A stretch of 64,000 nt of DNA from Galerina marginata. Lineage: Eukaryota > Basidiomycota > Agaricomycetes > Agaricales > Galerinaceae. A program made the position numbers and the translations under genes. Under the pieces are notes generated by a model. It was not told the origin of the DNA. It saw only the letters and a program-made list of their open reading frames with translations, and made no database searches. This document shows positions 1-64,000 of this stretch, piece after piece. The DNA is taken from positions 3,596,001 to 3,660,000 of the forward strand of contig JAECYW010000005.1 in assembly GCA_023014335.1 (NCBI GenBank), in the 5' to 3' direction. The number at the start of each line of letters is the position of its first letter. The first letter of the stretch is position 1.

Positions 1-400
1 CGTCGGTAAATCTAGTCATAACTTCAACTTGATGCAGGAGCTCCATTACATCTCTGCCTTCAGCTTTTGGTCTGTTAAGGGTGCCCATAGCTACCTAATA
101 TTTGTATGTTGCATATATTTCCTGTGGGCTTGCCTGCTCATTGTCGCTTACCTTAGTCTCAAATTTTGTTGAAGCTTACCTGCTTGTATACTCAGATGGT
201 CTTGTTCCAAATCTGATTGTTATGATAATAGCCACCTTCCAAAAAGATCAACTCGAGCATTTGCATTGATCCTATATTACTCTGGCATCACTTCCCATCA
301 CTCCCCACTCAGCGTTGTTCGCATCACGTGGACTCCACAGTTTACTCAGGTCTTACCCGCACTGCGATGACTTAACTCTCGTAACCCTGAACAGGATTTG
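1..400 (+). repeat. Repeat R, copy a (3' tail only)
   Basis: The window opens inside repeat R. The first 60 bases match the end of the third ~120-bp unit seen at 6910-6960 and 16375-16420 (a TCTAG-TCAT-AA core, then a GATGCAGGAG-like stretch), followed by the R tail with its 'GAAGCTTACCTGCTTGTAT' landmark, also found near 16665. No coding potential is seen. The right edge is approximate. Confidence 0.6.
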
Positions 401-510
401 GTACATGGGAACCAATAACTTATAAGCGCCCGACTTGGATAGGATTCTTGGGTCGGGTAGGATATTGTAAGGGAAGCGCGGGACTACGTGGTAAAAGCCA
501 ATGTCTATAA

Positions 511-1227
511 TACTTCGGGAGGTTGTGTATAAGTTGAGGGGGTGATTTTGAGCCGCATGTAAATGCTCGAGGATGGAAGGGATGTGCTGCAGGGTGAACC
601 AGCGTTGTCAGTTTTTGGACAAGTACATATGTCCCAAACAAGATTTGTGGCTGTGTCGGCTGGGTTCGCGCCGATTAAGCGCTCGTGAGGTTAAACATCA
701 CATTCCTCTTTTAAGACAATTTAGAGGTGTTGATTCTGAAACTTTGTGAAACAAAACAGGTTATCAAGTTGATCCACATTCACACGACACTAAAATATAA
801 CCAATGAAACGATCGCGAATCCCATAATATCACAGCAATCAATCAACACTAGGTGGTAACTGTGAGATCGTGCCTGTGGACCGACAGGCGACACCGAGGC
901 GTGCCGAGTAACAATCGGAATAAATTACCGTCGACTAAAAACATAGCTAATAATCTGAAGCATGATTGAATCATTTATCGGCTGCTCACTAAAATCTTAC
1001 CAGATGTTTGAATCAAACATAGTGACCGAGCAGTCAAAAAAAATATCTTGCTAACAGTTTGAATGAGAGGTAGTCTTGAAGATACCAAATATATCATATC
1101 ACTAAGTATATTTGGGAGTACACCACATTGTGTGCAATACCCACACTGTTGCACAGCCTGAAATTCACAGAAGACGACGGACGTTATATGCACGTCCAGC
1201 CCACACCTCACTTGATTCGTCGCCGCG
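511..1227 (+). promoter_or_regulatory. Shared 5' flank of membrane-protein copy A
   Basis: This stretch aligns by eye with the upstream regions of copies B (8930-9505) and C (from about 21080). A clear landmark is TTAAGCGCTCGTGAGGTT at about 675, 9100 and 21100, followed by shared 'CACTAAAATTA' and 'CCCATAATATCACAGCA' segments, and 'CCTGAAATTCA' about 70 bases before the ATG. Conservation over several hundred non-coding bases fits a promoter carried along with the duplicated gene. No certain TATA box was identified here. Confidence 0.55.
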
Positions 1228-2882
1228 ATGTTGCTCATCGTAATCACCCTCTACCTGTTCAAAGGTTTCTTCATCGCAGACGGTTCTCCCGTCTCCTCCG
1301 TCTTACCCCGACAAACCAGTACCGACCTTGGTGCTCCTCAGGACTGCATTTGCCCAGACACCCGCTCGCGATGGGACATTGTCTGGAGCTGTCTAGCAAC
1401 AATATTTGTGTGTACCTGGGTATCGGTTCACCCAAACATCCCAGCCCTGGGGGCATCGTGGTGGAAGAAATCATCTCGGCGGTTGGAGTTGATGTTCTGG
1501 TCCATTATTGCACCAGAACCTATGATATGGTGGGCGGCAAATCAGTGGGCAGCAGCCCGAACATTAGCCAGAAAATACAAGGGTGGGTATGATTGCAATA
1601 TTTCATGTCCTGTCGTTCTGATAGGTTTATGCCCAGAGTACGGATGGACAATGAGTCACGGTTATTTTATTCAGATGGGAGGTTTCATGTTGTATGACAA
1701 CAACAAGCCCATTGGGGTACTCGACCCCGATGAACTAGACAGACTCATCGAGGATGGAAGAATAGTGATGCCACGAACTACAGAGCAGGAAATTCAAGAC
1801 CGAAGTAAAAGTGACGGCCTGTCGAAGGCACTTATTGTCATCCAAACATCATGGTTTATTGGCCAAGGTATCGCGCGGAGGGCCCAGGGCCTAATTACCA
1901 CTGAGCTGGAGCTCGCAACACTCGCGTTTGCTGCCGTCAATGGCGTTATGTACATGTTTTGGTGGTTCAAACCCCTCGATGTTCAGACCACTGTCCGGGT
2001 CGACCTTTGCCATCCTAGGGTCCGAAATGTTCCGGTTGATCCTGCATTTGGTGAAGCTGATGGTTCGTGAATTTTGAATTGGTCCTTTCCACAACATCGC
2101 TCAATTTACGTTTTTGAGTAGATCAAACAGATATCTCACACATCCAACAAGAATTTCCGTCCAGTGAGCCTGAACTTCACCCAACACCAGGCAGCATCAC
2201 TGAACTTGGACGGAACAATGTGACCGAGATTGGGCGTGAAAATCTGATCCCATTTTCGAAGATGAGATCGTACCAGAGCATGAAAAACTCCAAGTTTCAA
2301 TACACGTGTTCCTCGGTGTGGTGGCTTATATCTGGCATTTTGTTTCGTTGGCCAGCAAATGGGATCAATGCTCTCATAATGAGAGTTGCAGACATCTTTA
2401 ACAGCGACACCATTGACAAGGGTGCACTGGGTGTTCCAATGTTTTACATCTATGATGTTCCCCTCGAACCAAGCTGGCCAGAAACTTCAGTGGTTATTTT
2501 CATTTCATTTGTCAGTATTCTATTCGGTTCAATTCATTGTGCAGGCTGGAAGTTTTCCTTCCCTTCACTCATTGAAGCCAACGTCTGGCGCATCTCTTCA
2601 GCGATTATCACAAGTGTACCCGTGATGGTCCTGGTAATCGAAATTTATGTTGTTCATCTGGCAAGCTATTTCTCTTTCCTCAAATCATTGAGGAAAAATT
2701 CCCTAGTCCAAGAGATGCTGGAGCTGCTTGACACATTCATGCGCATAATTTTTATTGTGTTAACCCTGCTCTACATCATGGCACGACTGGCCTTGTTGGT
2801 GGTGGCTCTTACTACGCTTCGGGACCTCCCACCAGGAGCGTTGGCGGTGGTGGAATGGACCTCATTTCTGCCTCACATTTGA
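1228..2882 (+). CDS. Copy A: uncharacterised basidiomycete multi-span membrane protein
   Basis: Exons 1228-1582, 1637-2062 and 2122-2882 give 513 residues. An N-terminal hydrophobic stretch (residues 1-19) looks like a signal peptide. It is followed by a CxCPDTRSRWDI motif (residues 40-51), spans near 51-67 and 86-105, a HGYFIQMGGFMLYDN motif, a pair of helices ending in WWFKPLDV, then FGSIHCAGW, an EANVWRISSAIIT helix, and a final helix before the terminal FLPHI. Seven or eight spans are likely. Families with this CPDTRS / SCLATIF / VSVHPNIP signature are abundant in agaricomycetes and have no assigned function. Intron 1 (54 nt) is in frame and stop-free, so an unspliced product would also be open. 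The third coding intron found in the other copies is missing here. It converges on tetraspanin remnant T1. Confidence 0.85.
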
Positions 2883-3335
2883 TCGGGAACGCTCCTCCAA
2901 AGGCCGGTTATACCCCTCATAATCGGCCAAGAGCCGGAAAAGGAGCTCGATCAAAGGTGAATCCCATAAAATCATTATATGGCATGAAGCTAACCCTTTT
3001 TTCAAGGTGTCAGCAATAGCCTACGGAGTTGGTTCAGCAGGATATGAATATTTTTTCCGCGTCTCACGGTTCTGTATTTTTCTTCCCTTTTTTTACCGGA
3101 TTGCGCCACTTCTTCCCCACCACGCCTCGGACTTGAAAGGCAGTAGTAAATTTAGTTACTTGGGATCGTATACCAAATTCTCGCTTGCGTCTTAGTACTA
3201 TTACCGGATAGTAGTGTAGACACCGCTCTTCATAAATATGCTCTCAATTCAACCATCTATTGGCATACCTCTTCGAACATGTAGTCTCCTCGTGGTTCAC
3301 TGTGTCGGACGCATGCCATTTCGTTCGTTTCCTGA
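2883..3335 (+). repeat. 3' flank of copy A, shared with copy E; holds a conserved candidate intron
   Basis: The sequence after the stop matches, inverted, the 3' flank of copy E (48085-48520) almost throughout, ending near the TTTCGTTCGTTTCCTGAC landmark. A candidate intron runs from a GTGAAT donor (2957) to a TTCAAG acceptor (3006) with a GAAGCTAACC branch-site-like motif. It begins about 74 nt past the stop. Equivalent introns sit after the stop in copies B, C, D and E. Confidence 0.65.
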
Positions 3336-3860
3336 CTACATGTTATCTAGAATGTATTACACAAAAGAAAATTATAAACTAGCAAGTTTCTGTATAAATA
3401 AGTGAGTAAACGAACAATCACTAATCTACAACCTGCGTGAATAAGCGCCTGCCTAACTTGCGCCCGCACATGATTGGCTCGGATTGGCTCAACTATCCCA
3501 AACACGTAGAATCCATCGGTGACTAGTAACAACGAACGCAAGCAAATAAGACCACAATAAAGCAGGGGCAGAAAGAAGTCAGGAAACAGAGGTCGCGTGG
3601 CATCAATTCCTAGAACCGAGTCCGAGTCGAGGTTCAAATCCAAAAACAACGATGCAACTACGTGTCGCCAATTGAGTCGCGCTGCCCCTCTCACCTACGC
3701 ATCCACGTCGTGTCGGAGTCCCAGTCCAGCTCAATCACCTCAAGATACCATCCGCCCCACCCTCCCCTTAGAAAAAGGTGCTTGCATGCTGAGCTTAGCA
3801 CTCATCGCGCACCGTGTGTCCGTATCCGCACCACGTAAGATTTCCCTTCGTACCTCCATT
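3336..3860. other. Intergenic stretch with a segment shared with the 35.5-38.1 kb element
   Basis: I see no supported gene. About 75 bases at 3405-3480 (AATCTACAA, then GCGCC, ending GCACATGATTG) align with 37590-37665 inside the GTTAACTTG element. Open frames here overlap on both strands and lack recognisable domains. Confidence 0.4.
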
Positions 3861-4920
3861 CGTCATGCGTTCAATTTGCGTCTACATACTGGCGGCTACA
3901 GGAAAGGATGGACTGCGAGTGTAAAGCACAGTTAGCACCGCCTCGGGCTGCAGGTTCGGATTCACCCTCGAGCGCGTGGACACATACTCCCGGTACCTCC
4001 TTTCCGTACTTAACTGCCTGACTGGAAAAGTAGAAGGAAGCATCAGTATGGAACCGAAGCCATATAATAGTCAAAAAACAAGCAAATGAAAAGAAGGAGA
4101 GAAAGCAGAAAGAAGAGAAACACAGCTCACAGCTCACATACATATTCGTAACAAGCATACTAGGCGACACGTCTTCACTGTGGTTGGCACACAGCAAGTC
4201 CGCGATGATCACCGGCAAATGCAGCGGCACCATCCCAAACGCCAGCACGAGCTCTGGGCTGTCGGCTGTGCGGAGGATGTCGGCCCGCGTCTAGATGTTG
4301 AACCGTGTGAGGAGGGTGAGGACGATGGTTGGGAACGAGTAGGCTGTCCTGGCGAAGTCGGGTGTGGGTTAGTGACCGCGAGAAGAAAGAAATAGGAAGG
4401 ATCTACACCTCCAGTACCATCCGTGCCGTACGCGTTGTCCCATTTGCAGGTGTGCCAATCCTTGACTCGCCGCCTGGAACACATCCACTGTCATCATCCA
4501 CACTGCCGCCCACGTTGAGCACCATTCCCGCACTGCAATTCAATGGGTCTTTCAGCTGTGCCCCACCACACCCACGTAGGCAACGCGCCGCCAGGGATTA
4601 ATGCGCGACGACAAGGATGAAAGAAGCAGACTGAAGACCGAGCTCGTGATGTAGATCATGCTGAGCCTCAAGCGAGAAGCTGTTGTCCGCCGTCGCTAAG
4701 TTGTGGTGCCCGGCAGACTTGAATGAGGCTGGAGGGGCTAGATCGGGGGAACGTATCGCGAGCGGGAGGAAGAGAAGAGGAGGGTTGGGGGGCTCGCGAT
4801 GCCTGGTGGGCTGCTGCTGCGGTGGAGGAGCGGCGAGTCGAACCACATGCTGAGCGGATAGGTGTCGTTGAGACGCAATATTTGGGTGGTGCAGTTGGAT
4901 ATAGGAGAAGACGCAACAGA
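3860..4920 (-). pseudogene. T1: decayed tetraspanin (Tsp2-like) copy
   Basis: Read on the minus strand, pieces in the same order as the intact gene at 45228-47252 can be seen: the 5' exon region (4480-4920), the last membrane span (4170-4250, including VPLHLPVIIADLLCANH), and the start of the last exon (3930-4015). They lie in different frames with stops between, and the CCG extracellular-loop region is not recognisable. It faces copy A tail-to-tail. Confidence 0.75.
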
Positions 4921-5330
4921 GATTTAAGTCCCCAGCGGGGAGACTAGAGCGACAAAGAAAAGGTGTACGGCTGAACCCGCTGGTGGCAGTCGAGCAGAGA
5001 GAGCCAGAAACAAAGTAATGGTGGCAGCTAAGACTGTAGGTGATGGTGAGTGATACAACGGAAGGACTCTCGTTGTTTGGGATCTCACCATCGTCTATGT
5101 TTTCGCGTCATAGGAGCAGAGGCGCTTCCTGGCGGCATTCAGTAACTCGACGCTGCTTTGTCCATCCCAGAGGTCCGCGCAAGATAAGCTTGCTGAATAG
5201 GTCGCATTAACGTTGCAGAAGGCTGGATATAAGTATATAAAGTCGCAATGCTTGTTGTGGTCATCGAGAACAACAAAATGGAAAGAGGGGGAAGGTTTAT
5301 TTTTGACACAAGTCACGTGTGGTCGATTGA
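4920..5330 (-). promoter_or_regulatory. 5' flank of tetraspanin remnant T1
   Basis: This segment matches the sequence upstream of the other tetraspanin copies: a GATCTCACCATCGTC landmark, GCGCAAGATAAGCTTGCTG near 5180, and the TCACGTGTGGTC segment at about 5313. The same order appears at 14510-14800, 25780-26070 and 34190-34410, and inverted at 52290-52560. It probably includes the ancestral tetraspanin promoter. A CACGTG E-box lies in it. Confidence 0.5.
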
Positions 5331-7150
5331 TGATCAGGCAGGATGGATTTTGATTCCGAGGCTCGTTTTCTCATAAACTCCCTCGACGCAGACCGAAAAC
5401 GACAGCCTGGCACGATACCAGAGTCCATAAACCAAGTACGAAGCAAGGATCTCTCATGTGGAGACTGTACCTACCATGTTCACCGCCTCAGAGTCGCCTC
5501 GCTTCTATTTTGGACCTGCGAACATATAGTGCCAGGCTGCCTATTCGCAATGCATCCTTCGGCTTACACTTTGCATTATGGAACAGTTTTCTTATTGAAG
5601 TGTTGCTGCTGACACTCTGTTTGTTTGAATCCGCCAGGAGGATAGAGCGAACAAGGGGCTTAGATCTTAGGTATGTAAACAGGATCATCAACCCGATCTT
5701 CCAATTCTGACCCTCTTATCCGTCTACCCATCCTTCTCCGGCAGGTCATATTTCACTTCCACCATCGATTGACATCCCTCCCCCCAAAATTTCTGCGTCT
5801 TGAGATGGCCCAGCGTCCTCATCGCCGTGCAGAGACTGTGAAGATCCACAAGTTGGGTCGTTTATTGTAACCTGCAGTTTCGCCCAACTCTTGGTAAATG
5901 ACTTCTTGTCATTTCTGCACAGCTGTGGCTTTGGATACCTGATCACCAAGCTTTGAAGCTCAAACTTCACTCCATCTCATCGCTCGCAGAGTCGTGCTCT
6001 ATCTACGGAGTCGCTAGCAATTGCAGCCCTGGTCCAATCTGATCTCCTCCCATGTAATCGACATCGTACTCGATGCCCTGATCCGAAGACGGGGATCATG
6101 AAATCTGGTGCTGACTGCCTTGCTAGCCTATCTCCAAGGGACTGGCTCGGTGATAAGTCCGCTCTGAAGTCCCATCGTGTTTACTATCCTTCGATCTCGT
6201 TTGAACAGCTCATTTCAAGTTTTATTTCGTCGTGCTTTCTGGCTGGGTTTCCAGGATGGCATGCTCAGATTTCGGAGTTTCGAGCCTTGCTTTCGAAGTC
6301 TCCTCCCGATTCTGATCTGCTCTGCCTGTAATGTTTCACAAGACCTAGCCAAAAATTGACCGGAAACTGCACCGATCAAAAAACCCACCGCCTCTCGTGC
6401 CATAAAATTCAACACTGAGGCGCAGTTCGCTGCTCATCCGGATCCTTTCTCAAACTTTTCTTCCCAGTTGACTGTTCAAATCTTCTTTCTGGCTGGATCT
6501 TTGTGGAGTATACTCAGAAATAGGAGCTGGGGCCGTGCATTCACATAGGCAGCCGTTCTATTCTGGTAAGCCCACGCTCGGTTAACAGATCCAGCCAAAA
6601 TTCGACTCGAACTTGCCTCGTATTTCTCATTTCCTTCAGCGTCGCTCTTGATGAATGATCAATTCCCAGTTGATGGCCATACACCCTTCGATTCTACATG
6701 TCAGCCTATTCCATTTATCAATCCTGGCTTCCCGGATACCTCGCTCGCTCGCTCTACCTTTTCTGCAACGCCTTAGACTGGACTTTACGGCGACCTCGCA
6801 ATCTCGATCCTGGCTAGATTTTTCGAGAGCAGCTCCTCAGAAGTAGTCGCGGAGCCGTGTACTTCAAATATACAGTCTTCGGTCCTACTCTGATTTCGCA
6901 GGATACTTGCCAAATCTAGCCATAAATTTGACTCAGTGCAGGAAGTCCATAGATACTCTGACTTCAGCTTTTGACCAGTCAACAGTGTCTTCAGCTACTT
7001 ACTTAATGTCTGTTCGTCGCGTTTAACCTTCGCGGTTTTCCAACTTAACTTATCGTGATTCTTATAGCCATCAAATTGAATCTATACCAACATTCACGAA
7101 ACATACTAATTTAGTGCCGGCGACTGCGATTTCGACATGAGTTTTCACCT
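5330..7150 (+). repeat. Repeat R, copy b (near-complete)
   Basis: This is a non-coding dispersed repeat, adjacent to a tetraspanin 5' flank here and in several other copies. It contains three units of about 113-122 bp (6234-6355, 6484-6600, 6808-6926), each starting with a TCTGGCTGGAT-like end and finishing with the inverted ATCCAGCCAAAA-like end, and each followed by a conserved 'TTGACTCGAACTGC'-like tail. Other copies are near 14.8-17.1, 18.7-20.4, 26.1-31.1, 34.4-38.7 and 38.7-40.0 kb, and inverted at 50.6-52.3 and 56.8-59.2 kb. No transposase frame is visible. Confidence 0.7.
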
Positions 7151-7157
7151 ACGACAT

Positions 7158-8198
7158 TATGGCTGTTGATCTGCACATTTATTATTTCCGGTATATAAGT
7201 CTCATATTTTGTGTTCCCAGATATGAAATCACCTGGATTTTAATTGCAGTAAGACTAAAATTCACATTCCCGGGGGACTTAAGCCTATTCCCAGATAGTT
7301 AGGTTGTATTTCCCGTCACTTACTAGAGAGAAAAATGATTCCCCCGAGGAACTGGACATATTTCCTATCAATCAATGCAATTCCCGGATACTTATGTTTC
7401 ATTCCCAGAGATATAAGTGCGTTTTCGAGAGGGAATAAGTGACGGAGATATTCGATCACGTAACCTCGGCTGATGCGGCCATCACGATGTGCATCAGAGG
7501 CGCGAAGGCTTCAGTCCGCTTCATTTTGGAGCTCGCGGGCAGCCTGTGCGTATCCTCTGTGCTTTGCTATCGCGAATTAGTATCAAAATAGACCTAAATA
7601 TATGAAATATGTCGCGTTTTTGCTTTTGCGCTGCACTATGGCCTTGCGAACTCCCTTGGCAGCCTTCTCTCAACAGCTAAAATCACTTTTTGAATGGTTT
7701 ATGACCGCCTCTCAGAGGCCAAATAGCTCTTAGATTCCAAGTTTGTCAGTTTAATGTCATATCCTCCTCATTTCTTAAAGAAATGCATCAACTTAGCGCC
7801 GTAAATGCTGGCAGGTAGCGCACACGCTCTCGAATGAAGCAGACGGCGGTCTTTGAAGCTCTGATGCGCATCGTGATGGCCGCATCAGCCGAGGTTACGT
7901 AATCGATTATCCCTGTCACTCTTTCCCTATCGAAAACGCACTTATATCTCTGGGAATGAAACATAAGTATCCGGGAATTGCATTGATTGATAGGAAATAC
8001 ATCCAGTTCCTCGGGGGAATCATTTTTTTCTCTAGTAAGTGACGGGAAATACAACTTAACTATCTGGGAATAGGCTTAAGTCCCCCGGAAATGCCAATTT
8101 TAGTCTTACAGCAATTGAAATTGAGGTGTCTTTATATCTGGAAACACAAAATATGAGACTTATATACCGGAAATAATAAATGTGCAGATCAACAGCCA
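7158..8198. mobile_element. Non-autonomous DNA transposon with ~390-400 bp inverted arms
   Basis: The left arm (7158 to about 7545) and right arm (about 7795 to 8198) are near-identical inverted repeats starting TATGGCTGTTGATCTGCACA. Flanks TACGACAT (7150-7157) and TACAACAT (8199-8206) look like an 8-bp target-site duplication with one mismatch. The host sequence is repeat R copy b, which resumes on the right (AGCATGTTTCGCAG). Each arm carries several TTCCC(A/G)GATA-like subterminal motifs. The ~250-bp centre has no gene. The 8-bp duplication would fit a hAT-like element, but the superfamily is uncertain. Confidence 0.8.
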
Positions 8199-8206
8199 TA
8201 CAACAT

Positions 8207-8600
8207 AGCATGTTTCGCAGTTGATATGACAGATCTAGAATGGTACTTACGCACCCATTCGCATCTTTCTCTCTTTTTTGTATGTAATAGGACTGCGCTA
8301 CAGATGCTCTATGTGCATTCCACTAAGTATCGTGAGCTCCGTTAATCTTCAAATCAGGCGGCTGGGGATGTATCGCGCCAATTTAAGTTCCCAGTGTGGT
8401 GGTGGTGGTACGGAATACAGAGAAGTCTTAATATACCAATGTTCGTGTTCTGTAAATACATAGACATTAAAAAGAAGTTATTTTGTGCAAAGCTCAAAAG
8501 AATTATTAGGTGTTCCACACGAAGACTTGGTTACCGGAGGCATTTTGAAAAACGCCTCTGGTAAGACGAGCTTCGATAAATGAGCACATTTCAAACTCTA
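8207..8600. other. Intergenic; no gene seen
   Basis: After a few tens of bases of repeat R the sequence becomes unrecognised. A small hairpin (GAGGC, 12-base loop, GCCTC) lies near 8541-8562. No supported coding region is present. Confidence 0.3.
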
Positions 8601-8605
8601 CTCTT

Positions 8606-8914
8606 TTGATTTACATACTCTTGACAGACAGGGTTACCCGTGCCAATACCCACCTACACATGTACCCAGGTGGATGTATTTTAAACCAGTTTTGCCTTGA
8701 TGACTTGGAGGACGACAATTTGCTTGTTTCTGCCATTGGCACTGATCCTGTTGTCACATCTCACCCTGATTCTTTAAGAAATTTACCTCCTGTAAGTAAA
8801 TTAACGGCTAGTGAGCTTTTGAGTCTTAAATCACCAGAAAGTGTAAGTACAGACAGACCTTCAAGATTTGATGACATGGCGATGAAAAGGACAGAATCCG
8901 TCAAAAGAAAATGA
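8606..8914 (+). pseudogene. Unknown exon fragment, repeated at ~43.5 and ~44.4 kb
   Basis: The frame contains a segment reading close to CLDDLEDDNLLVSAIGTDPV (8692-8751) and a tail MKRTESVKRK before a stop. Diverged copies of the acidic segment occur at about 43550-43610 (RLDDSGDNDLIVSVL) and 44410-44470 (RLDDSDDDDLIVSVVGTDP). The tail recurs near 44722 (ACAGAATCCGTCAAA). I do not recognise the family. It may be a broken exon of a lost host or mobile gene. The upstream part of the frame may be fortuitous. Confidence 0.35.
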
Positions 8915-8929
8915 CAAAAAAGACTTAAT

Positions 8930-9505
8930 ACTTCGGGGAGTTGTGTATAGGTTGAGAGGGTGTTGAACCACATAGAAATGCGTGTGGATGGTGGGAGTGT
9001 GCTGCATATTGAACTGGCGGTTATAAAAGGCATTTTTGCAAATGCCTCCCACAACACCCAAACGAGATTTTGTGGCTGTGTCAGCTCGGCTCTCGCCGAA
9101 TAAGCGCTCGTGAGGTTAAGTGTCGCACTCCTTTTCTGGGAGATTGAAGGGAATAATTAAGAAACTCTTCAGGTATCAATTCCGAAAGTTGTAAGGTAAA
9201 ACAGGTTATCAAGCTGATTTACACTCACACGGCACTAAAATTACAAACTGATAAGAAGATAGCAAATCCCACAATATCACAGCAAATCTGCAGTGGTAGA
9301 CAACTATAGGATCGTGGGTGCGGACCGACAAGCACCGCGTGGCAGGTAAAATTTTTTACTGAATGGCCAGTAACCGGTAAACTGGTATATATAGACCACT
9401 ATATTTAACAGTCGTTGTGCACCCTCGCAGTCCCGGACAGCCTGAAATTCAAATGGGACGATAAATGAACGTCGATCCTGCACCTCTCTTAGTTCTTGAC
9501 TCAAC
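8930..9505 (+). promoter_or_regulatory. Shared 5' flank of copy B with a TATA-like box
   Basis: It aligns with 511-1227 (copy A) and, from about 9060, with 21080-21536 (copy C). A TATATATAG box lies at 9386-9394, about 112 bases before the ATG. The start of homology with A lies near 8930 (TACTTCGGG). Confidence 0.55.
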
Positions 9506-11229
9506 ATGTTGTTCATGTTAATGACTCTCTATCTGTTTCAAGGTTTAATTAATGTCGACGCCGCTCCCTTCTTTGTTATCTTACACCGACAAACCAGTAC
9601 AGATCCTACTACCCCTCAAGAATGTGTTTGTCCGGATACTCGATCGCGATGGGATATTGTTCAAAGCTGTCTAGCCACCATATTCGCATGCACATGGGTG
9701 TCCGTTCATCCAAACATCCCAGCTCTAGGGGAACCATGGTGGAAAAGAGTGCTTCAGCGGTTGGAGTTGATGCTCTTGTCCATGATGGCGCCTGAACTTA
9801 TCATATATTCGGCGGCAAAGGAGTGGGCAGCAGCTCGACATTTAGCTGAAATTTACAAAGGTGCATATGATTGTGTTATCTGAGATTACGTCCTTCTCAT
9901 ATGTTTACGTTCAGAACACGGGTGGACGATGAGGCATGGTTACTTTCTTCAGATGGGCGGCTTTATGTTGTACGACAACGACAAGCCTAATGGGGTACTT
10001 AACCCCTATCAATTAGACAGACTTCTCAAGGAAGGAAAGGTAGTAATGCCGCCAACTACGGATGAAGAAATCCAAGACCGAAGCAAAGCGATGGTCTCTC
10101 GAAGGCACTTGTTGTCATTCAAACAACCTGGTTTATCTACCAGTGTATTGCGCGGAGGGTCCAGGGACTTATTATTACTGAGCTGGAGCTCGTAACACTC
10201 GCCTTTGCCGCCCTCAATGGTGTCATGTATATGTTCTGGTGGTTCAAACCCCTTGATGTCCAGACCACTGTCCGCATCGACCTCTTGGTTTCCAAGTGTG
10301 AAAAGCTTCCGGTATTTGTTCAGGCTGACGGTTCGTGAATTATTCCTTTCCACAACATTGCTCGATTTATATCTTTTTGTGTAGCCATAGACCGGAGCGG
10401 CATTTCACAAATCTCACAAGAACTCCAATTCAGTCAGCTTGAAAATACGCCCAGAGTATCCAGCATTAATAAAATTGGACTGGAGGATGCGGCCAGTGAT
10501 TTAGTAGGTAAGCAGCGCCGCAAACTATGACCGTCGTGCATTAGATAAAAAATTTCTTTTCAAGAAACCGAGATTGGACATGAAAATCTGACCCTATCTC
10601 CGTACCAGAGCATAAAATCCTCCAAGTTTCAGGATTTATGTTCTTTAGTATGGTGGTTCGTATCTGGCATTTTATTTCGTTGGCCAGGAACTGCGACGGA
10701 AGCTGTCATCAAAAGGAGAAATAAATTCATCTTCAATAGCCACACCGTCGAGAAGGGTACAGAGAGTATTCCAAGGTTCTACTTCTCCTACACTTACTAC
10801 CCAAAAGAACCCTGGGTAGGACGGATCGTGATTATTTGCCCTCCGTTGGTCGGCATCCTATTCGGTGCCATCCATTGTGCAGGCTGGAACTTGTCCTTCC
10901 CATCGGTCATCGAAGCCAATATCTGGCGAGTTTCTTCAGCAATTATCACCACCGTGCCGGTGACGTTTTTGCTACTTGTGATTTATGCTGGCCTTCGCAC
11001 ACGATTTGGAGACCATTTCCTTGTCCCCGAATCCTTGAAGAACAATTTCCTTGTCCAAAGGATCCTGCATGTTCTTGAACGCTCCCTGAAGATCGCTTTG
11101 AGTGGCCTAGTGCTGTTCTACATCATAGCGCGACTGGCCCTGTTGGTAGTGGCAGTCATTGCGCTTCGGGATCTCCCTCTAGAAGCATTGACGGCAGTGA
11201 AATGGACGTCATTTCTGCCTCACATTTGA
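9506..11229 (+). pseudogene. Copy B: membrane-protein gene with one frameshift
   Basis: Exons 9506-9860, 9915-10330, 10385-10507 and 10565-11229 match copy C exon for exon, with introns of 54, 54 and 57 nt. All splice sites are GT-AG. Exon 2 is one base shorter than required. Compared with copies A, C, D and E, one A is missing from the run in the codons for RSKSDG (near 10084-10087), which moves translation into a frame that stops at 10195. Everything downstream is otherwise open and ends in the family's FLPHI. It is either a very young pseudogene or a one-base assembly error. The protein would be a multi-span membrane protein like copy A. Confidence 0.8.
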
Positions 11230-12570
11230 TCGGGGACGCGGGGACACTCCTTGAAGCTGAACAGAGGTAAATCCCATAAAGTTATTACATGGCATGAAGC
11301 TCACCACTTCTTTCGGAGTAGAATACCCAGTTGGCTTAGCGAGATATTTGTTTTCTTATCGCATCTCACATTTTTCTTCCATTTGTGGACACGATTGTGC
11401 TCCCCTGCGCGTTGGTCTTGTAATCCAGAGTAGTATGATTAATTCCCTTTCATATGACAATTCCTAATTCCTTACAAGCTTGTAGTATAAGCTGGACATG
11501 GCTGCTCTTCATACATATGTGTATCTATGCGGTGCTAGCTATTACAAAAGCCTTACTACACCCTTAGTCCGACGCGACCCGTCTCGCTCACCTCCCCAAA
11601 CCCTATACTTTGACTGCGCTCTCAGCTTGCGCGTTATGAGTGTGTTAGTATGTCAGATTATTTTATATGAAGCTCGGTGCAGAGGAGCAAGGTGGGCGAA
11701 AGTGCGAAGCACTTTCCCGACACAAGCTCCCGGATCCTGACCTCCACAGGGTGTCCGAACAAACGCTGCGATGGGTGGGAGGGTTGAACCACTCCATGCA
11801 GCACAACGGATGTAACTTGTTAGATCAAGTTTTGGAATTGCCCTGTGTCAATCAGAATACGAGAGCCTGTGCCGAAATATTAGCAGTTAGCAGTGTAAGA
11901 ATTTTCAGTGCATGGAGCAGCGAGGGAATAATGACTCGAGCTGGTGAAAAGGGTGCGGTGGGCGGGTGAAAAACAAGAAAAAGGTGCATAGATGCACCTG
12001 AGAAGGCGACGGCGCGTCTCGCCCAAATCTCGACGCGACGGAGAGAAGGACAAGGGCCAACTCATCAATGTTTGGAACAGTTGATGAGTCGGCCTTTGTC
12101 ACGTGCTTTCCGCTTGTTCAAAGTCGGAATTCTAATCTACGCTTGTTCCTCGCTAAGACGAGAATGTAAATAATCCCGCTTGTGGCCCACGACGACAGGA
12201 CTTTCTGAAGGAAAGAAAGAAAGACCTGGAGTCGTTCAGTCTTCAAACCGTCACACATTCGTTTTTCTATTCAAAAATTTGGAACACTCTAACTTGTTGA
12301 AAACACAGCAGGGAAGTCGAAAACAAAGATGGGAGTTCACATGCAACGTTCACATCTCGAACTCGAGAAAGCCCTCAAATAATCCAACGAACCACAAAAT
12401 TGACTAATTCTCAGCAAACAAACCGAGCTCGCATGGTATACAAAAACTGAAATGATGACGCATGAAGGCGGTGGCAATGAATGAATGAATGCGGAATATG
12501 TTACATCCAGATGGTAATAGACTGGTAACGAGAACGAGCGATGAGCAATGTGGAATAGGTGTCATATAGC
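11230..12570 (+). other. 3' flank of copy B and intergenic segment shared with C
   Basis: A candidate post-stop intron spans 11267-11318 (GTAAAT donor, GAAGCTCACC branch-like motif, TCGGAG acceptor). Further on, 12175-12330 aligns with 23660-23830 downstream of copy C (CCGCTTGTGG, GGACTTTCTGAA, GTTCGTTTTTC landmarks). This shows that B-T2 and C-T3 are copies of one larger segment. No additional gene is supported. Confidence 0.5.
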
Positions 12571-14480
12571 CTAGGGGCGAGGTGGAATTGAAGGGGCTAA
12601 ACGCCCAGGACTCCGAGAGGAGAACGGAGATATGGATGGAGAGACGAACTGGGGGGCAGACGGACGAGGGGTGGACGGTGGAGGTACGAGCAGGTCAATG
12701 CCATGGGCAGACGAAAGGGAGGTAGAAAAGGTGGGGTGCGTCCGCATCGTCGTCCAATTCCGGCCAGAAGGACAGAACCGCGTCGGCCCAATCATACGCA
12801 CAATCTCCCTTTCCCGTAACCATTCCTCTTCAACGGAAGTTGAAGTAGAGACGTCAGCGCCAGCACATCCACTACGATAGGGCGGGGCAGGAGACGGGGT
12901 GTACTGCACGGTCTGCATTGCCTCGGGCTGCAGGTTCCAATTCGACTGCGAGCACGCGAGCACCTCCGCGGCTACTTTCCTCCTTTCCATAATGTTCCGC
13001 GAGTTGACTGGAAAGTAAAAGGGGGTGTCAGTACGAAAATAGAAGGTGAAATAAAAGGGAGAAAAAGAAAGAAAGACAAGCAGAAAGAAAAGGAAAGAAA
13101 AAGAAGTAAGATAAGTACGTGCTCTCAAGAAAAAAAAGGAGAGAAAGACAACAAAAATAAAAAACTGACGCAATCCGCATATTCGTCTTCCTGAGGCACT
13201 TGTGTTGTTCCGGCTTAGGTTGGTCTTCACTTTGACGTTGATTAAGTCGCGTTGGGATGCGAGGTATTCCGGGATAAGAATCAACCAGAGGACGACCCAC
13301 AGGAGGTGGTCGGAGACCAAGAGGAGGGAGCAGTTATTGGTGAGCTGCTCGGCATCCGAGAAGCGCGAAGAGGAGGCTGATGCATGCAGCGAGGGTGGAT
13401 AAGACGACGAAGGGGCGGCGCCGGTGCAGAGGGTTTTGGCGTGTGATTAGATGTTGAGCCTTGTGAGAAGACTGAGAATAACGCTTGAGAGGGAGTGGGT
13501 TGTTAGCTAGTGAAGTTCGATTATTGTTAGTAGCTACTCGGAAAAGAAGGGAATGCGAGATTGCGCTTACGAGGATGTTGGCGGTGAACAGGACCCCCTG
13601 GAAGTGATTCCACCGCAGCTTCCGCGAAGCGGCGTCGTCGTCATTGTCATCAATGCAGGCCTATCGACTCTTGCCTCGCGGTTCCGATGCGTCCCCGACG
13701 CCCTCCTTGTCGGCCTCCTTACGCCAGATTGAACCAGTGCGACGACAATGGGGATGACCAGCGAGCTGGACAACTTCATCGGCACTGGTTCATGCTTGAC
13801 GAAATAGTGTTTTTGCTGTCGTTTGTCCATCCAGAGATGATGATAAAAGCGAAAAGAACCCAAAATGTGGGCGTCGAGCACACGTGGGGGTGAAAGAAAC
13901 CACTTGGAGCAGTTCCACGTCAGCTTCCGCGGAATGTGCTTCGACCCTATCGAGCCCAGTCGGAACAATGCGCCGTTCATCCCACCCCGTTCCCGCTACC
14001 ACCATCGACATAATCATCTCTCTCATCCACAGGCTCGCCAACCAACGCCTAGCCGCTCGGGACGCATCCGTCACGCTCCCCATCTTAAGGACGATCCCTG
14101 CGCTGGGGTTCAGCATCAGCGGATCATTGAACCTTGCCCTGCCCGCATCTGCGCAGGCAACGCGACGTCGGAGATCAGGAGGCGACGAGTGGGGCCAAAG
14201 AGGAGAGAAGCGGGTGTGGCGGACTCGAGCGTGGCTGGAAGGGCTGTCGCTGCTGCCGTCGCTGTGCAGGGGATCGGGCTGGAGGAGTCGTTCAACGTTG
14301 AACCGCGGCTTGAGGGGATCGAACGGCATATTGTGATGGACAAGGGGTGTCGTTGAGGCGCAGCAATAGAGACCAGAAGGTGGGAAGGAGGCTGGGCCTG
14401 CCAGCAAGAAAGATGGCGGATTCAAAGGTACAGCTTTGACCCCTACGGGCACTTGAGCAACGAGGGCCAGGAACACTTTA
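12571..14480 (-). pseudogene. T2: decayed tetraspanin copy with internal exon-1 duplication
   Basis: On the minus strand the 5' exon (14120-14450, starting MPFDPLKPRFN), the pre-membrane segment, part of the membrane region and the last exon (around 12890-13010, NSRNIMERRKVAAEVLACS, compare QLAEQYGDEVAADVLTRS in T5) are recognisable. The exon-1 region carrying the KDP-NP-AG-VPKMG and LRWN motifs occurs twice, at about 13590-13740 and 13900-14130. T3 has the same duplication. Frames are broken. Although a 249-codon frame (12571-13320) runs across the old last intron and exon, it lacks the CCG loop and most of the membrane domain. Confidence 0.75.
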
Positions 14481-14790
14481 ATGGTAATAGTCTAAGATTG
14501 TAATTGATGGTGAGTAAGGAGGAAAGTACTCCCGTTAATCGTGATCTCACCATCGTCAATGCTGTTCGCGTCGTAAGACAGGCGCTTCATGAGGGTATTC
14601 AGCCTTTTGACGCCGTTTTGTCCGCCCTAGAGGTCGGCGCAAGATAAGCTTGCTGGTTACGAGTAGGTGGTGCTAACATCGCAGATAGCCGCATCTAAAA
14701 GCATAAGTCAGTCGCATGAGTCGTCGACGTCGTTGTCATTGAGAACAACAAAATAGCGGAAATAAAGATTTGATTTCGACACGAGTCACG
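14480..14790 (-). promoter_or_regulatory. 5' flank of tetraspanin remnant T2
   Basis: It shows the same ordered landmarks as 4920-5330: GATCTCACCATCGTC, GCGCAAGATAAGCTTGCTG and TCACGTGGTGGTC. The CACGTG E-box at about 14785 is preserved here as well. Confidence 0.45.
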
Positions 14791-17150
14791 TGGTGGTCGA
14801 GTGATTTCAACACCTGCGCGCAGTGGAATTTCATTCCCTCAAGGACTTCGTTCTCACCAACTTCCCCCCGACGCATCCCAAATTTCACAGCCTGTCACAG
14901 CGATGGAGGCGCATAAACCAAGACCGACGCAGGGATACTCTCCAGTGGAACCTGACCCACCGTTTCCACGGCCTCAGAGTAGCCTTTTGCCTCTGCCTCG
15001 TAATAAAGCAGCCGTCTGATCCAGTCGTCTGCCAGGCTTCGAATTTGAATCGTCAATGACCTCCCGATTGGCCACTTTTCTACGGTCGGTTGTGACTTAC
15101 TGCTACCATCGATGACGGTTAATATTTTCTCCTTAAATTCTTCGTTTTGAAATGGCCTTGGATCATGTATGTAACAACGATTGTCTCCCCGATCTTCCCG
15201 ATCTGAGCCTCATATCTCTCCAACCATGCTCTAGCTACTCTCCTATGGCCCACTGTCGACATCGCTTGATATCTCTCCTTCTGAATTGCTGCATCTCGAG
15301 AATGTCCAGCGTCCTCGTCGCCGCGCAGAGATCATGGAGATACACGAGTTGGGTCGTTTATCGCTGATCCTTTTTGGACCTACGATTACGCTCAACTCTT
15401 TCTAGAAATCCTTGAGAATTCTGCGCGGCTGTGGCTCAGGACACATGATCATAACGCGCGAATTCTATTCCTCATCTCGTTGCATGCGCCTTACCCACGG
15501 AATCACTAGCAATGGCAGCCGTCGTCCAATCCCATCTCCTCCCAGTCAGTCGACTTCATACTCGATGCACCGATCGAAGAAGGACGTCAAGGCATAGCAA
15601 CGAAGCTGCTGTGCCACCCGATCCCTGAAAAACCTGTTATGTGATAAGCTCGCTCTCACGTCCCTTCCTGTTTGCTATCTCCTCGATCTCGTTCGAACAG
15701 CTCATTTCAAGTCGGCATTCTGTCATCCTTCTGGCTGGGTTTCCGAGATCGCGTACTCAAATCTCGGAGTCGGAGCCCTATTTTTTGAAGGCTTCTGCCG
15801 TATTCTGATCGCTTGCTTGTCGTCAAAACTAGCCAAATTTGATCCATGAGCGCCTCGGCTCCAAAAGTCCTCTGCCTCTCGATTATGTTCGTGTCATTAA
15901 ATTCAACACACTGCGGTGCGGTTCGTTCATCATCCATTCGTCGAGCGCCGCTTGCATTTGCCAATTCATATCGTCTTTCCTGGCTAGATCTCGTCCAACT
16001 CAGAAATAGAAACTGGAGCCATGTATCTATCTACATAGGCAGCCGTTCTATTCTTTTAAGGAAGTCCCTGGAAGCAGTCTAGCCAAAAATTGACTCAAAC
16101 CTGCCTCCAATTTCGCATTTCTTCTGTCTTCGTTCCTAATTCCTATCTTCCGGCCAAACACCCTCCGATTCTGCCTGTTTATTCCGTTTATCTGTCCAGG
16201 CTAGGATACGACGCTTGCTCAGCATCTTCCTGCGACATCTGGTCTTCACGGCCACCTCGCGATGTCGATCCTGGCTAGATTTTCGGATCGATATCCTCAG
16301 AAGTAGTAACAGAGCCGTGTACTTCACGTATGCGGGTTTCCGTCCTACTCTGATGTCGAAGTGACCGCCCGTGAAGCTAGCCATAAATTCAACTCGACGC
16401 AGAAACTGCATAACGGCTCTGGCACCAACTTTTGGCCTGGCGATGGCGTAATCATCTGTATATGTGAGTCGCGTTGGTTTCCTTTGGGGTTTGCCTACTT
16501 ATCATCGTTTGCATTAGCCTTCAATTTGACCCATGCTGAAATTTCGACACGAGTTTGCACACTCGATATCGCGCGTATTCGCTCTTACGATAGGTGAGGT
16601 CCATGTACATGTCCGTCTGTCCAGTTATAATGTTCTTATCTTGACCAAGGTTTCTTTATTGAAGCTTACCTGCTTGTATCAAATGGTCTGAATCCCGTTT
16701 AAAATTTGCTTGCCTATGCTGATATCCACCAACTCAAAAGATCTGAATCAACTTATGCATTGCGATTCCAGATTTCTCTCTCCCTCCAGACATTGTTCGC
16801 GAGACTCGTGTTCACATCAGGGTTCTTCAGAGTAGGCCACATACCAATTCAGCGCTGGCAACTGTGATTTCGACACGAGTTTGTAGGGCGTGTTTTCGTT
16901 CTTATATGATAGGTGACTTCATTGTTCGTCCTTCAATTACAAGGTTTTATGTCGACCACTTTTTCCAGGTTTCTTCGGTGAGGCTTACCTGCTTGCCTGC
17001 TCAGATGGAGCCTGCATCTATACGATCTACCATTTTGTTTTAAATTTAATTGCATCTATTCATCTACTCAAAATACCTACTTGAACTTCTGTTGAACTTT
17101 GCACGACTTCCTCCAGCCCTGCTCTCAATTATGCCTAGTGCTTTTTCCCG
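14790..17150 (+). repeat. Repeat R, copy c (near-complete)
   Basis: It has the same architecture as copy b. Three units of about 113-120 bp lie at roughly 15728-15840, 15976-16090 and 16269-16388, each bounded by inverted TGGCT(G/A)GAT-like ends. The second carries the ACTCAGAAATAGAAACTGGAG and GCAGCCGTTCTATTC landmarks. No open frame of interest was found. Confidence 0.7.
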
Positions 17151-17224
17151 CAACGCATAGACTTAACAGCATTCTGTCTGACTCTGTCCAGCTGGAAAGA
17201 AAGACAAAGAAAAAGAGAAATTAA

Positions 17225-17710
17225 ACAAATAGCATAGAGTTGAGTCAAAAGAAACAGCTTACCCCGTCTAAGCCGTCTAAAAAGAACCACTCTGCCACGT
17301 CCACACCGCGAAAGTACGCTACCTGGTCGTTGTAGATGACGCAGAACTCGTCGAAGTAGAGGTACAAAACGAGGCGGGTCAAGTCGGAGGTATCATTGAA
17401 GTTTGAAAACCTGCAGGCTGCGTTCACGGATGAACCCCAGAAGTATAGAAACGCGGTACACGCTCCAAACGTTCTATGGGGCTGTAACCCGTAAGTATCA
17501 GTGACATAATTAAAAAAACATGGAGAAGAAATACGTACCTCCCAGCATTGAAAAACTCCAGATGCGCAGTACACATTCCGTTGTAATATCAGTAATTTAA
17601 ATAGTAAATATCGACCAAAAAAATAAGGACCTGCATCAACCGCCAAAACAAACCGACACAAGCGAGACACCGCGACCAGCCGCAGCCGCATTCGAGTCTC
17701 CAACCAGTCA
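17225..17710 (-). pseudogene. Unknown intron-containing gene fragment
   Basis: On the minus strand a GT...CAG intron (about 17483-17540) separates an upstream piece (ending near VYCASGVFQCWE) from a downstream piece beginning PHRTFGACTAFLYFWG. The intron and its flanking exon edges match those of a second fragment at about 31840-31990, which supports a once-real gene. The downstream frame continues to 17245 with hydrophobic residues. Family not recognised. A membrane protein is possible but not shown. Confidence 0.4.
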
Positions 17711-18299
17711 TGTCATCGCCCTCCACAGGTTAATAGCCGTCGGTGAACCCCGAGTTCCTTGCGCAAGTCGCTGATGCTGCGAGGAGGACCCGGGATGCGC
17801 AAGTCCATATCGTCACTGGCTGCAGCGAGTTCGAAGAGCTGCTTCGCCGACGAGGTTAGGATGGGATGTTGACAGGGACTACCGTGCGGCGCCTGCAACG
17901 ATAACCGCATGCATGAATGCTGCAGTCGAGTTTTCGAGGAGTACACTTTTGGGGTGGGACATGGAACGAGGAAAGGCTTATGTGAAAGAGAGACGAAAAG
18001 AAGGGCTTTAGAATGGAGGAAGGAAGGAGGAGGAAGGGAAGATCGCGACGATCGTCATTGGAAGATGAATCAATGACGTCCTGGGCACTGAAGCCTGCAT
18101 TCTTCTCGGGGCTATATTGGTCGTGCCCGAGGTTGACCTGGCCAAGGAGTCGATGCATAACGTTTTGGCGTTGAACGTTGAACGTTGAACGGTAGCTTGG
18201 GAAGATCGGACAGCACGCAGCGCTGGATGAAATCGGGTGAGGAAAATGTAGGTGATGCGGTTGAATAGAAGATAGAGGGTATTAATCCTTCCTTTGTTG

Positions 18300-18720
18300 C
18301 TCTGGAAGATGTCCATTCCGCCGCCCGCCTGGGACCATCTCCTCGCCGGGGTCCAGTGGGTCCGTTAGGCTTGCATCACCCAGACCTACGCAGCTCTACG
18401 CAGGCGATGCACCGCCGGGGCGAAAACGGCGATATAGAGCAAAGGAGAGGAGACTTGCTCTGCATTTGGTTTACGCTGAGTGAGGTCCTGATGTCCGCAG
18501 TCGCGTAAACGTTGGCTAGGACTGGGACAGACGTCTCGGGAGTGGAAGAATGAGAAGAAGGAGCTCGCGAGGCTTGTGAAGCCTGGCGGGTTACCGCCGT
18601 TGTACAGGAGCATTGAGCAGGAGGAGTCGGGATGCCGTTGGCCACTTTCTGAGAGCATTCACCGCCGTCGGTCACTCGACGCTTTCTCTGGCTTGTCGTT
18701 GTCGTAGGGAACAACTTAAA
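18300..18720 (-). pseudogene. T2b: tetraspanin 5'-exon remnant
   Basis: Minus-strand pieces match the N-terminal part of T5: NPPGFTSLASSF followed by SRDVCPSP (compare SPPGFASPTSPF and SRDVSPSP), then 'LTQRKPNAEQ' out of frame with SLSVNYVPSKF. Nothing beyond the first exon can be identified. The 590 bases to its left (17711-18300) contain no supported gene. Confidence 0.6.
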
Positions 18721-18749
18721 ACTCGGCTGGAGAGGGAATCAAAGATTTA

Positions 18750-20400
18750 TTTCGACTCGAGTCACGTGTGGTCAATCGACATGAGGCGCAGTCGTCGGTC
18801 GATTTTCATTCTTTGACTTCCTTCTCATTCAACATCCCCCCCCCCCCTGACGCATCTCGAAAGGGATAGCCTATCATAGTGATGGTGGTGAATACACCCA
18901 AGAGCCAGGCGCGAGTACTCTTAAGTGGAACCTTGCCACCGCTTCAGAATCGCCTTGTGCTTTTGGCTTGGTAATTGAGAATCCGGTACGCATCCTACTT
19001 TTGCCAGGCTTCAAATTCAAATTGTCATTGTCAATGCCTCCTTGGACTGTGTATTCTGGAGCAATCTGCCCGGTATTTTTTTCAGATTTTGAATCTGACT
19101 GTATGTTATAGTCCCTTGTCTGCTTGTTAAATCTGCCGGGAAGATAGAGCAAGCGAGCGGCTTACTTAGATCTTAGGTATTTAAACAAGCCTGTCAACCC
19201 GATCTTACATTTCTGAACCTTTCATCCCTTTAGCCCTGCTATAGCGACTCTCCTACAGCTTATTAAAGCTTACTGTGGCTATCGGTGCCGCGAATCGCCG
19301 CGTAGAGAACATGACGACACAGCGAGTTGGGTTGTTTATTGCCGATTCTTTGGGACCTGCAATTACACCCAACTTTATGGTATTTTGCCTGAGCTCTGCG
19401 CGGCTGGAAGTCTGGATACCTGAAGTGCATTGCACCATGCCCACAATCTGAAGCTGGAATGAATATTGGGTGAAGGTGCTACCTTGCTACCTGATCCCTG
19501 AAAAACCTGCTCCATGATGAGCTCACTATGACGTCCCTTCCTGTTTGCTATCCCCCCTTATCGCGCTCGAACCGCCGATTTATATGTTCTTTCTGGCTGG
19601 GTTTTCAACGTGGCATACTCAAATCTCGGAGTCGTAGCCCTGTATCTCGAAGGCTCCTGCCGTATCTGATAGAACAGACGGTCATTCCATTGGACCGAGC
19701 CAAAAAATCGACTCAAAACTGCACCGACCTCAAAATTCCCGTTGGCTCTCCATTACGTTCGTGTTATAAAATCCAACACTGCGGTGCTGCTCATTCATTG
19801 CTCGTTTCTCGAGCTGTGCTTTCCAGTTGGCAGTTCAAATCGTCTTTTCTGGCTGGACCTCCACCATGCATACTCAGAAATAGAAATTGGAGCCGTGTAT
19901 CTATGTATCTGCATAGGTAGCCATTCTATTCTTGTCCTGCCGATCGAATAAATCCAGCCAAAAATCCACTTGACCCTGCCTTGTATTTCGGATTTCCTCC
20001 AGCTTTACCCCTGATTATTCTCTAGTTCCCAGTTCACGGTCGTACATCCTCAGATTCTACCTGCCAGCTACTTTGATTTCTCGGACCTGACTGGGACGCC
20101 TAACCTGCACTCTAAACCATCAGAAGTAACCACGGAGTCGTGTACTTTAATTATGCAGGCTTCCGTCCTACTCTGATGCCCAGTGAGAAGTCTGTCAAGG
20201 GAAATCAAGACCGGTCGAGGGAATTTTTGGGAATGTCTTATTTTGGTTCAATCAATATAGGGAGATCAGGGCAGATCTCTGATGGAAAATACGACATCAG
20301 AGAATCTAGCCATAAATATAACTCAAGACAGGGACTCTAAACGCTCTGGCTTGAAGTTTTGGCCAGTCAATGGCTCTCAGTTACTTATATATGTGAGTCG
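18750..20400 (+). repeat. Repeat R, copy d
   Basis: It follows the T2b flank (TCACGTGTGGTCAATCGAC at about 18763). Units one and two are visible at about 19587-19705 and 19850-19970, and the third unit ends near 20315 (ATCTAGCCATAAATATAAC). A 12-base run of C lies near 18840. No gene. Confidence 0.6.
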
Positions 20401-21080
20401 CGTCAACTTTTTTTTAGAATCGTGACACTTCGAAGGATTTCTCTGCTTTGGGCTCGCTGGCTACGAAGCCCAAGAAGTATGCCATTTCTGCACAAATCAG
20501 ACTGAGCCACTGACTGTTCACACATACACGCGGTGCACGTACTGACCAGTGACCTATGGAAAAACAACGGTAAATATTTTGGATGGAATATTTTAGTCGC
20601 TCTCTGCTCTGCCCGTCATCTTGTAAACTATTTTCTGAGTCTTTTGCACTTAAATAAGACACAACTGAAGTTGTTTGAGAGGCATGGGTGTCACTGTGCC
20701 ACCTCTGCACAAAGTTCTTCACTCGGCATATACGAATCGTACGATGCATCAAAGATTGAAGGGAAACTCCACTGTCGTGATATCTTGAAAGCGCCTTGGA
20801 TGCTGCAGTTCGTTATCTCACTCAGTACCTTGGCCAGAACACCGGTACCAGGAACCAGTCCAAAAGATTTGCAAGTTTTCAAGAGCATCGTGATGTAGAA
20901 ATAAATATCGTACCATATTCTCCTGCGTGGAGGAGGTATTTGCTTAAGATGTCAAAACACATTCCGAGCAGTCCGCGGATTGTTCAATAATAGTTCGCTC
21001 AATTCTAAATTCTGTGTAGTCTCGTCCCCATCCAGTCTGGTAAATGAAATCCCACCGTGGGATGGTGACAGTGATGGATG
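20400..21080. other. Unassigned stretch; no gene supported
   Basis: Open frames overlap on both strands (for example 20533-20898 +) but show no domain, intron or repeat support. I see no copy of this stretch elsewhere in the window. Confidence 0.3.
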
Positions 21081-21536
21081 GCCCAGCTCTCATCAATTAA
21101 GCGCTCGTGAGGTTGAAAGTCGCGCTCCTCTTCTGGCAGGTTGAACGAAATAATTAATTAAGAAACTCTGGAAGTATCAATTCTGAAAGTTGTGAGGTAA
21201 AAAAGGTTATTGAGCTAGTAATTACACTCACACGGCACTAAAATTATAAACCGATAAGAAGATGGCAAATCCCATAATATCACAGCATGCAATCTGCAGT
21301 GGCGGGAAGCTTCAGGAACGTGGGTACCGACTGACAAGCGACGCCTAGGCGTGGCGGGTAATGGTCAACTATCTTGCTGAATAGCCAGAAACCTGGAAGG
21401 TGAGATTTTTAAATCACTATTTTTAGCAATCACAGTGCACCGCATTGGGGGACGTCGCAGTCTCGGACGACCTGAAATTCAGTAAAAGACGGTAGATGCA
21501 TGCCCACCCTGTACCTCAATTGATTTTTGACACCCC
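21080..21536 (+). promoter_or_regulatory. Shared 5' flank of copy C
   Basis: It aligns with the flanks of copies A and B from TTAAGCGCTCGTGAGGTT (about 21097) through CCTGAAATTCAG (about 21470) to the ATG. An AT-rich TTTTTAAATCACTATTTTTAG stretch lies at about 21406-21426, where copy B has its TATA-like box. Confidence 0.5.
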
Positions 21537-23263
21537 ATGTTGTTGATTTTAATGACTCTCTACCTGTTTCAAGGTTTCCTTGACGCGGATGCCGCTCCCC
21601 TCTCCACTATTTTACAACGACAAACCAGTATAGACCTCACTTCTCCTCAAGAATGCATCTGTCCGGACACCCGATCGCGATGGGATATTATTCAAAGTTG
21701 TTTAGCCACTATACTCGCATGCACATGGGTGTCGGTTCATCCAAACATCCCAGCAATGGGGGACAGTTGGTGGTGGAAGAATGTGCTTCAGCGGTTGGAG
21801 TTGATGCTCTTGTCCTTTATGGCGCCAGAACTTATCATATATTCGGCGGCAAAGGAGTGGGCAGCAGCTCGACACTTAGCCGCAAATTACAAGGGTGTGT
21901 ATGATTGCATTTTTTGATATCATGTCCTTCTCATATGTTTATGTACAGAATACGGGTGGACAATGAGGCACGGCTACTTCCTTCAGATGGGAGGCTTCAT
22001 GTTGTACGACAACAATAAGCCTAATAGGGTACTCGACCCCTATCAATTGGATAAACTTCTCAAGGAAGGAAAGGTAATGATGCCGACAACTACAGAAGAG
22101 GAAATTCAAGACCGAAGCAAAAGCGACGGTCTCTCGAAAGCACTCGTGGTCATTCAAACAACCTGGTTTATCACCCAATGTATCGCGCGGAGGGTTCAGG
22201 GACTGATTATCACTGAGGTGGAGCTTGTAACTCTTGCATTTGCTGCCCTCAATGGTGTCATGTACATGTTTTGGTGGTTCAAACCTCTCGACGTTCAGAC
22301 CACTGTCCGCATTGACCTCTTGCGTCCCAGGTGTACAAAGGTTCCGGTCGTTATCCAAGCTGATGGTTTGTAAATTTAATCCTTTTCACAACATCGCTCG
22401 ATTTACATCTTCTTGAGTAGCCAAATATCGAACCGACATTTCACTGCTTCTGGACGAATTGCCATTCAGTCAGTTGGAACATACCCCGGCAGTATTTAGC
22501 ATTAGTAAAATTGGACGGGCAGATGCGACCAGGGGTTTGCTAATGGGTAAGCCACATCGTAAACTATGCACATCGTACACCAGATAATTTTTTTTAAGGT
22601 CCCGAGATTGAGCATAAAAATTTGGCTCTATCGAGGTACCAGAGCGTAAAATCCTCCAAATTTCAGAATTTATGTTCTTTGGGGTGGTGGCTCGTATCCG
22701 GCATTTTATTTCGCTGGCCGGGAACTGCGACGGAAGCGGTCATTAAATGGAGGAATAAATTCATCTTCAATAGCCACACCGTTGAGAAGGGTACAGAGAA
22801 TGTTCCAAGGTTTTACTTCTCTTACACTTACTACCCAAAAGAACCCTGGGTAGGACGGATCGTGATTATTTGCCCTCCGTTGGTCGGTATCCTATTCGGT
22901 GCCATTCATTGTGCGGGCTGGAACTTGTCCTTCCCATCGCTCATCGAAGCCAACATCTGGCGATTCTCGTCAGCAATTATCACCACTGTTCCGGTGGTGT
23001 TTTTGCTGCTTGTGATTTATGGTGGCCTTCGCGCACGATTTGGAACCCATTTTTTGTTCCCCAAATCCTCGGAGAATAATTTCCTGGTCCAAAGAATTCT
23101 GCGTATTCTTGAACGCCTCTTGAAATTTTTTTTGAGTGGCCTAGTGCTGCTCTACATCGTGGCGCGACTAGCCTTGTTGGTTGTGGCACTTATGGCGCTT
23201 TGGGACCTCCCTCTAGAAGCATTGATGGCAGTGAAATGGACATCATTTCTGCCTCACATTTGA
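21537..23263 (+). CDS. Copy C: intact multi-span membrane protein
   Basis: Exons 21537-21894, 21949-22365, 22421-22546 and 22599-23263 join without frame conflict to 521 residues; introns are 54, 55 and 52 nt, all GT-AG. Intron 1 contains an in-frame stop, so splicing is required. The features are those of copy A: signal-like N-terminus (MLLILMTLYLFQGFLDADA), CICPDTRSRWDII, HGYFLQMGGFMLYDN, WWFKPLDV, FGAIHCAGW, SLIEANIWR and a C-terminal FLPHI. One extra Trp codon is present in SWWWKN. It is the closest relative of copy B. Function unknown. Confidence 0.88.
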
Positions 23264-24050
23264 TTGGGGAAGCTCCTCTAGCAGCCAATTCTACTCTGCA
23301 CGATCAGCCAGGAGCTGGGATGGGGGCTAAACATAGGTAAATCCCGTAAAGCTGACATGGGATGAAGCTAACCATTTTTTTTTTTCGAAGTGTCGGGAGT
23401 AGCCGACCCAATTGGTTTAGCGGGGTACAGATTTTTTATTATTGCGTCTCATATTTCCATATTTTTCTTACTTTTGTGTATACAATTGCCCTCAACCACG
23501 CCTTGGACTTGGAAGCCACAGTACGATAGTCAATTCCTTTTGTATAACAAATCCTACATCCTTGCAAGATCTTAGCATAGTCTGGACATTGCTGCTCTTC
23601 ATGTGTATGTAGATATATACCCATAGTCCGACTTGAACCGTCTAGCTCGCTCCCCAAACCGTATATAATCCCGCTTGTGGTCCACGGTGACTGGACTTTC
23701 TGAAAGCAAGAAAAAAGAACCGAAGTCGAACCATCACATGTTCGTTTTTCCGTTCAAAATTGGGAACACTTCAACTTGCTGGGAAGAATCAGCAGGGAAG
23801 CCGAAAGCAAAAGCTGAGAGTCCACGTCACGACACGACCTCGAGCTTTCCGTGTACTTGCGAATTTCAAGTTACCGGAATACTAGTTCAACTCGATCAAG
23901 AAAGAATTCAGCCGTCAAGTTATTCAAGTCCGAGTACATACACACCTCTGAATCAGAGGTTTACCAATCTGAATCTCACTTCGTCATATACTATTACCCC
24001 TCGCGCAACAGCACAATGTGTTCTAACTTCTAACCCAAGGATCTGTCCCT
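23264..24050 (+). other. 3' flank of copy C and intergenic segment
   Basis: A candidate post-stop intron lies at 23337-23390 (GTAAAT donor, GAAGCTAACC motif, CGAAG acceptor). The remainder aligns in parts with the region after copy B. An open frame (23675-24223 +) spans this and the T3 edge but shows no family signature. Confidence 0.5.
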
Positions 24051-25640
24051 CTCTACAAAAGAAAAACTACAGAACGACCTGGGACATGAGGGCATTGGGC
24101 GGGGCAGCAGGAGACAGGGCGTACAGCGCAGTCGGCTTCGCCTCGGGCTGCGGGTTCGGATTCAACGGCGAGCACGAGAACACCTCCGCAGCTACCTTCT
24201 TTCTGTATTGTTCCGCGAGTTGACTGCAGAGTAGAGGTGTCAGTATGGAAACGAAAGTCACATAAAAGAAAAGCAAATGGAAAAGAAATTGAAAGAAAAA
24301 GAAAATTACACGCCCTCAAAACGAAGGAGGGAAAGAAAAACAGGAAGAAAGAAGAGAAACTCACCCCGCGTAGTTATTCATGATATAGCTACTCTCAGCA
24401 GTTACGCCGTGGGCATCCTGCCCTTCCCTGACCTACACGTTACCTGTTTCGCACAGAGAAAGCCCGCAACCATCACGATCAGCAGCCCAAATACTAGCAG
24501 GAGATCGGGTCTGTTGTCTGTGCGGCTGTCTGGGTGCGGCTAGATGTTAAATTATATGACGAGAGTAACGACGATAAGGTGAGGATCAGGAAGGCGTATG
24601 CAGTGAGCTGGCGAGGTTGAGTTAGGTTACTGAGTGCGAGAAGCAGAAAATGCAATTGGAAGTTGGGATTACGAGGATGTTTAGAGCGAACAGGCTTGAA
24701 CCGATTCTAAGCAGCTTTAGCAGCCCAGGAATGTCCTTTGACCCTCTGCGCCCCGCTCAAACAACGCGTCGTCTGTCCTATTTCGCTCCTGCTATCATTC
24801 GCGTCGTCATTGTTGCCTTCACCTTCATTGTCATAATCAAAGGTCTGTCAATCGCCGTTCTGGGACGCATCGATACCGCCGCCACCTTGTGCGCCCTTCC
24901 CGCGCTGGGATTCAACCAGTGCAACGACAAGGAGGTAACCAGCGGGTTGGACAACTTGCTCAGGACGTAGTTGCCGCCCAGGCCGATGCTGATGTCCGCT
25001 GTCGCCAGGCAGTTCGGAAATGCGAACGAACGTGAAAAGAACCCAAAAGCAGGGTATCGAAAACGAGTGGTAGCGACGAGAACCCACTTGAAGCAGTTCC
25101 ACGTCAGCTTCCGTGGAATGTGCTTCGACACTATCCACCCCAGCCCGAACGATGCGCAGTTCGTCCTATTCCAACTCCGGCTACCATCCAAGTTGTTGCC
25201 ATTCATCGTCCTCATCCACAAGTTCGCGATCCACGCCTCGCCGCTAGGGACACATCGGCCACGCCACCATCTTGAGGACGATCCCTGCGCTGGGGTTCAG
25301 CATCGGCGGGTCCTTGAGCCTCGCTCCACCCTGCACCCGCGCGGGCGACCAGTAGGCGACGATGTGGTCAATAAGGAGACAAGCGGGTGCGGCGTGCTCG
25401 AACGGGGTAGAAAGGACTGGGCCGGAAAGTCGTCACGCGAGCGAGAGAGCAAGGAGGAGGGACTTGCAGGTTGTTGCCGCCCCCGCTGCTGTGCAGGAGT
25501 ATCGGTCGGGCTGGAGGAGTCAAGTCGTTGTTGGGGGAGGTTGAACCGCCGCTTGGGGGAATCGAACGGCATGCTACAATGGATGAGGGTCGTTGACGCG
25601 CAGTATGTAAGTGCAGCGGCTAGAGGCTAAAAGGTGGGAA
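24050..25640 (-). pseudogene. T3: decayed tetraspanin copy, sister of T2
   Basis: The minus strand holds a last-exon piece (24100-24230: QLAEQYRKKVAAEVFSCS), traces of the fourth span (24410-24520), and two copies of the distal part of exon 1 (about 24690-24920 and 25090-25310). The 5' end of exon 1 (MPFDSPKRRFN, about 25572) lies beyond them. The duplicated exon-1 block is shared with T2. Frames are interrupted. It faces copy C tail-to-tail. Confidence 0.75.
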
Positions 25641-26060
25641 GAATGTCGAGCTCGCCAGCGAGGAAGCTAGGGCAAGAAAGAAGTATATATAGCGATTTCA
25701 ACGGTACGGCCGTGCCCTCTGAAGTTGAGCAAAGAGAGCATGGACCGTGGTAATGGTGGCCCTTAACGACTGTAGGTAATGGTGAGTATGAATTGTAAGA
25801 CTTTGGTTGTTCGTGATCTCACCAACGTCTATGCCTTTCGCGTCGTAAGAGCAGGCAGAGGCGCTTTTCGGGTGTCAGTCATTGGATGTGCCCAAGAGGT
25901 CTCTGAAAGAGAAACTTGCTGATCCAGCCGCGCAAGCGTTGCAGGAACCTTTATCCAAGCATAGGTCAGTCGTAAAGCTCGTCCGAGTCGTTGTTGCCGT
26001 CGAGAACAAAAAAACTGGCACTGTGGCAGAGAGAAGATTTATTTTGACACAAGTCACGTG
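25640..26060 (-). promoter_or_regulatory. 5' flank of tetraspanin remnant T3
   Basis: The landmarks match the other tetraspanin flanks: TGATCTCACCAACGTC (about 25814), a GCTTTTCGGGTG region, and ACAAGTCACGTGTGATC (about 26048) at the junction with repeat R. Confidence 0.45.
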
Positions 26061-27972
26061 TGATCAACTTACACGAGTGCGCATTTCTATTCCTTGACTT
26101 CGTTCTCACCAAATTCCCCCCGACGCATCCTGAAATCTACAGTCTGTCATGGTGACGGAGACGCATAAACCAAGAGCGAAGCAGTGGTACTCTCTCTCAA
26201 GTGGAACCCTTACGCACCATCTCCACTGCCTCAACTCGGAGTCGCCTTTTGCTTGTCCCTCGGTGCCGAAGGTCAGAGCTTTCTCATCTGCCAGGCTTCA
26301 AAATCAAGTCGTCAATGCCTCCTCATTTGACTTGGACTTCGTATTCTGGAATAGTCTTCCCAGGGTATTGCTCAGATCTCATCTCTGGAAGCATATTCCA
26401 TTGTCTATTTGTTAAATTCGCCGGGAAGATAGAGCGAGGGACTTTGATCTTAGGTATTTAACCAGTCTGTTGACCCGATCTTCCCGTTCTGACCCCCCTC
26501 ATATCCCTCTAGCTATTCTTCTACGGTAATTCATGGCTTACTACCACCATCGGTCACGCTTAATATATTTCCCCAAATTCTTTGTCTTGAGAGGGCTCTG
26601 GATTAGGTACGTAACCAAGATTATCATACCGATCTTCCAGATCTGAGCCTCTTATTCCTCCAGCCCTGCTCTAGGCACTTTCCTAAGGCTGACTACTGCT
26701 CACTGCTACCGTCGATTGGCATCTCGCCCCCCGAATTCTGTGGCTTGGCCCAGTGTTCTCCTCGCCGCGCAGAGACCGTGACAATACGCGAATTGGGTCG
26801 TTTGTTGCTGATATTTTCGGACATAAATTACGCCCAACTCTAATTGTTTGAAAACTGTGCTCACATTCCTGCGCGGCTGTGGCTCAGAATACCTGATCAT
26901 GAAGCCCAAACCTCACACCACCTCTCGTCGATAATGTTCTACTCACGGAATTCCTAGCAATCGCAGCCGTCGTCCAATCGCATCTCCTCCCACTAAATCG
27001 TCTCTATACTCGATGCGTTGATTGAAGATGGAGATCAGATCCTAGTACTGACCCCTGCCTTGCTACCCGATCCCTGAAGAACCTGCTCTGCGATGAGCTT
27101 ACTCTGATGCCATTCCCTTTCTTCTATCCTCCTTGATTTCATTCAAAAAGCTCATTTCGAGTCAGAATTCTGTCATCCTTTCTGGCTGGGTTTTCCAACG
27201 TGGCGTACTCAGATCTCGGAGTTGAAGCCTTATTTTCAAAGGCTGCTGCCGTATTCTGATAGCCTCCATAACGTAAGACTTAGCCAAGACTTGGTCTAGG
27301 AATGCCTTAGCTCCGAAAATCCTCGAGCTTTCAAACATGCTCTTAGCAATGAAACCCACTGTACAGTTCGTTCATCATTCATTCCTCAAACCATGCTCGC
27401 CAGTAGGCAGCTCGTAGTATCGTCTTTTCTGGCTAGATCTCCTTCGTGCATACTCAGAAATAGAAACTGGGGCCGTGTAACTACATAGGCAGCCGTTCTA
27501 TTCTGTGTAAAGGGGATGGAATGGTGATCCAGCCAAAACTCGACTCGGAGCAGCCTCGGATTTCAGATCTCCTCCAGCTTTGCTCCCGATAAATCTTTGA
27601 TTCCAGTCGACGGTCATCCACCCTCCAATTCTGCCCGCAAGCTTACCATATTTCTCGATCGTAGCCGGATACCTAGCCCGCCCTGCTTTCTTCTGTAACA
27701 GCTCAACTTCACGGCGACCTCGCGATATTGATCCTGGCTAGATTTTCGGGTCGATATCCTCAGACGTAGGCACGGAGCCATGTGCTTCAAGTATACAGGC
27801 TTTCGTCCTACTTTGATGTCATCTTGCCGCTTCGTGAATCTAGCCACAAATTCAACTCGATGCAGGAAGTCCGTAAAACCCTCCGCGCCTTCACCGCAGA
27901 TGCCTAAGACATCTGTAAATTTTGGTGTCGGCAAACTATTCGGAGCCTCGAATTCTGTCCATTCAAATAATT
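26060..27972 (+). repeat. Repeat R, copy e (left part, interrupted)
   Basis: The usual R order is seen. Units start near 27178 and 27427, and the third ends near 27850 (GAATCTAGCCACAAATTC). The repeat is interrupted after TCAAATAATT (27963-27972) by a 2.4-kb element and resumes at 30428. The uninterrupted sequence is visible, inverted, near 56890-56950. Confidence 0.65.
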
Positions 27973-30417
27973 GTGTACTTTACACTCCCACTCATTGTCC
28001 AACGGACTCCAGTGGACTCTGTCCAGACCCAGCCAATTCCGGTGGACCTTGTCGGACAGTCCAGTGGACTTCCGATGGAATCCGTTGGACTCTACCAAAT
28101 TCCACTACTTGTCTGTCCACAGTCCGGTCCCAGTCCGGTCCCAGTCCAGTGAAGCTAAAAAACTGTCCGACCAGCTGTATTTCCAGTCCACTGGACTTTC
28201 ATTGGACTTCCATCAGACTTTCTACTGGGGTTACTGACAAGTGTCTAGTGTGGTCAGTCCAATGGACTTCCAGTGGACTTCCAGAGGACATTGACTTCCC
28301 ATTGACTGATGTCTAGTTCAGTTAGTCCACTGGAAATCCACCAGACTTCCACCAGTCTTTTTACTTAGTTCACTGACTGTCTTAGTTTGGGGCATTCATA
28401 CATTAGCAAAATTCTTTATTATCATGTAATATTTACTAGTAACTACATGGTAAGTATGTACATAGAAACAGAAAGTGTGTGGTAGCGGCGCCGCGGGAGT
28501 CAAGGGCTCGAATCGGGGCGTCATCGCGGCATGAACAGGCGCCGCGGGAGCCGCAGAGCCGCAGCACCCGGGTTTCGTCGACGTGGCGCAAGAGGGGGTG
28601 AGTGGGCTCGAAACGGGGCAGGGATGGTGGCACGCACGGGGCTGCGGGAGTCGCAACGCCCGGGTTTCGTTGACGTGGCGCGAGGGCGGGGAGTGGACTC
28701 GAAACGGGGCGTCGTTGCGGCGCCTGGGTTTCGTTGACGTGGCAAGAGGTGGGCGGCGGGCTCGAAACGGGGCAGGGTTGGTGGCATGAACGGGCGTCGC
28801 GGGAGTCGCAGCGCCCGCGTCTCGTTGACGTGGAGCGAGGGAGGGTGGTGGGCTCGAAACGGGCGGATTGGTGGGACGAAGGGGTGCTGCGGGTGTCGTG
28901 GCACAAGAGGTGGTGGGTGGGGCTCGAAGCGGGGCAGGTTGGTGAGACAAACGGGCGCTGCGGGTGTCCGCAGCGCCCGGGTTTCGGTGGCGTGGCGCGA
29001 AGGGCGGGGTGGGCTCGAAACGGCACGTCGTCGCGGCACAAACAGGCGCCGCGGGAGTCGCAGCGCTCGGGCGTCGTCGACGTGGCGCGAGAGGTGGTGG
29101 ATGGGGGCTCGAAACGGGCGTCATCGACGTGGTGCGAGAGGTGGCGGATGGGCGTCGTCGACGTGGCGCGAGAGGTGGTGGATGGCGGGTGTCGTTGACG
29201 TGGCACGAGGGGTGGTGGATGGGGCTCGAAACGGGCGTCGTCGTGGGTGGTCGGGGCGCTGCGGAATGGGTCAGGAAGTGGCTAAGAAAGGGGGGGGGGA
29301 CGTACCGTCAACCCCAGGGAGGCTCGGGTGGGCAAAACCCACTAAAAGCCCGTGCGTCGGGTGCTGTAGCCTTGACTGGCGGGGTTTCGGGGGTGCCTAT
29401 GCGAAAAGGGGGCGGTTTTGACGGGGTTTTGGCGAAACGGGGGCCGTGGACTGGTTGTTGGGGGCGATTTCCGGTGGGCCAGGCCGGCCGTACGCATTAC
29501 GCGGTCGAGGCGCTGTGGAATCGGTCAGTAGGTGGTCATGAAGGGGGCGGGTTAACTTACCGTGAGCCCCACGCAGGCTTCGGGTTGGCAAAACCTGCTA
29601 TACCCGTTGTCAGTGCGAAATAGAGGGGATATGGCGGGGCGGGGCTTACCTGTGGGGCTCCAGAACCTCGTTCGTCACCGAAACGGGCTCCCTATACGAC
29701 GTTGGGGTGGTGAGGGGTGAGCGGGCAGTGGTGGGGGGAAAGAGGAAGGGTGGGAAGAAGTTGAAGTTGCGCGGCGGATTTGCAGGGCGTGACTCCCAAA
29801 AGCGGCACGTCACGATCTGTACCACCCCGCAAAGTTCACCCGGCGGACTGAACAAAATGCATAATCCCAACAATGGGGCTTGTGTGCACCATTAAAACTC
29901 AATATTACTACCACAAAGTCATGTAATTACTCTCTTCTGCATATTCTATTCACTAAATCTTTTATTATTATGTAAATGTTATTTTTTTCTTAATAATAAC
30001 TAATAAAAGAGGTGCTGGCTTATGGTCCACTGGACTTCCACTGGATGTCCATTGGTTATATTCCATTGGAGTCCACTGGACTTCCATTGGTTAAATTCCA
30101 TTGGAGTCCACTGGACTTCCATTGGTTAAATTCCATTGGAGTCCACTGGATGTCCACTGGACTTCCATTGGTAGTTTGGTCAGCTCTGGTGGACTTTCAC
30201 TGTTGAATTGGTGTCTAGTCCATTGGACTGTCTGTGGACTGTCTGCCCTCACAGTCCAGTGGACTCACAGTTTGGCTGGACTGGCACTGGACTGGCACTG
30301 GACTGGCATTGGAAAATTCCAGCAGGCCAAACCAGAAAATTGAGCATTCTGGATACACCAAATCCGACGGACAGTCCAGTGGACTTCCGTCGGAAAAGCA
30401 GTGGGAGTGTAAAGACC
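27973..30417. mobile_element. Non-autonomous TIR element with CCACTGGACTT subterminal repeats
   Basis: A perfect 10-bp direct repeat, TCAAATAATT, flanks the element (27963-27972 and 30418-30427), and the empty site survives inside repeat R at about 56910. A 15-bp perfect inverted pair, CTTTACACTCCCACT, lies at 27978-27992 and 30400-30414. Both ends (to ~28360 and from ~30020) are packed with degenerate CCA(C/G)TGGACTTCC motifs in both orientations. No transposase is seen. The 10-bp duplication is in the Mutator-like range, but the superfamily is uncertain. Confidence 0.8.
28480..29260. repeat. GC-rich minisatellite inside the 28-30.4 kb element
   Basis: About seven or more degenerate tandem copies of a roughly 90-105 bp unit are present, recognisable by CGCGGGAGTCGCAGCGCCC, GTTTCGT(C/T)GACGTGGCGCG and GGGCTCGAAACGGG blocks. 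The last copies shorten to about 50 bp. This explains the long overlapping open frames on both strands, which I do not regard as genes. It is followed (29300-29640) by two diverged copies of a 'GGCAAAACC(C/T)' block about 240 bp apart. Confidence 0.75.
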
Positions 30418-30427
30418 TCAAATAATT

Positions 30428-31130
30428 CATCGTTCGATCTTAACAGGGATTTGGCCTGTCGACGGCGCCTTTAGTTGGTATGTATGTGTCGCGGTCATTT
30501 TTTTTGTAGTTTAACTACTTATTATTGTCGTTTACCTCAGGCATCAATTTTAACCATGCTCATATTATCACACAGCCTACCACGACCAGTGCTGGGAACT
30601 GCAACCCCTACACGAGTTCGCAAGTAGGACATAGCGTGTTTCATTCTTACGATAGGCAACATTAATGTGCGGCCGTTCTTCGCTTCCCTTACTTATGATG
30701 ATTTTTATCTTTACCACCTGATCAAGGCACTTGCATTGAAACTTACCTGCTTGCGTACTCAAGGAGAGTCTGAACTGACACGAGCTACCCTCCTGACTTA
30801 AACTTGATCACTTATGCTTATGCTCGCCTGCCTGGCAGGTTCCTCATTCCCAACCTCGTTCGCTCCGAGGCTCCTTCCCGCAACGCGTGGACCTCACAGT
30901 TTGCCTGTGTTGTCTGTCCTGCCTGGTTTTCCTCGGACATAGCAAGCGGAGTCGTGTGCTTATACCCGCTACGAGTATGATATCTAGCTACACATTCGAC
31001 TCGACGGGGGATCGCGGAAGCAGATAAAAATGTGAAGGCCCAATCCAATTCATTCAATCGTCTACTCAAACGGCATTTGCCAGGTTATTCAAATCAAACC
31101 CTCCCAGGCGAGCAGCCAACGGTTTTTGTT
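30428..31130 (+). repeat. Repeat R, copy e (right part)
   Basis: It continues the R copy interrupted at 27972: CGTTCGATCTTAACAGGGAT then GGCGCCTTTAG, with the R tail. The same segment occurs inverted at about 50755-50800 and 56865-56925. Confidence 0.6.
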
Positions 31131-31259
31131 TTCTGTATCAAGTAATTATAACACGGCAGGCGACAACCCACTCTATTGGGCGGTACTGTGTACACCGCAT
31201 TGTGCACGAATCCTCGAATAGCCCTAGCATCACAGACGCCGTTAAATGTAGGTCCAGCC

Positions 31260-32005
31260 CGCATGGCCTATAAACCTGACTAGAAGATACTCACTATGCT
31301 TCCTGAACAGATGAAGGCTATGGAGTTGAGCAGAGCAGAGCAGAGAAGGGCCAGCGATACGGATGTCCAATTCACACTGTAATATTAGATGTCAACGACG
31401 AACCAATAAACAATACGAAATAAGGGAGGACATACGATTGGGACTGGAACTCGACAGGACGAATTTGACCGATGACGAACGTATCTCCTGCAACCGTAAT
31501 GATATCATCGTTGGTACACGTAACGAGCAGCGAGAACGTTAAGAAGGGCCGTTTTTCCAGCCGCCAGCCGCCAGCACCGCCAAAGCTAAAGATCAAACAC
31601 GAGGCAAGACAGAAATCCTGCGACCTAAATCACTTATTAGAAGAGACGAAGAATAGGAAGAGGAGGGAACCGATGCAAACATACCATCAACAATCAGGAG
31701 TACTCGCTAACCATACAACAACTCCAAAGAGCGATGGCTGCTAATGAAACACAGGTTAGGTGCCGACGTTAGGATAAACTTGTTGGCGAGGGTGATGTCT
31801 TCAGATTTCAGATCGAGCCCCGTGAGCTACTCCGCTTACCCCGCAAACTGCAGAAATGGTATACACGTGTCGACGTCCAAACCTTCCGTGGAGCTATAGC
31901 CCGTAAGTATTAGTGACATGGATAATAAAAAAGGACTGGAAACAAATACTTGCTGCCCAAAGCACCAACATGAGCCTCCGCAATCGACACAAACTTTAGC
32001 TTGAA
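31260..32005 (-). pseudogene. Unknown gene fragment, related to 17225-17710
   Basis: A candidate intron (about 31902-31950, beginning GTATTTG on the minus strand and ending GGGCTATAG) is flanked by exon edges like those at 17.5 kb. Further minus-strand frames (31372-31596) contain 'NDDIITVAGDTFVIGQI' and hydrophobic stretches. It directly abuts tetraspanin remnant T4 at the point where T4 loses its CCG loop. The family is unrecognised. It may be an insertion into T4 or a neighbouring relic. Confidence 0.35.
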
Positions 32006-32009
32006 TTAG

Positions 32010-33240
32010 TAACACCACGAGCAGAGCCGCAGCACTGCAGCTCGTTCTAGGGTTTGAGCTGGCCGTCCTCCTCGGGATGCTTGAACTATTCCTTTGGAGG
32101 TAAAGCTTCCCTTCGAGCTTGAATGGACGGCGTTGGTGAAATAGGTACCCCGGTATGAGGAGGAACGTGAAGATGGCCCAGACTGAGAGGAACGAGGGTG
32201 GAGATAGGGAATAGAGCGCGAGGAAGCGCGGTTGTTCGTGAGCAGCCAGGTGCCAGGCCTATCCCAAAAACGCGACGTGTGCTCGGTGCTGGCGGCGATG
32301 GTAAATAGGACAAACGAAGCGGCGTGGCTGATGCGGAGGCTGTCGCCGTGCAGGCGTATGTTCAATGTTGTGAGCTGGCGAAGTTGTGTTGATGTTAGCG
32401 ACTGCGAGAAGAAAAAGAAAATAGGAAGGGCTTACGAGGAGGTCGGAAACAAGCAGCACCCAGTTGAACCCACTCCACCTCAGCTTCCTCGGAGCAGGCT
32501 TCCCGCTCTCCTCCCCCGCCTCCGCCCGAACAGCGCGCCGTCCGTCCCGCTCCCACTATCATCTCAGTTGGTTGTCGTCTTTATGGTCATCTTCCGCAGG
32601 CGCGCAGATCTTCGCCTCACCGTTTTCGAACCCGTCCACGCAGCCGCCCATCTTGAGCACCATACTCGCGCCGGGGTTCAGCGGGTCTTTCAGCCTTGCA
32701 TCACCAGCTCCTGCGCGAGCGACGCGCTGCCGGGGACCAGTAGGCGACTAGGAGGAAGGAGAGGAAGAGGAGCGTAGACCCGCTCCTCGATGTAGTTTAT
32801 GCTGAGCGAGACGGTGCTCTCCGTCGTCGCCAGGCCGTAGTCCAGTTGCTTCCAAGTCTCTTAGGTGTTCGTGCCCGTGGTCAGGGCATGCAAGGCAGGG
32901 CCTTGGGGGACCTCTCACAAGCGAGAGGACTAGGAGAAGGAGCTCGCGGGCTGGCGAAGCCTGGCGGCTGCCCCGCTCTGCAGGAGTGTCGAGCGGGAGG
33001 AGTCGGGGCGATGTTGGGGGCGGTTTGAACTGCGGCTTGGGGGCATTGAATTGCGTGGCGTGCTGGATGGGGCTCGTAGAGGAGCGGAATGTGGGTGCTG
33101 CGGTTTGATAGAAGCTAGAAAACGGCACGGAAGTTCAGCTCGCCAGCACGGAGGCTCGGGCGAGAAAGCTGAGCCATAGTACAGCCGGACCCGATGCTGG
33201 AACTCGAGCCGAGAGAGCTAGGAACGTGGTGATGGTACCA
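32010..33240 (-). pseudogene. T4: truncated tetraspanin copy
   Basis: The minus strand holds exon 1 (from about 33060, with FNAPKPQFKPP), a WNWVLL-like first-span start near 32460, an intron (about 32380-32433, GTAAGC donor), and part of exon 2. The last matches are 'FKLEGKLYLQ' and ELQCCG near 32030-32110, in shifted frames. The sequence after CCG is replaced by the unknown fragment at 31260-32005, so spans 4 and the tail are absent. Confidence 0.7.
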
Positions 33241-33307
33241 GTACGAGACTGCAGGTGATGGTGAGTAAGAAAGGAAGGACTCTGGTTGTTCCCGAACTCA
33301 CTATCTC

Positions 33308-34181
33308 CAGGCGGTGTTCGTCGGAAGATGCCGAGACACTCACTTGTCGGGTGGGTGACCCAGGTGGTACACGGGGTCTCGCTCTATATCGGGAAAGTCC
33401 CACGCTTAGATCAAATAGATTGCGCGGCTTTCGAGCAGAGTTATCGTCAATGCATGCAATCTCGAACTCGCGGGATACTAATCTGATACACTGCACTCTA
33501 TACACTAAATTTGACTCCTGCGAGGCATTTTGGACGGAAATGGCTGCCGAGACGCAGTTGAAAAGTTGCGAAACATCAGACACAGACCTTGTCGTGAGTC
33601 TTTAGCCACTTGCATCTCGTCAATCGCATCGCTATTCGGCCATGCAGTTTTTCTCTCCGGCTTTTGGTAGCCTTGACGGGCGCCGGACCTGTGGATGGTG
33701 AACTTGAAATGTCCCATTTTATAGAAAAAATCGAATTGTATCTAAGGCAAAGGCCCAAAACGATAAGCTATAAGTGCAGTGTATATTTCTTTCACTTCAC
33801 TGTAACAAAATTAACGTGGATTGTGAAGAGGACGGGCAGTTCAACGCAAGGTCAACGACGATCACGACGACAGCTCAACAAAGAGTCACTCGGAGTGCAT
33901 CGTTATTGGCATGGATATTGAAGTGACAATAGAACTTGAAAAATCTGGAGCTTTACTTTCCTTTTGACTGACTCTTGTTGTTGATTTCGGTGCTCCAAAT
34001 CCTATCGCTCAGGCGGATTGAAAGTAGTAGAAGTACTCTAATCTTACCACCCATCGTCGCGAATGATCAGATTTGATCAGATCACGGAGAACCTTCCTGA
34101 TATAGAGCGAGACCCCGTGTACCACCTGGGTCACCCACCCGACAAGTGAGTGTCTCGGCATCTTCCGACGAACACCGCCTG
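33308..34181. mobile_element. hAT-like MITE with perfect 83-bp inverted repeats
   Basis: Arms 33308-33390 and 34099-34181 are exact reverse complements, beginning CAGGCGGTGTTCGTCGGAAG. A perfect 8-bp direct repeat ACTATCTC flanks the element (33300-33307 and 34182-34189). An 8-bp duplication with a CAGG-type terminus is the usual hAT pattern. The 700-bp interior has no transposase. It is inserted in the 5' flank of tetraspanin remnant T4, between the 'GAACTCACTATCTC' landmark and the CTTTTCGCATCGTAAG landmark. Identical arms suggest a recent insertion. Confidence 0.88.
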
Positions 34182-34389
34182 ACTATCTCCTGTGCTTTTC
34201 GCATCGTAAGGGCCGAGGCGCTTCTTGGGTGTGATCGACGCCGCTTGGTGGATCCACCCAGATGTTGGCGCAAGATAAGATTGCTGAGTACGAGTAGGTC
34301 GCGCTAACGTTTCAGAAAGCACTATTCAAACATAAGGCAGTCACAGTACGCGTCGTTGTCGTCGAAAACAAAACAACATGGCGAGGAAA

Positions 34390-35509
34390 GATCATGAGTC
34401 ACATGTTGTCAAATGATGCGCAGTGGGTTTTTGATCTTTGATCTTTGCCTCGACTTCGTTCTCACCATCTTCCCCCCAATGCATCTCGAAAACGATAGCC
34501 TGCCATGATGACGGAGACGCATACACCAAGAGCAAATCATGGGTACTCTAAAGTGGAAACCACCCAGCATTTCCACTGCCTCTGAATCAGAGTCACCTAT
34601 TGCTTCTACCTTGGTTACTCGGAGGACAACCTTTCTGGCAGGCTTCGAATTTGGATCGTCAATACCTCCTTTTTTGACTTCGTATATGGAATAGTCTCCC
34701 TTGTACATTGCTCTGGCCCTACCTTTGGAAGTGCTTTTTATTGTGTGATTGTTGACTTCGCCGGGAAAATAGACCAAGGGATAGATCTTAGGTATTTAAC
34801 AAACCCATCCACCCGATCTTCCAGTTCTGACCCTCTTATTCCTCCAGCCCTGCTCTTGGTTCTTTCCTATGGCAGGCTGTCGTTTACTGCCACCATCTGT
34901 TGACATCAACCCCCCAATTTCCGCGCCTCGAGCAAGCCCAGCGTCCTCATCGCCGCACAGAGGTCATGACGATGTCGCGAGTTGGGTCGTTTATTGCCGA
35001 TTCTTTGGGACCTGCAATTACTCCCAACTCTCCGATAACGTGCTTGCGCTCTGCGCGGCTGGAAGTCTGGATACCTGAAGCGCATTGCACCTTGCCCACA
35101 GAATCTTAGCAATCGCAGCTCACGTCGAACCCGACATCCTTTAACTCTATCGACCCCATACACTGTTCCGATCCGAAAGTGAAGATAAAGGCAAGGTAAC
35201 GAGCCCTGCGCTCCCCGATCTCCGATTCCCAAGGAAGCTTTGCGACTTGCCACCAAGGACGGATCTTCCAGAGCAGGTCGTAAGTATCTACGCAATTAAC
35301 CAGATCGTGCTTTATTTTTCCTGTTGCTAACGTTCTTCCATGTCCTTAGATTTCGGATGACGGCTTTCACGAACTCGCGCACTCTTCAGCTATAACTGAC
35401 ATCTGAATCCTTTCCTTCTCTATCACTCTGCGATCGCGCTCGAACCGCTGATTCGGCCGTCCTTTCTGGCTGGGTTTTCAAGCTGGCATACTCAGATCTG
35501 ATTGTCAAT
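34390..35509 (+). repeat. Repeat R, copy f (left part)
   Basis: It starts after the ATGAGTCACATGTTGTC variant of the flank junction and runs to the first ~120-bp unit, whose start (CTGGCTGGGTTTTC, 35466) is cut at 35509 by the GTTAACTTG element. The rest of the unit appears after 38139. Confidence 0.6.
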
Positions 35510-38139
35510 AAAGTAACTTTTTCAAGTTAACTTGGTTAACTTGTCCCTGCCAAATGGAACCGCGTTAACTTTACTTTACTTTTTCCCACGCGTGGACAAA
35601 TTAACTTGAGTACTCCCACGCTTTTACCCTCAAGCGATCCCCTGCAGAGTATCTACGCTTGTGGAGACGAGATCTATGGTATGTATAATAGATCTAATGG
35701 CCTGTAAGTACTCAGGTAGGATATATAAACAAGTTATCCTGCAAATATAATGCTGGAATAAGTGATATTGGGTCAGAACTGAGTGTACTTCGTTACGGGT
35801 TATTACCAGGCTAATTCATGTTGTATATTTCATCTCTGGGTCTGGTACACTGTTGTAGGAGCCAAGAACGGGACAGTCCTCAGCGATGTTGTACCATGCG
35901 AAAGCTGTGAACTTTGATGAACCTAAAGCCGTGTGCAGGCAAGGGCCGTACGGCTATATAATTCCCATACCCGCGATATTCAAAAGGAGCCCAGGACAGT
36001 TTAAAAGGGATCGCATATTTATTCGAAACCGCCGTGCGGAGTTCTACAGTATTGTGGTCCTTTCCCCCTTCTCTGTACTACGCAATGCGAATACAAACAC
36101 TGCCATATTCCGATGAATACGTGAGCGTGTGCAGATAAATAACAGAGAGTTTTTGACGCACCCTTGGATGCATATGAGGAGGTAGCTGAGCACAAATTGT
36201 CTTTGCGAGTTAATTCTCCATACAGGACATAATAAGACTAGAAATGCGAGCCCAGTGTCATGCCGGCCAAGCCGCGTAGCTGGCAGTGTTAATGAAGGAC
36301 GAAGAATGTCCAAATGTAGCAAGTATCTAAACCAATTCGCAAAATTCGTATGGGTGGGGTCTTTTACTAAGCTCCAAAACTTTAACAATTGAATTTTATT
36401 GATTGATAGCTTTCAAATAAGCCCAAAATCACCATTGTCCGAGCAATATTACCCAAGGAATAACGGAACTCGTTGGTTAGCGCGCTGACAATTGTTACAC
36501 GTGGTCCCGAATTGATGCAGCACCAATTTTGTGCTCGTTATATCCCGGACAGCAATTTCTCTGTGAGTCCCATACCTTTCAGAATCAGTTCGTATATATT
36601 TCGGAAGGATAGGGAGCCCCGGAAGAGTCTAATTATTGCTCGAAACTTGAAGCCGAAGTCCCAAGACCTAATTCGGACAGGTGTGTGCAGGTAAGTTAGC
36701 GCATGCCACCTTAGGCGGTCAAGTTAACTTGTCCACGTTAACTTGTTCTAACTTTAGTGGTAAAGTTAACTGGTGCAAGTTAACTTGGACTAACTTCAGT
36801 GGCAAAGTTAACTTGTCCCAGTTAACTTGGTCTAACTTTGATGGCATAAGTCAACTTGTCCAAGTTAACTTGAACTACCTTTGCTGGAAAAAGTCAATGA
36901 GGTCATGTTAAATTCTATTGACTTTCACTGATGAGTGCCACTGCTCTCTGCACGCTCCAAACTTCCTGGATCTTGCCGATTTCAGAATAGGCGCTGCACT
37001 GCTGACTTCACATTCCCAGGCCGAACACGCCCGCGACCGCCACAGTTACTGATAATTTAACTATGCTGCATCGAGATGCCTTTAAAATAAAATTGGGAGC
37101 AAATCGCTCCTCACTGGCCAATTTTCGCACTACCTTTCCCTTTCTGCCTCTTACTGCGACGCAGTTCCATACCCGCCTCCTTCTGCTTATTATCTAAACC
37201 CCCGCGGGCATTGCCTGGTTCCTAACTTCCTCTACAGCCGATCGTTTTTTATGTGAAGGTGCGTGTTCGAGTTGACCAGGCACATATTTGTCCAACAGTA
37301 AACGTGGTCCTGCAGTTTTGGAGCCGCTGGTTCCGGCTTGGGTCGCTTTGGCCGATTACACAAAGTGCACTGCACTATAGGCGTCCGAAAGTAGTGAAGA
37401 ATATAATGAATTTCGATAAACTCACTGTTTCTCAGTCAGTTCTTCACCGTTTTCAATAAATCGTCCAAGTTAACTTGCACTGGCGGTGGCAAAAGTTAGC
37501 TTGAACATGTTTACTTGAACGAAATAAGTTAGAAATTAGATCTTCCACAAGAAAATTATACGCTGGAATGTTCCTGTACGAGCAAGTGAAGAAACGAATC
37601 ATTAATCTACAATGTTCGCAAATAGGCGCCAGTACAATTTAGCGCCGGCACATGATTGTCTGACCATCAATCTATTCCAACACCGTGACCGCTTTCTCAA
37701 ACCGTTGACCGCCTGTCGCACTCTCTGACCATTTGATCCTCTCCATCACGACAGACCTGCCATCATCTCCCCAACATCTCCCAGTCCCCAATAGCAATCA
37801 ACAGGATGAGGCGGACTAGGCAGCATCCGCCGGGCCTCTGCCTCACGCGACGGACGCCTCCCGCCCCCAAGCACAGGAGACAACTTCCCGGCGGTTCCCG
37901 CCCCACGCTACGACGAGCTCATCTCAGACCTCAACAGCTACAATACCCTTCCCGCGTGGACCTGGTTCCTACGGAAACTTGGGCCCTTATCGGCTTATCC
38001 TAACTTTCACTTGACTTACTCCGAGTAGCTTAACTTTTACTTTACTTTACTTCGACAAATTAACTTTACCAGCCAAAAGTTAACACAAGTTAAAATAAGT
38101 TACTTTTGTATGGAAAAGTTAATTTGTAAAAGTTACTTT
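35510..38139. mobile_element. TIR element with GTTAACTTG repeats
   Basis: The ends are inverted: AAAGTAACTTTT(T/A)CAA(G/A)TTAACTT at 35510 and, reversed, up to 38139. More than a dozen (A)AGTTAACTTG-like motifs cluster at 35510-35610, 36715-36900, 37465-37530 and 38010-38139. No clear target-site duplication is seen. The host is the first unit of repeat R copy f. Inside, 37590-37665 matches 3405-3480, and a stretch near 37890-38003 has coding-like composition (a frame reading YDELISDLNSYNTLPAW). This may be captured host sequence. Confidence 0.65.
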
Positions 38140-39990
38140 GTTAACCACCCGGTAGGAGCAATTGAAAACAGGGCCCTGAGTCCGAGGTCCTACCGTATTC
38201 TAATCAGATCTGTTGCGATGCTGACCCGACTCCCAGCCAAAAGTCGACTAGAAACTGCACCGGCTCCAAAATCCCTCTGGCTCGATTACATTTGTGTCAT
38301 AAAATCCAACACTGCGGCGCAGCTCGTTCATCATCTATCTCGGACCCAGCATCCCAGTTGTCAGCTCGTATCGTCTTTCCTGGCTGAATCTCCGTCACAC
38401 AATCTCAGAAATAGGAGCTGGAGCCGTGTATTTACATTGGCAACCGTTCTATTCTGGTCAGGCATCGGTGATCGAAGAGATCCAGCCAAGGATCGTGAGC
38501 CTGCCTCGTATTCGTTTCCTCTCCAGCTTCGCTCCTGATAACTTTCTGGCTCCCAGCATCTGTCGCACACCCTCTGATTCCCCCATTTATCCATCATGGC
38601 TGGGATCGCTCCGCGGGTTTTCCGCGACGATGACACATCACGGAATCACGGCGACCTTGCGATGTTGGACCGTCTTATCCCTCTAGCCCTGCTCTGGCCA
38701 CTCTCCTACAGTTTACCTTACCGTGGTTTTTCCTTTGCCAGCGATTGATATCTTTGCTCCCCAAAGGTTCTTTTCTCGAGATTCAAGAAGGCTCGTATCC
38801 ATCACGCCGCGCAGGGATTGTAGTACGAGTTGGGTCAATTGCCGATTCTTTGAGACCTGCAGGCGCCCAACTCTTGAGAAGTATATGTCCTCTTGTGCGG
38901 CTGTGGTCCTGGATATTTGATCAGTGATCATGAAACTCGAACCTCACGCCACGTCTTGTTGCTCGCGTCTTATCCGCGGACTCACTAGCAATCGCAGCTT
39001 TCGTCGACTCCAATCTCCTCCCACTCAATCGGCCCCGTACTCGATGCACAGATCGAAGATGGAGGTCACAGGCTGGTAGCAACAGTTGCATTGCTACTCG
39101 ATCCCCAAAGAACCTGCTGTGACCCAACAAGGAGGGATCTTTTGGGGCACTGGGACGTAAGTCTATACAATTGACCTAGCCGGTGCTTTACTTTCCAGTT
39201 GCTAATTCTCTTTTCGTTCTAGAATCCAGATGACGACTTTCACAGAGTCGCACACCCTGCGTTATTGCTGACATCCTTCCTCGTTCTATCCTGCTTGATC
39301 ATGTACAATTTTCGAACTGCTGATTCCGTCGTCCTTTCTGGCTGAGTTTCGATGGTGGCATACTCAGATCTCGGAGTTGGGGCCCAATTTTCGAAGGCTA
39401 CAACCGTATTCTGATCTGATCTGTTCCGATGCTTCGGCGAAACCTAGCCAAAAATCGACTGAACTGCCTCAGCTCCAAAAACGGCTAAGCTTTAAAATTC
39501 TTCGTATGAGCAACCTTACGCGGTGATGCGGTGCGTTCCTCATATATTCCTCTATCCTGCTTTCGAGTTAGTAGATCGAATTGTTCTTCCTGGCTAGGTC
39601 TCCGAGTCCCTTGTGCACACTCAGAATAGGAGCTGGAGCCGTGTATATATTTACATATGCAGCCGTTCTATTCTGGTACGCCCGTACTTCTCAAAGATCC
39701 AGCATTAACTCAAACCTCCCAAAATGATCAACAACTTTGCATGATTCCAAATCCTTCTGACATCGTTACCGATCACGTCCACGTTCGATGTTCTTTCCGC
39801 GATGCGTGGACTTCGATACTAGCTCATATTTTCTCCCCTGGTTAGATTTCACGTCCAAATCCTCAGACAAAGCAAGCAAATCTATGCATTATTTTTACCT
39901 GCCACCTATCCTTATGTGATAAAAAAACCCGACTCGAGGTTCATTCTTCTTTCCTCAATAAAAACTCTCCGGGTTATCTGAACCAAACTT
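38140..39990 (+). repeat. Repeat R: end of copy f and truncated copy g
   Basis: Copy f resumes with CCGTATTCTAATCAGATC, the CCCAGCCAAAAG end of unit one, and unit two near 38380-38490. At about 38690 a second R copy starts (CCCTCTAGCCCTGCTC), with units near 39335-39455 and 39588-39700. The boundary between the copies is approximate. No gene. Confidence 0.55.
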
Positions 39991-40645
39991 ACCATGCGAG
40001 CAATCAACTACTTTCATGAGGGTATTTTTGTAGCGGCTAATTATAATTATAAGACGGCAGTGGTCAACCCACGGCGGGCAATCAACTATCACTGTAGAGT
40101 ACATGAAGGGGAATCCCCTGCATCACGGGCACTGTTAATCGCAACTCCAGCGTCGCCTCACTTGATCGCATATCATTTCCATGTCTCTCACCCTCCACAT
40201 ACTTTCTCCAATGTCTCTTCAATGCCGGCGTTGCTCCCACATCCGAGTCATGGCTTTTCGTGCCAGACTGCCCTGCTCCCGCCCGCATTTCGTCCTCTGT
40301 CCGGACACTAGATTGTATTAGGACATTGGCTGAAGTCGTGTACACAGCTTTAGTAGCGGCACAATCAATATTGAATCGCTCTACCATCTTAAATCAAAAT
40401 GGTCGTTTCGAAGCGGCCACTGCATCAACTTTGAATCCAACTACTACGTGGCCATGAAATGGAAAGTACCACTGTTACACGCGTTAGCGACCAGCAATCT
40501 AAGACATGAATCCAGTGTATTTTAGCATCCTCTACGGGCAGGATGGTTATGGCAACCCACTTTATCATGATTCGCGCACAGCCAGAAATCCAAAGAATAG
40601 GTTATATGCACGTCCATCCCGCACCTCACTTGATTCGTCGCCACG
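39990..40645 (+). other. 5' flank of copy D
   Basis: Only the last ~50 bases before the ATG (TTATATGCACGTCCA, then CACTTGATTCGTCGCCACG) match copy A closely. The long A/B/C-type flank is absent. A stretch near 40020-40095 resembles 31140-31180 (AATTATAA, then GACGGCAG / CACGGCAG). An open frame at 39994-40311 has no recognisable feature. Confidence 0.4.
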
Positions 40646-42419
40646 ATGTTGCTCATCGTAATTACCCTCTACCTGTTCCAAGGTTTCTTCAACGCGGACG
40701 CTGCTCCCCTCTCCACAATCTTCCCTCGACAAACCAGTACTGATCTTGGTGCTCCTCAAGAATGCATTTGCCCAAACACCCGCTCACAATGGGAGATCGT
40801 CTGGAGCTGTCTAGGAACGATATTTTTGTGTACATGGGTGTCGGTTCACCCAAACATCCCAGCCCCCGGGGAACCTTGGTGGAAGAAAATGTTGAGGCGG
40901 ATGGAGTTGATGTTTTGGTCCGTTATTGCGCCGGAACTTATGGTATGGTGGGCGGCAAAGCAGTGGGCAGCTGCGCGAGTATTAGCCAGAAAGTACAATG
41001 GTGGGTATACTGTAATTATCGCAATATTTTGTGTCCCGTCTTCCTGATATGTCTGTCTCTAGAGTATGGATGGACGACAAGTCATGGTCACTTTATTCAG
41101 ATGGGAGGCTTCATGTTGTACGACAACGACAAGGCCATTGCCGTACTCAGCCCCGATGAACTGGACGGACTCATCAAGGAAGAAAAGGTAGCAATGCCGC
41201 GAACTACAGAGCAGGAAATTCAAGATCGAAGCAAAAGCGACGGTCTCTCAAAGGCACTTGTTATCATCCAAACGACATGGTTTATCGGCCAATGTTTTGC
41301 ACGAGGGGCTCAAGGCCTAATTATTACTGAGCTGGAGCTCGCAACGTACACATTTGCTGCCTTCAATGGTGGCATGTATTTGTTTTGGTGGTTTAAACCC
41401 CTGGATGTTCAGACCACTGTCCGGGTCGACCTCTTGCTTCCTAGCCCCCAAATGCCTTATGTTCCGGTTGATCTTGTGGTCCAGGTTGATGGTTTGTGAA
41501 TTTCTTTTCGCTACATTGCTCAACTTACATATTTTTGAGTAGTTATCAAGCGAGTAGACGTCTCACAGATCCCACAAGAATTTCCGTCCAGTCAACTTGA
41601 ACTCATCCCAACACCAGGCAGCATCAGTGAAATTGGATGGGATGACGCGACCGCGGGCACAACAGGTAAGCCGCACCGTTGACCACAAAAGTTCATACCC
41701 AGTTAATTTTCCTTTGATTATAAGGGATCGGAACTGAGCGTGAAAACCTGATCACATATTCGGAAGTGAGCTCGGGACCGTACCAGAGCATAGAAGACTC
41801 CAAGTTTCAAGACGTATATTCTTCGGCGTCGTGGCTCATATCTGGAATTTTGTTTCGCTGGCCAGCAACCGGGGTGCATGTTGTGTTGATAAGGGTCATG
41901 GACATCATTAATAGCAACAAAATTGACAATGGTGCAATGGGTGTTCCAATGTATTACACCTCTTACCTCACTGGTTTGTCCGCCAAACAAGAAGAAGCAG
42001 GCACATACGCATCATTCATTGCTGGTTATATCTATGCATGTGTCGGCATTATAATCGGTGCCTTGTATATAGGCTGGGATTTCTCCTTCCCATCGCTCAT
42101 TGAAGCCAACATCTGGCGCATCTCTTCAGCAATTATCACAGGTGTACCGGTGATAGTCCTGGGGTCTTTGATTTATGCTTTTTGTCAGAAAAAAATTGGA
42201 AACAATTTTTTTGTCCCCAAATCCCTGGAGAATAATTTCCTAGTCCAAAAGATTCCAGATCTCCTGCGTTGTCTCCCTTTCTATTTTACTGTTGCGGCAT
42301 TGCCGTTCTACATCTTGGCACGACTGGCCCTGTTGGTGGTGGCTCTTACTACGCTTCGGGACCTCCCTCCAGAAGCATTGGAGACAGTCAAATGGACATT
42401 ATTTTTGCCTCACATCTGA
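40646..42419 (+). CDS. Copy D: intact multi-span membrane protein
   Basis: Exons 40646-41000, 41063-41491, 41543-41665 and 41725-42419 join to 533 residues; introns are 62, 51 and 59 nt, all GT-AG. Intron 1 contains an in-frame stop. Conserved features: signal-like N-terminus MLLIVITLYLFQGFFNADA, CICPNTRSQWEIV (two substitutions in the usual CPDTRSRWDI), HGHFIQMGGFMLYDN, WWFKPLDV, SLIEANIWRISSAIIT and final FLPHI. Positions equivalent to FGAIHCAGW read IGALYIGW, so the Cys is lost here. No tetraspanin partner follows it. Function unknown. Confidence 0.87.
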
Positions 42420-44930
42420 GCGGGAAAGCTCACACAGAGGCCGGTTCTATCCCGCATTGTCAGCAGGGGACTGAATCAAAGGTGAATCCTGACATAGAAC
42501 TGTTACGTGATGTGAAGCTAACCCTATTTTTAAAGTGTCAGGAATGGCGTACCAAGCAGTGGCTCAGCATGATATAGTTTTTATCTCCCGTTTCCGTATT
42601 TTCTTCCATTTTTGTACCGGACTTTTCCCCACCACACGCCTTGGACCTGAAAGATATAGTAGTGTATTTAATTACTCAGGCTTATATACCAAACCCCAAA
42701 ATCCCTGCACGCATTTTAGTATTTCGGATAGTTGGGACATTGTTCTTCAAATGTATTTATATGTTCATAGACTGACTGTCGAGCTCATCTCTTGTAAGCC
42801 TACTTAATTCAGTTCATGCCGGAACGCGTGCCATTTCATTTGTTTTCTGAATTCGAAGACGAAAGGCTGAGAGTTCTAGTGTTGAGCTCAAGTTCTCTAT
42901 GTATTTCGACGAACTTCCAGGAGGCAATATTAGTCCAACTAAATCAAAAATTTGTACTGATTAACGCTAATCGAACAGACCACTCACATGGCGGGTCCAA
43001 GGCAAGCGGGATGAAGAAGATGGTCGCATAAGCGAGGTATATGGAAACTGGGGAGACAGGTGCGAACAAAGTCGAATAGATATGAATTTTGTGGTTCTGA
43101 AGCTAATCGCTGAGAGCTTATGTTACCCGCACCTCGAACGCTTGACTCTCACTCTAAGGCTCATCCGCTCCTCGGCCGTCAATTGCCATTTACGAATCTT
43201 GGGGAAGGGAAAGACTCAGTGATCATGAGTTACGGTTGACGGAAACGACAGTCTAAGATTAAATATTAAGGACTTGAATAGTAGGACTTGAATAGTTCGT
43301 ACATATCTTTTTGAGCATTTTGCTTGGACTGTGCCACCGCGCCACTTCACATTGGTGGAGGTTTAAGTTTTGACTGGTAATTCTGAACCCGTTAACGAGA
43401 TCTATGACCTATGCGGTCAGAGTCGATGGCTGGTTAAAGATGAGTTATGCACTTACTCGTGCTGAGAATGTAAAATCAATATCGATACCGATTACCTCCA
43501 AGCTGCTTCCAGAGCGCCTACGCGTATAGAGTAGAGATATTTCGAACCGATTCGCCTTGACGACTCGGGCGACAACGATTTGATTGTTTCTGTCCTTGAA
43601 ATTCGGGACTCTTCCTGCTTTCGAACTTCGCACTGCCGTAGCACTAGCTTTATTCCTCGAGCTCTCGTTCAGATAGAAACTGAACACGTCAGATCCAAGA
43701 GCGCGGAGCCTTCGGGTCTCTCGAATCATCCTGTGGTTGGGGTAGTGTTTGACTTAGACGATCGCGGTTGTCGCCTGTAGCGGGGTCGAGGGCGGAGTGT
43801 TCTATGAGGGTGCGGGTGATTCAAGTTCTGCCGATGATTGCTGACGACGGGGATGAACGATGGGGTTGTTTGGTATAGTATTGGAACTGGGGCAACTCGC
43901 TGGTGTGAATCGTACTTGAATAGATCTTGATATGAATTTGGATGTTGTGGAAGGTTGAAATGAGACTTACGTATATTATCTGCGCCTCGAACGCTTGACT
44001 CTTAGACTTGCTGGCGCGCTCGTCTACTCCTCGGACGTCAATATTTCAAAGTGCAGTCTTCGAATCTGGAGGTAGGAAAAGGCTCGATGAGCTAGGATCG
44101 ATGTTTGAAGCGACAGATCAAAAACCTGAATGGTTGGTACCTACAGGTTTCGCGTGTTTCTGTATTCAATTCTGAGCTCCGTAAATTTGCATAAGCTGGC
44201 GAGGCGCATTGGGTCAATTCACAGCGGTGGTACTGCATCTGGAGAAAGTCTTGTGTTGATATGTGGTCGTTAAGAACGACATGGTAGACCCGAACCAATA
44301 TGCAGTCAGTGGCTGGAGGATAAGTTGTGTCGTAAGATCATTACCGTTTCTCCTCGAAAGGCTTCAACTTGAATAACGCCTACTCGTGTTGATATCTTAA
44401 ACTAATTCGCCTTGACGACTCGGACGACGACGACTTGATTGTTTCTGTCGTTGGCACTGATCCGGTGTTTACATCGCCTTGCATTTCCTTAGCCTAGCAA
44501 TAGCATTCCCTCCTCCGAGTCCCGTTCAGATAGTAACTCACGAGCCGTCGAGTCTCAAATCAGGAAACCGCAAGAAAGGAAAGATTTGACGAGTCACGAC
44601 ACGGCGATGAAAAATGCTCGCCACCACTGCGGTTGATGACGACGTGTTGATGAGCTAACAGGGCCGGATGGTAAGATGCTAGATTTGTGAGATGCTGGAA
44701 TCGTAGGCTTCTAATTCAGTACAGAATCCGTCAAAAAAATTAGAAAGAACGAAAAGGCCAATTGACGATATGCGTTTCTTGCGATGCCTGGAGATTTAGA
44801 GGTGCTTCAAGGCGCTTGAACCTCTCGGACGATTTCTAAGAATAATTAAAGATCGTCACCCAAGCCGGCTTGGCACGCTAAAGACCAAACGGTGCATGTG
44901 GGAAACTTGACCCGATCTGAACAACAGCGT
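42420..44930. other. Intergenic region with relic segments
   Basis: The first part carries the candidate post-stop intron of copy D (42482-42535, GTGAATCC donor, GAAGCTAACC motif, TAAAG acceptor). Further on are two diverged copies of the acidic exon fragment described at 8606-8914 (about 43480-43620 and 44390-44490). The gene-sized open frames here show no family signature. Confidence 0.45.
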
Positions 44931-45227
44931 GGACGATGATGAGATCAGTGTCCTTCCTTTCCTCCTCACCACCACCTGCAGTCTCGGACTGCCGCCATTG
45001 CGGACTCTCCTGGTTTTCTGTCGTCAAGTACCGGCAGCGACGCCACCATTACGATTCCGAACGTTCCTGGCTGTCTCTGCTCGAGTGCCGATAGCGGGCC
45101 CAGTCGTTCTTTTTTCGCCATAGCTTCCCGTGGGCAAACAGCGAGCTAGACCTCCTTTCCGTCTTCTAGCCTCTATCCAGCCGCATAACCCCCATCCTGG
45201 ACTTCAACGACCACCATCTGGCGCAAC
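44930..45227 (+). promoter_or_regulatory. 5' flank of the intact tetraspanin T5
   Basis: It aligns, inverted, with the flank upstream of T4 (33120-33280): TCCTTCCTTTC then CTCACCA, CTGCAGTCTCG, a CGTTCCTGGCTCTCT-like block, and TTTTCTAGC(C/T)TCTATC. Homology stops near 44930, so the outer flank and repeat R found beside the decayed copies are absent here. No TATA box was identified with confidence. Confidence 0.5.
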
Positions 45228-47252
45228 ATGCAGTTCGACCCCCCAAAACCGCGGTTCACCCGCCCCCAACAGCGCCCCAGCTCCTCCAGCTCGACGCTCT
45301 TGCACAGCAGCGGCAGCCCGCCCGGCTTCGCAAGCCCAACGAGCCCGTTCTCCTCGCCCTCTCGATCTAGAGACGTCTCACCATCACCTGGCCGAGCCCC
45401 GCCCCACGCCCTTGCCCTAGCCAACGCCTACGAGACTCCCGGACAGCACCACGGCCTGGCGACAGGAGACAGCAGTGCCTCGCTAAGCGTGAACTACGTA
45501 CCAAGCAAGTTCTCCAACCCCCTGCTATCCTCCCCTGCCGGGCCTAGACGGCGCATGACCCGCGGCGGCGCGGCGTCGGCGAGGTTGAAGGACCCGCTGA
45601 ACCCTGGGGCGGGGATGGTGCCTAAGATGGGGGGCGGCGTGGATGCGTTCCGGAGTGGGGAGGCGAGGATTGGAGGTCCTGCGGATGAGGACGATGATGA
45701 TGATGACGGGAATGACAGTGGAAGTGGGGCGGACGGCGCCTTGTTCGGGCGGGGACGAAGAGGCTCGAAGCACGCTCCAAGAAAGCTGCGGTGGAATCGG
45801 TTCAAATGGGTCCTATTCGCCGCCAACCTCCTCGTAAGTCCCCTCCCCCCCTCCCAACCTCCTATCCCTGTCATACGAACTAACCCCTTTTCCAGCTAAC
45901 GATCTACTCATTCACAACCCTCATCCTCACCCTCCTCACATGGTTCAACATCTTCCCACACGCCGCCATCCTTCGCTCGGGAAACACCCCCGAACTCGTC
46001 CTATCCACCCTCGCAGCCTGCACCGGCATCCTCGTCTGCCTCCTCGGCTGGGCCGGCCTGCTCACAAACAACCGCTCCTTCCTCGCTGTCTACACCCTCC
46101 TCCTCTGGGTCGTATTCGCGTTCATCCTCGTCCCCGGCTACCTCACCTACAAACGACGCACATTCAACCTCGAAGGAAAGATCAACCTCCAATGGTCCAA
46201 ACACCTCGGCGAAGACGGCCGGCTCACAATCCAAAACGAGCTCCAATGCTGCGGTTACTTCTCCCCCTTCGTCGAAGCCACCGTTAGCCAGACGTGCTAC
46301 GCGCGGAGCATCCTGCCGGGGTGTAAAGCGCGGTATCTGGCTTTTGAGAGGAAGGTGCTGAGGGTGTGGTATGGAGTGGCGTTTGGGTTGGTGCCGCTGC
46401 ATTTGGCGGTGATGGTGGCGGGGTTGCTGTGTGCGAACCATGTGACGTATCGGTTTGGGAAGGGGATGATGCCCAAGGCGTATAGATTGAGTGTGGCTAG
46501 TATGGCGGTTATTATGGATAATTATGCGGGGTACGTGTTTTTCCTTCGTTTTTTCTTTCTTTCTCGTCTCTCTTTTTGCTTTAGGCGTGTCTTTGTGAAT
46601 TTTTTTCCTTTTTTTGTTGCTTTTCATTATTTTTTTTCTTCGCTTCTCTATCCCTCTCCCTTCTACACCGCATACATCCAACACTAACACCCCCCCCCCC
46701 CTTCCTCCCATCTCATCCAGTCAACTAGCCGAACAATACGGCGACGAAGTAGCAGCTGACGTGCTCACCCGCTCGAGGTCGAATCTGAACTTGCAGCTCG
46801 AGGCGCTGCCTTCCGTACCGTACGCCCCGTCCGGTCCTGCTGGTGCTGGTGCTGCGGGTGCGGGTGCGGGTGCGGGTGTGAATGAGGGCCGGACGCGGGA
46901 AAGGAGGAGCCATGAACGAAGCCATGAGCGGAGCCGCGAGGGGAAATCGCATGAAGGACGGTCGCACGAAGGGAGGAGCCACGAAGGAAGGTCCCATGAA
47001 GGACGGTCGCACGAAAGCCGCTCACACGAAAGCCGCTCACACGAAGGAAGGTCTCACGAAGGACGGTCGCATGAAAGACGGTCGCACGAAAGGAGGAGCC
47101 ACGAAGGGAGGTCGCATGAAGGCAGGAGTTACGAGCCGCGCACGCCTGGAGCTGAGACGAGGACGCATGGGGGGCGCGGGGTGAGGTATGATAAGCTCAG
47201 TACGCGGGTGCCTTTTGCGGAGTCTGAGGAGGCGGGGGCGGGGTTGAGGTGA
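45228..47252 (+). CDS. tsp2: T5: tetraspanin, Tsp2 family (only intact copy)
   Basis: Exons 45228-45833, 45896-46530 and 46721-47252 give 590 residues; introns are GT-AG. The cytosolic N-terminal ~195 residues are disordered, with SLSVNYVPSKFSNPL and an acidic run, followed by spans near 196-220, 235-258 and 265-290. The large loop holds the CCG tetraspanin signature (CCGYFSPFVEATVSQTCYAR) plus two further Cys, then span 4 (VPLHLAVMVAGLLCANH) and the conserved GKGMMPKAYRLS and QLAEQYGDEVAADV tail. Tetraspanins organise plasma-membrane protein complexes; Tsp2 is a basidiomycete group. The C-terminus is extended by about fifteen SHEGR-like pentapeptides. It converges on copy E. Confidence 0.93.
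46903..47135 (+). repeat. 15-bp coding minisatellite (SHEGR repeats)
   Basis: Within the last exon of T5 a 15-bp unit close to AGCCACGAAGGAAGG repeats about fifteen times and encodes Ser-His-Glu-(Gly/Arg/Ser)-Arg pentapeptides. The result is a long, highly charged, probably disordered cytosolic tail. I do not see this array in the last exons of T1, T2, T3 or T6. A preceding Gly/Ala stretch (46840-46880) is also repetitive. Confidence 0.9.
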
Positions 47253-48084
47253 TCTACTTCCACCACCCGGCCCGTGTTCGTCTGTTTGTTCGTCTCTCCG
47301 CCCGCCTGTCCGTTCTCTCATGTGTTGAACCTTCGAGGCCTCCCTCCAGTTCCATCCTATCCATGCTATTCAGCACCGTCCAAAACGAGAGTCGTCCTGG
47401 AATCAAATTCGACCCAACCTTGCTAAAACCTATAATTAAAAAGGAGACGAACGAATTTCCACATCCACATCCACGTCCACGTCCAATACCCAACAACAAC
47501 CCCACCGAACCCAATAACGTACCCAGTTTGCTCGAACATTGAATCACGAATGCACGCACGAACTTTGTAGCTGATACTTTCATTCCACTTCTTCCATTCT
47601 TCCCCTTTTAATTAATACATGCTGATTGGACGATGCAGGATTCTTTTCTTGGTAGAGTAGTTGTATTAGTTAATTACTATTAGTGAGTACTCTAGACATT
47701 CTTTCTCTTTCTCTCTCTTTCACGTCCTCTCATTGCCCTGCCTACTGCCTGTCGCACATTACAAGTCATCGACACTCGTTCTCGTCATCATTCATACCAA
47801 AAGGACTAGCAACGTATTCCATTCATCATCATTATTACCCATGCATCATCGTCGTTTTACTTTCTGTATCCTCTTCGAGCGGTCTGTTCGATTAGCGTTT
47901 GTTAGTACGAATAATTTTCTTGGACTTCTGTGTTACGGTATGAAGCTTGGAGGCCGGATTCTCGAATCAGTACTCCCGCTACACGGTCGAGAGCCGAGAC
48001 CCGGATTCGTCCTCGAATTCTCTGCCGTGGGTTCCCATTGACACCATGTTAAAATACCGCGAACTCCAGGTCTTTTTCTTTACT
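47253..48084. other. Intergenic between convergent T5 and E
   Basis: A/T- and pyrimidine-rich sequence follows T5 (AATTAATACATG near 47611, TTAATTACTATTAG near 47668). No gene is supported; the small open frames lack support. Confidence 0.35.
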
Positions 48085-48520
48085 CTGTCAGGAAACGAAC
48101 GAAATGGCATGCGTCCGACACAGTGGACCATGAAGTGGATAATATAAGTACATAGGTTCGAAGAGATAAGCAAATAGACGGTTGAATTGAGAGCATATTT
48201 ATGAAGAGCGGTGTCTAGTGCTAAGACGCATGCGAGAATTTGGTATGCGATCCCAAGTAACTAAATTCACTACTAATGTCTTTCAAGTCCAAGAAGTGGC
48301 GCAATCCCCGTAAAAAAAAGGGAAGAAAAATACGGAAATGTGAAACGGGAAAAAAAAATATCCTGCTGAGCCAACGCCGTACGCCATCGCTGACACCTCG
48401 AAAAAGTGATTAGCTTCATGCCGTATAATGATTTTATGGGATTCACCTTTGGTCGAGCTCCTTTTCCGGCTCCTGGCCGATTATGGGGGATAGAACCGGC
48501 CTTTGGAGGAGCATTCCCGA
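48085..48520 (-). repeat. 3' flank of copy E, shared with copy A
   Basis: It is the inverted counterpart of 2883-3335. It holds the candidate post-stop intron of E (48446 to 48397 on the minus strand: GTGAATCC donor, GAAGCTAATC motif, TTCGAG acceptor), beginning 74 nt after the stop, the same distance as in copy A. Confidence 0.65.
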
Positions 48521-50297
48521 TCAAATGTGAGGCAGAAATGAGATCCATTCCACCACCGCCAACGCTCCTGGTGGGAGGTCCCGAAGCGTAGTAAGTGCCA
48601 CCACCAACAGGGCCAGTCGGGCCACGATGTAGAGCGGGATTGACACAATAAAAATGATGACTATGAATGTTTTAAGGACATTCAGCATCTCTTGAACCAG
48701 GAAATTATTCGCCAAGGATTTGGGAACAAGAAAATTGCGCCCAAAAATTGGCCAAACTTGAAGAGCACTATAAATCCCCAGTCCCAGGACCATCACCGGG
48801 ACACTTGTGATAATTGCTGAAGATATGCGCCAGATGTTGGCTTCGATGAGGGAAGGGAAGGAGAAATGCCAGCCTGCGCAATGAATGGCACCGAATAGAA
48901 TACCGACAAATGGAATGGAAATACCCACAGGAAACTCTTCCCAGTGGTCAAATTCGGATTCAGAGGACACACCAAACATATAAAACATTGGAACACCCAT
49001 TGCACCCTTGACAATGGGGTCGCATTCAAAGGCGTCTCCGATGAGGCCGATCCTCGTTATCACAGCATTTATCCCATTTGCTGGCCAACGATACAAGACG
49101 CCAGATATTATCCGCCACACCGACGACCATAGGTCCCGAAGTGTCAGATCTTTTATGCTCTGGTGCGATCTCGCGTTGGAGGATGGGATGAGATATCCAA
49201 CTTCGATCCCGTGGTCTTATAAACGAAGCAAAAGAATTAATTGATGCATAATGTGCGTAGTCTACAGTTAATGACTCACCGTCTGAGTCCTTGGACGTGT
49301 CTTCCGGTTCCTGGTTCTCGAGACGGATGATGCTAGGTATTGTAGTAATTTCAAGGGCACTGTAAGAAGGGTCTTGTGAGGCGTGTGAGCTTTGGGTTCG
49401 ATCCATGACTACTGAATGTGATGCAATCTTAGCGATAAAATTGAAAAGATCGATTCACGAACCATCATCCTGAACAACTACAGGGTCGACCGGAAGCTTT
49501 TGGGGCCTGGAGGGCAGGATGTTGACCCGGACAGCACTCTGGACATCAAGGGGTTTAAACCACCAAAACATATACATGAAGGCATTGAGGCCAGCAAACG
49601 CGAGTGTTGCAAGCTCCAGCTCAGTGGTAATCAGTCCCTGGACCCTCCGTGCAAGACATTGAGAGATAAACCAGGCTGTTTGTACGACAACCAATGCCTT
49701 CGAGAGACCGTCGCTTTTGCTTCGGTCTTGAATTTCCTCCTCCGTGGTTTGTGGCATCACTATTTTTCCGTCCTCTAGGAGTCTGTCCAGTTCATTGGGG
49801 TCGAGTACCTCAATGGGCTTGTCGTTTTTGTACAACATGAAACCTCCCATCTGAATAAAGTAACCATGACTCGTTGTCCATCCATACTCTGAACGAAAAC
49901 TTATCAGAAGCTGGGCACATGAAATATTGCAGTCATACGCGCCCTTGTATTTTCTGCCTAAACTTCGAGCTCCGTCCCACTGCCTCGTCGCCCAGAATAT
50001 GATAAGTTCTGGCGCAATAAGGGACCAGAGCATCAACTCAAACCGCCTCAATATTTTCTTCCACCACGGTTCTCCAAGGGCTGGGATATTTGGGTGAACC
50101 GACACCCATGTACACACAAATATTGTTGCTAAACAGCTCCAGACGATGTCCCATCGCGATCGTGTATCCGGACAAGTGCATTCTTGAGGGACAGTGGGAG
50201 TGATATCCGTTTGTCGGGGTAAAATGTGAGAGAGAGGAGCGGCGTCAGCATTGAAGGAACCTTGAAGCAGGTAGAGGGTGGCTAAGACTAATGTCAT
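48521..50297 (-). CDS. Copy E: multi-span membrane protein with altered intron 1
   Basis: Start at 50297 (MTLVLATLYLLQGSFNADA); an in-frame ATG-less extension upstream crosses a TATA-like box and is unlikely. Exons on the minus strand: 50297-49943, 49888-49463, 49408-49280 and 49215-48521 (534 residues if intron 1 is removed). The donor of intron 1 reads GC instead of GT, and its 54 bases are in frame and stop-free, so the transcript may keep it (552 residues). Motifs: CTCPDTRSRWDIV, HGYFIQMGGFMLY, WWFKPLDV, FGAIHCAGW, SLIEANIWRISSAIIT, final FLPHI. The linker between the two halves differs most from the other copies (ENQEPEDTSKDSD). It faces intact tetraspanin T5. Confidence 0.86.
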
Positions 50298-50350
50298 TGT
50301 AGGAACAGGGAACAAAGTCAAGTGGAGAGTCGACGTACTTTTAATGTCCC

Positions 50351-50357
50351 CTATATA
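50351..50357 (-). promoter_or_regulatory. TATA-like box of copy E
   Basis: TATATAG on the minus strand lies 54 bases upstream of the chosen ATG, a plausible spacing for a TATA box and short leader. This supports the start at 50297 rather than further upstream. Confidence 0.4.
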
Positions 50358-50379
50358 ACTGAAAGGCACGCAAGCGGCG

Positions 50380-52310
50380 TGTTAAAAACAATGCCGTTTC
50401 GTTTGTGCAAGCACGTGCAGAAGTCGCAGTTCCCAGCACCGTGATATGTTAAGTATCATTCCTGCTAGATATATCCATTCTTAAGGCAGACCGAACGAAG
50501 GAGGACTGGATTATGTATTGACGTTGAACTATATACTGGTGAGCTTTGCTGATGCGTCTACAGATGCGAGGAAACTGAAGGACAAACGAACATTCAACAT
50601 TGACGTCGTCTATTGTACGACCAAAACACACGATGTCGTACATGCAAACACATGTAGAAGTCGTGGCAGTCTCCAGCACTGCTCTTAGTATGCTGTGTAA
50701 TAATGTAAGCCTGAATAAAAGGAAATTAATGGGATGCACACATACCAGATGAAGGCGCCGTCGACAGGCCGAAACCTTTAAGATTGAAAGACGAATTATT
50801 TGAGTGGACCGACCGAAAGCCTTGCCATTACGAACACCACGAGGTCTGCGCGAAGTCTAGGCGTTGCAGAAAACGCAGAGCGAGCGTGGTATGCCAGCCA
50901 GTACCGACAGATGTAATAAGATGAGGCTTGGAACTGGCGCTGGGAGCCAGAGAATTGTCTGGATATCAGGAGCGAAAATCCGAAATACAAGGCAGGTTCG
51001 AGTCGAACTTTGGCTGGGTCCGTTGAGCAGCTGTACGAGACCAGAATAGAACGGTTGCCCCTGTAAATAAATATATACACGGCTCCAGCTGCTATTTCTG
51101 AGTATGCATAAGCGAGATCCAGCCAGGAAGGACGTTACAAGCTGCCAACTCGAAAGCAGGGTAGAGGAATATACGAGGAACGTACCACACCACCGCGTTA
51201 GGTTGCTCAAACGAGGAATTTCAGAAGCTTGACGGTTTTTGGAGCTGAGGCAGTTTCAGTCGGTTTTTGGCTAGGTTTCGTAGATGCCTAGAGACACTGG
51301 CAGACATCATCAGAATATGGTTGGAGCCTTCGAAAGCGGGGCTCCAACTCCGAGATCTGAGTGTGCCAGCATCGAAACTCAGCCAGAAGGATGACAGAAT
51401 CAGCCGTTCGAGAATCGAGCATGATGAAGGAGGAATAGAACGAAGGAGGGATAGAAGGAGGAAAGATGTCAATGATAACGGAGGGTGCGTGGGTTTGTGA
51501 AAGTCGTCGTCTCAATTCTAAAGACACAGAAAGAACGTTGGCAAGAGAAGCATAAAGCATCGGCTAGGTGAAATGTATCGAGACTTACGTCCTGCTTTTC
51601 CATCCTTGTTCGCAGCTCACACAGCAGGTTCCCCGGAAACTGGGGATCAGGTAGCAAAGCAGGTATTCCAATGACTACTGATCTCCGTCTTTGGATCGGG
51701 CATCGAGTGCGAGGCCGATTGAGTTTGGAGAGAAGATGGCATTTGGCGAGCCCTGCACTTGCTAGTAGTTCTGTGCGTAAGGTGCAATGTGCCCAGACGT
51801 GCAGTCTCACGATCTCTGTGCGGCGATGGTGGTTAGAGGGAAAAGAGGGTCAAAACTGAAAGATCGGGTTGACAAGTCTGTTCAAATACCTGAAAGCTGA
51901 AGGGCCGAGCACTCGCTCTACCTTCTCCGCGAATTGAGCGAATGGAAAAAGGGATATATACTGCCAAATGCGAGATCTGAGAAGCGTGGGCGGATTGTTC
52001 CAGAATACAAAGTCCAAGTCAAAGGAAGCATTGACAAATTCGAATTAGAAGCCTAGCACAAGACCACCTCAGGACCATTTCACCGAGGCAGAAGCACCTG
52101 CACAAGGCGACTCTGAGGCGGTGGAAATGGTGGGTAAGACCACTTGAGAGCACCTATGTGTTGCTCTTGGGTTATGCGCCTCTAGTATTGTGGAAAGCTG
52201 CTTGTTTTGGGCATGCGTCGGGGGGAAGTTGGGTGAGAAGGTCCAGACTCCAGGAAAGCGAATCCACTGCGCATCTCAAGTTGATTGACTGCACGTGACT
52301 CGTGTTCGCA
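50380..52310 (-). repeat. Repeat R, inverted copy h
   Basis: It is read on the minus strand. The GGCGCCTTCATC / TTCAAATAATT-like segment is at about 50755-50800, unit two is marked by AGAATAGAACGG and CTGAGTATGCATA (about 51045-51125), unit one by CAGCCAGAAGGATGAC (51380-51396), and the E-box junction ACGTGACTCG is at 52294. Two similar ~75-base stretches (50380-50460 and 50600-50700) suggest a small tandem duplication at its outer end. Confidence 0.6.
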
Positions 52311-52539
52311 CAAAATTGAAATCAAATCAAAGCATTCTCCCTTGTTCTCGACGACAACGACGGGCACTACGAATAACTTATGCTTGAAATTGGCTATCTC
52401 AGTCTGCAACGTCACCGCGACTGGATCTCGTGGACGGGCTCGTCGTCGTATGATGTTTCCCTATCTTGGCTCTGGCGTCGACAAAGCCCCAGGATGCTCA
52501 ACTGCTCTTAACTTATAACCCGAAAGCGTAGACGATGGT

Positions 52540-54200
52540 GAGATAGAGCAAAACAAGAATCCGTCCTCTCTTACTCACCACCGCTTGCAGTCTCGGACTG
52601 CCGCGATTATGAACGTTTCTGCTCTCCCAGCCCAAGTGCTGTCCGTTGCCCCAGCTGTACCTTATCGCTGTCGTTTAACTTTCATCTTCGTAGATTCTAT
52701 CCAACCGCGCCATCAGCATCCTCCTCGACGTCGAACGAACTTCATCCTGCGCAGTATGCCGTTTGGTCCTCCCAAACTGCACTTCAACCCTCCAACGACG
52801 ACCTGACGCTTCCAGTTCGACCGTCCTCCACAACGACGGGGGCTGCCCGTAAGGGTTCGCCATGCGCAGTGTCATTGCGCACGAGCCCCTTTTTCGTGCT
52901 CTCCCCGTCCCTACCCCGCATGCTGTAGTCATGAGCACGAACTCCTTACGCGACTCGCGGCGGCGCGAGCGGTGGTGAGGCTGAAGGACCCACTGCAATC
53001 CGGTGCCGAGATAGTGCCCAAGATGGGCGGCAGAATGGATGCGTTCCGGAGCTGCAACGCGAGGATTGGCGAGCCTGTCTATGAGGACGATGAGGACGAT
53101 GCGGATGATAGTGGAAGTGTAAGCCCAGTCCCGCCGTTACTTCTTCCCCTAGTTTTTAACCTAAACGCGCGTCTGCCAGCTAGCGACATACTCCTTAGCG
53201 ACCTTCAGCTCCACACTGCTCGCATTCAACATCTGGCTGCACGCCGACATCATCCGCACGGGGAACAGCCCCGAGCTCGTACTGGTTTTTGGGGTGTTGC
53301 CGCTGCATTTGGCGGTGACGACGGCGGGCCTGCTGTATGCGTACCAAGACGTATCAGTTGAGTGTAGCTACTATGCTTACTATAAATAACTATGCTCGGT
53401 GCGTTTTTCTTCTTTTCTTCTTCTCTCTCCCTTCTTTATTTTTTTGGGCGTGTTTTTTCTTTTAGTTTCTGCTTTATTTTCATTTTCTTCTTATTCTTTG
53501 CTCTTATATGGTTTTCGTTTGCGTTGATGAGCACCTCGACCTGCAGGTGCGGGAGCAAAACCCCAACAACAACCACAAGGAGATGACTCGGTGTGCGAAC
53601 GGTTTCTTGGCTTCTGAGCGACCGTGCGAGTCCGCTAGCGACGGGTAGGAAGATCGGAGTGAGGCGCGCTGCGCGCCTAAAGCTAAAACGAGGTCGGAAT
53701 AATGTGTAGCGTAGTCTAAACTCAATAAAACGCGGTCTGAACGAAAGCTGAACGCAGTAAAAACGCGGGGTACTCTGAGAAAGTGAAGCTTAGTCGCAGT
53801 AAGATAAAAACGCAGTGAAAACGCGGGTGCTCTGAGAAACGCGGTGGGATTCTTCTCCAAGGGGAGGCCGAGCTCTACAAAATGTACAAAAGAGTTCTTA
53901 TAATGTGCTAAGAAGGCCTAGAACCATAACACGAGGCACAGAGAGGAATGAAGGGGATTTAGATAATATATAGGGGGATTGAATTAATAAAGAAGGGAAG
54001 GGGTCGGAGGGTGGATACCAGACAGAAGCACGAGGAATTACGGACCGCGATCGCGTTTTCAGAGGCTAGAGCGCGTGAACGCTCATCAGCGTACTGCACC
54101 CCTTCTACTTTCCAGTCAACTCGCGGAACAATGCGGAGACTATGGAGCGGCGGGCGTGCTCCTGCGCTCGCAGTCGAATTAGACTTGAAATCGTAGTAAT
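52540..54200 (+). pseudogene. T6: decayed tetraspanin copy
   Basis: The flank (52540-52755) and a start MPFGPPKLHFNPP (52756) match T5 exon 1. Then come AVVRLKDPLQSGAEIVPKMG (about 52967-53028), DAFRSCNARIG, a TM-region piece (53190-53370, with LPLHLAVTTAGLLYAY), and a last-exon relic near 54110-54180. Stops and deletions separate them. A foreign-looking stretch with ~65-bp tandem repeats (53740-53850, landmark GTGCTCTGAGAAA) interrupts the tail. Confidence 0.7.
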
Positions 54201-54477
54201 ATGAGAGTGAAGTCCTCAGACCCAGACACAGATCGAACGCATGACAAACATATGAAGAGAGAACCGACGCGCCCCACTTATTGCACTCCACTTCGTCTGG
54301 CCCCCTGTCATCGATTTACTTCCGCCACCTGCCCTCGTCCGTCAGTTTGGCTTTCAGTCCCTCCGTCAGTCTTTCCGTACTCATTCCGTTCATTCTTCTA
54401 GCTTTCCTCCGGGTTCCACCTTAGCCATCAGCATCGACGAAGCGACAGTACCCACTGGAATAGACCGCAATGTTACT

Positions 54478-54720
54478 GAGGTGGAATCGGTTCAATTAGG
54501 TCCTCCTCGCTGCCAACCTCCTTGTAAGCTTTTCCTGTTTTCTTCTTCTCCCGTTGTCACTAAAGTCAATACAACTCCTTCAGCTAACGACATCCTCCCT
54601 CATGACCGGCCAACGTTCTCCACACGGGGAACGCCCCGAACTCGTGCTATAAATCCTCGACGCCTCCGCTGCGATCCTCGTCGTGCGTGCCATCAATGCG
54701 AATACAATGGCTACCGTACT
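54478..54720 (+). pseudogene. T7: tetraspanin exon1-exon2 junction remnant
   Basis: A second partial copy begins at GAGGTGGAATCGGTTCAATT (compare the RWNRFKW codons of T5), has a GTAAGC donor, a TCCTTCAG acceptor and the start of exon 2 (CTAACGACATCC, then GAACGCCCCGAACTCGTGCTA), with a stop where T5 continues. It is probably a fragment left by local rearrangement downstream of T6. Confidence 0.6.
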
Positions 54721-55350
54721 CGCCTCAAGGCTCAACCACTGGTGAAGCTTCTCAACTTTTCAACTCATTCATTTTATTTTACAGCCTTTCAAATACGAGT
54801 AACCTAGCGTTCCGTTAATTAATTTGGGCTATGCGATCAAATTGAATCTGACTATCAAGCGCAGTCGGTTACGCCCTAGATTCGTTCCTACCCTCCTTCA
54901 AGCAACTCGTAACCACATCAGATTTCTCTGACTCACCAGGTTGTATTTTCCTTTTTACATTCCCAAAAATTCCGTTGAGTCAGAATGATATAAGGTCTAA
55001 GATTCTACCCAAAAAGAGGGACCGTCAGTTTATAAACCTGAACACCTTTTACATGGACCCATAGATCGATGGGAAAATGCGCCCAAACTGAAGGAAGTCA
55101 ACTTCGTGTTTGCAACGTGATGCCCCCCTTCGGTTGTATTTTTGCTGTGTAAATAATCGTCAGGCAGCCTTGAGGACCAGACCGTACGTATTGAAAATTG
55201 TCCGGCCGTTCTAATTTGGCCTGCCAACTTGAGGCTTAAGGTGAGATACGAATAGGCACCGTCCCATTGCTAAACACAGCTTTCCCAAGACTCTCGCCAT
55301 ATAGTAGACGTGCAAGCATCTCTTGCAAATTATCTCGGACTATCTGCACT
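54720..55350. other. Intergenic; no gene seen
   Basis: No supported coding region or repeat is visible. It probably includes the promoter of the gene at 55351, but I see no clear TATA box. Confidence 0.3.
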
Positions 55351-56475
55351 ATGGAAATCATCAGCCCTGTCCTATACTTCTCCGTCCGAATTCTGCGAAT
55401 TTTTGTCCCAAAGAAACTGGCGCCAATTTCTCCTCACCCTCTCATTCCCGCCTTAGGTGTGGGAAACCGGGACTCGAAGCCCATGGACATTGGTCATTGG
55501 GCGACCACCATTCTTTCATTCCATTCCTCACCAACCGCGGTCAATGAGTGGTTAGTTACAAGCATCCGATGGTACAAGCACAAGAGCAGGATAGAGCATG
55601 AGTATCCTGTTTTCACCATTCAGCGTCAAACTGTTCCATTGATTGAACTACATCTGCGGTTTGACCGTCGTTCGTCGCCAGAGGCATTGCAAGCGACGAA
55701 AGAAGTAATTGTTGGCGACTCGGAAACATATATGGTATTCAATAATTAAATTTGAGGACCTCAATTTCCTTCTAATACTTTCCTTCAGAATCTTACCGAG
55801 AAACAGCAAAAGGATATCAGGAGAATTGTAGAACAGGAGAGGCAATTCATCATTCAAAAAGGTATAAATCGGATCTTTCATTTATCAATGACCTCCTTGG
55901 GAGAGGATGATGGCTTTGAGCCTGAAGACACCATCATGCGCTCGCACCTTTCATGTGGTCTAACTGGTTCCGAGTCCAGCGAAGTCGACCTCCTGGTGGC
56001 TTATTCCAATTTCCGTCATCCTTTTCCTCTACGTGACCTTGCTATTATTTCAAAAGCAGTCGTCGAGGAATCTGAGGCATATCTGCTGCTGTCGCAACAA
56101 GCCTACTGGCTTACCCGAACAATGGTGGATATCAGCATTGCCAAATATCTACCGCAGCGAGAAGATACTTCCGAGGATGCTTTTCGTCGTGCTGGTCGGA
56201 TCAGCCGCCTCCCATTTGTTCCGCCTATTAATATTGGAAACCCTACGGAGGTCTCTGCTCTCATCGAGAAAGTCAATCGTGCCATAGCAGAAAATGACCA
56301 ACAGGTGCGTACTTGTAATTTTACCCATTTTCTTTTGTTGACTTTACTTCAACTATCTACCCCGTAGGTATGGGCGAGATATATGGACGGTGAGGGTGGC
56401 AGAATAGCGGCTGAAGAAGCATTGGCCCAGCTTCGAGAACGCATCAAATCTGAGAGGTTAGAAGATAGAAGATAG
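55351..56475 (+). CDS. Unrecognised three-exon gene, C-terminus truncated
   Basis: Exons 55351-55734, 55789-56304 and 56368-56475 join in frame to 335 residues; introns are 54 and 63 nt, GT-AG. The first in-frame ATG is 55351. No signal peptide. The protein has a short hydrophobic N-terminus, a central charged region and a helical, coiled-coil-like end (EEALAQLRERIKSERLED). I do not recognise the family and assign no function. The stop at 56473 is created by a tandem GAAGATA duplication. Beyond it another frame continues the heptad-like pattern (IRDLEAARADVGVAM) to a stop at 56531, suggesting a recent truncation of about 19 residues. Confidence 0.75.
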
Positions 56476-56790
56476 GATCCGTGACCTCGAGGCTGCTCGT
56501 GCCGACGTAGGAGTGGCTATGGGAATGCAATAGTGTCTTTCACCCTCGTATTTAATTCATTTTGTCCCATCTCTGGTTCCCGTTTGTTGTCGTGTAAACT
56601 AAATTTTATTTTCTCATTTTATCTCTATCTGCTGGCTAAACACTGGAGTGCAGACTTGGATGCAAGGAGTAGAGGTCCAATTCGGATGAAGAGCGATTTA
56701 ACCATTCCTTCGCTGGATTTAATCCTTCGAGCATGCCTTCGTGCTCTGAAAACTAACTCTTCTTCTAAATATGAGCATGGGTAAAATTAA
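56476..56790. other. 3' flank of the 55.3-kb gene
   Basis: Pyrimidine-rich sequence without supported coding potential, apart from the displaced former tail codons up to 56533. Confidence 0.35.
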
Positions 56791-59190
56791 AGCCTGAAGT
56801 AAAAGACAATAGGAAGTAGTTAAACTACAAAAGAAATTGACGCGACGCATACACACCAACTCAAGGCGCCGTCGATAGGCCAAACCCCTGTTAAGACCGA
56901 ACGAAGAATTATTTGAATGGACAGGATTCGAGGCTCCGAATAGTTTGCAGACACCGCAATCTACAGATGTCCTGGACATCTGAGTGGCAGAAAAGTTAGA
57001 CTACCACAGGTTAAGGCAGAGGGTCTTTCCGCGTCGAATTGAATTTATGGTTAGATTAGCAGACGGGGAGTACGTAATCAAAATAGGGCGGAAGGCCTTG
57101 TACTTCAAGTACACGGTTCCATGCCTACTTCTGAGGATATCCACCCGAAAATCTAGCCAGGATCAACATCGCGAAGTCGTTGTGGGGTCCAGCGTGGCAG
57201 AAAAAGACAGAGCGACTCGGAGCTAGGTATCCCAGCCAGGACCGAAAAAATGGAATAAGGCGGAATCGGAGGGCATACGATCCTCGATGGGAACCAAAGA
57301 TTGATCAGGAGCAAAGCTGAAGGAAACGCGAAATATAGGCTCGAGTCGAATTCCTTTGCAACAAAACATACGACCAGAATAGAACGATTGCCTATGTAAA
57401 CATATGGTGTAAGCGGGAATCCAGCCAGGAAAACGGAATGAACTGTCATTTGGTGAGCGGGGAATGAGGAATGGTCGACGAACAAATTGGACCGACGTGT
57501 TTGATTGAGTACAATCATACTTTCTTGGAGTCAAGGCAGTTTTGGTCGATTTTTGGCTGGGGCTTATAATAATCATACCCGCGATTAGAAATGGTAGGAG
57601 CCTTCGAAGATAGGGCTCCAATTCCGATATCTAAGTATGGCATTTGAGAGACCCAGCCAGAAGGACGACGGAACTTAGACTCGAAATGAGGGGTTCGAAT
57701 GCGAATGAGGAGGTATAGAAGAAGGAAAGGATTCCAGCAATAAATGAGGAGTGCGCGAGTTTGTGACAGTCAACCGGATTCTAAAGGCACGAAAGGATGT
57801 TAGCAAGAGGAAAAATGAAGGATCGGTCAGGTCAATTGCAAAGAACTTACGTCCTGAAAGATCCGTCCTTGTTGGTAGGTCACGGCAGGTTTTTTTGGGG
57901 GTCAAGTGGCAATGCAGGCAGCGCTAATATCCTGTGATCTCCACCTTTGATCGGCGCATCGATTATGACGCCGGACACGTGGGGAGGAGATTGGATCGAC
58001 GAAAGCTGCGTTTGCTAGTGATTCCGTGGGTAAGGCGCAAGCAACAAGACGGGGCGTCAGGTTTGAGGTTCATGGTCACTGATCAGATATCTGGGGCCAC
58101 AGCCGCGCAAGAATGCCAAATATGAAGCTCTAGTGTTGAGAGTAACCGCAGGTCCCAAAGAATCGGCGATAAACGACCCAACTCGCGGCATCATCATGAT
58201 CTCTGCGCGGCGATGAGGAAGTTAGGCTTTCTCGGGACGAAGATTGGGGGAAAAATATCAACCGATAGCAACAGAACGCTATGGTAAGTCGCAGGAGAGT
58301 GGCTAGAGCATGGTTAGAGGAATATGAGGTTCGGAAATGGAAGATCAGGACGACAATCTTGGTTACATACCTAATCCAGGGCCTTCTCAAGGCGAAGCAT
58401 TTGGGGAAAAGGTATTAACCTTCACCGATGGTGGTAGTAAGCCATGTAGATCGTAGAAAAATAGCTAGAGAGATAAGAGGGTCTAAACTGGGAGATCGGG
58501 TTAATGGATTTGTTTACATACCTATGATTAAAATCGCTCGCTCGTTCCACCTTCCTGGCGAAGTTGACAAATAGACAACGGAATATGCTACCAGAGGTGA
58601 GATCTGAGAAATATACGAGGCAGAGTCTTCCAGAATACGAAGTCCAAGTTAAAGGAGGGGGGGCATAGACGATTCGGATTCGAAGCCTGCCAGAAGAATG
58701 ACGACTCGGAAGAAGTGAAAATGGTGGGTACTTTCCACTTGAAAGTACTCGTGCATTGCTCTTGGTATATCATGTGCCACTATTACTATGGCAGGCTTTC
58801 GTTTTCGAGATGTGTTGGGGGGGGAAGTTGGTGAGAACGAAGACTGGGATTGAAACTGGATTAAAAACTGCGTCAAAAATCTTCTAAGTTCTCGGTGAAA
58901 TTCGACAAACATTAAAGGGGAATGTCGTCAAGACGGAATCTAAACGCTATATGGGCGTAATGAGTCAGAATGTAAAGGAGGCATTGGGGATTCGAAGCCT
59001 GGCACAGACTGGCGGATTGAGGGCAGCGAAAAGTGAATCTGAGACACTGGAAATGGTCGTTAAAAATACCACTGGAGTACCTCTTTTTCGCTCTTGGTTT
59101 ATGCTCCTCCAACACTGCAGCAGGCTGTCGATTTCAGAATGCCTCGAGGGGAGATAAGTGAGGACGAAGATCAAGGCATGAAGTCACTGT
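56790..59190 (-). repeat. Repeat R, inverted copies i and j
   Basis: Copy i (56790 to about 57720) shows the GGCGCCGTCGATAGG segment, the uninterrupted target GAATTATTTGAATGG (about 56908), unit two (GAATAGAACGATTGCC, 57380) and unit one ending in CCCAGCCAGAAGGACGACGG (57652). Beyond it R 5'-part sequence continues, apparently as more than one partial copy, to about 59190 (CTCTGCGCGGCGATGAGG at 58201, CTTGGTTTATGCTCCTCCA at 59093). Confidence 0.6.
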
Positions 59191-59911
59191 CCAGTGTCCA
59201 TTATCGGATCGATTGGGTTAGAGGACGGTTTTAATAGCAGTATAATATATCTGACATACCAGCCAACCTTGCACCGTACATATAACCAAGATGTACACTG
59301 AACATTTAACACTACCTAAATCAGGAAGTCGCGAGACAGTTCCATGGCCACTGCAATGAAAATAATGGGACCTGTCATTATCTCTTCTGTCCAGCCGACC
59401 AAAGATTTCAGGTGATTATCAATTCCAGGGAGCTGTATATCATATTTCCTGGACTTTCAAGGCCTATGAATTGCTATTTAGCAATTGCACCTATCCCATC
59501 TGGGAATGAAAATACGAATTCAGGGTTATGATGGCAGATGCCTCCGTAACTCAGGTTTTGTGGCCTGAAGCCCAAAATACAGTCTTAGGTTACTACTGAT
59601 TTACGCGCTCTTGCGGTTAAATTTAATTATTTCAGATTTATCACCGCCAGGGAGCTGGTATAGACTAATTCTCAATTTTCTGGGCAGGAGACATAAAAAT
59701 AGGCTACACCAGCAAGTGACATTTCCATCTCATTCCTGTGGCAGATGAACACATATCAAGCAAATACGCTGATTCCAACTCCATAGAATTCATAACCCCT
59801 CAATGAGCCATTTCTACTTCTGAAGAATTCGTATAGTTTGCACTCACAAATATCATGGCTCCCAAGGCCTCAAGTCCTAGGATTCAAAAAGAGACAGTCG
59901 CGTAGTTCGTG
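59190..59911. other. Intergenic; no gene seen
   Basis: AT-rich sequence with no supported gene and no repeat that I can match elsewhere in the window. Confidence 0.3.
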
Positions 59912-60430
59912 TGCCGGCAGTAGTGTCGTTGGCTCAACCTTGCCATCTCGCCACACCAGGCCTCGCCACCTGGCGATCGCCAGTGGCGAGTCCAAAGATT
60001 TGAAAGTGCCCTGGCGAGAGCTGGCGAGACACCCTGGTGTACGGTGCCCCGGGCTGAAAATTTCCACTATAAAAACCTACCACCGCCAATTTTATGATAA
60101 TTTTGTCTGGATTTTTCCCGAAACGCCTCTGGGAGAAGCAAATTCTGGCGGCCATACTATTTCTGATCACTCGGCAAGGTCAGAATTCGTCCCATTGCTG
60201 CCGTAAATTGCTCAAGTTGACGGGACTCCCGCCGTATTATAAGTGATTTCATGAATTTCGGCCCATACACAGAAATTCATACCATTTTTCCCCATAATAC
60301 CGTTGATATGCTATTTTCCTGCTCTCGCCACTCGCCAGCATTCGCCATGTTCCCACGCCATTTGACTCACCATGACGGCGAGTGGCGAGACCTTTTGGAG
60401 GTTCAGCCCCCTGCACTAGCCGGCAGCCTC
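59912..60430. mobile_element. Candidate short TIR element with CTCGCCA repeats
   Basis: Imperfect inverted ends are present: TGCCGGCAGTAGTG, a gap, GGCTCAACCT, a gap, CTCGCCAC on the left; on the right, reversed, CTGCCGGCTAGTG, GGCTGAACCT, CTCGCCAC. About ten TGGCGA/TCGCCA motifs cluster just inside the ends, including a perfect palindrome CTGGCGATCGCCAG near 59970. There is no coding region and no certain target-site duplication. Confidence 0.5.
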
Positions 60431-60960
60431 GAAATATTTTAAGATCTATTCCACTTCATGGGACTTGAAAGGATTATTATATATGACTTTTAGGTCGTAG
60501 GAATTGAAAATAACCATTGGGTCCAGATTGCCAATGGTTTGAAGTTGGGCGATTTGAAATTCACCCCTGTCATTTTTAACGGCTCACGAGAATCCAAAGA
60601 TACAATATTAAATTTTCAGCGGCATAAGAATTGAAGTTGTTCAACACTGTCAACTTCAAGTCCACGGAAATGAAATCTCCAAAAGTCTGGCTTACTAGCT
60701 CACGAGAATTGAAAATGAAGGCGTTGATTTCCTAGCGGCAGCAGACTCGAAATTCAATGCTACCAATATATTCAAGTCTACTGAGCTGAAATTACGTGTA
60801 GTTCAATTTACCAGCTCACGAGAATTAAAAAATGAGATTTTGAAATTAAATGCCGGCATTCTATATCGTCCGTACACTCAAATTGCCGAGCACTTATGGC
60901 ATTAGTTTTTGCACTGCCACCTACAATCAGCGTCTATCGCGAATGACTTCATTCTAAAAA
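60430..60960. repeat. Degenerate ~113-bp periodic repeat
   Basis: The block CTCACGAGAAT(T/C) recurs near 60588, 60700 and 60814, each time followed by A-rich sequence, within a longer stretch rich in AAATTGAAG-like words. This looks like three eroded tandem units. No gene. Confidence 0.45.
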
Positions 60961-61002
60961 TAACCCACCCACTCCCGCGACTATCGACGCTGATTCGTGA
61001 CT

Positions 61003-61008
61003 TATAAA
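61003..61008 (+). promoter_or_regulatory. TATA box of the small gene
   Basis: TATAAA in CTTATAAATCGCG lies about 106 bases upstream of the leader-intron donor (61109) and fits a core promoter for the gene at 61170. Confidence 0.5.
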
Positions 61009-61169
61009 TCGCGACCTCATCGTAACGCTCTTCTCACTCACACCTTGCACTTCACCACCACCACCCATCGCACTTGCTCTCATCCTTTGGAAGCTCAAAC
61101 CCACCAAAGTAAGTTGATATTTCTATTCTTGTGTAATACCTTCGTTTACCTTGAACATCGACTACTAGA

Positions 61170-61551
61170 ATGTCCGGGAACCCCAAAATCACCCCAGCCC
61201 TCGCCAACTGTGTCGCGAACTTCCCGCGTCTCTGCCGTCGCGCACCGTGCCTGGTAAAGTACAGGGTCAACAGGAGAACTGTGAAGAGACTAGCGCGATA
61301 CAAGGACGTCGCGTGGATCGTTTTAAAAGGAAAACCCGTGAGTTTTAGTTCATATATCTTTGACACTTGACGAATACCTTGGATCTCAGACAGTCATTGG
61401 ACATATCGTCCATGTTGGCGGCGTTCTGGTTCACGTTGAGATTGGCAACACGCGCCCCCTTCAGTGAGTCTTTATCTCTCAACTTAATGTTCAACACTCA
61501 CTGATATTGCTTAGCAAATCCTGCGGCCAGTGCAACAAAGAGAAGCTTTAG
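61170..61551 (+). CDS. Small basic protein with terminal CGQC motif
   Basis: A leader intron (61109-61168, GTAAGT to CTACTAG) ends one base before the ATG. Coding exons 61170-61337, 61390-61463 and 61515-61551 join in frame to 92 residues; introns (52 and 51 nt) have GTGAGT donors and CAG/TAG acceptors. The protein is Arg/Lys-rich in the middle (RVNRRTVKRLARYK), has a hydrophobic stretch TVIGHIVHVGGVLVHVEIGN and ends in KSCGQCNKEKL, a CxxC that could bind metal or form a disulfide. Two more Cys pairs are N-terminal. No signal peptide, no known family. Three in-frame introns and a TATA box make it a credible gene. Confidence 0.72.
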
Positions 61552-62372
61552 AAAGATGTTCAGGAGTCGGAGGATTTGATACACGTACATTGGCAGTTCT
61601 TGGGCGGGTGGCAAAATTCAATAGTCGTATATCTTGTGCTTTATTCAAGTTAATGTAATTGATGGTTGAATGGTTTTTCTATTGTTAGCCGAAATAATTG
61701 AGGAATGAAGTCAGAGGGTATTTTTAAAAACATAGACGCTGGCGATCGGCGGCTATTCAAGTTATATTAATAGAAACGCTGGCAATTCGGTCGGTGGCAT
61801 TTTGATGCAAATGATTCAGAAAAAGAAGTTAAGACATTTTCAATTCTTCTGCGCCATTAACATTCACCCTGCTCCATCACCAGTCCAGGGAAGCCAAACA
61901 GGATTAGAGGTAAATATTGGCTCGGGAGCCGGGACAATGATATCGAAGCAAATATCTGCCCTGAGGCCAGCGCAATGATATTTCAACCTTCTTTGACTCG
62001 AATGATTGAAAAACAAAGGTTGGCATATTTCCGATTCATTTGAGCCATCAACGTTAGCTTTTCTTCATTATGAAGCTAGTGAAGCACAACAAAATTGGAA
62101 TTACATATTGGCTCGGTAGCCCCATTGCAAAGTAAATTCATATGCGCCATATATCCTTTTCTTGTCAATTCCATGTTGACGGAGGCCAAACTGAATATTA
62201 ACGCCATGTAAATACGTACCTCTATTTCCAAACCTTGCAGCCATATAATTTATTCCAACCCATCCCTAAAATCACACGGAGGATCAAGCTCTTCTTGAAG
62301 TTTCAAACTATTTTTCATAATCCGACACTGCCCAAGAAATCACAATATTGAGGAGGAATCAATATCTATAAT
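61552..62372. other. Intergenic; weak internal repetition only
   Basis: A 'TATTGGCTCGG(G/T)AGCC' phrase occurs at about 61915 and 62107 and similar 'AATGATAT' phrases occur around it, suggesting an eroded duplication. No gene is supported. It may be the 3' non-coding part of the transposon whose transposase starts at 62373. Confidence 0.35.
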
Positions 62373-64000
62373 TTATGTACTCTCTGACTCTATTACCTCC
62401 ATCTTTTGTATCTGCCTACGATTCCAAATTGAGAAAAATACCCTCACATACATAGTCGCTCTATCCTGTCGCATAAACCCAACAGATTTTCTGATCTTCT
62501 TGAGCCCACTGTTACCGCACTCTGCTGCACTCGAGTTTGCCCTTCCCAGTTCCGGGTTTTCGTTGCAGTATGGTGCCAAAAAACATGCTTGACTACATTT
62601 GTGTTCTTCTGAGTGAAAGTGGTCAATCAGAAACAGCGTGTCTCTGAAGAATTCCGCCTCGCGTGACATGCAATATGGCTGCAGAGCGCAGGCGAAGTCG
62701 TAGATGATAACCCTTGGCGCCTTTTCCCATCTTGTATAAATCGCTGAGAATACATCATTTCTTCCTTCAGCAGCTGGAATGCAGTGGAACCCATAGCAGA
62801 CACTATGACTGCACCAGACACACATCAGCCCGCCTGTTAACCGCTTCTTGGAGTATTCCGAGTAATACTTGTGGCAGACATCTGGTTCAATTGAGTCCTT
62901 TCCACCTTGGTCAGATGCATTTTCGTAAGGAATTCCGGGGTAGGAGGGTCTTTCCCGAATTTGGGGCATACCATAGTACGCCCCAGTCTGTCGAATGACA
63001 GAATCAGTTACAATTTCCCCATCAATCTTTGGCGCATTGACATACCTTAGTCCAGTCATCTGGTGCGTTTTCTGGTTTACTAGCCTCTCTCCCTGGTCCC
63101 TCATGTGTTTTGAGAGACTCATATACTGCCACTGATCTCACATAAAGCCAGGTGCACAATCCCAGCATATCTCCGTCCAACTCCCCACGTCGATATTCGT
63201 GAAGGAGCAAGGAGCGCAGAACTGGAATATATTGCAGGCTGGATGCTGTTGAGTGGCTCGGATGTCGCACAAATGTTCGTAAGTTCTGCAAAGCCAGGTA
63301 AGGGATAAACTGAAGGGCATTCTCATTTGCTGCCAGCTACAATATTCTATTAGGTTTTTTCAAATTTTATAAGGGTGGAAATACCTCTGTAAAGAACTTT
63401 GAATACACTTCCGGTGTATTTATTTTGCTCAAAACCGCGTTGAGCCCGAAGTGCTTCTCGAAAGTCTTTCCAAGGCTCATGTCCACCTCCTTTAACTTTG
63501 CCACTAGCTCAGGAATTTTTGATATGCGGAGTACCAAACCCCGATCGCGTTCAAAGTTGGGATGTGTGCTGTCCATAACAGCACCGGCAGGAGACAGGAG
63601 GGAAAGCTTAGGTCCTTTCAAGACGGAGATAACCAACAATCGAAGGTTTCGATTCCCAAGGATTTGTGTGTTAGATACTGGACGGACGTCTTCTCGTATC
63701 ACGGATGACTCTCCAATTGTTGTAGGTGGGTGGAGGGTTGGGAGCAGGTTTCTCCTACTGAAAGCAACAGTTACACCATCCCAAATTGTAATGTCTGGTG
63801 TGGGTCCACAGTAAGCACAACACATGTCGGTGCCAAACTGCATTAAGCGCATGTAGGAAAACCAAGCCTGTCGGAACAACTTATGGTTCATAAACAGTAT
63901 CTTGGATTGTCGTGTTTGGTAGCGTCGAGAAACCACAAGGACCCAGGCAACAAAAGGCGTCTCTGATGCAGAGAATTCACTTGTATAATCATCCAGGAGA
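62373..64000 (-). CDS. KDZ-type transposase with CxC5/CxC6-like clusters (partial)
   Basis: Minus-strand exons run from beyond the window edge (64000) to 63385, then 63336-63046 and 62987-62373; introns are 48 and 58 nt with GTATTT/GTATGT donors. At least 506 residues are visible; the N-terminus lies outside. Motifs in order: CCAYCGPTPDITIWDGV (CxC6-like), CHKYY then MCVWCSHSVCYGFHCIP (Cys cluster), GRNDVFS, IYDFACAL (first catalytic Asp region of the RNase H-like fold), HFHSEEHKCS, and SSAAECGNSGLKKIRKS. These fit the Kyakuja-Dileera-Zisupton transposases expanded in basidiomycetes. The frame is open throughout, so the element may be recently active. The catalytic assignment is by family memory, not alignment. 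Confidence 0.78.

What the first reader, a model, noticed from the sequence alone, without database searches (positions are those of the whole stretch)
511..54720. Amplified convergent module: membrane-protein gene facing a tetraspanin gene, plus repeat R
A/T1, B/T2, C/T3 and inverted T5/E all have the same tail-to-tail arrangement, and in several copies the tetraspanin 5' flank abuts the same ~2 kb repeat R. The same order recurs over more than 50 kb, so the pair was copied as a unit, not as separate genes. Two membrane-associated genes kept convergent through several duplications may be a functional pair or a hitch-hiking one. I know of no description of such a module.
Basis: partly seen in the sequence, partly recalled or inferred. 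Interest (0 to 1): 0.75.

Follow-up and report, generated by a model that had tools for sequence, protein, structure and literature searches.

The report
Large tandem array of membrane-protein and tetraspanin genes
A mushroom chromosome carries dozens of copies of one DNA segment in which an uncharacterised membrane-protein gene faces a tetraspanin gene; the two were copied together, but nearly all tetraspanin copies have decayed while more than half of the membrane-gene copies stay open, so the pairing looks like a by-product of copying more than a working partnership.

Summary
The window lies in a ~717-kb array (C39:3.140-3.856 Mb) of a fungal genome whose closest named relative is Galerina marginata. 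Merged hits give 26 membrane-gene (M), 45 tetraspanin (T) and 39 repeat (R) loci. The unit is M→ ←T R, head to tail, in two opposed arms; the switch lies in the window between D and T5. R is noncoding spacer; its 57 matches all lie in this array. Distances between units correlate for M-T and T-R, weakly for M-R: the segment was copied as a unit, then reshuffled.

A functional pair is poorly supported. Of 27 M copies, 17 project as open, 2 are uncertain and 8 are broken; only 4 of 45 T loci are intact. Open M occur beside T relics, and an insert with KDZ transposase domains separates one intact M from its intact T. The four intact T (Tsp2 family) are under strong purifying selection (dN/dS 0.07-0.10); M evolves faster (median 0.45), with two regions near 1. 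G. marginata M proteins interleave with array M in one clade, so the array or its founders predate that split. Verdict: old tandem segmental duplication with birth-and-death; hitch-hiking favoured.

The parts
1228..2882 (+). Membrane gene copy A (M family), open, 514 aa as projected; intron 3 not seen
9506..11229 (+). Membrane gene copy B, broken (frame lost in exon 2, one stop)
21537..23263 (+). Membrane gene copy C, open, 522 aa
40646..42419 (+). Membrane gene copy D, open, 534 aa; last + unit before the orientation switch
48521..50297 (-). Membrane gene copy E, open, 535 aa; exons 50297-49943, 49888-49463, 49411-49280, 49215-48521; intron 1 has a GC-AG form
45228..47252 (+). T5, intact Tsp2-family tetraspanin, 590 aa; exons 45228-45833, 45896-46530, 46721-47252
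3935..4837 (-). T1 tetraspanin relic, convergent to A
12887..14114 (-). T2 tetraspanin relic, convergent to B
18529..18641 (-). Tetraspanin exon-1 fragment beside an R copy, with no M of its own
24105..25572 (-). T3 tetraspanin relic, convergent to C
32027..33054 (-). T4 tetraspanin relic with no M of its own nearby
52952..54682 (+). T6 tetraspanin relic(s), right-arm orientation
5650..6976 (+). R copy 1 (noncoding spacer between T 5' end and the next M)
15078..16437 (+). R copy 2
19119..20083 (+). R copy, partial
26519..27876 (+). R copy 3 (query of the genome-wide R search)
34752..35499 (+). R copy, partial
38192..39683 (+). R copy, rearranged
50939..51787 (-). R copy, right-arm orientation
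56907..58697 (-). R copy, right-arm orientation
42763..45227 (.). Interval holding the orientation switch between the two arms; a related M-to-T same-strand junction lies at three other array places

Best explanation
This is an old tandem segmental duplication array. An ancestral segment of roughly 10 kb carried a multipass membrane gene (M), a Tsp2 tetraspanin gene (T) facing it tail to tail, and a spacer (R) between the T 5' end and the next M. It was copied head to tail tens of times, most simply by unequal exchange (shown: order, orientation, shared spacer DNA; inferred: the exchange mechanism). An inversion of the distal part, with one breakpoint between D and T5, gave the two arms (inferred from gene order). 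Units were then reshuffled by exchange or gene conversion (shown as incongruent distances; mechanism inferred). Birth and death followed: more than half of the M copies stayed open and diversified, four T copies stayed intact under purifying selection, and the other T copies decayed. The convergent pairing is thus mainly hitch-hiking. The array, or at least its founding copies, is older than the split from G. marginata CBS 339.88.
For: Merged map of 26 M, 45 T and 39 R with near-uniform order and strand in each arm. R matches are confined to this array: 57 of 57 on C39 3.140-3.856 Mb. R looks noncoding: similar divergence in the three phases and few gaps that are multiples of 3. Distances correlate for M-T and T-R among 9 units. 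Homology among the four intact T units runs into the M-T intergenic DNA. M copies: 14 of 17 open in the first set; of 10 further copies, 3 open, 2 uncertain, 5 broken or fragments; together 17 of 27. Four T are intact, with dN/dS 0.066-0.104 in 6 of 6 pairs. In relic alignments 21 of 117 gaps are multiples of 3, against 10 of 14 in intact copies. In an ML tree the 14 array M, 7 of 8 included G. marginata M of its 627-kb contig length and 2 of 3 of its 2.06-Mb length form one 100/100 clade, interleaved. The G. marginata Tsp2 homolog (91% identical) is on a contig of the same 627,148-bp length. An insert with KDZ transposase domains separates an open M and an intact T in U2.
Against: M-R distances correlate only weakly (r 0.29, p 0.10), so strict co-copying of all three parts is not shown. 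M of B, u3185 and u3380 differ by 5-8% while their R differ by 25-29%. All four intact T have an open M partner, as a functional pair would predict; 13 of the other 23 M copies are open, so by hand calculation four of four would arise by chance with probability about 0.14. T relics still show a third-position excess against T5 (0.224, 0.181, 0.340), so at least some may have been under selection after duplication. 8 of 27 M copies are broken too, so decay is not confined to T. The ancestral single-copy locus was not seen.
Confidence: 0.8

Rival explanations
1. Functional module: Tsp2 organises or traffics the M protein in the membrane, and the pair was amplified and kept together because it works together. 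The four intact pairs are the working modules.
For: All four intact T sit in units with an open M. Strong purifying selection on all four T. Tetraspanins are described as organisers of membrane-signalling complexes (PMC2278132, abstract passage seen).
Against: M is open in A, C and other units whose T is a relic. In U2 the two genes are about 17 kb apart. M loci listed on other contigs lack a close T hit, except a fragment pair on C7. No shared contig length outside Galerina in the 120 listed hits of each search. E and its U2 counterpart differ by dS 0.14 while the partner T differ by dS 0.33.
Confidence: 0.12
2. R is a mobile element that carried or targeted the two genes, so the array arose by repeated insertion.
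For: R recurs in 57 matches.
Against: All 57 matches are inside one array with arm-specific orientation. R shows no coding signal. R lies where a unit spacer would lie. Terminal repeats and target-site duplications were not looked for.
Confidence: 0.03
3. The two-arm structure is an assembly misjoin in a repetitive region.
For: The contig ends inside an R copy and no TTAGGG match was listed there. Three contigs carry near-identical M copies.
Against: Arm orientation holds for hundreds of kb on both sides. A related same-strand M-to-T junction recurs at three other places at 66-88% identity, so that kind of junction exists independently of this join.
Confidence: 0.05

Closest known systems
Tsp2 tetraspanin family of basidiomycetes (PMC2278132)
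   Same: T5 and the three other intact copies match PF00335, carry the CCG loop motif with further cysteines and have long N- and C-terminal tails. Multi-copy Tsp2 is already known (4 in Laccaria bicolor, 3 in Coprinus cinereus; passages).
   Different: Here four near-identical proteins plus dozens of relics lie in one tandem array with M genes; the C-terminal tail has a tandem pentapeptide repeat.
Uncharacterised agaricomycete multipass membrane family (GALMADRAFT_62095 and relatives)
   Same: E and the other M copies are members (E is 62% identical to P0001); 531 proteins at E <= 0.001 among the 7995 candidates scored.
   Different: None in kind; the Galerina array is a lineage-specific expansion. 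Of 64 members scanned, no Pfam family matched more than 2, and the first member none.
Tandem segmental duplication arrays with birth-and-death evolution and gene conversion (general knowledge, not from a call)
   Same: Head-to-tail units, co-copied spacers and neighbours, pseudogenes, mosaic units, one gene diversifying.
   Different: The passenger gene is a tetraspanin whose four intact copies are nearly invariant in protein; the array is split into two opposed arms.

Membership tests
Tsp2 tetraspanin | Tetraspanin domain (PF00335) above the curated cut-off | tested here: met
   T5 exon-2 ORF 38.3 bits, cut-off 32.1; all four intact array copies above cut-off
Tsp2 tetraspanin | CCG motif and further conserved cysteines in the large loop | tested here: met
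   CCGY..C..GC visible in the T5, U2, U3 and U4 translations (for G. marginata)
Tsp2 tetraspanin | Long N-tail (83-200 aa) and C-tail (66-101 aa) as given in PMC2278132 | tested here: inconclusive
   N-tail about 195 aa; C-tail about 200 aa, longer than the published range; both estimated by eye from the translation
Tsp2 tetraspanin | Closest relatives named Tsp2 in basidiomycetes | tested here: met
   P0121 91% over 100%, and many of the 120 listed hits carry Tsp2 names
Uncharacterised M family | Full-length sequence similarity with conserved WVSVHPNIP, PE..W..RQW and GWT..H...MGG blocks | tested here: met
Tandem segmental duplication array | Same gene order and orientation in successive units | tested here: met
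   with 5 same-strand M-T cases and 4 M without T of 26
Tandem segmental duplication array | Noncoding spacer co-copied with the genes | tested here: met
   R noncoding and array-confined; T-R distances correlated, M-R only weakly
Functional convergent gene pair | Both genes kept or lost together | tested here: not met
   M open with T relic in A and C; M open without a convergent T in D
Functional convergent gene pair | Pair adjacent in other lineages | tested here: inconclusive
   shared contig length only in G. marginata among listed hits; adjacency itself was not seen
Functional convergent gene pair | Co-expression or physical interaction | not testable with these tools
   no expression data held

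The most novel reading that the evidence does not exclude
The array is a diversification engine for a surface-exposed fungal receptor family. M has a conserved core and two variable regions on one face of the membrane (dN/dS about 1), units are reshuffled among each other, and a nearly invariant Tsp2 is kept in several copies as its membrane organiser. That would be a mushroom counterpart of a recognition-gene cluster.
Probability: 0.12. Interest if true: 0.75.

Novelty: new member of a known kind. Interest (0 to 1): 0.45.

Why it matters
It shows a conserved membrane organiser gene copied dozens of times as a passenger of a fast-evolving membrane gene, with a clear contrast in fate: 17 of 27 M copies open and diversified, against 4 of 45 T loci intact, those four under strong purifying selection. 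It gives a natural test of whether tetraspanin dosage matters in mushrooms, and it names a large, uncharacterised agaricomycete membrane family with two variable regions as a candidate for recognition or signalling.

Tried and rejected

Limits and mends: a notebook entry says 12 contigs with telomere repeats; the listing shows 10. Merged counts depend on the gaps chosen. In the Mantel test one unit (u3410) has only 129 bp of M, and T zones are hard to align (distances up to 0.56). The first 17 M copies modelled were the window's own five, U3, and the best-scoring loci, so they were biased towards intact genes; I therefore fetched the nine remaining merged loci (with L046, L047), one of which holds two copies. 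Of these 10 copies, 3 project as open (3229, 3415, 3720), 2 are uncertain because exon 3 projects badly (3424, 3731) and 5 are broken or fragments. The same pairwise projection also fails on exon 3 of copy A, which lacks intron 3, so 'uncertain' may mean open. Projected splice acceptors at intron 2 are not AG in B, L018, L019 and L020, nor at intron 3 in L018; the counts are of open frames, not of proven splicing. Only the four intact T were modelled exon by exon; the other 41 T loci are called relics or fragments from their alignments. Two of them, at 3430784 and 3689334, are 97% and 89% identical but cover only the first 140 and 117 residues. dN/dS was by Nei-Gojobori with Jukes-Cantor, on the 14 open copies, without a likelihood test; windows above 1 are not tested for significance. 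The paper searches showed no title or abstract start describing such a module in the rows listed (5 of 5, 0 of 0, 10 of 4315, 6 of 6, 12 of 72, 12 of 249). Of the papers listed I read only passages of PMC2278132.
Full report
Location. The window is G000:C39:3596001-3660000 of a genome of 69.3 Mb in 43 contigs. Its T5 protein is 91% identical over its full length to a Galerina marginata CBS 339.88 protein, and its E protein is 62% identical to another. The genome itself is unnamed; a Galerina species other than that strain is my inference.

Observation. Self-comparison confirms five membrane-gene copies (A-E), several tetraspanin traces and several R copies. E has four exons and 535 aa; its first intron has a GC-AG form, which L010 shares. 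T5 has three exons and 590 aa, with a tetraspanin domain above the Pfam cut-off, a long N-tail and a C-tail with a tandem pentapeptide repeat.

Extent. Three genome searches (M protein, 128 matches; T protein, 102 matches; R DNA, 57 matches) were merged for C39 3.14-3.856 Mb: 26 M, 45 T, 39 R. Left of 3.640 Mb, M is + in 16 of 17, T is - in 27 of 29, R is + in 27 of 27; right of it, M is - in 9 of 9, T is + in 15 of 16, R is - in 12 of 12. So two opposed arms meet in the window between D and T5. Of 26 M loci, 17 have a convergent T as the next one 3' within 12 kb, 5 have one on the same strand, and 4 have none. Two of the 17 share their T with a neighbour, at 9.6 and 11.1 kb; for one of these (A) the nearer T1 relic is seen only. 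One of the four without T is U2, where the T is about 17 kb away behind an insert of about 14.6 kb with KDZ transposase domains. The tool warns that such counts are lower bounds. All 57 R matches lie on C39 between 3,139,993 and the contig end at 3,856,235. R lies between a T 5' end and the next M, so the unit reads M, T, R, M, T, R.

Age. In an ML tree of 38 proteins the 14 open array M, 7 of the 8 included G. marginata M of the 627-kb contig length and 2 of 3 of the 2.06-Mb length form one 100/100 clade and interleave, with pairs L039-P0002, L011-P0004, L017-P0007 and D-P0008. The array or its founding copies therefore predate the split. The eighth 627-kb row (P0047) and the third 2.06-Mb row (P0014) fell outside on long branches. 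Among G. marginata proteins only one Tsp2 appears in the 120 listed hits (P0121); it differs from the four array proteins at 23-35 aligned residues, while they differ from each other at 19-29.

Copied together, then reshuffled. For nine units pairwise distances correlate for M-T (r 0.68, p 0.002) and T-R (r 0.72, p 0.002) and weakly for M-R (r 0.29, p 0.10). Mosaic signs: M of B, u3185 and u3380 differ by 5-8% while their R differ by 25-29%. Among intact units, E and the U2 M have dS 0.14, whereas T5 and the U2 T have dS 0.33. Against U1, intergenic DNA of U3 is 87% identical but M exon 4 is 69%. A same-strand M-to-T junction like D-T5 recurs at three other array places at 66-88% identity.

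Fate of the two genes. Of 17 M copies modelled first, 14 are open; B, L020 and L026 are broken. That set leaned towards the best matches, so the rest were fetched and examined: of 10 further copies 3 are open, 2 uncertain and 5 broken or fragments. Together 17 of 27 are open, 2 uncertain and 8 broken. Four T genes are intact (573-590 aa) with dS 0.33-0.41 and dN/dS 0.066-0.104 in 6 of 6 pairs; the other 41 of 45 T loci are relics or fragments by their alignments. In the relic alignments held, 21 of 117 gaps are multiples of three, against 10 of 14 in intact copies. Relics keep a third-position excess against T5 (0.224, 0.181, 0.340), so they need not have been dead from the start. For M, 91 pairs of the 14 open copies give median dS 0.50, dN 0.24 and dN/dS 0.45 (range 0.26-0.66). 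Along M the first twelve 40-codon windows give 0.10-0.37, except one of 0.59, and two regions near E residues 365-397 and 458-497 reach 1.15 and 1.05. In the model of the relative P0001 these map to the stretch between helices 287-323 and 347-380 and to that around the gap between helices 386-423 and 433-451. If each of these helices crosses the membrane once, the two lie on the same side; which side was not determined.

What M is. The family is found across many agaricomycete genera in the listed hits and is uncharacterised. No Pfam family matched the first member, no PDB relative by sequence at E below 0.5, and no convincing fold match.

Reading. The best account is an old tandem segmental duplication with an inversion, reshuffling and birth-and-death, in which Tsp2 rode along with M and survived intact in four places. 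The pair is not needed for M to persist. Whether T is needed for some M is open: all four intact T have an open M partner, but 13 of the other 23 M copies are open as well, so this could be chance (about 0.14 by hand calculation). A functional module keeps a probability of about 0.12; the added M copies did not change my odds.

Literature. Tsp2 is known as a basidiomycete family with several paralogs (PMC2278132, passages). The listings showed no title or abstract start on such an array; most subscription papers are absent from the library.

Noticed in passing
L040-L041 (C39:3274600-3289300): The 14.6-kb insert between the open M and the intact T of unit U2 holds a KDZ transposase (PF18758 E 2.9e-34) and a CxC2 domain (PF18803 E 3.9e-18).
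   Followed up: partly
window 62376-63999: Minus-strand ORFs at the right end include a CxC4 domain (PF18717 E 3.3e-13) of a KDZ-type element.
   Followed up: partly
window 7158-7546 and 7812-8200: Inverted repeat, arms 389 nt and 89% complementary, 265 nt apart, between units A and B.
   Followed up: no
window 46922-47138: 15-bp tandem repeat coding for a pentapeptide repeat in the T5 C-tail; its length differs among the four intact T.
   Followed up: partly
window 28504-29223: G+C-rich degenerate direct repeats between units.
   Followed up: no
G000:C7:634836-635785: A T exon-1 fragment and an M fragment lie side by side on the same strand outside the array.
   Followed up: no
L023, L024, L025 (C27, C17, C19): M copies 95-99.97% identical on three contigs, possibly haplotype copies or recent segmental duplications.
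   Followed up: no
L012 and L015 (C39 right arm): Two M loci about 102 kb apart are 93.5% identical over 3 kb, a recent copy within one arm.
   Followed up: partly
L049 (C39:3229200-3232200) and L052 (C39:3719200-3721900): Two M copies in opposite arms project with the same four exon lengths, including an exon 2 that is 48 nt shorter than in E; they may be a recent cross-arm copy.
   Followed up: no
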